Assembly (NCBI GenBank): GCA_025774245.1
Contig: JALGWI010000043.1
Coordinates: 1-33,119 of the forward strand
DNA: 33,119 bases
Reading direction: 5' to 3'
Source of the DNA: a bacterium
GTDB taxonomy: Bacteria > Joyebacterota > Joyebacteria > Joyebacterales > Joyebacteraceae
In this document: positions 1 to 33,119 of the stretch, one piece after another
Layout of the letters: each line of letters starts with the position of its first letter
Numbering within the stretch: position 1 is the stretch's first letter
The notes under the pieces: generated by a model
What the model saw: the letters and a program-made list of their open reading frames with translations, nothing else
Told to the model about the DNA's origin: nothing
Databases searched by the model: none
Position numbers and translations under genes: made by a program

Positions 1-702
1 GAGTCCGGCTACGGGATCTCGCCGAGGCACGGGTGCAGTACGGCTACCGGCGGCTGCATGTGCTCTTGCGCCGCGAAGGATGGCACGTCAACGCGAAGCG
101 GGTCTACCGGCTCTATGATCAGGAGGGCCTGGCGTTGCGTACCAAGAAGCCCAAACGCCGCAGGAGCGCCGTAGCCCGTGTCGCCCAGCCTGAGCCGGTC
201 CGTCGCAACCAGGTCTGGAGCATGGACTTCGTGAGCGACGAGCTGGGCTGGGGCCATCGGTTCCGTGTGCTGACGTTAGTGGATCACTTCACCCGTAGTC
301 GGGATGAGCGGGCGGCGTGTCGCGGAGGTGCTGACCCGGCTGGGTGTGACCCACGGCCTGCCCGAAGTGATCCAGGTGGACAATGGCCCGGAGCTCACAT
401 CGAAGGCCCTGGACCAGTGGGCCTACGAGAACGGTGTCCGACTCGACTTCATCCGACCTGGTCGGCCTGTGGAGAACGCCTTTATCGAGAGCTTCAATGC
501 CAGCCTCAGGAGGGAGTGTCTGAATGTCCACTGGTTCGAGACGCTCGAGGAGGCTCGACTCAAGATCGAGCAGTGGAGAAGGGAGTACAACGAAGACCGA
601 CCGCACAGTTCCCTGGGTAATCTGACGCCCGTTGAGTATGCTCGAGAGCACGAACCAGAAGGGACCTCAGAAACGGAAGTACTAACCCCAGGCGTGGTCT
701 AG
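1..702 (+). pseudogene. IS3-family transposase OrfB, 5'-truncated by the window edge and frameshifted
   Basis: This is the DDE integrase-type transposase of an IS3-family insertion sequence. The first frame is open from the window edge (codons from base 3, YGYRRLHVLLRREGW) and carries the first catalytic Asp in WSMDFVSD. It reaches LVDHFTR near base 297. The catalytic core resumes in another frame at 304 (MSGRRVAEVLTRLGV), with the second Asp in VDNGPE and the Glu in ENAFIESFN, and ends after the usual PHSSLGNLTPVEYA tail. Only about seven bases separate the two parts, where family members normally have roughly ten residues, so a small deletion has broken the frame. The element is dead as read. 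An IS3-type terminal repeat candidate follows at 744-773. The family assignment is secure; the subgroup was not determined. Confidence 0.85.
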
Positions 703-743
703 AAAAGCGGGGCGGGCCCACAGCAGCTGCACCCTACCTCTAG

Positions 744-773
744 AAGTGGTACAACTACCGGGGGCAGACGGTC
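744..773 (+). repeat. Candidate right terminal inverted repeat of the IS3 remnant
   Basis: The stretch after the transposase stop ends in GGGGGCAGACGGTCA. Read inward on the other strand it begins TGACCGTCTGCCCCC, the TGAcC...CCCC form common at IS3-family ends. The matching left end lies outside the window, so the boundary cannot be confirmed from an inverted partner or a target duplication. Confidence 0.35.
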
Positions 774-806
774 ACCCGTTCTGCTACGGGGCAGGGTCTC
801 ATAGGA

Positions 807-1073
807 ATGGCCGTCGCGTCGATCGCGACCTCGGACTGCAGTGCTGACATACGAACCACAGGGTACCTCGAAGTCGAGCGCGCAAGTGTGATTAGCGTGA
901 TTATGAGTGAGTCGGCCCAAGGCTTGCACCCGGGAATCCTCCGAGTGGAGGAGCAGCCTCCCGCGTGGCACGCAGGGATCGACCCGGGCTATCCGATAGT
1001 AGCCGTAGACGGCCAGGAGACGTGCATCCCTCATCCTGTGAGCTTGGACCTCGCCCTGAGTGTGGGCGACTAA
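807..1073 (+). CDS. Doubtful 88-residue ORF with a weak PDZ-like segment
   Basis: This short open frame lies in an otherwise gene-free stretch (774-1059) between the IS3 remnant and the phosphatase gene. The segment AGIDPGYPIVAVDGQE resembles the carboxylate-binding core of a PDZ domain (AGIxxGDxIVxVNG). There is no convincing ribosome binding site, and the frame overlaps the annotated phosphatase start by 14 bases. It may be a fragment of a larger PDZ gene broken by the IS, or chance. I see nothing else in this interval. Confidence 0.15.
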   Translation: MAVASIATSDCSADIRTTGYLEVERASVISVIMSESAQGLHPGILRVEEQPPAWHAGIDPGYPIVAVDGQETCIPHPVSLDLALSVGD

Positions 1074-3054
1074 GAGGCTACGGACAAGTGTGAGAGCGAC
1101 AACAAACAGCGGTAGGCACTTCCGACACCCTCCCGCGACCTCTGGTGCGGGGCGACGTGGTGCCGTGCACACCCTCCTCGTGGCCGGGCTCATCTCATCA
1201 GTGTTCACGATCACGACTGTTCGGCTCGCAAGTCCCCTCACCATCGACGAGCCCCTCACGGCGCTAGCACTCTTCGTCGTTGCGCCGACCGTGTTGATCA
1301 TCCTACTCGGCCTCGTCCGGCCATTCGTCGGCGGCACCGTGGCCGCAGCGCTCCCTTTCGCGTGGTTGGCCATCATAGTCGGCCCTGGCGATCCGGTAAC
1401 GCTCTGGCTTCTTCCCGTCGCTTGCGCCGTGGTCCTGGGAGCGATGTTCAGACATAGGCTCCGGCGCGAGGCCGCGCGCGCGGTCGCCGCAGCCTGTGCG
1501 GGCGCCCTGGCGATCGCACTCCTGCTCCCGCAGCCCGGAGCGCCACGTGACGGTACCCGCACGGTGCTCATTGGCATCGACGGAGCCTCCTGGCAGTGCG
1601 TCGACGCGGGCATCGCAGCCGGCCGCATGCCTAACATCGAGCGCCTTCTCGAGAAAGGACATCGCGCGAGGCTTCGTTCGCTCCCGTCCATGCTCTCCCC
1701 TCAGGTGTGGAGCGCCATCGCGACCGGCTGCCCTCCCGAGGTCAGCGGGATCTACGGCTGGGCCCATTCACAGGCCGACTTCCGAGTCGGGCGCGTCTGG
1801 GAGCGGATGTGGATCGACGGCCGCACGGCGGGAACCTGCGGCTGGTACTTCACATGGCCGCCACCGGACGGTCTTTCCGCAGGAGACTTCGTGGTTCCGA
1901 GCACTCTTGCACCTGACTGCTCGGCTCTCCCGCCGAACTGCGGCTTCTTCTGGGAGATGTGGGCGAGACACAGCGGGCGGGGGACCAGCAGCGCAACGCA
2001 GGTCACCGGCCTGCTGAACGCGCTGCGCAGCGGAGTGCGGCTCTCGACGTTGCGGAGAGGCTTCTTCGTGCTCGCCGGCGGATCCGGCGATGATCTGCTG
2101 GACATCGATCGCGTCTGGAAGAGGCGGCAGATATCGGCGGCGATACAAGGCGACATGTTCTCCGAGCTTCTCAGGAGTCGCCGACCCGAGCTGGGGGTCG
2201 TCCTCTTCAATCAGATCGACAAGGTGAGTCACCTGTACTGGAAGTACAGGGAGCCGAACGCGTTCCCCGACGTGACCCCGGAGGAGGCTCAGCGGCTGGG
2301 CTCGACTGTAGAGCTTCTCTACGCGGAGGCTGACCGCTGCGTCGGCAAGATCTTGAGAGCGCTCCCGGACGAGGCCAACGTGGTCATCGTGTCGGACCAC
2401 GGGTTCCGGCCGGCAGTGCGCAAGGTCATGGGGCGCTTCTGCAGGATCCGGGCCGAGGCGCTCATCCAGGCTCTTGACGCCCACGAGATCATCCTTGGCA
2501 CGAACCTCGACCGGAAGGTGTATCTCGAGATCGTCTCGGGAACCGAAGTGGAGCGGGAGGAGACGATCCGCAGACTCGAGTCGGTGCTCACGGACGCCCA
2601 CATCGACGGGGAGGATTCCGGCGTCTTCACTGTCGCGCGTGAGGGCAACGTCCTGGAACTGGAGATCGCTCCGAGAAACGAGGTTCCTGAGGTCGCGAGC
2701 ATCATCCTCGCCGACCGCGAATACGGGTTCGACTCCCTCATCGCGGCACGCCTGGAGGCACGGTTCTCCGGGGAGCACGCGCTCGACGGGGTCTACTTGC
2801 ATGCGGGCCCGATGGCCGCGTTCGCGGCGAAGACCGATTCGCTGAACGTCCTCGATGTCGCCCCGACCGTGGCGGCCATCCTGGGGCTGCCCATGTCGAC
2901 GCTGTGGACCGGCCGCCCGGCATTCGATGAGACGGCGCCCGTGCGACTCGAGTACGGCGAGTACCCGCCACCGACCGCCCTCTCGTCCATGCGGAGGGGC
3001 GCGCCGGACGAGACGCTGAAGGAAGAGCTCAGATCGCTCGGATACGTCGAGTAG
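1060..3054 (+). CDS. Membrane-anchored alkaline phosphatase-superfamily phosphodiesterase
   Basis: This is a type I phosphodiesterase/nucleotide pyrophosphatase-like member of the alkaline phosphatase superfamily, which hydrolyses phosphate esters with two metal ions. Residues ~35-160 hold about four hydrophobic helices. The catalytic domain starts at TVLIGIDGASWQCVDAG (first metal-binding Asp). LSPQVWSAIATG places Ser where the family usually has the Thr nucleophile. FNQIDKVSHLYWKY supplies the Asp and His, and NVVIVSDHGF the Asp-His pair. The C-terminus ends in EELRSLGYVE, a tail common in sulfatase-like proteins of FCB-type candidate phyla. The gene stands alone between two IS3 remnants. 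The GTG at 1060 is the longest start; later GTG codons near 1090 and 1165 are possible and no strong ribosome binding site decides. The substrate is unknown. Confidence 0.8.
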   Translation: MWATKRLRTSVRATTNSGRHFRHPPATSGAGRRGAVHTLLVAGLISSVFTITTVRLASPLTIDEPLTALALFVVAPTVLIILLGLVRPFVGGTVAAALPFAWLAIIVGPGDPVTLWLLPVACAVVLGAMFRHRLRREAARAVAAACAGALAIALLLPQPGAPRDGTRTVLIGIDGASWQCVDAGIAAGRMPNIERLLEKGHRARLRSLPSMLSPQVWSAIATGCPPEVSGIYGWAHSQADFRVGRVWERMWIDGRTAGTCGWYFTWPPPDGLSAGDFVVPSTLAPDCSALPPNCGFFWEMWARHSGRGTSSATQVTGLLNALRSGVRLSTLRRGFFVLAGGSGDDLLDIDRVWKRRQISAAIQGDMFSELLRSRRPELGVVLFNQIDKVSHLYWKYREPNAFPDVTPEEAQRLGSTVELLYAEADRCVGKILRALPDEANVVIVSDHGFRPAVRKVMGRFCRIRAEALIQALDAHEIILGTNLDRKVYLEIVSGTEVEREETIRRLESVLTDAHIDGEDSGVFTVAREGNVLELEIAPRNEVPEVASIILADREYGFDSLIAARLEARFSGEHALDGVYLHAGPMAAFAAKTDSLNVLDVAPTVAAILGLPMSTLWTGRPAFDETAPVRLEYGEYPPPTALSSMRRGAPDETLKEELRSLGYVE

Positions 3055-3112
3055 CCCGGAGGACGCGAGGATTCTCTCGTTCTGTCTAGCCAGCACAGAG
3101 GTGACGGTTCAC

Positions 3113-3241
3113 TCATGGGCTCCCGGGCTCTATGTACAGTGTCTGAACACCCACACGCTCCACCGCCCGCCGCCGACGGTAGTACGTCTGCTCCCCGAAC
3201 CCCAGCACATCACTCGGACGGCAACTCGGCCTGGTGAGCCT
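3113..3241 (-). pseudogene. Scrambled IS3-type debris (OrfA-like plus OrfB-like snippets)
   Basis: In frame after the OrfA stop, the minus strand reads DVLGFGEQTYYRRRR and then AVERVGVQTLYIEPGSP before a stop at 3113-3115. The first part resembles the helix-turn-helix of an IS3 OrfA (LGVSEQTYYRWRRE). The second resembles the DDE region of an OrfB (GVxTLYIEPGSPWENGY). Their direct joining implies an internal deletion of a second IS3-type element. This is recognition by motif only; the fragments are short. Confidence 0.45.
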
Positions 3242-3553
3242 TCACGAACCGGAGCCCTTCTTGGGGTCTGAGTCGGTCTCCTTGGCGAACCAGACCGCGG
3301 CCTTTTTGGGGATCTCGCGCTCCACGCGCAGAGTCTTGTTCTCGCGGCGAAGACGCCCCAACTCCTCGCGCTCGGCGGTGGCCAGGCCGTCAGCCCGGCG
3401 GCCCTCGTCCAGATCGGCTTGCTTGACCCAGGCGCGGATCGTCTGGGCCGAAGGTCCGAACTCCTTGGCAAGGCTCTCGGGGGAGCGACCGGAGCGGGCC
3501 AGCTCCACCAGCTCCTTCTTGAACTCAGGTGGGTAGAATGGTCTCGGCATCAC
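3242..3553 (-). pseudogene. IS3-family transposase OrfA, orphaned
   Basis: This is a 103-residue OrfA, the DNA-binding subunit of an IS3-type transposase. The N-terminal part (YPPEFKKELVELARSG through FGPSAQTIRAWVKQAD) is a helix-turn-helix. The C-terminal part (LGRLRRENKTLRVEREIPKKAAVWFAKE) is the leucine-rich coiled coil that normally leads into OrfB by programmed frameshifting. The frame is intact and near full length, but the expected OrfB is missing and replaced by debris at 3113-3241, so it cannot mobilise itself. It is on the strand opposite to the OrfB remnant at the window start, so the two do not form one element. Confidence 0.8.
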
Positions 3554-3564
3554 GGACCCCCTTC

Positions 3565-3602
3565 GCTACCATGGTAGCATGGTGTCCGTTACACCGGGTC
3601 AA
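3565..3602 (-). repeat. Left-end region of the IS3 OrfA element with a 14-bp palindrome
   Basis: Just upstream of the OrfA start is a perfect palindrome GCTACCATGGTAGC (3565-3578). It is followed by a sequence that reads on the minus strand TTGACCCGGTGTAACGGACA, the kind of TGA-led end expected for an IS3-type left terminal repeat. The partner right end is gone. The palindrome may be part of the transposase promoter or chance. Confidence 0.4.
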
Positions 3603-3614
3603 CTCCACAGCTTC

Positions 3615-4115
3615 CTACGTGAAAATGATCTCTGAGCCGGCTGACAGCTGGTAGAACTCGCCAACGGTCAGGACCTTCTCAACCTCGTCGCAGAAGTCTT
3701 CCGGCTTGAGGTGGAACATGTCGACCGTGGCCTTGCAGGCGTACAGGCGGCCGCCGGCGTCATGGATCATCTCCAGGAACTCGGGGATGGGCGGGATGTC
3801 GAGCTGCTCCATCTCCTTCATCATCATCTTCGTCGCGAATGTCGACATCCCCGGAATCGCACCGATGATGGTCGGGAGCAGTATGCCTTTGGCGTCCGGG
3901 ACCCGCATGGCGGGATTGCCGACGGTAGCGATCTTGATCTTCTCATTGAACTTCTTGAGGATGGCGTAGAGACCGAAGAACGTGAAGAAGATCGAGGCCT
4001 CAATGCCCTCCATTCGCGCCCCGTTGGCCATGATGAGGGCCGGGTAGATGCCCTCCAGCGACCCCTTGGAGCACACGATGGACACGCTCTTGATCTTGCC
4101 GTCTGCTTCCGACAT
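3615..4115 (-). CDS. DsrE2-like sulfur-carrier protein (DsrE/DsrF/DrsH family)
   Basis: This 166-residue protein of the DsrE/F/H-like family is a cytoplasmic or membrane-associated sulfurtransferase that passes persulfide sulfur between partners. The N-terminal strand-loop holds a Cys in VSIVCSKGSLEGIYPALIMA. It is followed by the typical hydrophobic helix EASIFFTFFGLYAILKK. A second conserved Cys lies in GGRLYACKATVDMF near residue 127, the position used for sulfur transfer in DsrE2-type proteins. It is the last gene of a four-gene minus-strand operon, 19 bases after the DsrC-like gene. The context supports a role in moving sulfane sulfur produced by the flavoprotein. The family call is firm; the exact partner is inferred. 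Confidence 0.85.
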   Translation of the reverse strand: MSEADGKIKSVSIVCSKGSLEGIYPALIMANGARMEGIEASIFFTFFGLYAILKKFNEKIKIATVGNPAMRVPDAKGILLPTIIGAIPGMSTFATKMMMKEMEQLDIPPIPEFLEMIHDAGGRLYACKATVDMFHLKPEDFCDEVEKVLTVGEFYQLSAGSEIIFT

Positions 4116-4134
4116 GAGGAGATCTCCTGTTCTG

Positions 4135-4452
4135 CTAGATGCAACTCGCGGGCTTCGGCAGCCCCGCGATCTTGGTCGACTTCTTCAGCGGGCCGTCCGG
4201 GAAGAGCGCGTACAGCTCCTTGGTCGGAATGTCCCCCGTCTTCTTGATGCGGCGGATGCTGGGCACCTGACCCTGCTCGGCGGTGTCCTTCCGCAGGAAG
4301 TCGATCACCTTCCAGTGCTCGTCGGTCATCGGGCCTATCCCCAGCTCGGCCGCGATGGCCTCGCCGATGGCGCGCGTCCACTGACCGGGGTCGGTCAGGT
4401 AACCCTCTTCGTTCACGTCCACGGTGACGCCTGCGATCTCTGCGCTCGGCAT
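4135..4452 (-). CDS. DsrC/TusE-family sulfur relay protein with a single C-terminal Cys
   Basis: This 105-residue DsrC/TusE-type protein is a small carrier that binds sulfur on a flexible C-terminal arm. Recognisable parts are the N-terminal GVTVDVNEEGYLTDPGQW, the DEHWKVIDFLR helix, and the arm ending GLPKPASCI. The penultimate Cys (CysA) is present. The second Cys of true DsrC, eleven residues earlier in the family pattern CKVAGLPKPTGC, is Thr here (TKIAGLPKPASC). It should therefore carry a persulfide like TusE-type or DsrC-like relatives rather than form the DsrC trisulfide. The ATG at 4452 matches the family N-terminus. It lies 17 bases after the flavoprotein gene in the same operon. Confidence 0.9.
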   Translation of the reverse strand: MPSAEIAGVTVDVNEEGYLTDPGQWTRAIGEAIAAELGIGPMTDEHWKVIDFLRKDTAEQGQVPSIRRIKKTGDIPTKELYALFPDGPLKKSTKIAGLPKPASCI

Positions 4453-4469
4453 GTGTCTCAAGCTCCTCT

Positions 4470-5717
4470 CTAGTTCCCGATCCTCTTCCCCACCATGGAC
4501 ATCTTCGTGCTGATGCCCGGCATGGGGTGTCCCTTCAGAAGCAGGTTCCAGTAGATCCATCGAAATGCGAGTTTGCCCATGTGGTTGAGCCGCGTCTCCT
4601 TCAAGAGCTTGAACGGTCCCACCACCGGCAGCGGGAAGGCTCCCTCCGTCGGTTCGATCTCATAGTTGAAGTCGATAAGGAAGGCCTTGCCGTGTCCCGA
4701 CTCGATGAAGCAGTTCGCATGCCCGTCGAACCCGGGATCCAGCGGCTGCCCGGCGATGTAGCGCTGGATGTTCTCGGTCAGCACGTCCGCCTGGAAGTGA
4801 GCCACGGAACCGGCCTTGGAACTCGGCAGGTTCGTCGCGTCACCGATCACGAACACGTTCTCGTGCGCCTTCGACTGCAAGGTCTGCGGGTCGGTGGGAA
4901 CGAAATTGAGTTCGTCGCCCAGCCCCGAACGCTCGATGCAGGGATCACCCATGTTCGTGGGAACAGTGACCAGCAGGTCGTACTCGATCTCCCTCTCATC
5001 GTAGGAGATGAGCTTCTTGCTCTCGGAGTCGATGCGCTCGCACATGAAGTCCGGAACGAACTCGATCCGCCTGTCGTCCAGCATGTCCCCGAGCACGACC
5101 GCGCAGTTGTGCTTGGTGAAGGCCTCGGAGAGGGGCGAGACGTACCGGATCTCCGTCTGTTCGCGGACGCCCTGTCTGGTGAGGAAGGCCTCCGCCAGGA
5201 GCGTGAACTCGAGAGGGGCCACCGGGCACTTGATCGGCATCTCGTTCAGGTGCACGACCAGCTTGCCGCCCTTCCAGCCCTTGAGACGCTCGCGCAGCGC
5301 CTTGGCGCCCTCAATCGTGTAGAAGTCGAAGATGTCGCGCCGCCATGCATCTCCCAGCATCCCCTCGGTCTCATCGGGCACGATCTTGGCCCCCGTGGCG
5401 ATGATCAGGATGTCGTACGCGAGCTTGTCGCCGTTCTTGAGGTGGACTTCGTTGTCGTCGGCCGCGATGCGATCGATCCCCTCCTGCATATGCGTGACGC
5501 CCTTGGGGATGAAGGCGGTCTTCGGCTTGCAGACGTCCTTCTCGTCGTACGTTCCGAAGGGTATGAACAGGAACCCCGGCTGGTAGTAGTGGGTGGAGTG
5601 CTCGTCGACGATCGTCAGCGCCCACTCGTTCCCGTCGAGCTTCCGAACGAGGTGGTTGGCCATCATGGTTCCGGCGGTGCCGGCGCCGAGTATTACGAGC
5701 TGCTTCACGGGGCGCAT
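4470..5717 (-). CDS. Sulfide:quinone oxidoreductase-like FAD flavoprotein
   Basis: This 415-residue pyridine-nucleotide-disulfide-type flavoprotein is most like sulfide:quinone oxidoreductases, which oxidise sulfide to sulfane sulfur and pass electrons to quinone at the membrane. LVILGAGTAGTMMANHL is the FAD-binding Rossmann motif, and YDILIIATGAKIVP is the second dinucleotide motif. NVFVIGDATNLPSSKAG is the C-terminal FAD contact typical of the family. Candidate redox cysteines are in EMPIKCPVAPLEF and GHANCFIESG. The tail is amphipathic (KLAFRWIYWNLLLKG) as in membrane-bound SQR. It follows the ArsR-type gene by three bases and precedes the DsrC-like gene. The subtype (SQR, or a related reductase feeding DsrC) is not certain. 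Confidence 0.85.
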   Translation of the reverse strand: MRPVKQLVILGAGTAGTMMANHLVRKLDGNEWALTIVDEHSTHYYQPGFLFIPFGTYDEKDVCKPKTAFIPKGVTHMQEGIDRIAADDNEVHLKNGDKLAYDILIIATGAKIVPDETEGMLGDAWRRDIFDFYTIEGAKALRERLKGWKGGKLVVHLNEMPIKCPVAPLEFTLLAEAFLTRQGVREQTEIRYVSPLSEAFTKHNCAVVLGDMLDDRRIEFVPDFMCERIDSESKKLISYDEREIEYDLLVTVPTNMGDPCIERSGLGDELNFVPTDPQTLQSKAHENVFVIGDATNLPSSKAGSVAHFQADVLTENIQRYIAGQPLDPGFDGHANCFIESGHGKAFLIDFNYEIEPTEGAFPLPVVGPFKLLKETRLNHMGKLAFRWIYWNLLLKGHPMPGISTKMSMVGKRIGN

Positions 5718-5720
5718 CTC

Positions 5721-6041
5721 CTATGCGAATCGTTTGTCGATGAACTCGATGAGCTCGGCCAGTCTGCGGTCACGAAGATGGTAGATGATGCGCTGCTTCT
5801 CCCGGGTCTTCTCCACCACGCCGGCCAGCGTCAGGATCCGAAGCTGCTGCGAGACGTTGCTGAGCTTCCCTGTCTGAATCGTGTCGACGATCTCGGTAAC
5901 ACAGAAGTCCCCCTCCGCCAGCATGCAGAGGATGCGGAAGCGGGTCTTGTTGGACAGGAGCGAGAAGGTGTCGATCACACGCCGACACGCATCGTCGCCG
6001 TCCGCAAAGCGCTTCTTGATCTGTGCGATCGTTCGGCTCAT
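5721..6041 (-). CDS. ArsR/SmtB-family transcriptional regulator of the sulfur operon
   Basis: This 106-residue winged-helix repressor has a typical ArsR core: LLSNKTRFRILCMLAEGDFCVTEIVDTI, then a recognition helix around LSNVSQQLRILTLAGVV and the wing REKQRIIYHL. Cys residues occur in DDACRRV, RILCML and DFCVTE, so thiol-based sensing of sulfide or persulfide (as in SqrR/BigR) or metal binding are both possible. The usual ELCVC metal motif is incomplete. It is the first gene of the operon and is preceded by a strong GGAGGAG ribosome binding site. It probably represses its own operon through the dyad at 6068-6092. Confidence 0.88.
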   Translation of the reverse strand: MSRTIAQIKKRFADGDDACRRVIDTFSLLSNKTRFRILCMLAEGDFCVTEIVDTIQTGKLSNVSQQLRILTLAGVVEKTREKQRIIYHLRDRRLAELIEFIDKRFA

Positions 6042-6067
6042 CGAAGTGCTCCTCCAAGACTACAATT

Positions 6068-6102
6068 ACTATTAAACTATCGGATTATCAGTAGGAAGTC
6101 AA
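6068..6102 (-). promoter_or_regulatory. Promoter with overlapping dyad operator for the sulfur operon
   Basis: Read on the minus strand, TTGACT (6097-6102) and TAGTTT (6074-6079) are separated by 17 bases, a plausible sigma-70-type promoter in an AT-rich island of a GC-rich region. Between and across them lies the imperfect dyad ACTnnTAAnC...GnTTAnnAGT (6068-6092; 7 of 12 base pairs symmetric). A dyad over the promoter is the usual position for ArsR-family repressors, and the arsR-like gene begins 27 bases downstream. Confidence 0.6.
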
Positions 6103-6212
6103 GCCCGAGTCCTATCCCCAGGACCGGCCCAGGCCTGCCCGTCTTCAGCGCTTTCCGGCGTTCAGTGGGGGGCAGCGGCAGGAAGGAGTACCTGAACCGA
6201 ACCTGGCCCACC

Positions 6213-6290
6213 ACGTCGTGAATAGCCACGTAGCGGGCCACCGCTACCAACGCGATGCGGACACCCGTCTCCTTGGAGGTGGGTGTTTGC
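6213..6290 (+). repeat. Array repeat copy 1: beta left half, tRNA-3'-end-like core, type I hairpin
   Basis: Core GGGCCACCGCTACCAA at 6235-6250. The left half (ACGTCGTGAATAGCCACGTAG) matches copy 8 with few changes. On the minus strand both encode RYxAIHDVxG after the core. The right half is the imperfect hairpin GACACCCGTCTCC / GGAGGTGGGTGTTT within 6257-6290, shared with copies 2, 4 and 7. To its right a serine-recombinase remnant reads directly into the hairpin. Confidence 0.75.
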
Positions 6291-6562
6291 ACGGAGGACG
6301 GCACGGGCGGACGGCCGAAGAGGTGCATCAGGATGTCGCCGGTGTCTGGCTCGAGTTCTGTCTCCTTCACGAACAGGCGCGTGAATCGCCGCCTCTCGTC
6401 TCGGGCCCCGACGGAGAGCACTATTGGCTCCGGTCGCGGGGCGGTCTGTTCTGGCCGAGCCAGGAGTTGAACAGCTGCCCGATCCCCTTGGTCACAGCAC
6501 CCTCTATGGCTTCCTTCGGGAATCCAACTGACTGAACCCGAATCAAAGTAAGCACAGCCCGA
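6291..6562 (-). pseudogene. Large serine recombinase remnant (zinc-ribbon/C-terminal pieces, internally deleted)
   Basis: Two fragments match the more complete recombinase piece at 15282-15812. KEAIEGAVTKGIGQLFNSW (about 6450-6550) corresponds to KEALETAVVEEIGHLFASW. RFTRLFVKETELEPDTGDI followed by LMHLF (about 6295-6375) corresponds to WVSLFMKRIEVDPDAGDI followed by LMHLF. They are in different frames and the coiled-coil between them is missing, so the gene is broken. The catalytic domain is absent. The 3' end runs into the type I hairpin of repeat copy 1, as at copy 4. Confidence 0.6.
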
Positions 6563-6648
6563 GCCTGCCCGAGGCGATTTCGGGTGGTCACCGGGCAAGC
6601 AGTGCGCAGGAGCGCCAGCGTCGGTGAGGGAGAGAACCAGGAGAGGCG

Positions 6649-8127
6649 ATGGCGCTCAGGCTTGACCAGAACTCGACCGTCGGGGAGGCAGTGATGGCGC
6701 ACCCGAGGACGCGGCCGGTCTTTGAGCGGCTGCGGATCGACTCCCTGCAGACGGACACACGCGCGCTAGCTCGCGCGGCGGAGGACGCCGGTGTGGATCC
6801 CGAGACTCTCATGAAGGCTCTGAGTGACGCGATCGTCCCGCCCGCGACGGTGGCAGCTCCCCCGCTCGAGCCAGCGCCCGGTGCCCTCACCGGGCTCGTC
6901 GAGCACATCGAGGGCTGGCAGCACACCTATCTCCGAGCCGAGCTCCCTCGACTCGCGGACCTCGCGGGGAGGCTGACGGCCACCGACGGATCGAACGGCG
7001 GTGGGGTCCTCGAGGACATCTCGGAGACCATCGCAACACTCAGAGAGAAAATCGCCCCTCACCTCGTGCTGGAGGAGGAGGTCCTCTTCCCTCACCTGCG
7101 ATATGTCGAGGCGCACGCGCTGGGCGATGAGATGCCTCCCCCGCTCGTCGGGAGATCGGTCTCGGAGGTAGTCAGGCAGATGACGAGCCAGCACGAGGAG
7201 GTCCTCGGAGAGCTCGAGCGCATCCGTGACCTGACCTCGGGCTACCAGCTCCCGAACGGGGCAGCTGCAGACATGCGGACGCTCTACGACGGGCTCCGGT
7301 CGCTCCACGAAGACCTCCGCGAACATATCCGACTGGAGGACAACCTAGGAGAGTACATCGTGGAGACCCACACCAACACGATCCAACGCGTGAGAATGGA
7401 GACCGACCTCCGGACGGCTCGGGAACTGCAGGAGATGTTCCTGCCGGATCGGCTGCCGCAGACCCCTGGGTCGGAGGCCATCTCGTTCCACGTGAAGGCA
7501 TCGCCGGGACGGGAGATCGGCGGAGATCTCTACGATGCCTTCTTCAAGAACGAGAGAACCCTGGTCCTCGCCCTCGGCGACGTGTCCGGTTCCGGCGCGA
7601 CCGCCGCTCTTCTGATGACCATGACGTGGACACTTCTGCGGACGTTCACTCAGGACGAGGACTCGCCGTCGGAGGCGCTCCGCCGGATGAATCGCGGGCT
7701 CCTCCAGGCCAACGCCGAGCCCATGTTCGCCACGCTCTTCCTCGCGTACTACGACACTCGGGACCGCGCGCTACGCTACGCGAGCGCCGGACACTGCCCG
7801 CCCATCCTCGGTGGACCCGACGGATCTATCGACTACCTGGACTCGACGGCGACTGTCCTTGGCATGTTCGAGCAGTTCGAGTCGGAGGATCGGACCATCG
7901 TTCTCTCGCCGGGCCAGAGACTTGTATCGTACTCGGATGGGATTACGGAGGCGTGCTGCGCGAAGGGAGAGATGTTCGGCGTCGCACGGCTGGCGGCGCT
8001 CGTGTCGGAGGGCGCGGATCGTCCTCCCCAGGAACTCCTCGAGAATGTCGTGAGCGCCGTCCGCACGCACGGCGGTGAGTCGCTGGATCCGGATGACACG
8101 ACGATCTGGGTTCTGGACGTGTGCTAG
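6649..8127 (+). CDS. RIC/hemerythrin-like sensor fused to a SpoIIE/RsbU-type PP2C phosphatase
   Basis: This 492-residue fusion starts with an ~60-residue ScdA/RIC-type N-terminal domain (NSTVGEAVMAHPRTRPVFER). The usual CCGG-type cysteines are missing (RLRIDSLQTDTR). Residues ~82-245 are a RIC-like hemerythrin domain: LVEHIEGWQHTYLRAELPRL, then APHLVLEEEVLFPHL, MTSQHEEVL and LHEDLREHIRLEDN supply His/Glu ligands for a di-iron site. Residues ~265-490 are a PP2C phosphatase of the SpoIIE/RsbU class, with PGREIGGDLYD, LGDVSGSGATAALLM, YASAGHCPPIL, VSYSDGITEA and DDTTIWVLD carrying the metal-binding aspartates. An AGGAGAG site sits just before the ATG. The family logic suggests NO-, O2- or iron-gated dephosphorylation of an anti-anti-sigma partner. 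No partner gene is adjacent. Confidence 0.9.
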   Translation: MALRLDQNSTVGEAVMAHPRTRPVFERLRIDSLQTDTRALARAAEDAGVDPETLMKALSDAIVPPATVAAPPLEPAPGALTGLVEHIEGWQHTYLRAELPRLADLAGRLTATDGSNGGGVLEDISETIATLREKIAPHLVLEEEVLFPHLRYVEAHALGDEMPPPLVGRSVSEVVRQMTSQHEEVLGELERIRDLTSGYQLPNGAAADMRTLYDGLRSLHEDLREHIRLEDNLGEYIVETHTNTIQRVRMETDLRTARELQEMFLPDRLPQTPGSEAISFHVKASPGREIGGDLYDAFFKNERTLVLALGDVSGSGATAALLMTMTWTLLRTFTQDEDSPSEALRRMNRGLLQANAEPMFATLFLAYYDTRDRALRYASAGHCPPILGGPDGSIDYLDSTATVLGMFEQFESEDRTIVLSPGQRLVSYSDGITEACCAKGEMFGVARLAALVSEGADRPPQELLENVVSAVRTHGGESLDPDDTTIWVLDVC

Positions 8128-8211
8128 GCCGTGACGGACGTGAGACGTGAGCGTCTGCGACCTACGTGATGCTGGTAACAACGTGCCCGCCTGCTCTGCT
8201 CAGCCGGACCA

Positions 8212-8374
8212 TCACGCCGTCATCCCGACCCTCACCATCTCCCGCGTCCCCTGCTTGACTCCCGCGTAGAGCCAGCGCGCAGTCACGACAGGTACCATGT
8301 CCGAATCGGGTGCGAATCGGGCCCCCGCTACCAACCCGATGCGAACACCCGTCTCTCCGGAGACGGGTGTCTGC
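8212..8374 (+). repeat. Array repeat copy 2: alpha left half, core, type I hairpin
   Basis: Core GGGCCCCCGCTACCAA at 8319-8334. The alpha left half contains the direct repeat CGAATCGGG-TG-CGAATCGGG. On the minus strand it encodes a tail, FAPDSDMVPVVTARWLYAGV then KQGTREMVRVGMTA, stop at 8212-8214, shared at protein level with copies 6 and 9. The right half is a hairpin ACACCCGTCTC-TCCG-GAGACGGGTGT (8345-8370), perfect over 11 base pairs. This repeat fills most of the gene-free stretch 8128-8679. Confidence 0.8.
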
Positions 8375-8679
8375 ATGGCGGTCAGGGGAGGCACGTGGCC
8401 GCATGTGGGAAGAGGAGGCGCAGGACCACGGGGCGAGCGCGTTCTCACTCTCTCACTCGGGGTCCCGCCCTGGAAGCTCAGCATCGAGCAGTGAGAGCGG
8501 ATTCGGAAGAAGTTGTCGAGCAGGAGGTGAATCCGAGCGTGGTCTGACTGCCGTCGGCTGCGACGGTTTTGGGAACGTGGCATCTAAGCCAGAGGCCCGG
8601 CAGCGACGGTTCCCTGCGTCGATCGTCGCGCTCACTTCGTTCGCGACACTCCAAGTCCACGTATTATGAGGAGAAACAC
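8375..8679. other. Gene-free spacer before the barrel-like gene
   Basis: I see no supportable gene here. A GTCGCG...CGCGAC inverted repeat lies at about 8625-8647. The sequence TATTATGAGGAG directly before the next gene combines an AT-rich segment with its ribosome binding site. Confidence 0.4.
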
Positions 8680-9348
8680 ATGCGATTCTGGACGATCCTG
8701 ATACTGACCACGCTCCTGGCTGTTCTGATTCCGGCAGGATCCGCCCGCGCGCAGCAGTGCGGTCCGGCATGCCCCGCCTGTTCCGGAAAGGCCATCGGTG
8801 ACCTGCTGCCGCCGGGAACGGTTCTCGGCTCCGGGCTCCTCATCCCCGATGGCGAGGAGGAGACCGCCGTCCTCAACGCCCGCTACGGACTCTTCTCCTG
8901 GATGGATGCGGGAGTCGGGTACGCGGTCGAAGCGGAGGAAGTCATCTGGAGTGTCCGCGTGCAGCCGATTGCTCAGAATCTGGATGGGTGGCGTCCTGCG
9001 CTCATTCTGGGCACCGGCAGCGTGCAGACGGGCGGGAGTGACCAGTCCGCCTACTTGCAGCTCGCCAAGACGGTCGAGATCGTCGAAGGCCGTCTCGCGA
9101 CGAGCGTGGCAGGTGGCTATGCCACGGACCTCCCGGACATGCAGGAGGACTGGGTTCTGGGGTTACTCTCGCTGACACTCTACGATAGGGTGAGCCCTTT
9201 CTACACCTTCGACGGAATCAACTCGCATGTCGGTCTGTCCTACTTCGCGACGGAGTGGTTGACCCTGACCGCCTACGCTCTTGAGATGAGCGACTTCGCG
9301 CTGTCGGTGGTCATCCAGTGGGGTCCCGGTGAGGACGAGGAGGAGTAG
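8680..9348 (+). CDS. Exported barrel-like protein with a Cys-rich mature N-terminus
   Basis: This 222-residue protein starts with a clear signal peptide (MRFWTILILTTLLAVLIPAG, cleavage likely after SARA). The mature protein begins with CGPACPACSGK, three closely spaced cysteines. The rest consists of alternating hydrophobic strands (NARYGLFSWMDAGVGYAVEA, LTLYDRVSPFYTFDG, HVGLSYFATEWLTLTAYAL) and ends with a short strand and an acidic tail EDEEE. This pattern fits a small outer-membrane or periplasmic beta-barrel. The function is unknown. The ATG at 8680 has a GAGGAG site upstream. It stands alone between repeat copies 2 and 3. Confidence 0.7.
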   Translation: MRFWTILILTTLLAVLIPAGSARAQQCGPACPACSGKAIGDLLPPGTVLGSGLLIPDGEEETAVLNARYGLFSWMDAGVGYAVEAEEVIWSVRVQPIAQNLDGWRPALILGTGSVQTGGSDQSAYLQLAKTVEIVEGRLATSVAGGYATDLPDMQEDWVLGLLSLTLYDRVSPFYTFDGINSHVGLSYFATEWLTLTAYALEMSDFALSVVIQWGPGEDEEE

Positions 9349-9349
9349 G

Positions 9350-9577
9350 GAGAAGGCCGAGCATCACGTGGTGTTCGGTGCTTCGTGCGTTGGAAGAGAC
9401 TCCGAATCCCGTGCGATCCCCCCCAGACGCGATGGCATCCAGGATCCACCCCACGGTGTAGTCGACCTCCATGGTGATGTCCCCGTAGATGCCGACGCGC
9501 GACGCGTTGTCGAAGTCCGGATGATGCCCGAGTGGAGGATGGATCTGGGTCAGCGCTGTGTACCGCCTGCTCATCAA
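9350..9577 (-). pseudogene. Arylsulfatase-like gene fragment
   Basis: The minus strand encodes HHPDFDNASRVGIYGDITME and then VDYTVGWILDAI. These match the conserved segment of sulfatases around YGDVIxExDWSVGxIL, upstream of the C-terminal metal-binding Asn-Gly region. Nothing of the N-terminal CxPSR active site or the C-terminal domain is present. The fragment lies immediately left of repeat copy 3, so it was probably cut by an element-integration or deletion event. Confidence 0.5.
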
Positions 9578-9606
9578 TCACCACAGCGGTGTCGCGAGTA
9601 GCTCCG

Positions 9607-9644
9607 TAGCAGGCCCCCGCCACCAAGGAAGAACCGCCCGGGCC
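9607..9644 (+). repeat. Array repeat copy 3: core with half of a type II hairpin
   Basis: Core GGCCCCCGCCACCAA at 9612-9626 is followed by GAAGAACCGCCCGGGCC, the 5' arm of the type II hairpin seen in copies 5 and 8. The 3' arm is missing and replaced by unrelated sequence. From here to 9927 I see no gene, only the leader of the trk operon. Confidence 0.65.
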
Positions 9645-9927
9645 GCAGAGCTCAGGCAGCTCCAGGCCGCTTCCCCCGCACCAGAGACTTCGTCACGGCA
9701 CAGGGCGAGCGCGTGCCCGCACCGCCCGAGAAGCTCTGTTCTTCTCAGCCATCACTCCCCGCCCCTGGCCGTTCCACGACTATGACTTGAGCCCCAGCCC
9801 CCCGTGTGTGAGTATGGGACGGCATCGTGGCGCATGCGGTGTGGCACACGGATTGCCGGCCTGTCAGGGCGAGCGACGGGCGGAACCCGTCTGCGGCAAA
9901 GAAACACCTACTTCACAAGGGCGTACC

Positions 9928-11277
9928 ATGAGAGTTGTCATCATAGGAGCGGGGGTCGCCGGACAGAGGCTCGCGTCCAGGTTGTGCGAGGAGAAGCACG
10001 ATGTCGTTGTGATCGACCACCGCGCGCAGCCCCTGGAAGACATCGCCTCCGAACTGGACGTTCAGACCGTCCTCGGCAACGGCATCAGCCCACGGACCCT
10101 GGAAGAAGCGGGCGTGGCGCAAGCCGGGCTTGTCGCGGCCGTAACGGCTCGGGATGAGGTCAACATACTGGCCGGCGTGTTCGCGCACGCGGCCGGAGCA
10201 TCGCACATAGCGGCCCGCGTATCGAGTGACGAACTGACCGCCAAGCAACACGTGGATCATCTCTCCTCTCTCGGGATCGACCTGATCGTCAACGAACACG
10301 ACGAGTGCGCCCGCGAGGTCCTGTCCGTCATCGATCTGGGCGGCGCCAAGGAGATTGTCCGCATGGCGGAGGGCCGCATCCAGACCGTGGGCGCGGATGT
10401 GCCTCCCGGCAGCCCTCTGCTCGCAGGGCCGCTCAAGGACTTCCCGCGCCTGGACATTCTCAGCGCCGTGCGCCTGATTGCGGTGATGCGCAAGGAGCGG
10501 TTGCTGATGCCGCATGGGGACATGAGTTTCGAGGTCAAGGACACGATCTACTGCGTCGGGCGGCCGGTCGACGTGCGGGCGTTCCTCGACGTCGTCCGGC
10601 CGGATCGGATAGCGATTCACAAGGTCGTTATCGCCGGCGGCGGTGGCGTGGGATGGCGGCTTGCCCGTCACCTGGAACGGACGGACAAGCAGGTCATTGT
10701 GATCGAAGAGAACAGCGAGCGCGCCCTCGAGTGTTCCGCTTCGCTGAAGAAGAGCGTGGTAGTCTCCGGCAACGCGCTGCACCGCACGGTTCTGGATGAA
10801 ATCGGCATCACGGACCACACCGCCATCGTGGCCTCCACCGGCAACGACGAGAACAACATGATTGCCTGCCTCCTTGCCAAGAAACTGGGAGCTGTCTTCG
10901 GGGTTGCGCTCATTTCCGAGCCGGAGTATGTCTCGATCATCAACGAGGCCGGCCTGCTCGACAGGGCCGTCAGTCCCTATCTTGCGACCATGAACGCGAT
11001 TCTCCGTTTCGTCAGAGGCACCAGCATACGTGCGATAACCCTGCTGCAGAACGTGCCGGGGGAACTGCTGGAAGTCCACGTGTCCGGAGGCAGCAGGTGG
11101 GTTGGTAAGGCGCTGAAGGACGCGCGCCTCCCGCGGCGGGCGGTCGTGGCCGCCGTCGTGCGCGGAGAAGTCGCCAGTATCGGAACAGGCGACACTGTGC
11201 TGCGGGAGGGCGATCGGCTGGTTGTGTTCGCGCCACTGGGCGCCGCCTCGAAGCTCGAATCGGTGTTCCGCAAATGA
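9928..11277 (+). CDS. trkA: Trk potassium uptake regulator TrkA
   Basis: This 449-residue cytoplasmic gating subunit of a Trk/Ktr potassium channel binds nucleotides through two RCK modules. The first Rossmann fold begins MRVVIIGAGVAGQRLASRL with the acidic ribose contact in VVVIDH. The second begins KVVIAGGGGVGWRLARHL with VIVIEEN. Each is followed by an RCK_C lobe; the last ends at DRLVVFAPLG. Two-module architecture and length are normal for bacterial TrkA. The ATG at 9928 coincides with the Rossmann start, so upstream in-frame codons are not used. Its stop overlaps the trkH start in ATGA, so the two are translationally coupled. Confidence 0.95.
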   Translation: MRVVIIGAGVAGQRLASRLCEEKHDVVVIDHRAQPLEDIASELDVQTVLGNGISPRTLEEAGVAQAGLVAAVTARDEVNILAGVFAHAAGASHIAARVSSDELTAKQHVDHLSSLGIDLIVNEHDECAREVLSVIDLGGAKEIVRMAEGRIQTVGADVPPGSPLLAGPLKDFPRLDILSAVRLIAVMRKERLLMPHGDMSFEVKDTIYCVGRPVDVRAFLDVVRPDRIAIHKVVIAGGGGVGWRLARHLERTDKQVIVIEENSERALECSASLKKSVVVSGNALHRTVLDEIGITDHTAIVASTGNDENNMIACLLAKKLGAVFGVALISEPEYVSIINEAGLLDRAVSPYLATMNAILRFVRGTSIRAITLLQNVPGELLEVHVSGGSRWVGKALKDARLPRRAVVAAVVRGEVASIGTGDTVLREGDRLVVFAPLGAASKLESVFRK

Positions 11278-12722
11278 GACCCCGTCCCGTTCTGCATCTC
11301 ATCTCCTACGTGCTTTCGTTCATTGCCCTTGGCGAAGGCATATGCTGGCTGATCTCCTTGCACGCCGGAGATCCCGCGCAGGCTCGGTGGGCCCTCGCTC
11401 TGAGCAGCGGGATCGTCCTGTCGATTGCCTTCTCGCTGTGGGCGTTGACGCGCGGCCCGGTCAGTCTGTCCAGACGCGACGGGTTCGGCATTGTCACGTT
11501 CGGATGGGCCGCAGCAGCCGTCGCCGGGTCCCTCCCGTATCTCCTGTCGGGTGTCATCTCGCATCCCGCGTCGGCCCTTTTCGAGTCGATGTCCGGGTTC
11601 ACCACGACCGGGGCCTCCGTGCTGACCAATCTCGAGCACATCCCGCACGGGATCCTGTTCTGGCGTGGCATGACACAGTGGCTGGGCGGCATGGGAGTGC
11701 TGATCCTCTGTGTCGCCATTCTGCCCTTTCTGGGGGTGGGCGGCATGCGGATCTATCGCGCCGAGATGCCGGGTCCTTCCAAGGACCGTTTGACGCCGCG
11801 TATCGCATCCACCGCCAAGCTCCTGTGGGGGCTCTACGTCCTGCTCAGTCTCGCCGAAGTCGCCTTGCTCATGATCGGTGGCATGGACTGGTTCGACGCC
11901 TGCTCCCACACGTTCACCACGATGTCTACGGGCGGCTTCTCCACTCGAACCGCGAGCATCGCCGCCTTCAACAGTCTGTACATCGAGATCGTGATGATCG
12001 TCTTCATGTTCCTGGCGGGCGCCAACTTCGCACTCCACTATCGCGCCCTGCGGGGGAAGCCTCAGTCCTTCGTGCGCGATCCGGAGTTCCGGTTCTACAC
12101 CGCATTGTGGCTCGGCGGCTGCCTGGTTCTCAGCATCAATGTCTGGGGAGAAGTCTATCAAGGGGCCGGCGCAGCCCTGCGGGCGGGTTTCTTCCAGGGC
12201 ACGTCGATCATGACCACCACCGGCTACGTCACGCAGGACTTCAATGCGTGGCCGAACGCGTCGCGGTTGCTGCTGGTTCTGCTGATGTTCATTGGAGGGT
12301 GTGGCGGCTCAACAGGCGGCGGCATCAAGGTCGTCCGCGTCTTTGTGGTCCTGAAGAAGATCCTGCGGGAGCTGGGGCGTGTCATGCACCCGCGTGCCGT
12401 CACGAGAGTCAAGCTCGGACGCGTCTCCCTGGAAGAGAGCACGGTTTCAAACATCGCCGGTTTCTTCATCATCTACGTGGCGGTCTTCGCTGTCGCCTCC
12501 CTCGCCATGACATTCTACACGCCCGACATGGTGACGGCCGCGTCGTCGGTTGCGGCTACGCTTGGCAACATCGGTCCGGGGCTGGGAGCGGTCGGCGCTA
12601 CTGAGACATACGCGTCCATTCCCGCTGCCGGCAAGCTCATTCTGGTCGCGTGCATGCTGCTCGGTCGCCTGGAGCTGTACACGGTGTTGGTCCTGCTGCT
12701 CCCCGCTTTCTGGAAGAGGTAG
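11274..12722 (+). CDS. trkH: Trk potassium channel pore subunit TrkH
   Basis: This 482-residue integral membrane K+ translocating subunit has four selectivity-filter loops in order: MSGFTTTGASVLTN, TMSTGGFSTR, MTTTGYVT and LGNIGPGLGAVG. Each has the central Gly of the K+ filter. The conserved IGGCGGSTGGGIKVVRV segment follows the third filter. The protein has about ten to twelve hydrophobic helices and full length for the family. It overlaps trkA by four bases. A convergent broken gene follows after 63 bases with no obvious terminator between. Confidence 0.95.
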   Translation: MRPRPVLHLISYVLSFIALGEGICWLISLHAGDPAQARWALALSSGIVLSIAFSLWALTRGPVSLSRRDGFGIVTFGWAAAAVAGSLPYLLSGVISHPASALFESMSGFTTTGASVLTNLEHIPHGILFWRGMTQWLGGMGVLILCVAILPFLGVGGMRIYRAEMPGPSKDRLTPRIASTAKLLWGLYVLLSLAEVALLMIGGMDWFDACSHTFTTMSTGGFSTRTASIAAFNSLYIEIVMIVFMFLAGANFALHYRALRGKPQSFVRDPEFRFYTALWLGGCLVLSINVWGEVYQGAGAALRAGFFQGTSIMTTTGYVTQDFNAWPNASRLLLVLLMFIGGCGGSTGGGIKVVRVFVVLKKILRELGRVMHPRAVTRVKLGRVSLEESTVSNIAGFFIIYVAVFAVASLAMTFYTPDMVTAASSVAATLGNIGPGLGAVGATETYASIPAAGKLILVACMLLGRLELYTVLVLLLPAFWKR

Positions 12723-12785
12723 GACGTGCCCGGCTGCGCCGACTGCCTTCCCGACGATCGCCGGCTCATGAACGACGCGGCTGCA

Positions 12786-13857
12786 TCAGCCGAGATACTC
12801 CTCCATCCTGTCGAACGCCTTCTCGATCTCCTCCTCGGGCACGCAGAACGAGAGCCGGAGATGACCCTGGCCCGTCGGGCCGAAGGCGATACCGGGTGTC
12901 GTCGACACGCGGGCCTCACGCAGAAGTCGCTTGCAGAACACGGTCGAGTCGCGCCCTTCGTCCGGGACGATGCGAGGGAACATGAGATAGGATCCGCTCG
13001 GCTTCGAGTACTCGAACACGGAGTCGAGCCGGTCGAGCCGTGCGCACATGAGGTCCCGGGCAGATTGGTAGTGCGCCCTGAAATCCGCGACACAGTCCTG
13101 GGAGCCCTGCAGCGCAGCGAGAGCAGCGTACTGCGAGACCACCGGCGCGCAGATGGCAAGCGGGATGTGCGCTTTCTTGATCTGTGGAATGAGCTCCGCG
13201 CCGGCGTGCAGATAGCCGATTCGCCATCCGGTCATGGCGTACGTCTTGGTGAACGTGAAGCAGCTGACGACTCGGCCCCGCATCTCGGGGATCGCTCCGA
13301 TGCTGAAGTGCTCGCTCCCGTCGTACGTGAAGTACTCGTACGCCTCGTCCGTGACGACCGTGAGATCGTGCTCCAGGGCGACGTCCGCGAGTCGGCGCAG
13401 ATCGTACCCGTCGGAGCGCACGAAGGCCGCGAACTGCTCGTTCGTGAGCTCGTATCTGTCGACGAAGAACGGAGGGCCGCTCTCGGACTCGACGTAGATC
13501 ATCTCACCCCCGAGTCCCTGACCGTCGTAGGCGAGAAGCCTCGGGATGAAGTCCTCGAGTTCGCCCTCGGCCAGAGCCGAGCGGCCGAGGATGATCCTGC
13601 GGTTCTCCCCCGAGGCCCGCGGCGTCTGCGCCGATTCCCGCATCGCTGCCGGCGATCTTCAGAAGAATGGTCATCTCGTCACCGTCGGGGTCGAGCACGT
13701 CGTAGAGGATCGCGAGGGAGTCGCCCTCGACCGAGGTTCGGACGTTCGTGATGATGGGAAGGACGCCCGCGTGGCCGCTCCCGGCTGCGAGCGTCGCGGC
13801 CGCCACAAGGACGACGGCGGCGGCTCCTCGCGCGAATGTGATGCCGGACCGGTTCAT
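12786..13857 (-). pseudogene. Chimera: secreted FGE/SUMF1-like N-terminus joined to a class I aminotransferase C-terminus
   Basis: From 13857 the minus strand encodes a signal peptide, then VLPIITNVRTSVEGDSLAIL and YDVLDPDGDEMTILLKIAG, the usual N-terminus of secreted formylglycine-enzyme-like proteins. Around 13640 the frame shifts. The second frame continues with GGEMIYVESES and FFVDRYELTNEQFAAFVRSD, the start of the FGE/SUMF1 domain, then switches at GYDLRRLADVALEHD into a PLP aminotransferase. That part has DEAYEYF, the PLP Lys in TFTKTYAMTGWRIGY, and a normal C-terminus (GHLRLSFCVPEEEIE). It lacks the first ~180 aminotransferase residues and nearly all of the FGE catalytic core. Both parts should be inactive. 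It lies 10 bases after the permease gene. Confidence 0.8.
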
Positions 13858-13867
13858 CGTGCTTCTC

Positions 13868-14995
13868 CTAGAACGGCGCGGGCCCCAGCCTCGGCGCGAA
13901 GGGAAGCAGGTTCACGAGAATCCCGACGACGAGAGGCACGACAAGGTAGACGGCGACGAGCACGACCGTCGCCCTGCGCCCGAGGGCACCCAGGAGAAGC
14001 GGAATCGCGCTCAGGCAGATCCCGGTGCTCGCAAGCGAGAAGGCGAGCGCGTGCCCCATCGTGAATCCCATGCCCGCGAGCGGCCCGATGAGCAGAATCT
14101 CCTCCCCCGCGCACATGTTGACCGGAACACCCACCAGCACGGCGGCAGCCATCGAGACGAACCCCGAGGGTATGATGGTCCCGACGTAGTCCACGGGCAG
14201 CGACGCGATGAAGATCGAACCCAGCACGATGCCGTAGAACACGAACCGTACGAGCGACGTGAGCACTCGCCATCCGGCCAGAAGAACGGAGCTTCCCGGG
14301 CCGACACATTCGGAGGAACACGAGGCGGATCCCGACTCGGACCCGGCCAGCAGGAACGGGCGCACGAGGAACGCCACGGCGAGCGCGACGACGAGGCTCG
14401 CCGCCACACGCAGAAGCACGTAGCCGACGCCCAGTACCTCGAGGCCGAGGAGAATGACGACGGGACTCAAGAGCGGCGCTGTCGCCAAGAAGATGAGGCC
14501 GTCGCGGCGGCCGGTGCCTCCGCTGGCCATCATGGAGCGCGCGAGCGGGACCACGCCGCACGAACAGACGGGAAGGACCGCTGCAAGCCCAAACGACCTC
14601 AGAACTCCCCGAATGCGGAATCGGTGAGCCTTGGCGGTCAGCACGCCCGAGAGAAGGCAGGCGAGCACGAAGACGGGAACGACGGTCGCCGCGTAGTACC
14701 AGCACGCCAGCAGGAAGACGCCCACGAACTCGGACGGAGAGCCGACACCGTCCGTCGCGATGCTCCCGATCGGACAGACCGAGCAGAACGCGAAGTACCC
14801 GACTCTGAGCGCCGGCACGAGGCTGGGCAGAACGACCACGGCCGCGAAGATCGACGCGACGAGCATCGCGCCGCGCCTGGTCGCGTCCGTGGCTGAGACA
14901 CCACGAAGGAGCGGGGCCCCCCGGCGGGAGCGAACGCTGTTGACGAAGAGGAGAACGGCCAGTGTGAGCACGGCCGCGCCGAGGACGTGTTCCAT
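13868..14995 (-). CDS. YraQ/ArsP-family permease with an extra CxxCPxG motif
   Basis: This is a polytopic membrane permease of the YraQ/ArsP (DUF318) type, a family that includes exporters of organoarsenicals and other soft ligands. LPVCSCGVVPLARSMMASGG carries the Cys-Ser-Cys signature of the first half. VPVNMCAGEEILLIGPLAGM is the matching motif in the second half. About ten helices are visible. The N-terminal part has FAFCSVCPIGSIATDG, which resembles a CxxCPxG iron-sulfur-type or thiol motif and is not part of the minimal family core. CSSECVG lies in the central loop. The ATG at 14995 (MEHVLGAAVL) fits best; a GTG at 15064 is possible but would run into the repeat-derived region. The substrate cannot be fixed from sequence. 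Confidence 0.8.
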   Translation of the reverse strand: MEHVLGAAVLTLAVLLFVNSVRSRRGAPLLRGVSATDATRRGAMLVASIFAAVVVLPSLVPALRVGYFAFCSVCPIGSIATDGVGSPSEFVGVFLLACWYYAATVVPVFVLACLLSGVLTAKAHRFRIRGVLRSFGLAAVLPVCSCGVVPLARSMMASGGTGRRDGLIFLATAPLLSPVVILLGLEVLGVGYVLLRVAASLVVALAVAFLVRPFLLAGSESGSASCSSECVGPGSSVLLAGWRVLTSLVRFVFYGIVLGSIFIASLPVDYVGTIIPSGFVSMAAAVLVGVPVNMCAGEEILLIGPLAGMGFTMGHALAFSLASTGICLSAIPLLLGALGRRATVVLVAVYLVVPLVVGILVNLLPFAPRLGPAPF

Positions 14996-15184
14996 CGCGA
15001 GCAGGCCCCCAGGATCATGCGAGATGCGGAAGGGCCGTCGGGTCGTGCCGACCGCCCCACGCACCGTAGTCTATCGCATGACGCCACTCGCTGCATCCTG
15101 ATTCCGCTCGGCACCCCGCTCTCTCAGTTGCTCTCATCGCGGAGACAACGTGTGCCGCCGGGACAGACGGAGACGCAGCTCCCG

Positions 15185-15281
15185 ACGCTCGGGCCCTGTT
15201 GCCCAGGAGGTCGCAGGTTCGAATCCCGCCCCCGTTACCAACTCGATGCAAACACCCGTCTCCTTGGAGGCGGGTGTTTGC
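15185..15281 (+). repeat. Array repeat copy 4: tRNA T-arm plus CCA end, type I hairpin
   Basis: This is the most tRNA-like copy. It has T-arm GCAGG-TTCGAAT-CCCGC at 15213-15229 (one mispair), then CCCCGTT-A-CCA ending at 15240. The anticodon side is degenerate and no pairing 5' acceptor strand is found upstream, so it is a remnant, not an intact gene. The type I hairpin (15248-15281) is nearly perfect: GCAAACACCCG-T-CTCC against GGAG-G-CGGGTGTTTGC. It is the 3' end of the serine recombinase fragment to the right. Confidence 0.8.
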
Positions 15282-15812
15282 ATAGGGGCCAGCATGGTCG
15301 GGCAGTCGAAGAGGTGCATCAGGATGTCGCCTGCGTCCGGGTCCACCTCGATCCGCTTCATGAACAGACTTACCCACTGCCGCTTCTCCTCCCTGGTCCC
15401 GGTGGAGAACACCTCCCCGAAGGCTTCGCGGCATCTCTCTACCAGGGATGCATCCACTCGCATGACCTTGGGCTTTGGGGCGGCCTCCTCTTGCCGAGCC
15501 AGGAGGTCCGCTCGTTCAGCCTTCAGGTAATCTAGCTCAGCACTTGCCCAGTCGATGTCGTCGAGCCCAGCCTTGACCGCGTTGCGCAGGTTCTCCGTTT
15601 CGTTCTCCACCCGCGCCAGTTCGCGGGTGAGCTCGGCAGACTCAGCGGACTCCTGCTTCTGCTGAACCTGCAGCTCGTCGTTCATGAGTTGCGCCAGACG
15701 CTCGGTGTCTGCCCAAGAGGCGAACAGGTGACCAATCTCCTCGACCACAGCGGTCTCCAGAGCCTCCTTCCGGACCTGGATAGAGCAACGTTCTTTCTGT
15801 AAATCGGGCTCT
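15282..15812 (-). pseudogene. Large serine recombinase, C-terminal fragment
   Basis: The minus strand reads a continuous frame, CDPEPDLQKERCSIQVRKEA through ALETAVVEEIGHLFASWADT (end of the zinc-ribbon domain). A long coiled coil follows (SAELTRELARVENETENLRN, then an ELDYLKAERADLLARQEE heptad region), then REEKRQWVSLFMKRIEVDPD. This is the C-terminal half of a large serine integrase. The N-terminal catalytic Ser domain and DNA-binding recombinase domain are missing, cut off by the IS256 remnant at 15816. The frame stays open through the hairpin and the tRNA-like end to 15134, as happens when the attachment site lies at the 3' end of the integrase gene. Confidence 0.75.
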
Positions 15813-15815
15813 GGG

Positions 15816-16437
15816 TCACACGCTCTTCATGTTGAGGTAGACCTTTCCTGCTTCCCACTCCTCGCTGATCTCACTGACAATCGCGGTTACGAGTCTCAAG
15901 ACCGACGCTTCGTTCGGGAACAGCGTCGCAACTCTCGTTCTGCGCTTGATCTCCTTGTTCAGCCTCTCGAGTCCGTTCGTCGTCCGCAAACGCGTGCGGT
16001 GATACGGCGGAAGCTGGAACACGGTCAGACCGTCCGAGACGTTTTCTTCGATCCACTGCGCCAGCCTCGGCGCCTTCTCGCGGTAGAGCTTGACCGCGAG
16101 TCCCAGCTGCCGCTCGGCCTCCGTCCGGTCCGGAGCATTTAACACGTTCCGGATAGCCTGTGCCACCTCGCGCCGCATCCCGATATGCGGGACGTATGCC
16201 TGCGCGTTCCTCTGCAGGTGGAACTGGCAACGCTGCCACGGAGCACCCGCCATCCGCGCTGCCCGCAGACCAGAGTGGCTGTCACTGGTCACCAGCTTCA
16301 CGCCGTGGAGCCCGCGCTCCTGCAGACCGGCCAGGAACTCCCGCCAGTGGACCTCGGCCTCCGAGAGCGACACGCTCACACCCAGGATCGACCGTCCCCC
16401 GTCAGCCCGGACCCCGATCGCGAGAAGGACCGCGCGG
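15816..16437 (-). pseudogene. IS256-family (Mutator-type) transposase, N-terminally truncated
   Basis: About 205 residues of an IS256/MULE transposase remain. They include LLAIGVRADGGRSILGVSVS, the second catalytic Asp in VTSDSHSGLR, the CQFHLQRNAQAYV C2H motif, and the catalytic Glu helix GLERLNKEIKRRTRVATLFP. The terminal YLNMKSV is complete. The first catalytic Asp and the whole DNA-binding N-terminus are missing. The left (5') border of the gene coincides with the core of repeat copy 5 at 16438. The frame happens to stay open through that repeat to 16574, but that upstream part is not transposase. Confidence 0.85.
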
Positions 16438-16487
16438 TCCCCCGCTACCAACGAAGAACCGCCCGGGCCTACTGGCTCGGGCGGTTC
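16438..16487 (+). repeat. Array repeat copy 5: core with type II hairpin
   Basis: Core TCCCCCGCTACCAA at about 16438-16452 is followed by the hairpin GAACCGCCCG-gGCC-tact-GGCt-CGGGCGGTTC (16456-16487), near perfect. Its left flank is the truncated IS256 gene. The same hairpin type occurs in copies 3 and 8 with different left flanks. Confidence 0.78.
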
Positions 16488-16549
16488 GCGTGCTCTCTGT
16501 CTTGTTAGACCATTGTGCGCCTGCTCAGATCGCCTGGTCTTCAGCACCC

Positions 16550-16658
16550 ACCTCATCTTCACTAGGCCCCGCATCTCCCAGGTCTGGTCGATGAGCGTGG
16601 GACCCGGCCCATACGTTCGGAAGAGCAGAATGAACTCCCCCTTCGACGCCGGGTCTCT
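16550..16658 (-). pseudogene. C-terminal fragment resembling DUF1214/DUF1254 proteins
   Basis: In frame after the czcA stop, the minus strand encodes DPASKGEFILLFRTYGPGPT then LIDQTWEMRGLVKM. This resembles the C-terminal strand of DUF1214-type proteins (GxFILxLRLYxP...LLDGTW). Nothing upstream of it is present and czcA abuts it directly, so it is a remnant cut during assembly of the array. The match is short and the call tentative. Confidence 0.35.
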
Positions 16659-19600
16659 TCACCGCACGGCATTTGCGTTGTTGCTCAGCCGCCGTTCGAA
16701 GAGAACGAAGAGCAGCGGCAGCACGAATAGGGTAAGCAACGTCGACGTCACGACTCCACCGATCACCACCGTCGCCAGGGGACGCTGCACCTCGGCTCCC
16801 ACGCCGACCGACACCGCCATGGGAAGGAAGCCAGCGATGTCGGTGATGGAGGTGGCGATGACCGGACGGAGACGGAGCCGCCCGGCGGCCTGCACAGTCG
16901 CCAGCATTCCGTTCCCCTCGGATAGCAGCCTGCGAATCGTGCTGACCAGCACCTGTCCATCGAGTACCACAATCCCGCTCAGGGCGATGAAGCCAACGGT
17001 TGCACTGACACTGAATGGCAATCCCCGGAGCCACAGCGCGAACACTCCGCCCACTGCGGCCATAGGAATCCCGGTGAAGACGATCAGTGCGTCCCCGATG
17101 CGGCGCATGCTGAGATAGAGGAGAAAGAGCACGAGAAAGAGCGTGAGCGGCACCACAACACGGAACCGCGCCTGGGCCCGCTCGAGCTGCTCGAATTGAC
17201 CGCCGAATTCAACGGTGTAGCCGGGCGGCATGGTGATCTCGTTCTGCATTCGTTCACGCACTTCGCGGACGAACGAACCCATGTCGCGACCGCGGATGTT
17301 GCATTGGATGAGTGTTCGGCGCCGAGCCCACTCGCGCGTGATCGTTGCGGGACCTTCGGTTTCTTCCACTGAGGCCAAGGTGCCCAAAGGTAACACCGAA
17401 CCTGCGGCGGTCGGGATGAGTACTGCAGAGAGAGCGTCGGGGTCTCGGCGCAACCGGTCCGGCAAACGAACGACGAGTGGAAAGCGTCGCTCACCCTCTT
17501 GAATCTCACCGACCTCGATTCCACCGACGGCATCCACCATCTCCAGAACTCGGTCGGCCGGGATTCCCACTCGCCCGATGGCGTTCTGATCCACGCGTAC
17601 GCTCAGTATGGGCTGGCCCGTCAGCTGCTCGCCGGAAATATCCTCGGCCCCCCTCACCGCAGTGAGAAGACGCTGGATGTCATTGGAGATGCGAAGTAGT
17701 GTGTCAAAGTCGTCGCCGTACACTTTGATGCCGAGGTCGGTCCGGATACCGGCGACCATCTCGTTCACGCGCATCTCGATGGGTTGGGTGTATGCCACCG
17801 TCTGTCCGGGAAGATCGGATACCACGAGTTCCATTTCGCGAACGAGTTCCGATTGTGAGCTCGCCACTTTCCAGTGCTTCCGCCGGTTCAGAGTGATGAA
17901 CACGTCGGTCAACTCGGTGCCCATCGGGTCGGTTGCAACCTCCGCGGAGCCCGTCCTGCTCCATATGTTCGCGATCTCGTCGGGGAAGGCGTCGAGAAGC
18001 ACTTCCTCCATGACCGTATTGTAGGCCACGGATTGTTCGATAGAGATGCCGGCAAGGCGTACCACATTCAGCACGATCGATCCTTCGCTGAGTCGTGGCA
18101 CAAACTCGGACCCAAGACGGCCGGCAAGCAACCCGGTGCCGGCGAGAAGGACGATGACGGACACGACAGCCAGGCGGCGGAAGCGCAGCACGCGCTCCAG
18201 TGACCGCTCATAGATCGCGAGCATCCAGCGCATCACCGCGCTCTCGCGAAGAGATGGCTTGCGGGGCAGGATCCAGAGGGAGAGCGACGGGGTCAAGAAG
18301 AGCGCAATGAGGAGCGCGCCGAATAGCGCGAATATCAACGTCAGCGCCATTGGGTGGAACATCTTGCCCTCGATCCGCTCCAGTGTGAGGATCGGCACGA
18401 ATACTAGCGTGATGATCGCGACCCCGAAGAACACCGGGCGGGCAACTTCCTTGCTCGACTCCAGGACGACCGCGGCGCGCTCGGGGCGAGTGAGGGCGCG
18501 CCCGAGTGTGTGAGCGCGCTCCGCGAGACGTCGCATATTGTTGTCTGTCATGACGACCGAGCCGTCGACGATGATCCCGAAGTCGATCGCACCCATGCTC
18601 AGCAGACTGGCCGCGATCGCGAATCCCCTCATTCCGAGGGCGGCAAGGACCATCGACAGGGGAATCGTGAGGGCGATGATGAGACCGGCACGCAGGTTGC
18701 CAAAGAGAAGAAACAGGACAACGATCACGAGGATCGCACCCAAGAACAGGTTGTGCTTCACCGTGTCGATGACATGGTCGACGAGTTCCGTTCGATTGTA
18801 GACCACCTCGATCTCGACACCTTCGGGAAGCGCTCCGCGAACCTCGTCGAGCCGCTGTTGGAGGTGCTGTGTTACCTCCTTGCTGTTCTCTCCCATCAGC
18901 ATGAAGGCCAATCCCAAGACCGCCTCTCCTTTCCCCCCGGCCGTGACGGCGCCCAGCCGAATCTCGTGTCCTGTGCGCACCTCGGCGACGTCGCGGATCC
19001 GGACCGGAACGCCGTCGTGGCTTGTGATCACCACGCTCGCGATCTCCTCGGGGGTGGCAAGGCGCCCAATACCATGAAGAAGAAGCGCATCGCCGGAAGC
19101 CACGATCCGGCCACCGCCCACGTTGCGATTGTTTGCCTCGAGCGCGCTGACGACGTCCTGCAGAGTGAGGCGGTAGGCAATAAGGGCCTGGGGCTCGACG
19201 ATCACCTCGTGCTGCTTTTTATGGCCTCCCCACGAGTTGACCTCGGCGACACCGGGGACGCGAGTGAGCTCTGGCTTGACGATCCAGTCATGGATGGTGC
19301 GCAACTCGGACAGGGTTCGCGATGAATCCGGCGACCGGACGATGTAGTGGAACACCTCGCCCAATCCCGTGGCGATGGGTCCCAGCGACGGAGGTTCAAT
19401 TCCTCCGGGTAGCCTGACCGTCCCGAGTCGTTCCAGAATGAGCTGCCGGGCGTCGTAGATCGAGGTTCGGTCGTCGAAGGTGGCAACTACCTGGGAGAAG
19501 CCGAACTTGCTGATGGACCGAACGTTCTCGAGTCCGGGAAGACCTGAGATACTAGTCTCTACCGGAAACGTGATCTGACGCTCGATCTCTTCGGGATTGA

Positions 19601-19766
19601 GGGCGGGTGCGACCGTGTTGATCTGGACCTGGACCGGTGTCGTGTCCGGAAACGCGTCCACGGGAAGGGTGAGAAGCGCCCTGACGCCGACCAGCATGGC
19701 GAGGAGGAAAACGACCGATACCACCAGACGGTTTCGAAACGAGGCCTCGACGAGTCGCTCGAGCAT
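16659..19766 (-). CDS. czcA: CzcA/CusA-type heavy-metal RND efflux pump
   Basis: This ~1035-residue inner-membrane proton antiporter exports divalent or monovalent heavy metals. The N-terminal helix MLERLVEASFRNRLVVSVVF, the porter segment PVQVQINTVAPALNPEEIER and the two groups of membrane helices are all present at normal family length. The TM4 signature is AIDFGIIVDGSVVMTDN. It keeps both transport aspartates, but the acidic residue usually seen as Glu in VEN is Asp here. I chose the ATG at 19766 because CzcA proteins begin MLERLI; the longer frame would use a TTG inside the adaptor gene. It lies 17 bases after the adaptor gene. Zn/Co/Cd versus Cu/Ag specificity is unresolved, though the DFGIIVDG form favours the Czc type. 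Confidence 0.93.
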   Translation of the reverse strand: MLERLVEASFRNRLVVSVVFLLAMLVGVRALLTLPVDAFPDTTPVQVQINTVAPALNPEEIERQITFPVETSISGLPGLENVRSISKFGFSQVVATFDDRTSIYDARQLILERLGTVRLPGGIEPPSLGPIATGLGEVFHYIVRSPDSSRTLSELRTIHDWIVKPELTRVPGVAEVNSWGGHKKQHEVIVEPQALIAYRLTLQDVVSALEANNRNVGGGRIVASGDALLLHGIGRLATPEEIASVVITSHDGVPVRIRDVAEVRTGHEIRLGAVTAGGKGEAVLGLAFMLMGENSKEVTQHLQQRLDEVRGALPEGVEIEVVYNRTELVDHVIDTVKHNLFLGAILVIVVLFLLFGNLRAGLIIALTIPLSMVLAALGMRGFAIAASLLSMGAIDFGIIVDGSVVMTDNNMRRLAERAHTLGRALTRPERAAVVLESSKEVARPVFFGVAIITLVFVPILTLERIEGKMFHPMALTLIFALFGALLIALFLTPSLSLWILPRKPSLRESAVMRWMLAIYERSLERVLRFRRLAVVSVIVLLAGTGLLAGRLGSEFVPRLSEGSIVLNVVRLAGISIEQSVAYNTVMEEVLLDAFPDEIANIWSRTGSAEVATDPMGTELTDVFITLNRRKHWKVASSQSELVREMELVVSDLPGQTVAYTQPIEMRVNEMVAGIRTDLGIKVYGDDFDTLLRISNDIQRLLTAVRGAEDISGEQLTGQPILSVRVDQNAIGRVGIPADRVLEMVDAVGGIEVGEIQEGERRFPLVVRLPDRLRRDPDALSAVLIPTAAGSVLPLGTLASVEETEGPATITREWARRRTLIQCNIRGRDMGSFVREVRERMQNEITMPPGYTVEFGGQFEQLERAQARFRVVVPLTLFLVLFLLYLSMRRIGDALIVFTGIPMAAVGGVFALWLRGLPFSVSATVGFIALSGIVVLDGQVLVSTIRRLLSEGNGMLATVQAAGRLRLRPVIATSITDIAGFLPMAVSVGVGAEVQRPLATVVIGGVVTSTLLTLFVLPLLFVLFERRLSNNANAVR

Positions 19767-19783
19767 GCGCTGATCCCACCTTC

Positions 19784-21370
19784 CTAGTCGACGCAACCGG
19801 CGCCAAGGCGCGATTTCTGAAACTCAGATTTCAGCAGGTAGCTCTGTTCCACCGCCACCAGATCGGATTCCGCAAGACCGGCCGAGACGGCCGTCATGTT
19901 CTCGGACGCAGCGCTGGTCTCCACTCGACGCAGCTCGTAGAGATCACCCTCAAGCCGGACGAAGACGAAGGGCTTACCTCCGAAGCGGTATACCGAGTCA
20001 CGCGGCACAAGCAACGACGCAGAGCTTCCTCCGACTACGATGCTCGCGTCCACGAACATCCCTGCACGTAGCGACTCGTCGGGATTCGCAACCTCCGCGC
20101 GTACCTCCGCCATTCGCGTCATTTCATTGAGGCGGCTGGGAATCCAGGTGATGTGCCCTGTGATCTCGCGATCGACCGCCTGGGAACGAACCTCGACGAC
20201 TTGGCCGACTCGAAGATCCATGACGTCTCTTTCAGAGACAGCCAGGGTGAGCCACAGCGTGCTCAGGTCCGCAACCGAGAACACTCGCTCGCCGACTGTG
20301 ACCGCGGCACCGACGACTGCATCCCGCTCGATAACGGTCCCTGCGAACGGAGCCACCAGAGGAAGATCGGACACCGTCTCCTGTTCCGACACGATCCGTT
20401 CGAGCACCTGTCGATCGAAACCGAGACCGAGCAGCATTTGTTCGGATGCTCGGAGGCTCGCGCGGGCCGTCGTGTACCGGGCCTCCGCGTCGTGGAGATC
20501 CTGCGCGGAAGACACCCTCTTCTCAAAGAGTCCACGTTCGCGAGATTGCGCCTCGAATGAGACCGTCTCTTCGGCCACCGCCTTGAGCAGCTCCGCTTTT
20601 GCCTCGGAGATTCCCGGGGAGTTGAGTTCGGCAAGAACTTCTCCTCGTTTGACCTTCTGCCCGAGTTCGACGTGAATGCGGCTGACGACGCCATCGGTAA
20701 GAGGCGTGATGTGCACGAGGTGATCTAGGTTGTACCCTAGTTGGCCTGCGGCATTCACGCTCGACCTCACCGAACCGCGTTGGGCGTGCCGCGCGACAAT
20801 GTGTGACTTGGTCTCGGACGCCATGGACGGCAGGCGGATCTTGAGACCCTGTCCGGGCTCCAGATTGTCCGCGAGCGCCGGCTGGCATATACCGCATTCC
20901 GCCTCGGGAACGTTGTGTTCCCCGCAGAAGAGGGCATCGGGCCCGTCCGCGGAAGAACCGTGTCCGGTCTCCTGCGGACTGGAGGCCGACTCCTCCATCT
21001 GCAGTTCGGGGTGACAGAGGAAACACTCGTCCTCAAAGAGACCGTGCTCGTCGCAATAGAGCCGGTTCTCGTCTCGCAGCTCCGGGTGACAGTCAAAGCA
21101 GCGGTCCTCGTAGCGCTCGTGCCCTCTGCACCACAAACGACCCGGTTCACGCAGCGCCGCATCGCAGATGAAACACCGGCTTGCGGCTACACCGTGCGCA
21201 AGACACAACGCGCCCTCCGACTGAGGTGCCGACGCATCCGAATGTGACTCCGCCTGGGAGGTCGCGGCTGGGATCTCAGCCTCGCTCTTATCTTCCGCGT
21301 CGCCGCCGCATCCCGCCAAGAACAGCGCCAGCAAAGAGAGCAAGGCTCCTGTAAGACAGTTCCTGATCAT
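19784..21370 (-). CDS. czcB: RND periplasmic adaptor lipoprotein with four C-x2-H-x6-C-x2-C repeats
   Basis: This ~528-residue membrane-fusion protein links the RND pump to the outer-membrane channel. It has a signal peptide with lipobox LAGC (Cys ~21). Residues ~56-162 contain four units with identical spacing C-x2-H-x6-C-x2-C (CLAHGVAASRCFIC, CRGHERYEDRCFDC, CDEHGLFEDECFLC, CGEHNVPEAECGIC), each followed by xxxL. These look like four small zinc-knuckle-type metal sites. From ~residue 210 the classic adaptor follows: barrel/lipoyl halves (GVVSRIHVELGQKVKRGEVL and LVAPFAGTVIERDAVVG) around an alpha-hairpin, then the membrane-proximal domain. The ATG at 21370 gives a proper signal peptide behind AAGGAAC. 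It is in the middle of the efflux operon. Confidence 0.92.
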   Translation of the reverse strand: MIRNCLTGALLSLLALFLAGCGGDAEDKSEAEIPAATSQAESHSDASAPQSEGALCLAHGVAASRCFICDAALREPGRLWCRGHERYEDRCFDCHPELRDENRLYCDEHGLFEDECFLCHPELQMEESASSPQETGHGSSADGPDALFCGEHNVPEAECGICQPALADNLEPGQGLKIRLPSMASETKSHIVARHAQRGSVRSSVNAAGQLGYNLDHLVHITPLTDGVVSRIHVELGQKVKRGEVLAELNSPGISEAKAELLKAVAEETVSFEAQSRERGLFEKRVSSAQDLHDAEARYTTARASLRASEQMLLGLGFDRQVLERIVSEQETVSDLPLVAPFAGTVIERDAVVGAAVTVGERVFSVADLSTLWLTLAVSERDVMDLRVGQVVEVRSQAVDREITGHITWIPSRLNEMTRMAEVRAEVANPDESLRAGMFVDASIVVGGSSASLLVPRDSVYRFGGKPFVFVRLEGDLYELRRVETSAASENMTAVSAGLAESDLVAVEQSYLLKSEFQKSRLGAGCVD

Positions 21371-21418
21371 CGTTGTTCCTTCTTGTGGGTGTCCAGTTCT
21401 GGACATCGTAGAGAATCA

Positions 21419-22756
21419 TCACTCCACTTTCCGTCCGAGCAGTGACTCGAGTCGCACGAGGGCTCGATCGAACGCGACGAGGGCATCGGTGCGAGCGCTT
21501 TCTACGTCGATCAGCGTCGTTTGCGCGTCCAACAGAATGAGAAAGCCGAACTTGCCTCCCTCGTACCCCATGCGGGCCAGATCGAGCGCCTCGCGGGCCC
21601 GCGGCAGGGCTTCGGTCGTATAGGTTTCCAGGCGACGATGTGCATCTCTGAGTTCCTCGAGGATGAGGTCAAGTGTCGTCGTCAGCCGGAGGTGCGTGTC
21701 CTCGGCATTCTTAGAGGCCGCTTCGCGCTCGAGCTGCGCGGCGCGCACGCTCCCGCCCTTTCGATCGAGTACAGGAAGAGTGATATCGATCCCGGCCACA
21801 AAGTCTCGGGTATCGCCCCCCTCGATCCAGCGAATGCCCGCGTTCGGAATCACGTCCGGCCATCGCTCACGGCGCACGAGACGTTCCTTCTGACGCTCGC
21901 GCTCCACGAGCCACAACTGCTCCTGTAGTAGCGGATGTTGAGAGCGTAGCTCTGCAACAAGCGAGTCCACGCTGCTACGCGGCATTTCGATCCTGAGAGT
22001 CCCGTGAACCTGATCCGTGTCATGTAGCGTTCCGCCCCAAAGCGAAGCGAGTTCACGCTGTGCAACCCGCAGGTCAGATCGAGCGCTCCGCGCTTCTGAG
22101 CGCGCCGTTTCATCGGCGATCTCGGCGCGCAGCTTCTCGATCAGGGGTGCCTTGCCGACATCGACCTGACGGCCCAATGCCTCGGCCGTCGCCTCCGTCA
22201 CCCGCAGGCGCGCCTCGGCGATTAGAAGTTGCTCCTGGCTCGCGAGCACGCTGTGGAAGGCGAACCGGGTACGCGACACGATTCCCTGCCGCTCACGGTT
22301 GTATCTGGCTCGCGCCACGTTGACGTTGGCGTGCGCGACATCCACCCGAATACCCCGCTTCGCAAAGAAGTCCACGGGCATTCCCACCGACAGCGTGATT
22401 TCAGCTGGGTCGGATCCCGCGCGACCCAGTCCTTCGACTTCTCCGCCAAGCGAGGGGTTATCCCACGCACGGGACTGAACCCGCAACGCGTCGGCGGCGC
22501 CCAAACGGCTCCTTGCGGCGTCGAGTTCCGGGTTGCTCAACAGTACGCGACCGATCGCCGCTTCGAGCGTAATCGCCGGTAGAGAATCCGACCAGGACGG
22601 CGCTGAAGCTAAGCTCTCAGATGACTGCTTCGGCGGCGCCGGAGGCATGTCGACCAGGTCCTCCGTCCGGACATAGCGAGCCGTGCATCCGCTCAGTGCG
22701 GCGACCGTCAACGCAGCGGCGAGAAACGCCATGATGTGTGCATAGGCTTTTCGCAA
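21419..22756 (-). CDS. czcC: Outer-membrane efflux channel (TolC/CzcC family), lipoprotein
   Basis: This ~445-residue outer-membrane factor has two repeats of the OEP domain with long amphipathic helices (LEAAIGRVLLSNPELDAARS; LDLARMGYEGGKFGFLILLD) and VAGIDITLPVLDRKGG between them. I place the start at the TTG at 22756, because AGGAG lies eight bases upstream and the resulting leader MRKAYAHIMAFLAAALTVAA ends in the lipobox LSGC at residue ~24. An ATG at 22732 is an alternative with no good ribosome binding site. The N-terminal linker is Pro-rich (MPPAPPKQ) as in acylated OMFs. It lies 94 bases after the small Cys-rich gene and 48 before the adaptor gene. Confidence 0.9.
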   Translation of the reverse strand: MRKAYAHIMAFLAAALTVAALSGCTARYVRTEDLVDMPPAPPKQSSESLASAPSWSDSLPAITLEAAIGRVLLSNPELDAARSRLGAADALRVQSRAWDNPSLGGEVEGLGRAGSDPAEITLSVGMPVDFFAKRGIRVDVAHANVNVARARYNRERQGIVSRTRFAFHSVLASQEQLLIAEARLRVTEATAEALGRQVDVGKAPLIEKLRAEIADETARSEARSARSDLRVAQRELASLWGGTLHDTDQVHGTLRIEMPRSSVDSLVAELRSQHPLLQEQLWLVERERQKERLVRRERWPDVIPNAGIRWIEGGDTRDFVAGIDITLPVLDRKGGSVRAAQLEREAASKNAEDTHLRLTTTLDLILEELRDAHRRLETYTTEALPRAREALDLARMGYEGGKFGFLILLDAQTTLIDVESARTDALVAFDRALVRLESLLGRKVE

Positions 22757-22849
22757 ATCTGTAATCTCCTGTCGACCATCCAAGATGGAGAACGGGATCA
22801 TGAGGACAATAGGCTCGAGACGGAAGACCAAGCGAGGTGGAGAGGAAGT

Positions 22850-23248
22850 CTAGATGAGCAGTGGTGGGTTGATCGAAGGGTGGAAAACCGAAGTGGAGGG
22901 CGGTGTTGACACGATGCGGACGTTCGGCCGGGAAGAGTCAGAGCCCGCGGGCGTGTCCGCGAGCGCTTCGGCCGGCCGATTCTTGCTCTCGGGCAAGAGC
23001 ACCAGGTTGTTCTTCGGCGCAATCTGAACATCAGCGTCGCAACACGGAACTTCACTTCGAATCTGGACGTCCGGCGTATTCGATCCGCCCTCGCAGCAGG
23101 AATCGACGTAGCAAGCTCTCGTGGACGAGGGAAGATAGGAGACGACGCCTGCGTCGCCACTCTCGGCGCAACTGTACGCGACGACTGGCACCCCGACCAT
23201 TCCGAAGAGGCTAAACAGCACTGTTATCAGAGCGACGCAGCGTCTCAT
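22850..23248 (-). CDS. Small exported Cys-rich protein heading the metal-efflux operon
   Basis: This 132-residue protein has a signal peptide (MRRCVALITVLFSLFGMVGV ...). Its mature part is rich in cysteines: AYSCAES, ACYVDSCCEGGS, SEVPCCDADVQI. Layout and position resemble small HYC_CC_PP-type proteins found at the head of czc-like operons in Bacteroidetes, with a YxC near the mature N-terminus followed by CC motifs. A periplasmic metal-binding or sensing role is likely but inferred. The C-terminal third is Pro/Ser-rich and hydrophobic at its end (INPPLLI). The ATG at 23248 has GGTGGTGA upstream. It is the first gene of the minus-strand operon ending at czcA. I do not see a convincing promoter in 23249-23300. 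Confidence 0.7.
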   Translation of the reverse strand: MRRCVALITVLFSLFGMVGVPVVAYSCAESGDAGVVSYLPSSTRACYVDSCCEGGSNTPDVQIRSEVPCCDADVQIAPKNNLVLLPESKNRPAEALADTPAGSDSSRPNVRIVSTPPSTSVFHPSINPPLLI

Positions 23249-23370
23249 TAAGTCACCACCAGTAATAAGGCCTAAGGACAATGGTAATCCCGTTCTGCGG
23301 TGCGGTTCAAGGCAATTATCGGACCAGGGGGCGTGGGCTGCCCCATCAGGAGCCCGGGCGCACCTACCGG

Positions 23371-23439
23371 TGACCTGACCCCCTGGAACTGGTCCAGATT
23401 GAGACGTAGACTCTCGTCTCGTCAGAGAGGGGCAGGTCA
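23371..23439. repeat. 69-bp mini-element with inverted ends (IS-end relic)
   Basis: TGACCTGACCCC at 23371-23382 is mirrored by GGGGCAGGTCA at 23429-23439 (inverted complement TGACCTGCCCC). TGACCTGCCCC-type termini followed by CTGGAACTGGTCC resemble IS3-family ends. The interior is far too short for a transposase, so this is either two IS ends collapsed by deletion or a MITE-like derivative. No target duplication was identified. Confidence 0.45.
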
Positions 23440-23649
23440 GTTCGTCTGGTTTGCCACAGTTCATCGCAGGACAGAGCGGCAGTCACAGAGCACCAGTCAA
23501 TGTGTGGCATGTGGCCAAGGGGGAAGGACTCCTGTGACTCCAGGTCGCCACGCGAGACATCTCGATTCGTCGGGCCTGGACTCGCGCGCCGTTGAGGAAG
23601 ACGCTCATGACGCTTGTGACGGCACTTGCGGACCTTGCGGACCAATCCA

Positions 23650-23766
23650 CTAGGCTCTGGCTGCCACCCGCACAATTTCCCGTTCGGCGTGCTTGGCTCC
23701 CTGGTAGCGCCAATGCGCAGTGATGGTGGATAACTGCTCCGAATCGGGTGCGAATCGGGCCCCCGC
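23650..23766 (+). repeat. Array repeat copy 6: alpha left half, decayed core
   Basis: It has the alpha direct repeat CGAATCGGG-TG-CGAATCGGG and the first part of the core (GGGCCCCCGC, 23757-23766), after which CTACCA and the hairpin are lost. On the minus strand it encodes FAPDSEQLSTITAHWRYQGA then KHAEREIVRVAARA, stop at 23650-23652, homologous to the tails in copies 2 and 9. The rest of 23249-23938, apart from this copy and the mini-element at 23371, holds no gene I can support. Confidence 0.7.
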
Positions 23767-23938
23767 AGCGTGCCTGCGACCTCTTCGAGCCCCTGCTGAT
23801 TAGACCGGGGGGTATCGTCTGGCGGGGCGCGATCAAGGCGATGTTCAGGTAGCGCGATGGTAGCTCAGGCTGCGGAGCATGGACCCTCAGGCAGAGCACG
23901 TTCCTGTGAGCCCGCGTCCGTAGGTGGCCAGAAGCAAG

Positions 23939-24059
23939 AGAGCCCGACCTTGACAGTCGGGCTCTTCTACGAGGCTGGCGTCCCGAGTGCTGAGAAGTTG
24001 GAACCGGGCAGCTGAGTGGTTCACCGAAGTGACCCGCCTCCCTCGAAGTTGGCGTCCCG
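23939..24059 (-). repeat. Tandem minus-strand relics ending CGGGACGCCA, with one hairpin
   Basis: On the minus strand CGGGACGCCA occurs at 24050-24059 and again at 23976-23985, 74 bases apart. The second is followed by a perfect 10-bp hairpin AGAGCCCGAC-(7)-GTCGGGCTCT at 23939-23965. The ...GACGCCA end plus hairpin mirrors a tRNA 3' end with its terminator, but no T-arm or body is recognisable. A third relic is at 24840. Confidence 0.45.
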
Positions 24060-24326
24060 GCGCACTCAACTCGAGTCCAGGACATCCCAGGGATCTCGAG
24101 CCGTCACGTGATTCGTGACTGCGCTGCAGGGCTGTATCGTACGAACGGGAACTCAGGGTCTCAAGTGCCCCTCGATGGGCAACCTAAGGGAGGGAACACC
24201 ATCTAAACCCATTAGGGACGTTGGTGGCCAATTCGACCTCTATTGCGAGGGCGCCGTCATCAGTGCGCGGGGCGATCCGAGCTCCGAGCGATCTCCCGTG
24301 AACCTCCTGCAAAGGAAGGTCAGGCA
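24060..24326. other. Leader region of the cupredoxin gene, no gene seen
   Basis: I see no supportable coding region. The segment ends in CCTGCAAAGGAAGGTCAGGCA, which places AAGGAAGG at ribosome-binding distance before the cupredoxin ATG. Confidence 0.4.
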
Positions 24327-24761
24327 ATGAGAACGATCTGTGCAGCTCTGGTCACTGCGGCTCTGGTGTTCGCCGCCGTCTCGGCAACGGCCGCGACGCA
24401 CGATGTCACCGTCGGTCCCGGTGGCTTGTTCGTGTTCTCGCCCGCAGACATCACCATCGCTGTGGGTGACACCGTACACTGGGTATGGGACAGCGGCGGA
24501 CACAACGTCGCCTCGGGTGTTCCGGGGACGCCAACACCCTACTTCCTTTCTGGTCCCCCAGATCTCGCGGGAACCACATTCGACGTAGTGTTTGACGCGG
24601 CTTTTCTAATCGCGAACCCGGTTCCCGGAGACGTCTACGACTACTACTGCCAGCCCCACGGCGAGCTGTTTGGCATGGTAGGTTCGGTTACCGTGACAGC
24701 CTTTACCGCGGTGCCGGACGAGGCTGTGTCCTGGGGGCGCATCAAGGAGCTCTACCGCTAG
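24327..24761 (+). CDS. Exported cupredoxin (plastocyanin/azurin-like blue copper protein)
   Basis: This 144-residue single-domain type 1 copper protein probably acts as a periplasmic electron carrier. The signal peptide (MRTICAALVTAALVFAAVSA) is cleaved near ATA-A. The fold is shown by GGLFVFSPADITIAVGDTVH. The first Cu ligand His is in DSGGHNV. Cys, His and Met follow in YYCQPHGELFGM (C-x2-H-x5-M), with GSVTV as the last strand. The C-terminus carries an extra tail, DEAVSWGRIKELYR, which recurs in exported proteins of several FCB-type candidate phyla and may be a sorting or anchoring tag; that meaning is inferred. It stands alone, but the downstream haem-porin suggests redox cargo. Confidence 0.9.
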   Translation: MRTICAALVTAALVFAAVSATAATHDVTVGPGGLFVFSPADITIAVGDTVHWVWDSGGHNVASGVPGTPTPYFLSGPPDLAGTTFDVVFDAAFLIANPVPGDVYDYYCQPHGELFGMVGSVTVTAFTAVPDEAVSWGRIKELYR

Positions 24762-24806
24762 TTGGGCACGAACCCGACGGGTTCCGAACATCTTTCTGGG
24801 TACAAC

Positions 24807-24869
24807 GAGAAAGGCCCGCTCCCGGGGGCCTTCTCAAGTTGGCGTCCCTTGGTGGACGCGATTCGAACT
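24807..24869 (-). repeat. Minus-strand tRNA-3'-end-like relic with hairpin
   Basis: On the minus strand GCAGTTCGAATCGC (T-arm-like, stem decayed) leads to AAGGGACGCCA ending at 24840. ACTT and a hairpin GAGAA-GGCCC ... GGCC-TTTCTC (24807-24835) follow. The sequence AAGTTGGCGTCCC on the plus strand is shared with the relic at 24050. Orientation is opposite to the main repeat array. Confidence 0.45.
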
Positions 24870-24908
24870 GCGAGAGTGCGGTCATGAGGACGGGCCGGAG
24901 TCTCAAGA

Positions 24909-24964
24909 GCGCCCCCGCTACCAGCTCGAAGTGAACACGCGTCTCCTCGGAGCCGGGTGTTTGC
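24909..24964 (+). repeat. Array repeat copy 7: core with decayed type I hairpin
   Basis: Core GCGCCCCCGCTACCAG at about 24909-24924, then GAACACGCGTCTCC-TC-GGAGCCGGGTGTTTGC, the type I hairpin with several mispairs. The left flank is neither alpha nor beta. Confidence 0.7.
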
Positions 24965-25117
24965 TGTGGGGTCGAGGAGTCCGGATCGACAACTCCAGGG
25001 AGCCTCCTACAATGCGTGTAACCGGAACTCGCTCTGCAGCAGCAGGGGACAGTCCGGTGGCGAGCGGGGGCGTGAATCCATGAAGAACCGCCGGGGCGGC
25101 CGCAGGCGTCAGGGGGA

Positions 25118-26377
25118 ATGGAAATGAGAACTCTTGGAATCGGGTTGATCGTCGCGCTGTCGTGTATCCTGGCGTCTGTGCTTCTGGCGCCGACGTCGCT
25201 TGCGACGTCCACGCGGGAGCTCTACGAGCTCAAGTGCTCGCGATGCCACGAGGCCTACGAGCCCGCGAAGTACTCGGCGGCCGAATGGCCGGGGCTCGTG
25301 CGATCCATGAGGGGCCAGGCGGCTCTCACTGAGCAGCAGACGATCGCGCTCGGCAGGTTCCTGGCATTGGAGAGCGCCGCGGCCGACACGACCGGCGCCG
25401 GGTCGAGTGTCTCCCAGGCTCCTCGGGTCGGAGGATACCTGTACACGGAGTACTTCCGTACGCAGGAGGAGACCAAGAACTTCGACATCCACTACCTCGC
25501 GATCAACGTCTCCGGTTGGGCGAACGAGTCGATCTACTACTACGGCGAGTTCGAACTCGAGCACGGTGGAGTAGGTGGCACCAACACGTTCGTCGAGCAG
25601 GCGTACATCGACTACTGGCTCCGGCAAGAGCTCGCCCTCAAGATCGGGGCGATGCTGACGCCGTTCAACCGGTTCGACGAGTTCCACGATCCTCTCAGCA
25701 ACTACACGGTCACCCGGCCACAGGTCGCGCGGGAGATCAGCGTGAGCGCGTGGAAAGAGGTCGGAGTCGATCTCCACGGATACGTAGGGCTGGGCGGACG
25801 ATCGGCGGTCGGCTACGACCTGTACGTGATCAACGGGCTCGGGTCGGGGACCGATCTCAGACACAGCCGTCAGTACAGGGACAACAACGAGGACAAGGCG
25901 TTCGGCGGGCGGCTCTTTTGGCTCTTCGGGGACTCCCTCGAACTCGGCGGTTCGGCCTACCGCGGCGCGTGGGACGACGGCGGCGAGTACTCCGTCGGCA
26001 TATACGGTGCACACTTCCTCCTCGACACTGCATTCGCGGGCTTCTACGGGGAGTATCTGTCGGCCACGTCAGAGAACCCTGAGCCGACGGAGAACGGAGA
26101 GATGTCGGGCTACTTCATCCAGGCTTCGAGGCTCCTCGCTTCCCGATTCCGGCCGACCGTGCGGTACGGGAGACTCGACTACCTCGACCTCGGCGACGAG
26201 CTCGGGCGGGACCCGGACAAGGGCAACAAGGACGTGAGCGAACTGGTCCTGGCCTTCGGCTGGTATCCGACTCCGGATGTCGTGTTCAAGATCGAGTTCG
26301 CGTTCATCATGGAGGGCCCAAGACTGGAGGAGAAGGACAACGACCAGCTCGGGCTTCAGGCCGCGGTGAGGTTCTAG
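25118..26377 (+). CDS. Outer-membrane porin with an N-terminal c-type haem motif
   Basis: This 419-residue protein has a signal peptide (LGIGLIVALSCILASVLLAP), then a ~70-residue cytochrome-c-like segment, ELYELKCSRCHEAYEPAKYS. The haem motif is CSRCH, and a possible distal Met lies in GLVRSMRGQA. The final helix is EQQTIALGRFLAL. A short linker (DTTGAGSSVSQAPR) leads to a ~300-residue beta-barrel of the phosphate-selective-porin style (GGYLYTEYFRTQEE, IYYYGEFELEHG, IDYWLRQELALKIGAMLTPF) ending in a terminal strand with C-terminal Phe (LGLQAAVRF). This fits an outer-membrane pore whose periplasmic side can receive electrons. A second ATG at 25124 is an equally good start behind AGGGGGAATGG. 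The haem-porin coupling is inferred from the fusion. Confidence 0.82.
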   Translation: MEMRTLGIGLIVALSCILASVLLAPTSLATSTRELYELKCSRCHEAYEPAKYSAAEWPGLVRSMRGQAALTEQQTIALGRFLALESAAADTTGAGSSVSQAPRVGGYLYTEYFRTQEETKNFDIHYLAINVSGWANESIYYYGEFELEHGGVGGTNTFVEQAYIDYWLRQELALKIGAMLTPFNRFDEFHDPLSNYTVTRPQVAREISVSAWKEVGVDLHGYVGLGGRSAVGYDLYVINGLGSGTDLRHSRQYRDNNEDKAFGGRLFWLFGDSLELGGSAYRGAWDDGGEYSVGIYGAHFLLDTAFAGFYGEYLSATSENPEPTENGEMSGYFIQASRLLASRFRPTVRYGRLDYLDLGDELGRDPDKGNKDVSELVLAFGWYPTPDVVFKIEFAFIMEGPRLEEKDNDQLGLQAAVRF

Positions 26378-26509
26378 GCGTCGCCCCGACCTCGCGCGCT
26401 CTGGATTCGTGTCGCGCGGCAGCTGGCGCGTGGTTGGCTCGCAGGTCGGCGAGCAGTGACCTCGCAGCGGAACATAGCAGCCCGTGTCGCCGCGCCAAGC
26501 CAAGGCCGT

Positions 26510-26660
26510 TCACTCAGCTCGGACTCCCGGTCCGGGACGACGGCCGTTTCTCGGAAGCGGCCAAACTACTCTCAGCCGCTCCCCCATTACGTCGTGGATA
26601 GCCTTGTAGCGGCCCCCGCTACCAAATCAGAACCGCCCGGACCAGAAGGTCCGGGCGGTT
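26510..26660 (+). repeat. Array repeat copy 8: beta left half, core, type II hairpin
   Basis: Core GGCCCCCGCTACCAA at 26611-26625. The beta left half TACGTCGTGGATAGCCTTGT matches copy 1. On the minus strand it encodes GGRYKAIHDVMGERLRVVWP, stop at 26510-26512. The right half is the perfect hairpin AACCGCCCGGACC-AGAA-GGTCCGGGCGGTT (26631-26660). No U-tract follows, so terminator activity is uncertain. The interval 26378-26738 holds nothing else that I can identify. Confidence 0.8.
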
Positions 26661-26738
26661 TGCCACTCCAGCGTGCGGGCTCCCCAGGCTCGGGCGTACA
26701 CGACAAGGCCGTCGCTAGCCGGACAGACGAAACCCGAG

Positions 26739-28448
26739 TTACTCAGTCAAGACCTCGTGAAGAACTGAGCCCGTGGCCCCCGAGGGTGGTTTGGTTCCCA
26801 GGCAGGCCGCCAGTGTCCTGGCAACGTCGACCGTATCGATGCGCCTGTGAATCCGCTGCGGTCGGATACCGGACCCCGCGAAGACCACCGGAACGAACGT
26901 GTCGTAGCGCCAGGGGGATCCGTGCGTTGACGCGACAGTCAGACCGTCGAAGTCGTTGATGAACCAGTTGGGTTCGAAGACGACGTAGATGTCGCCTGAC
27001 CGCTTGGGATTGAAGTTCCTGAGCACGGCACGGATCAGCTCAGTGTCCGGGTGGTTCCCGTACTCCAGCGCGCGGCTCGATATCGCGAGCGACACCCCGG
27101 GGAACCGCGCCAGCTCTGCCGCCACCGCCCGCTCGATGGCCTCGCGTTCGGCGTCACCGAGGGACGCGACCTGCGGACTCATGTAGAGATAAGGGTGCTG
27201 GTATCGCTCGATAAGCTCTCCGTCGACTCCGAACTCCCGCTTGAGCCTCGTAATCGCCGACTCCCGATCCCAGCTGTCGGGATCGACATAGCCGCCGGGA
27301 ATGCTCAGTGAATTCGAATAGCCTGGCGTGTCCGGCCCGCCGTGGTCTGCAGAAAGCACGATCAGCGTGTGCTCGAGGCCGATCTTCTCATCCACATAGG
27401 CCAGGAGCTCCGCAAGAACCCGATCGAGCCGCAGGAGGTTGTCCTCTTCCTCGAGACTTGAGGGACCGAACATGTGGCCGACGTAGTCAGTGGAGGAGAA
27501 GCTGACGCTGAGGTAGTCCGGCACAGTGTCGTCGCCGAGTCCTTCGTTCTCGAGCAGAGCCTTGGCGAAATCCAGGGTCAGCTCATCGCCCGCCGGGCTG
27601 AGGGTCAGCAGGGTCGTGAAGTACTTGCCGTCCGCGCTGCCCCAGGGGTGCGGAAATGTGCGGCCGAAGCCGGCCAGATCGGTCTCCCAAGAACGGTCGT
27701 CCGAATCTCCGAAGAGGTACGTCTCCTGCGGGTGAAGCAACTGCCACTCGCCATCGCCATAGCCGGAGGCAAGATCCCGCTCGTTCCATTCGTTCACCCA
27801 ATCGGGGTAGCGACCCAGGTAGTAGGTACTCGTCACGAACTCACCGCTCGCTTTCGAGAACCAGAACGCCGTTCCGGCGTGCCCGGCCATCGAGACCGCC
27901 CCGCGGTCCTTGACCGAGACACCGAAGATCTTCGCCTGACCGTTCGTATGGGCGGCCAGCTCGTCACTGAACGTGGACACCAGGATGGCGGATGGCGAGC
28001 GGCCTTCGCTCCTAGCGGCTCGCTGTGTCGGGTCTATCTCCGTCCGCGCGTCAACACCTGCACCCGGCGTGAGAAACCGGTACCTGGCGTCCTCGATGTT
28101 GTAGACGGTCTCTCCAGTCTCGCGATCGACCCAGTTGTTGCCGACCATTCCATGCGCTGCCGGTGTCGCCCCGGTTGCCAGGGTCGTGTGGCCGACAACG
28201 GTCTCGGTGTTGGCGTGATTGTGGTGCGCATCCGTGTAGACTGCGCCGTGCTCCCAAAGGTACCGGAACCCGCCTTCGCCAAACCGCTCGTAGTAGCGGC
28301 TCGGTTGGTCTCCACGCAGCTGATCTACAGTGATCTGCAGGATCAGGCGCGGTGGGTTGTCGGCGCTGACGTGCAGGGGAGTCACCAGCGTCAGCAGCAC
28401 TGCAAGAGTCGCAAGACGAACCAGGCAGGCGTTCCTTCTCCGCGACAT
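26739..28448 (-). CDS. Exported PafA-like alkaline phosphatase
   Basis: This 569-residue secreted or periplasmic phosphatase belongs to the alkaline phosphatase superfamily, PafA-type with Thr nucleophile. The signal peptide ends around LVTPLHVSADN. Metal ligands and active site appear in order: LQITVDQLRGD (Asp), NTETVVGHTTLATGATPAAHG (Thr nucleophile in ETV), SFSSTDYVGHMFGP (Asp, His), VLSADHGGPDTPG (Asp-His) and VASTHGSPWRYDTFVPVVFA (final His). The C-terminus VDVARTLAACLG is typical. The ATG at 28448 has AAGGAG eight bases upstream; the long in-frame extension to 28673 lacks signal-peptide character and crosses the likely promoter. It is unlinked to pho regulators here. Confidence 0.92.
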   Translation of the reverse strand: MSRRRNACLVRLATLAVLLTLVTPLHVSADNPPRLILQITVDQLRGDQPSRYYERFGEGGFRYLWEHGAVYTDAHHNHANTETVVGHTTLATGATPAAHGMVGNNWVDRETGETVYNIEDARYRFLTPGAGVDARTEIDPTQRAARSEGRSPSAILVSTFSDELAAHTNGQAKIFGVSVKDRGAVSMAGHAGTAFWFSKASGEFVTSTYYLGRYPDWVNEWNERDLASGYGDGEWQLLHPQETYLFGDSDDRSWETDLAGFGRTFPHPWGSADGKYFTTLLTLSPAGDELTLDFAKALLENEGLGDDTVPDYLSVSFSSTDYVGHMFGPSSLEEEDNLLRLDRVLAELLAYVDEKIGLEHTLIVLSADHGGPDTPGYSNSLSIPGGYVDPDSWDRESAITRLKREFGVDGELIERYQHPYLYMSPQVASLGDAEREAIERAVAAELARFPGVSLAISSRALEYGNHPDTELIRAVLRNFNPKRSGDIYVVFEPNWFINDFDGLTVASTHGSPWRYDTFVPVVFAGSGIRPQRIHRRIDTVDVARTLAACLGTKPPSGATGSVLHEVLTE

Positions 28449-28589
28449 GGCCGTTGCTCCTTCCACACCGGAGAGGCCGGCGTCTCCTGGACCGTATCGT
28501 GGCACCGCTGTCGAGCGCCCCGAGGCGTTCGGAAGCCCTAGCGGACCACGATCCGTCCAGGTCCAAACTGCGTCCTTGCGGGAGCGCCC

Positions 28590-28598
28590 ATTGTAGCA
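28590..28598 (-). promoter_or_regulatory. Possible extended -10 promoter of the PafA-like gene
   Basis: TGCTACAAT on the minus strand is an extended -10 hexamer (TACAAT) about 140 bases before the start codon. No good -35 was found. It is one of the few AT-rich hexamers in the leader, so support is weak. Confidence 0.3.
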
Positions 28599-28785
28599 CG
28601 AAGCACGTGTCACAGCATGATGGCAACACCCGCGGATCCAGTCCTCGTGTGAATCGCCTTCGCCATCCAGCATGGCGGGATTCCGTCGCGGCGTCAGTCG
28701 TCCGTACTGCGCGCCTCGTCCCTGACTGCTTCGACGCTCGTGACGCCAGTGACGGTATTCCCCGATCTCCTGGTCGGGGGGTCAG

Positions 28786-28943
28786 TCAGGGCATCAGTCC
28801 GATCCGCGCCATCTCCCGCGTTGAGTGTTTGGTCCCTTCGTAGCGCCAGTGCGCCGTCACCACGGGCGGCCTGTCCGAATCGGCTACGAATCGGGCCCCC
28901 GCTACCAGAGAAGGAGAGCCCGGGCCACAAGGCCCGGGCTCTC
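28786..28943 (+). repeat. Array repeat copy 9: alpha left half, core, type III hairpin
   Basis: Core GGGCCCCCGCTACCA at 28893-28907. The alpha direct repeat is CGAATCGG-CTA-CGAATCGGG. On the minus strand the tail reads FVADSDRPPVVTAHWRYEGT then KHSTREMARIGLMP with stop at 28786-28788. The right half is a different, perfect hairpin GAGAGCCCGGGCC-ACAA-GGCCCGGGCTCTC (28914-28943) followed by CATGTTGGCAG. This repeat occupies most of the gene-free stretch 28600-29035. Confidence 0.8.
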
Positions 28944-29035
28944 TCATGTTGGCAGCCACTCGGCAGCACGCTCGCTTCGGCCCGTGCTCTCAGGAATCCA
29001 GCAGTGCAGGATGGTGCTCTCGCAGCCACCCGCTC

Positions 29036-29620
29036 TCAGCCCAGTCGTGCAAGCTCATCCTGATCCCCTACGACGAGGAGCTTCGGCGACTCCAACAGCC
29101 GCAGAACGAAGTGATCCCCTGAGTCGCGGCGCTGCTTGAACTCGGACGGCAGCATCACGTGCGGATTGACCTCACGGCCGATCCTCTCCGATGTGCCGGC
29201 GAGCCATGCCGATACATCCTTGAGGCCGGCATCCCCCAGTACCATGAGGTCCACGTCTCCCTCCGCACCCTCGTTACCGCGGGCGACTGATCCGAAGACG
29301 AAGGCCACGGCGACGCCGTCCCGCGCGAGAGCCTCCCTGAGCACCTCGACGAGGCCCGACGTCTTCATGACCAGGTTGCGGATGTCCTCGTACAGCGGGT
29401 GGGTCGTGTTCGCGCTGTAGTAGAGCCGGTTCCCGTCCTTGCGGGCCTTCACAAGATCCATCGCCTCAAGCTTCTTGAGCTCCTGGTCGACAGTGCGGAC
29501 TGCCAGACCGGAGCGCCGCTCCAGCTCGCGCAGGTGAAGCTCCTGCGCCGATACGCCGAAGAGCAGCCGGAAGATCTCGGCTCGTCCACGCGATGAGAGT
29601 ATGTCTGGTAGGAGTGTCAT
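29036..29620 (-). CDS. Winged-helix/MNT-type nucleotidyltransferase fusion protein
   Basis: This 194-residue protein has an ArsR-like winged helix at ~1-85 (LSSRGRAEIFRLLFG, ELHLRELERRSGLAVRTVDQ, KARKDGNRLYYSAN). A minimal nucleotidyltransferase domain follows at ~95-190, with the catalytic pattern FVFGSVARGNEGAEGDVDLMVLG (GS...R, then D-x-D in DVDLMV). HTH-NTase fusions are a known small family often near mobile elements; targets are mostly unknown. I start it at the ATG at 29620, because the longer frame only adds translation of the tRNA-like repeat at 29744. It is transcribed from a palindromic promoter a few bases upstream, so autoregulation is likely. Confidence 0.88.
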   Translation of the reverse strand: MTLLPDILSSRGRAEIFRLLFGVSAQELHLRELERRSGLAVRTVDQELKKLEAMDLVKARKDGNRLYYSANTTHPLYEDIRNLVMKTSGLVEVLREALARDGVAVAFVFGSVARGNEGAEGDVDLMVLGDAGLKDVSAWLAGTSERIGREVNPHVMLPSEFKQRRDSGDHFVLRLLESPKLLVVGDQDELARLG

Positions 29621-29631
29621 ATTTGTATGTT

Positions 29632-29664
29632 CAGACCATACAATTGTATGGTCTGGGCAGTCAA
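29632..29664 (-). promoter_or_regulatory. Promoter with a perfect 24-bp palindromic operator
   Basis: CAGACCATACAA followed by its exact inverted complement TTGTATGGTCTG makes a 24-bp perfect palindrome at 29632-29655. Minus-strand TTGACT (29659-29664) and TATGGT (29635-29640), spaced by 18 bases, form a promoter whose spacer and -10 lie inside the palindrome. The predicted transcript starts within about ten bases of the ATG and shows no ribosome binding site, so the gene may be leaderless. Confidence 0.75.
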
Positions 29665-29743
29665 GAGAGAATCGACACCTCACTCGTCGCCGGGCGGAAC
29701 GGGCTACGGCACATCTCGTCGGGGCCCCCGGCGGCGGGAGGTC

Positions 29744-29791
29744 GCAGGTTCGAATCCTGCCGCTGCTGCGAACCTGGGCCACCCGCCCAGG
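29744..29791 (+). repeat. tRNA T-arm-like relic with hairpin (divergent copy 11)
   Basis: T-arm GCAGG-TTCGAAT-CCTGC at 29744-29760 pairs perfectly and is preceded by GGAGGTC as in copy 4. It is followed by CGCTGCTG and a hairpin CCTGGGC-CACCC-GCCCAGG (29773-29791). No CCA and no matching 5' acceptor strand were found upstream, so this is not an intact tRNA gene. The core differs from the main array. Confidence 0.55.
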
Positions 29792-29831
29792 CTCTCTATC
29801 TGGTATGCGAGGGGATCCCTGTGATTCCCTC

Positions 29832-29874
29832 TTGACACCGTCCAGTGGAAGGTGAAGTATCTGCGTAGATGCTT
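29832..29874 (+). promoter_or_regulatory. Promoter/operator of the ArsR-ABC operon
   Basis: The perfect -35 TTGACA (29832-29837) is followed after 17 bases by AAGTAT. A 20-bp dyad AAGTATCTGC-GTAGATGCTT (29855-29874; 8 of 10 pairs symmetric) covers the -10. The regulator gene starts 15 bases downstream behind GGAGG. This is the expected layout of an autorepressed ArsR-family operon. Confidence 0.65.
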
Positions 29875-29888
29875 AATTCGGAGGCAGA

Positions 29889-30170
29889 GTGACTGAGGCG
29901 GAACATCAGGCGCGGATCTTCAAGGTCCTGTCAGTGGACACTCGGGTGCAGATGATCGAGCTCCTCAAGCGGAAGTCGCTCTGCGTCAACGCGCTCGCCC
30001 GGGTCCTCGGCATCACGCCGGCTGCCGTCTCGCAGCACCTTCGCGTTCTGCGAGACGCGGACCTCGTAACAGCGGACAGGCAGGGGAACTTCGTCCACTA
30101 CACGATCAACGAAGGGACGCTGGCGGAATGGAGTGAGGTAGCGAGGAGTCTGTTGGAGAAGAAGACGTAA
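29889..30170 (+). CDS. ArsR-family transcriptional regulator of the ABC exporter operon
   Basis: This 93-residue winged-helix protein reads FKVLSVDTRVQMIELLKRKS, recognition helix ITPAAVSQHLRVLRDADLV, wing ADRQGNFVHYTIN. It has a single Cys (KSLCVNAL) at the position of the first Cys of the ArsR ELCVC motif, so classical arsenite coordination is incomplete. Start is GTG at 29889 with GGAGG just upstream. It heads a plus-strand operon with the small Cys-rich protein and an ABC-2 exporter and should repress it from the dyad at 29855-29874. The inducer is unknown. Confidence 0.88.
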   Translation: MTEAEHQARIFKVLSVDTRVQMIELLKRKSLCVNALARVLGITPAAVSQHLRVLRDADLVTADRQGNFVHYTINEGTLAEWSEVARSLLEKKT

Positions 30171-30221
30171 GGCATGCTTCTCCTGTTATCAGGTCGATGA
30201 ACTGGAAGAGGGAGGCGAACG

Positions 30222-30359
30222 ATGTGTGAGAGTAAGCCCCGTTGTCAGAAGCCGGAAGAGCTTAAGGGCACGCCGGGCGAGTGCTCGCCCGAGCAGATCG
30301 AGAAGTGTCACGGCAGCGACAACGAGCACCCGTGCACGAGGGAGAAGCCCGAGAAGTGA
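30222..30359 (+). CDS. 45-residue Cys-rich protein, ABC operon
   Basis: MCESKPRCQKPEELKGTPGE begins a 45-residue protein with five Cys (C2, C8, C21, C29, C38) and two His, including SPEQIEKCHG and EHPC. It has no signal peptide or membrane segment. Small proteins with a PEELK...CSPEQIxKCHG pattern recur beside ArsR/ABC modules, as far as I recall, so it probably binds metal or senses thiols; this is inference. It starts 51 bases after arsR with a strong GGAGG site, and its TGA overlaps the ATPase GTG start in GTGA. Confidence 0.7.
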   Translation: MCESKPRCQKPEELKGTPGECSPEQIEKCHGSDNEHPCTREKPEK

Positions 30360-31330
30360 CGGACGCTGTCGTCGTCCGAAATCTGAGCAAGGCCTTCGAG
30401 GACGTCCAGGCCGTCGCCGGCATCTCGTTCACGGTCCACCGGGGCGAGCTCTTTGGATTCCTGGGACCGAACGGCGCGGGCAAGACGACAACCATCAACC
30501 TGCTCACCGGACTGGCCCGGCCAGACACCGGGTCGATCCGCATGGGTGGCATCGACTGCACAGACAGGCCGCGCGCGGCCCAGCACCTCGTCGGCGTCGT
30601 CCCGGACGAGAGCAACCTCTACCCCGAGCTCACGGGGTTCGAGAACCTGTGCTTCTGCGCCGCGCTCTACGGCCTCCCGAAGGCGGAGCGACGGAAACGG
30701 GCCAGAGAGCTCCTCGAGACCTTCGCCCTGGCCGCAGCCTCGGACCGCAAGTTCGCCAGCTACTCGAAGGGCATGAAGCGCAAGCTCACCATCGCCGCAG
30801 GCATCATCCACCGGCCCGACATTCTGTTCCTCGACGAGCCGACCACGGGCATCGACGTGGCCAGCGCGCGCCAGCTCCGGCAGCTCGTCGCCGAGCTGCA
30901 CGACCGCGGGACCACCATCTTCCTGACCACCCACTACATCGAGGAGGCGGAGCGGCTCTGCGACCGCGTCGCCTTCATCGTGTCCGGCCGCATCGTCCGG
31001 ATCGACACGGTCGAGCACCTCGTGCAGCCGGTTCAGGAGAAGCACGCGGTGCGGATCAGCTTCGCGACGACCCCGGGCGATCTGCAGGACGGGCTGTCCG
31101 AGTCCTTCCCCACGCTGGGGTTCACGTTCGCCGCGAACGACGTCCTGCGCGTGGAGTCCGACAGACCCGTCCGAGTCGGACCGCTGATCCGATTCCTGGA
31201 GGAGCACGGAGCGGAGGTCTCCGAGGCCAGGAGAATGCGTCCGTCGCTCGAGGACATCTTCGTAGAGATCACCGGCATCGAGGCGGACGCCATGCGCGGG
31301 GAGAAAGAGAAGAAGGGGGGCGGTCGATGA
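30356..31330 (+). CDS. ABC-2-type exporter, ATP-binding subunit
   Basis: This 324-residue ATPase is of the daunorubicin/multidrug export subgroup (DrrA/CcmA-like). Walker A is GPNGAGKTT. The Q-loop region lies near VVPDESNLYPELTG, the signature is YSKGMKRKL (a KGM variant of LSGGQ), Walker B is ILFLDEPTTGID, and the H-loop is LTTHYIEEAE. A C-terminal DUF4162-like extension ends LEDIFVEITG. The start is the GTG at 30356, overlapping the small gene's stop; the stop overlaps the permease start in ATGA, so the operon is tightly coupled. The cargo is unknown. Confidence 0.93.
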   Translation: MTDAVVVRNLSKAFEDVQAVAGISFTVHRGELFGFLGPNGAGKTTTINLLTGLARPDTGSIRMGGIDCTDRPRAAQHLVGVVPDESNLYPELTGFENLCFCAALYGLPKAERRKRARELLETFALAAASDRKFASYSKGMKRKLTIAAGIIHRPDILFLDEPTTGIDVASARQLRQLVAELHDRGTTIFLTTHYIEEAERLCDRVAFIVSGRIVRIDTVEHLVQPVQEKHAVRISFATTPGDLQDGLSESFPTLGFTFAANDVLRVESDRPVRVGPLIRFLEEHGAEVSEARRMRPSLEDIFVEITGIEADAMRGEKEKKGGGR

Positions 31331-32064
31331 AGCTCTGGACCGCCTTCTGGAACATCCTCAGGAAAGACATGCGGACCTACTACCTGAAGCCGCCGAACAT
31401 AAGCTGGGGGCTCATCTTCCCTCTGGCGTGGACGGGCATGTTCTTCGTCAGATCCGGAAGCGGCCTCGAGAGCATCCCTGTGCTCCTTCCGGGCGTCGTG
31501 GCCGTCTCGGTCCTCTTCGGCACCACGTCGATGCTGGCCGTGGCAATCACGTTCGAGAAGAAGAACCGGTCGTTCGAGCGACTGCTGCTGGCGCCCGTTC
31601 CGCTCGAGCTCCTGATGCTGGCCAAGACGACCGGGGCGATCCTCTTCGGCGTCGCCAACGCGTTCGTGCCGGTCATCATGGCGTTGTTCCTCGCCGATCT
31701 GTCGGAACTCGCCTGGGGCGCGTTCGTCCCGGCCGTCTTCCTGATCGCCGTGGCGTCGACGTTCCTCGGGCTCTTCATCGCCGTCGCGGTGAGCGAGGTC
31801 TTCGAGGCGCAGACCTTCTCCAACTTTCTCCGCTTCCCGATGATCTTCCTCTGCGGGCTCTTCTTCCCCATCGCAAGGCTGCCGGTCTTCCTTCGGCCTC
31901 TCTCGTACGCGCTGCCATTGACCTACGGCGCCGACGTCCTGCACGGAGCGGTGCACGGCGGGCACTCCATGCCGTTCGCCCTCGACTTCGCCGTCCTCGG
32001 TGTCTTCTGCGTCGGCCTCTTCGCGGCGAGCCTTGCGAACATCAAGCGGAAGTGGATTGCCTGA
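31327..32064 (+). CDS. ABC-2-type exporter, permease subunit
   Basis: This 245-residue membrane subunit has six hydrophobic segments (for example LIFPLAWTGMFF, VLLPGVVAVSVLFGTTSMLA, FVPAVFLIAVASTFLGLFIA). The ABC-2 signature region is FLRFPMIFLCGLFFPIARLP followed by LRPLSYALPLTYGADVL. It lacks a fused ATPase and pairs with the preceding gene. The start is fixed by the ATGA overlap; a longer in-frame extension upstream is the antiphase reading of the ATPase gene. The last plus-strand operon gene; 97 bases separate it from repeat copy 10. Confidence 0.92.
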   Translation: MKLWTAFWNILRKDMRTYYLKPPNISWGLIFPLAWTGMFFVRSGSGLESIPVLLPGVVAVSVLFGTTSMLAVAITFEKKNRSFERLLLAPVPLELLMLAKTTGAILFGVANAFVPVIMALFLADLSELAWGAFVPAVFLIAVASTFLGLFIAVAVSEVFEAQTFSNFLRFPMIFLCGLFFPIARLPVFLRPLSYALPLTYGADVLHGAVHGGHSMPFALDFAVLGVFCVGLFAASLANIKRKWIA

Positions 32065-32160
32065 TTCCCTCAGGCCGAAGCGAGCTCTCCCGCGCCCCAA
32101 ACCTCACCCTCACCACCTCAGGCTCCCGCCCCGGATTCCTCTCTTGGACTTCGCAGCGCG

Positions 32161-32209
32161 TCCCCGCTACCAGATGTAGCAGCCCGGGCCGAGAGGCCCG
32201 GGCTGCTAC
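32161..32209 (+). repeat. Array repeat copy 10: core with type IV hairpin
   Basis: Core TCCCCGCTACCA at 32161-32172. The hairpin is GTAGCAGCCCGGGCC-GAGA-GGCCCGGGCTGCTAC (32176-32209), perfect over 15 base pairs. Its loop-proximal part GCCCGGGCC/GGCCCGGGC is shared with type III (copy 9) while the outer stem differs. It lies right after the exporter operon. Confidence 0.78.
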
Positions 32210-32339
32210 TGTGTGCGCCGAGTGGCGGGAAGATCCGACGGATGATCCGGCCACGACCCGTCACGCCTGCGGCGGACCACTGCAACCGTCCGAAGTCAGA
32301 ACGTGTCCGTCCGCTGGAGCGGTCGGCATCTTGAAACCT

Positions 32340-32826
32340 GCCATTTGTGCCGATGCCGACGTTGCCGGGCAGCATGGTCATCGTCTGGACTTCCTCAGGC
32401 CGGAATACGAGGTTCCCTTTGCCTACTCTTGTCTCCAGGTAGAGATGCAATCCGACCTGGTGGGACCCCAGACTGGCCACGTCCGGCCCGGCCACATTGA
32501 AGGCCAGCGTCGGGTAGCCGTTGTGCGTCGCTGTCTGCCGGATGGTCAAGCCGCCGCTGACACCATTCGGGACTCTCACCTCAAGAACGTCCGAGGGGCT
32601 CGTCGTCCCTACGCCGACCTCTCCATCGTTGTCCACATAGACCATGTCCGTCGGGCTGCCGTCGGCCGCGTCAAGGGAGCGCCCGTCACCCGGGTCGGCG
32701 TCGTCCACGCCGTCAGCGAAGTCCGCCGGGACATCGGTCAGATTCTCCCAACTCACTCGATTCGAGCTCTGATTCGGGGGATCCCCATCTGACGTGTTCA
32801 GCTCGCTCTCTGCATAGATGGCCGGC
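32340..32826 (-). pseudogene. Fragment of a large tail-fibre-like repeat protein
   Basis: The minus strand encodes SSNRVSWENLTDVPADFADG, then EVGVGTTSPSDVLEVRVPNG and LPGNVGIGT. These are the repeated modules (WxNLTDVPxGFADGVDD, NVGIGTTSPxxxLxV) of long fibre-like or endosialidase-type surface proteins. The frame starts directly after the stop of the peptidase gene, so its true 5' part is missing. It loses similarity after GIGTNGRF near 32350. The frame runs on to 32118 but that part is not recognisable. Confidence 0.65.
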
Positions 32827-32828
32827 TG

Positions 32829-33119
32829 CTACGGAGGCGCCCACTCTGCAGGATCCTGGCGGTAGAAGACTCTGAGCTGTGTGTAGAGATCAGGATGCCT
32901 CGCCCGCAGCGCGCGCGGCCTCTCAAAGAAGAACTCCGTCGCGACCGCGAAGAACTCCGCCGGATCCTCGGCCGCGTACTCGTCCAGCAAGACCCGCCGG
33001 TTCCTCTCGACCTTCCTGACGAACTCCTCGAACTCGCGACTCATGACGCGAGCCCACTCCGCGTACGTCTCGGGAGAGGGAAGCAGAGGCACACCGTTGG
33101 ACTCACCCGTCTCCTCGTC
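32829..33119 (-). CDS. M90 (MtfA-like) zinc peptidase, C-terminal part
   Basis: The frame is open to the window edge, so the gene continues beyond base 33119. DEETGESNGVPLLPSPETYA followed by EWARVMSREFEEF corresponds to the region just after the HExxH zinc site of M90 glucose-regulated peptidases. The C-terminal signature DPAEFFAVATEFFFERPRAL holds the third zinc-ligand region (AxEFF/FF), and LYTQLRVFYRQDPAEWAPP is the usual end. The HExxH itself should lie just outside the window. The family regulates Mlc/PtsG in enterobacteria; that role need not apply here. Confidence 0.85.
   Translation of the reverse strand, partial: DEETGESNGVPLLPSPETYAEWARVMSREFEEFVRKVERNRRVLLDEYAAEDPAEFFAVATEFFFERPRALRARHPDLYTQLRVFYRQDPAEWAPP

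Follow-up and report, generated by a model that had tools for sequence, protein, structure and literature searches.

How did a series of short direct repeats come to stand along this DNA, each with the same core and with left and right arms that change partners from copy to copy? The window, by which we mean the whole 33,119-nucleotide stretch that was analysed, had been interpreted before from its letters alone. That sequence-only reading described ten repeats in which families of left arms and types of right-arm hairpin are shuffled around the core, and proposed conservative recombination within the core as the cause. We compared the repeats of the window with those elsewhere in its genome and in related Candidatus Eisenbacteria genomes.

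Results

A repeated tRNA 3′ end along the window

The core of the repeats, CCCCCGCTACCA, is the 3′ (acceptor/CCA) end of tRNA-Met with the anticodon CAT, which we read as the initiator tRNA-fMet. The intact tRNA-Met(CAT) gene lies on a separate contig of the same genome, C112; it ends in the core, and the array starts there. At two or fewer mismatches, the window contains nine cores, every one on the + strand, against a chance expectation of 0.64, and none of 100 shuffles of the window reached nine cores. Nine of the ten proposed copies were confirmed by their cores, and the tenth (copy 6, 23675-23766) proved to be an alpha left arm with a decayed core. The sites are as follows.

6226..6301, + strand: att site copy 1; core 6238-6249 between a beta arm on the left and a type I arm, with a hairpin like that of a terminator, on the right
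8237..8385, + strand: att site copy 2; core 8322-8333 between an alpha arm on the left, whose coding tail reads VAGARFAPDSD..., and a type I arm on the right
9587..9662, + strand: att site copy 3; core 9614-9625, with one mismatch, between a divergent beta arm on the left and a type II arm on the right, the terminator hairpin decayed in part
15201..15292, + strand: att site copy 4; core 15229-15240 (CCCCCGTTACCA) between a tRNA-like T-arm on the left and a type I arm on the right
16439..16487, + strand: att site copy 5; core 16439-16450 between a left arm assigned to no family and a type II hairpin arm on the right
23675..23766, + strand: att site copy 6; alpha left arm, decayed core (CCCCCGCAGCGTGC)
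24899..24975, + strand: att site copy 7; core 24912-24923 between a left arm assigned to no family and a type I-like arm on the right
26533..26661, + strand: att site copy 8; core 26613-26624 between a beta arm on the left and a type II hairpin arm on the right
28811..28944, + strand: att site copy 9; core 28896-28907 between an alpha arm on the left and a type III hairpin arm on the right
32078..32204, + strand: att site copy 10; core 32161-32172 between a gamma arm on the left and a type IV hairpin arm on the right

The arm families held as first described: alpha left arms precede the cores at 8322 and 28896 and the decayed one at 23766, and beta left arms those at 6238 and 26613, to which the divergent beta arm at 9614 can be added. 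Right-arm hairpins are of type I at 6238, 8322, 15229 and 24912, type II at 9614, 16439 and 26613, type III at 28896 and type IV at 32161, and the beta-I, beta-II, alpha-I, alpha-III and T-arm-I combinations all occur in the window.

Further stretches of the array lie on contigs C112 (with the intact tRNA), C48 and C100 of the same genome. Each repeat is a junction, in which the left arm of the preceding module, the core and the right arm of the following module succeed one another. At 12 tRNA sites in 11 genomes (two sites run into a contig end), different right arms follow an identical tRNA 3′ end. Direct repeats of the tRNA 3′ end, beginning at the intact tRNA, mark the junctions, as in islands of the ssrA type. 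Sites were detected by a 12-base pattern in fragmented MAGs, so that sampling of the arrays is incomplete and site counts for the window's own genome come from pattern searches. We left out by hand 18 core matches, nearly all from relatives, whose flanks were coding-like or unrelated and fell outside all arm families. Among the IMG/VR pattern matches listed, the pattern lay in ordinary tRNA genes or unrelated contexts.

A hairpin with a minimum free energy (MFE) below -20 was present in 83% of right arms, as compared with 6% at random and 1% of left arms, and its position is kept among right arms although the stem sequences vary. We read these hairpins as tRNA terminators, because similar ones lie downstream of other tRNAs of the same genome that carry no array.

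Left and right arms at 75 sites

To compare the two halves separately, we used the 75 sites, from the window's genome and its relatives, that have both flanks. In permutation tests uncorrected for kinship among sites, similarity of the left arms was uncorrelated with that of the right arms (Mantel r = 0.013, p = 0.28), which at this sample size rules out both co-inherited halves and a small-sample effect. Omission of the intact tRNA sites (n = 65) gave r = 0.029 and p = 0.17; the 16 sites of the window's genome gave r = 0.157 and p = 0.07, and are equivocal about arm independence when taken alone. Among pairs with similar right and dissimilar left arms (n = 107), identity stood at 0.95 in the core and had dropped to the background of about 0.26 by position -17, and among pairs with similar left and dissimilar right arms (n = 175), it fell from 0.97 in the core to 0.35 just beyond the CCA. 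Hybrid sites have about 12-16 bp in common, and their arms beyond are at background identity. These profiles place the switch of homology inside the core, in agreement with the earlier claim, and the left and right halves, compared over this larger number of copies, are incongruent.

The start of a module was likewise not associated with its end (r = -0.02, p = 0.66), which excludes rigid start-end pairs except among recent copies. What the 75 sites bear out of the earlier proposal is its hybrid sites of attL/attR type, in which the core joins arms of different elements. The shuffling stands as free assortment; pairwise swapping of halves is unneeded, because serial insertion at a single tRNA suffices to yield mixed halves when every repeat links a module's end with the start of its successor. 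As to a conservative crossover within the core, we infer the action of an enzyme from anatomy, namely a serine recombinase gene that runs through the core, and not from an observed reaction.

Modules and their cargo

The modules are 0.7-8.5 kb long (median 3.1 kb) and contain one to five genes in both orientations, with efflux, potassium, trehalose and toxin-antitoxin functions among the cargo. Those of the window include the following.

9787..12722, + strand: cargo of module 3-4; gene pair for TrkA/TrkH-type K+ uptake, named from sequence
16659..22831, - strand: cargo of module 5-6; efflux operon read as CusABC-type (RND pump, membrane-fusion protein, OEP outer-membrane protein)
24912..26663, + strand: module 7-8; outer-membrane porin-like gene at 25118-26377
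26739..28673, - strand: cargo of module 8-9; type I phosphodiesterase/nucleotide pyrophosphatase-family gene
29036..29782, - strand: cargo of module 9-10; nucleotidyltransferase, MNT-like, PADLOC PDC-M05A

Modules recur in other genera beside different neighbours. A trehalose-synthesis module of 5384 bp is 98.8% identical between two genera (g4 and g3); its flank beyond the core shows 31% identity, and the g4/g3 backbone, in the one 7.2-kb region sampled, 69-75%. Module 7-8 is 89.9% identical to the C112 module beside the intact tRNA inside its limits and 25% identical outside. In both cases the homologous modules stop at the core, and the flanks beyond are unrelated. Homologues of the efflux operon (in which Pfam was applied to the OEP protein, and the RND pump, the membrane-fusion protein and the CusABC type were read from sequence) were found on G008:C210 (79.7%) and, adjoining the tRNA, on G006:C5 (73.5%). 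The Trk pair has homologues at other array positions in G011, G016 and G008, with 86-90% DNA identity for the module as compared with about 71-77% for the backbone upstream of the tRNA; the module adjoins the tRNA in one genome but in others lies further into the array, and the pair's end arm is beta in G011 and gamma in G016. The link between cargo and arms is not a rigid one, which calls for extra steps such as deletions across composite modules; a simple core crossover leaves this re-assortment of arms relative to cargo unexplained.

Thirty-six modules have a site at either end, both attL and attR, and resemble CIMEs in lacking an integrase as far as their cargo was covered. Recombinase domains were absent from the Pfam results, which span much of that cargo, and tblastn on the 36 detected recombinase C-terminal ends only. 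The majority of modules are without any recombinase.

A serine recombinase gene that crosses the core

Right arms of types I and V encode the C-terminus of large serine recombinases, the gene crosses the core, and the left arms are alternative C-terminal tails in the recombinase frame. This frame is open across the core for at least 40 codons at 21 of the 25 type I/V sites, which mostly give recognisable recombinase C-termini. Excess variation at third positions in that frame was found for alpha (p = 0.001) and beta (p = 0.004) left arms; the coding signal of gamma arms was not significant (p = 0.21, n = 7). Such ends in the window include the following.

6230..6466, - strand: remnant of a serine recombinase C-terminus; shares 44% identity with the fragment at 15134-15748 and continues in frame via the core into the beta tail
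15134..15748, - strand: large serine recombinase C-terminal fragment, ending ...LVTGAGFEPATSW...; reads across the core into the T-arm

The C-terminus of the former is the right arm of copy 1 read on the reverse strand. The latter by itself matched no Pfam or NCBIfam domain; we assigned it from its homology to further type I right arms, its weak homology to the full-length recombinase, and its frame.

A complete serine recombinase is encoded at L083 (618 aa, with Resolvase, Recombinase and Zn-ribbon domains); it terminates MVAGA* on the core. Its 74% relative at L125 directly adjoins an intact tRNA-fMet gene and ends VAGAGFEPATFGL inside the tRNA. Both integrase genes overlap the att site by their 3′ ends, a further trait of ssrA-type islands. 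The best NCBIfam match of the recombinase is CcrB, at 106.7 bits, far below the cut-off of 900. Where a six-gene integration module is described in the Dehalococcoides islands (PMC3146451), L085 has a DUF3987 gene and L197 a primase-polymerase-like gene, the latter read from sequence. The window's genome, which is 97.4% complete, gave no PF07508 match that would indicate a complete serine recombinase and holds C-terminal remnants only, so that its array may be static at present, or may depend on a helper. XerC and XerD are its only tyrosine recombinases (two Phage_integrase matches); both score under the integron-integrase cut-offs, and no integron integrase was found in this genome.

In G005, contigs C203 (tRNA-core) and C107 (gamma-core) have exactly 80 bp in common, from 1 bp before the core; in G006, contigs C17 and C5 were left unjoined at a 77-bp overlap that ends 1 bp past the core. 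These overlaps may be indirect, assembly-level traces of alternative junctions. Right arms repeated within one genome could equally give rise to such overlaps. No closed circle carrying a site and no junction at the level of reads was seen, and L197, an IMG/VR contig with a recombinase, a core and the primase-polymerase-like gene, has no terminal repeats that would mark it as circular.

Discussion

We conclude, with a probability of roughly 0.8, that the window belongs to an array of tandem cassettes at the tRNA-Met(CAT) 3′ end, accreted by a serine recombinase from mostly integrase-less modules; the role of the recombinase is one that we infer from gene anatomy. A few complete elements would supply the large serine recombinase, and circular modules would enter tRNA-fMet, or any copy already present, through one conservative crossover within the core, so that each integration regenerates the tRNA and its terminator. 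Integrase-less modules would retain both arms and be moved in trans or by accretion, and recombination between any two cores would excise the intervening DNA. Integration would also exchange the recombinase's own tail for GFEPATFGL or a neighbour's tail, and may alter the integrase after insertion. It is rather unlikely, in our judgement, that the system goes further and amounts to integron-like capture by tRNA-targeting serine recombinases, in which array composition sets the recombinase variant made and the ability to excise; there the half-site would double as a protein tail, and gain or loss of a cassette next door would swap the recombinase C-terminus.

The same array could have been built by XerC/XerD, or by the tyrosine integrase of passing phages, cutting the T-arm/acceptor region, with the recombinase remnants as mere cargo. 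tRNA genes are the classical tyrosine integrase target (Islander database paper, PMC4383910), the window's genome has XerC and XerD yet no PF07508 match, and at two alpha sites (G004:C27 and G005:C107) 12 tRNA-like base pairs directly precede the core, as would suit a crossover in the T-loop. However, right arms I and V adjoin the core as recombinase 3′ ends at 25 sites, a complete serine recombinase adjoins the intact tRNA in L125, and no tyrosine recombinase other than XerC and XerD was found in the window's genome, the one searched; we regard this alternative as quite improbable.

Spread of the repeats through segmental duplication, or through RecA-dependent recombination, among fragments of the tRNA 3′ end, with no site-specific enzyme, is already disfavoured and seems very improbable. 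The direct repeats, homologous within arm families, and the 90% identical paralogues formed by the C112 and 7-8 modules in one genome would suit it, but the 12-16 bp common to hybrid sites, between arms at background identity, is too short for efficient RecA crossover, and the recurrence across genera of modules that end at the core also counts against it. Even less credit is due to an integron-like system with the right-arm hairpins as folded single-stranded sites analogous to attC, for all that their position is conserved over varying stems and that cassettes of one to five genes include toxin-antitoxin pairs. Similar hairpins at several array-less tRNAs of the genome speak against such a function for them, the crossover sits left of the hairpin, within the tRNA end, and the window's genome has no integron integrase.

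An array accreted by a serine recombinase has its closest described parallels in the ssrA islands of Dehalococcoides, where several islands follow one RNA gene in tandem, on its downstream side, and are bounded by direct repeats of its 3′ end (PMC3146451). Fifteen of those lack an integration module and 16 have one, and cis-mobilization by accretion was suggested (McMurdie et al. 2011, PMC3146451); the 3′ end of the gene for their serine integrase, DsiB, overlaps attL and has its stop in the neighbour or the RNA gene (PMC3146451). Both systems have tandem arrays, RNA-gene 3′-end repeats, integrase-less members and an integrase that overlaps the att site. Here, in contrast, the target is tRNA-fMet and not tmRNA, phylum and cargo differ, modules are small (median 3.1 kb) and complete recombinases rare. 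Compared by description, the left arms here fall into a small number of tail families that recur and show coding signal; DsiB tails, by contrast, were called divergent (PMC3146451).

SCC/SCCmec, ECC and composite cassette chromosomes (CcrAB at rlmH) likewise have large serine recombinases that integrate at a single housekeeping gene's 3′ end, junctions marked by direct repeats, and variable cargo. ECC elements measure 21-78 kb (PMC6222049), and SCC/ECC use two recombinases and a protein-gene target, rlmH, whereas many short recombinase-less cassettes are found here at tRNA-Met(CAT). The CIMEs next to ICEs/IMEs of Streptococcus lack an integrase, keep attL and attR and stand in tandem at one site through site-specific accretion (PMC5704250). 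Integrase-less elements with both att sites are likewise piled up here, with up to 10 sites on one contig; CIMEs are decayed conjugative elements, whereas an unsystematic look noticed no conjugation genes in the modules covered. Chromosomal integrons resemble the array in their small cassettes of one to five genes, toxin-antitoxin cargo and exchange among relatives, and differ from it in integrase, in site (here a tRNA end) and in gene orientation, which is mixed here.

In the literature searched, no paper combined Eisenbacteria with both mobile genetic elements and integrases. The array would extend the idea of ssrA islands and SCC to small, mostly integrase-less, tRNA-targeted cassettes, and it offers many natural attachment sites and arms for studying site choice by large serine recombinases. 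Whether integration alters the integrase was raised, and left open, for Dehalococcoides (PMC3146451); the in-frame tails allow a direct test.

For the organisms themselves, the array points to a gene-exchange system across one family, which comprises all genomes of its phylum in the compared set. To our knowledge, the bacteria of this phylum are known from metagenome assemblies only. Efflux, potassium, trehalose and toxin-antitoxin cassettes appear to be common to different genera of this family by way of one tRNA gene.

An array of repeats anchored at a tRNA gene

The genome holding the window spans 3.23 Mb in 128 contigs, one of which, C60 (33,119 bp), makes up the entire window. The plus strand of the window carries nine copies of the core CCCCCGCTACCAA (two mismatches at most), against a chance expectation of 0.64. 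The sequence-only reading had counted ten copies; nine are these cores, and its sixth is an alpha left arm beside a decayed core (23675-23766). All the arm families and combinations that it named are present. Pattern searches of the whole genome located more cores on contigs C112, C48 and C100. The C112 core forms the 3′ terminus of an intact tRNA, anticodon CAT (CGCGGGGTGGAGCAG...CCCCCGCTACCA), which we read as the initiator tRNA-fMet, and the following core lies 1.7 kb downstream. Because the upstream neighbourhood of this tRNA, enolase included, is common to seven of the tRNA contigs fetched, the tRNA must anchor the array in the chromosome. The window cores share one orientation throughout, as would be predicted for copies that all follow the tRNA. 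Further features of the window are:

3560-3585, short core-like palindrome CCTTCGCTACCATGGTAGCATGG, outside the array proper
15816-16574 and 33-620, transposase remnants (Mutator/IS256-family and IS3-type), inside or beside the array
29735-29767, decayed left arm resembling a tRNA T-arm, lacking a core, upstream of a nucleotidyltransferase gene

Left and right arms are independent

Each core of a tandem array joins two modules (a module being the stretch between two cores): on its left one module ends, and on its right the next begins. Since the two flanks thus belong to different modules, we compared them at scale, using 80 curated sites from 16 genomes of one family, 75 of which have both flanks. 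The sites were found by a 12-base pattern and hand curation in fragmented assemblies, whose arrays tend to break at repeats; the counts are therefore lower bounds, biased toward well-preserved cores. With sites treated as exchangeable and relatedness uncorrected, left similarity was unrelated to right similarity at the 75 sites (Mantel r = 0.013, p = 0.28) and with the intact tRNA sites left out (r = 0.029, p = 0.17); the 16 sites of the window's own genome, taken by themselves, were equivocal (r = 0.157, p = 0.07). In hybrid pairs, the position-wise identity reaches background within about 16 bp to the left of the core and, on the right, directly after CCA, which places the homology switch inside the core. 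The proposal that the two halves are shuffled around the core, made from the window alone, is thus borne out.

Modules move between genera

The 36 modules with a site at each end measure 0.7-8.5 kb (median 3.1 kb), and a simple composition-based ORF call puts 1-5 genes in them. A 5384-bp module encoding trehalose synthase TreT and members of the GT20/OtsA-type and trehalose-phosphatase families is 98.8% identical between relatives G016 and G004, which belong to different genera, and for the most part reaches 99% identity or more. In the 100 bp to the left of its first core, the two relatives show 31% identity; their backbones are 69-75% identical (one 7.2-kb conserved region). The TrkA/TrkH-like module of the window has 86-90% identical copies in G011 (immediately after the tRNA), G016 and G008; the tRNA-upstream backbone of the window's genome is about 71-77% identical to that of G005, G008 or G011. 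Further cargo includes RND efflux, phosphodiesterase, a sodium/bile acid symporter, a PPDK-like enzyme, secreted FlgD-Ig proteins, AbiE toxin-antitoxin pairs and MNT-like nucleotidyltransferases, the last two recurring at loci L102:446-1962, L066:2950-6433 and L074:1677-2261 and at window 29036-29782.

The end of the trehalose module (L072:1851-7246 and L073:505-5889, array strand minus) reads GGGTACTAATCGGG in one genus, and in another it reads as the tRNA-like GGGTTCGAATCCTG. Outside this differing end the two are about 99% identical; the left half-site can be exchanged up to roughly 12 bp away from the core. The same cargo with arms differing by genome was also seen at L065:4837-7938, L071:5950-9419, L061:172-5890 and L113; the right arm of the Cus operon is type I or H depending on the genome.

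Different junctions also occur within single assemblies. In G005, contig C203, which stops after the tRNA, has exactly 80 bp in common with contig C107, starting 1 base before the core; in C107 the right arm of C203 is preceded by a gamma arm. The tRNA contig of G006 ends 1 base past the core and overlaps a Cus-module contig by 77 bp, left unjoined by the assembler. Both overlaps would be expected from a mixed population whose members differ in their first module; that in G005 could alternatively come from repeated arms within one genome.

Right arms resemble tRNA terminators

A hairpin below -20 kcal/mol (MFE) occurs in the first 48 nt of 83% of right arms, versus 6% of random positions and 1% of left arms. 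The stems differ widely in sequence, and comparable hairpins lie at +3 to +7 after several other tRNAs of the window's genome. Each module thus seems to bring along its own predicted tRNA terminator.

A large serine recombinase ends at the core

The reverse strand of type I and V right arms encodes the C-terminal end of large serine recombinases. At 21 of the 25 sites with these arms, the V-A-G-A frame runs through the core without a stop for 40 codons or more. In G018 a recombinase gene is complete: its 618-aa product has Resolvase, Recombinase and zinc-ribbon domains and terminates in SFDMVAGA* on the core; in G011, the same type of gene adjoins a DUF3987 gene. A 74% identical recombinase in a public MAG labelled Fibrobacter sp. 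(IMS_BF) directly adjoins an intact tRNA-fMet and ends in VAGAGFEPATFGL* within it. The window's own genome has recombinase remnants only, without a PF07508 match, and it encodes two tyrosine recombinases, XerC and XerD. The IMG/VR contig 3300045411_000444 (L197) carries a 79% identical recombinase, a core, and primase-polymerase-like and helicase-like genes, and is a candidate autonomous helper.

We consider an array driven by a serine recombinase probable, at roughly four chances in five. The recombinase would perform the crossover, and modules lacking an integrase would be moved in trans or by accretion. Simple crossover at the core does not explain arm differences on the same cargo. Arms and cargo may re-assort further, perhaps via deletion across composite modules: the Trk pair has a beta left arm in G011 and a gamma arm in G016. 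The beta arm lies directly at the TrkH stop.

The array works like the Dehalococcoides ssrA islands, SCC arrays and CIME accretion. With the ssrA islands the likeness is one of anatomy. As an SCC element proper the array fails, the recombinase scoring 106.7 bits for CcrB against a cut-off of 900; as an integron it fails too, with no IntI in the window's genome.

Left arms read as integrase tails

Read in the V-A-G-A frame, the left arms give rough consensus tails: VAGARFVADSERLPVVTAHWRYxGVKHxxREMVRVGLAA* for alpha, VAGACYKAIHDVMGERLVRSWSLPRNGRR... for beta and VAGARYEVQKRNLGREPEVVRVRFEARG... for gamma; the tRNA reads VAGAGFEPATFGL* in this frame. Variation is highest at third codon positions in alpha (entropies 0.46, 0.51 and 0.83; p = 0.001) and beta (p = 0.004); the excess in gamma is not significant (n = 7, p = 0.21). 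On the simplest reading, the 3′ end of the integrase gene contains the free circle's attachment site, so that the left arms would descend from integrase C-termini. The DsiB integrase gene at ssrA likewise overlaps its attachment site, and McMurdie et al. (PMC3146451) discussed whether that gene is intact solely in the circular form or next to its right neighbour. In the array, the swap of tails may matter for the integrase.

Follow-up and report, generated by a model that had tools for sequence, protein, structure and literature searches.

The question raised by this locus is whether a single polypeptide, encoded in a stretch of 33,119 nucleotides (hereafter the window), joins a c-type cytochrome to an outer-membrane pore and, if so, what such a chain would do. 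An open reading frame holding a CSRCH motif, a small cytochrome domain and an outer-membrane barrel was described in the initial annotation, and this description is borne out by Pfam and NCBIfam domain matches and by conservation of the motif. Computation places a signal peptide, a cytochrome domain of the DHC/TorC-C-terminal type and a 16-stranded porin in one chain (Table 1). Read from the sequence, the chain of this haem-porin opens with a plain signal peptide and has Phe as its last residue. It contains exactly one CxxCH; when the protein was shuffled 20,000 times, the motif appeared in two of the shuffled chains. Purifying selection acts on the gene: compared with its two nearest copies, dN/dS is about 0.14 for the one on contig C112 and 0.15 for the one at locus L026.

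Table 1. Features of the haem-porin gene and of the repeats that surround it, in window positions.
Feature	Position	Strand	Basis
Haem-porin coding sequence, 419 aa plus stop	25118..26377	+	ORF call, Pfam, NCBIfam, homologues
Signal peptide, residues 1-29	25118..25204	+	Cleavage after SLA by eye; helix 2-22 in model
Class-I c-type cytochrome domain, DHC/TorC-C-terminal type, residues 31-92	25208..25393	+	Pfam, NCBIfam, profile and model searches
CSRCH haem-attachment motif, residues 40-44	25235..25249	+	Sequence, homologues
Met64, predicted distal haem ligand in W-x6-M	25307..25309	+	Constant spacing to haem Cys; DHC sixth-ligand His position
Short linker, residues 93-102	25394..25423	+	Alignment, model
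16-stranded porin barrel, Porin_O_P type, residues 103-419, C-terminal Phe	25424..26374	+	Pfam, model, structure match
Left boundary repeat: tRNA-Met 3' end (CCCCCGCTACCA) and hairpin	24899..24975	+	Repeat search, alignment to C112
Right boundary repeat: same tRNA-Met 3' end and a different hairpin	26600..26656	+	Repeat search
CCCCCGCTACCA copies	6238, 8322, 9614, 15229, 16439, 24912, 26613, 28896, 32161	+	

The barrel was recognised by Pfam Porin_O_P (PF07396) above its gathering cut-off (29.7 versus 20.9 bits, E 5e-7), a family matched in six of nine members of the haem-porin family at E up to 0.01. The full-length AlphaFold2 model has 16 strands at low confidence (pLDDT 50.5, pTM 0.54) and is too poor to show whether the haem domain lies inside the barrel or beneath it; in a structure search the model hit classical porins, OmpC and OmpE36 among them (E 3e-14 to 1e-13).

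As to the kind of cytochrome, several searches converge on the dihaem cytochrome c (DHC) and TorC families. Pfam DHC (PF09626) was found at residues 36-92 with E 4.7e-4 in the whole chain, where it scores 21.6 bits; the domain alone reaches 24.6 bits against a cut-off of 22.2. In a search of the own genome both haem-porin copies exceeded the cut-off, and all eight family members searched gave a DHC match at E up to 0.1. The match covers only positions 1-61 of the 116 in the profile, and only one of the two haem-binding sites of DHC is present. The NCBIfam model of the TorC C-terminal haem domain matched residues 31-88 with E 1.6e-7, at a score far under its whole-protein cut-off. A haem-domain profile, built from six fused rows and two stand-alone rows, found the DHC structures 3u99 (E 6e-7) and 2fwt (E 5e-5). 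Modelled alone, the haem domain folds into three helices with a pLDDT of 78, better than the full-length model. Foldseek returned no significant match for this model; in a second look with VIA over 71 chains the top five rows were all c-type cytochromes, three of them DHC, with Z of 4.5-5.6, values around 5 being weak for a small helical domain. In DHC, the sixth ligand of the first haem is a His located 17 residues before a Tyr-Leu pair (PMC2909971). Met64 stands 16 residues before Phe81-Leu82 of the C helix, that is, where DHC has this His, and by this parallel in spacing His44 and Met64 are predicted to be the haem ligands.

Further CxxCH-barrel fusions, for which a genome search had been proposed in the initial annotation, were recovered. 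Among 98 relatives, 17 genomes matched the haem-porin at 1e-5 and yielded 24 rows: five full or near-full fused proteins (the own genome twice, G002, G025 and G008), 18 more distant barrels and one separate cytochrome gene. The fused gene is present in three of 20 genomes of the window's own phylum and in two of four of the phylum of G025. A scan of named genomes gave eight loci, in the own genus and family, the phylum of G025, Calditrichaeota, Longimicrobiales, another member of the Gemmatimonadetes, and Zixibacteriota. The fused form is one clade, spread over at least five phylum-level groups. The earlier description had also considered that homologues lacking the Cys pair might be just as frequent; CxxCH, Trp57 and Met64 (W-x6-M) are found in all nine proteins with an open N-terminus (the window's and eight others), with identical spacing from the first haem Cys to the Met, across at least four phylum-level groups. 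In the tenth homologue, from Zixibacteriota (L031, 8070-8090), an in-frame TAA and one further residue precede CGRCH and the downstream frame is intact, which may reflect an assembly error or decay. None of the 18 distant barrels carries the motif in its chain, and for two of them it lies in the next gene. Of three barrels on Manganitrophus plasmids, two were retrieved, and neither has a CxxCH in its retrieved flanks.

The haem-porin gene stands alone in a 1.7-kb segment between the copies of CCCCCGCTACCA at 24912 and 26613. The window holds nine copies on the plus strand at up to one mismatch, where 0.09 would be expected; each is followed by one of two hairpin types (by eye), and together they split the window into segments of 1.2-8.5 kb, an arrangement that looks like the tandem accretion of integrative elements. 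Window positions 24911-26663 are 90% identical to positions 2478-728 of contig C112 (locus L040), where an intact tRNA-Met (2466-2542, minus strand) is followed by the second haem-porin copy (728-2478) and then by an M90 peptidase gene. This peptidase also occurs at the right end of the window, the C112 version being without 78 nt of the window version, and contigs C60 and C112 may represent a single locus in two strains. A tRNA-targeted island is marked by direct repeats of the tRNA 3' end at its boundaries and by an intact tRNA at one end, and both are seen here, the intact tRNA-Met lying beside the other copy. The arrangement resembles the ssrA islands of Dehalococcoides, described as tandem cargo segments between direct repeats of the 3' end of an RNA gene (PMC3146451), and differs from them in that the target is tRNA-Met and that no integrase was identified in the window. 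A serine-recombinase reading of 15134-15748 (-) and 6077-6598 (-) was dropped, as neither gave a Pfam match. Another lone gene between two tRNA-end repeats is found at 8569-9348 (+); its product is secreted and beta-barrel-like by eye and has no Pfam match. As the haem-porin gene is the sole cargo of its segment, a dedicated partner gene alongside it is probably not required.

A functional, conserved linkage to the cupredoxin gene at 24327-24761 (PF00127, E 4e-11) had been suggested in the initial annotation, and this part of it does not hold. The cupredoxin gene ends 356 nt upstream of the haem-porin gene, and a tRNA-3'-end repeat lies between the two, placing the cupredoxin in another cassette. 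No cupredoxin homologue was found near any of the nine other fused genes in the flanks retrieved, some of which are short. Among the 98 relatives, a cupredoxin was detected in four genomes, including G001, a genome of the same genus that has the cupredoxin (83%) without the haem-porin; G002 has the haem-porin without the cupredoxin. The cupredoxin was accordingly set aside as a partner. Elsewhere in the window, an RND adaptor-like protein (by eye) is encoded at 19784-21406 (-) beside efflux genes, and has a long Cys/His-rich N-terminal stretch with repeated C-x2-C and CHPEL motifs.

The same kind of haem domain also accompanies porins as a separate protein. Across 386 genomes, the haem-domain profile was matched at 29 places in 24 genomes, six in fused genes and 23 in stand-alone genes. 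In seven of the 23 cases a related barrel gene on the same strand immediately precedes the cytochrome gene, with gaps of -31 to 343 nt, and all seven cytochromes have a lipobox. The seven come from four other bacterial families; two of the seven (G043 and G092) had been part of the search profile, and a third (G235) shares its genus with G092. When the profile was built from the fused rows alone, cytochromes with and without a porin neighbour ranked intermixed, and the linked genes were not singled out as parents of the fusion. In a tree of 29 barrels, from which rows below 200 aa were left out (the linked barrel of G235 and the unlinked L017), the fused proteins form one clade (100/100) and six linked rows fall in two other places. 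The association of cytochrome and porin recurs in three barrel lineages, leaving aside any descent of the fusion from either operon. A DtxR-type metal regulator is located about 0.5-0.6 kb upstream in two of the seven pairs (G043 and G192), and DUF2231, DUF302 and, by eye, a large RND-like pump ORF are found near the G092 pair; such neighbours give a hint of metals and no more. Similar gene sets surround the porin-lipocytochrome pair at L038 (3263-9302, minus strand) and L070 (1125-7133, plus strand), comprising the porin, the monohaem lipoprotein, a putative barrel, DUF2231 and DUF302 (by Pfam in L038 only), with a second c-type cytochrome in the L038 set. These sets are possibly concerned with metal handling.

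What such a chain might do can be approached from its architecture. The reading that we prefer, with a probability of about 0.6, is that of a single-chain outer-membrane electron-transfer pore, Cyc2-like in its working and built from a different cytochrome. The haem would be attached in the periplasm by the genome's Ccs-like cytochrome c assembly machinery, and attachment is plausible because assembly genes (PF01578) are present twice in the genome. At L040, a ResB-like gene (by eye) and a CcsA-like gene (PF01578) occupy 3680-6134 (-), about 1.4 kb upstream of the second haem-porin copy. Porin N-termini are periplasmic, and for this reason the haem, ligated by His44 and Met64, would be positioned at the periplasmic mouth of the barrel. 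A periplasmic N-terminus is also stated for Cyc2 (PMC8406198). The substrate would be a soluble one-electron species, in the simplest case a metal ion or small complex, that enters the pore and trades one electron with the haem; the haem in turn would give an electron to a periplasmic carrier or take one from it. A single haem at one mouth is unable to bridge the membrane, so that a soluble substrate would have to reach it through the pore, and solid minerals are unlikely substrates. No neighbour gene of the haem-porin points to a particular substrate, and no multihaem ORF was seen beside the eight fused loci from the named genomes. Regarding direction, no match to PF00115 or PF01654 (haem-copper and bd oxidases) was obtained in the own genome at E 0.001; given that this genome is 97.4% complete, the absence of a terminal oxidase is likely, not certain. 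The relatives of the haem domain that have been studied best, DHC (PMC2909971) and the C-terminal domain of TorC (PMC11727998), are proposed electron donors, and with no detectable oxidase, outward electron transfer is at least as likely as the uptake known from Cyc2.

The rival that survives best holds that the protein is a solute porin whose cytochrome domain is a docking or storage point, so that the haem feeds a periplasmic enzyme docked there, with no electron transfer across the outer membrane. The barrel topology, which puts the haem domain on the periplasmic side, is consistent with this, as is the fact that the cytochrome is a lipoprotein in the two-gene version; moreover, the C-terminal haem domain of TorC is proposed to pass electrons to the periplasmic enzyme TorA (PMC11727998). 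Nevertheless, inspection by eye showed no conserved enzyme gene next to the fused genes, and the use of a pore instead of a lipid anchor as fusion partner suggests a role for the pore; we regard the docking role as unlikely.

Much less probable is descent from Cyc2 itself, which would make the protein a divergent Fe(II) oxidase. The layout, length and strand number are those of Cyc2, namely a single N-terminal CXXCH, a 16-strand barrel (the strands here being taken from a low-confidence model) and at least 365 aa. According to Keffer et al. (PMC8406198), Cyc2, which oxidises Fe(II), is defined by AXPXFAR[Q/K][T/Y] about five residues before CXXCH, a motif called unique to it, and by PXL four residues after. 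The first motif is missing from all nine proteins (the window's and eight others) and PXL from all eight aligned rows, in which the Pro is conserved and is never followed by x-Leu. When the 386 genomes were searched for AXPXFAR[Q/K][T/Y], matches were found in 16 genomes, none of them the own genome, and 14 ORFs fitting the motif were taken as a Cyc2-like comparison set, the 12 longer than 300 aa serving for a profile-profile test. Neither the barrel profile nor the haem profile of the haem-porin matched the 14 proteins (best E 0.11 and 0.3), and a single BLASTP pair showed no similarity. With hhalign against the 12, the barrels did align locally (probability 98, E 7e-14, residues 127-419, about 10% identity), a match to be read in the light of the general tendency of outer-membrane barrels to resemble each other in such tests. 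This local alignment omits the haem domains, and the barrels may therefore share ancestry while the cytochromes differ. With the defining motif absent throughout and a full class-I cytochrome of the DHC/TorC-C-terminal type in its place, an assignment of the haem-porin to Cyc2 was rejected.

Equally improbable is a haem-based sensor or gate, in which the redox state of the haem or ligand binding would open or close the pore. The haem domain could sit like a plug at the pore mouth, and redox sensing had been proposed in the initial annotation; against this, His/Met ligation, as predicted here, is typical of electron transfer and not of ligand binding, and nothing was found that favours gating. 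Finally, it is scarcely credible that the protein is an ordinary porin with a chance or degenerate CxxCH. The early stop in L031 and the 18 distant barrels without the motif in their chains speak for this reading; against it speak the rarity of the motif in shuffled chains, dN/dS of about 0.15, conservation of the motif in nine of nine proteins over at least four phylum-level groups and the assembly genes in the genome.

The haem-porin is thus a genuine and conserved fusion of cytochrome and porin that is distinct from Cyc2. The open-licence PMC literature searched yielded no description of a porin fused to a DHC/TorC-type cytochrome; the layout is already known, and the cytochrome and the lineage are new within that literature. 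A more far-reaching proposal, which we advance tentatively and consider doubtful as a whole, is that these proteins represent an independently built second class of single-chain conduit. A class-I His/Met haem of the DHC/TorC type would have been joined to OprP-like porins at least three times (one fusion and two operons of a porin and a monohaem lipoprotein), and the fused form would move as a one-gene tRNA-Met segment, exporting electrons to a soluble acceptor in bacteria that lack terminal oxidases. If so, the fused monohaem-porin plan arose more than once. The family also matters in practice, given that Cyc2 serves as the marker of fused cytochrome-porins and that the published criteria require its N-terminal motif. 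Having the Cyc2 layout without this motif, the family would be missed by motif-based screens. A vent study reported Cyc2 homologues in several of the same phyla and, as its methods are described, kept only sequences with a Cyc2-like N-terminus (PMC9769843), a rule under which the haem-porins would go uncounted. In addition, the family supplies defined fused and two-gene proteins, from little-studied groups, for testing what a single haem can do at the mouth of a pore.

Among known systems, DHC (PF09626; 2fwt, 2fw5, 3u99), through its first haem domain, and TorC, through its C-terminal one, are relatives of the haem domain described here, which differs from DHC in having one haem, a Met in place of the distal His and a porin fused to it. 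ExtI of Geobacter is similarly a phosphate-selective-porin-like barrel associated with c-type cytochromes; these are separate multihaem proteins in a large cluster, and no fused cytochrome is described for ExtI (PMC5877670). The Mtr, Mto, Pio and Omb porin-cytochrome complexes also combine an outer-membrane barrel with a cytochrome for electron transfer, and do so with separate multihaem cytochromes and larger barrels of 26 strands (PMC10654088), whereas the haem-porin does not pair its barrel with a multihaem cytochrome. The initial annotation had viewed conduits as usually split between subunits and a fused version as unusual, a view that overlooks Cyc2, already known as a fused monohaem cytochrome-porin (PMC8406198). 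It is with Cyc2 and Cyt572 that the likeness is closest: a single chain of more than 365 aa, one N-terminal CxxCH and a 16-stranded OprO/OprP-like barrel (PMC8406198, PMC10654088). As in Cyc2, the haem would be expected to lie at the barrel's periplasmic mouth; unlike Cyc2, the chain carries a DHC/TorC-type class-I cytochrome in place of the short Cyc2 domain.
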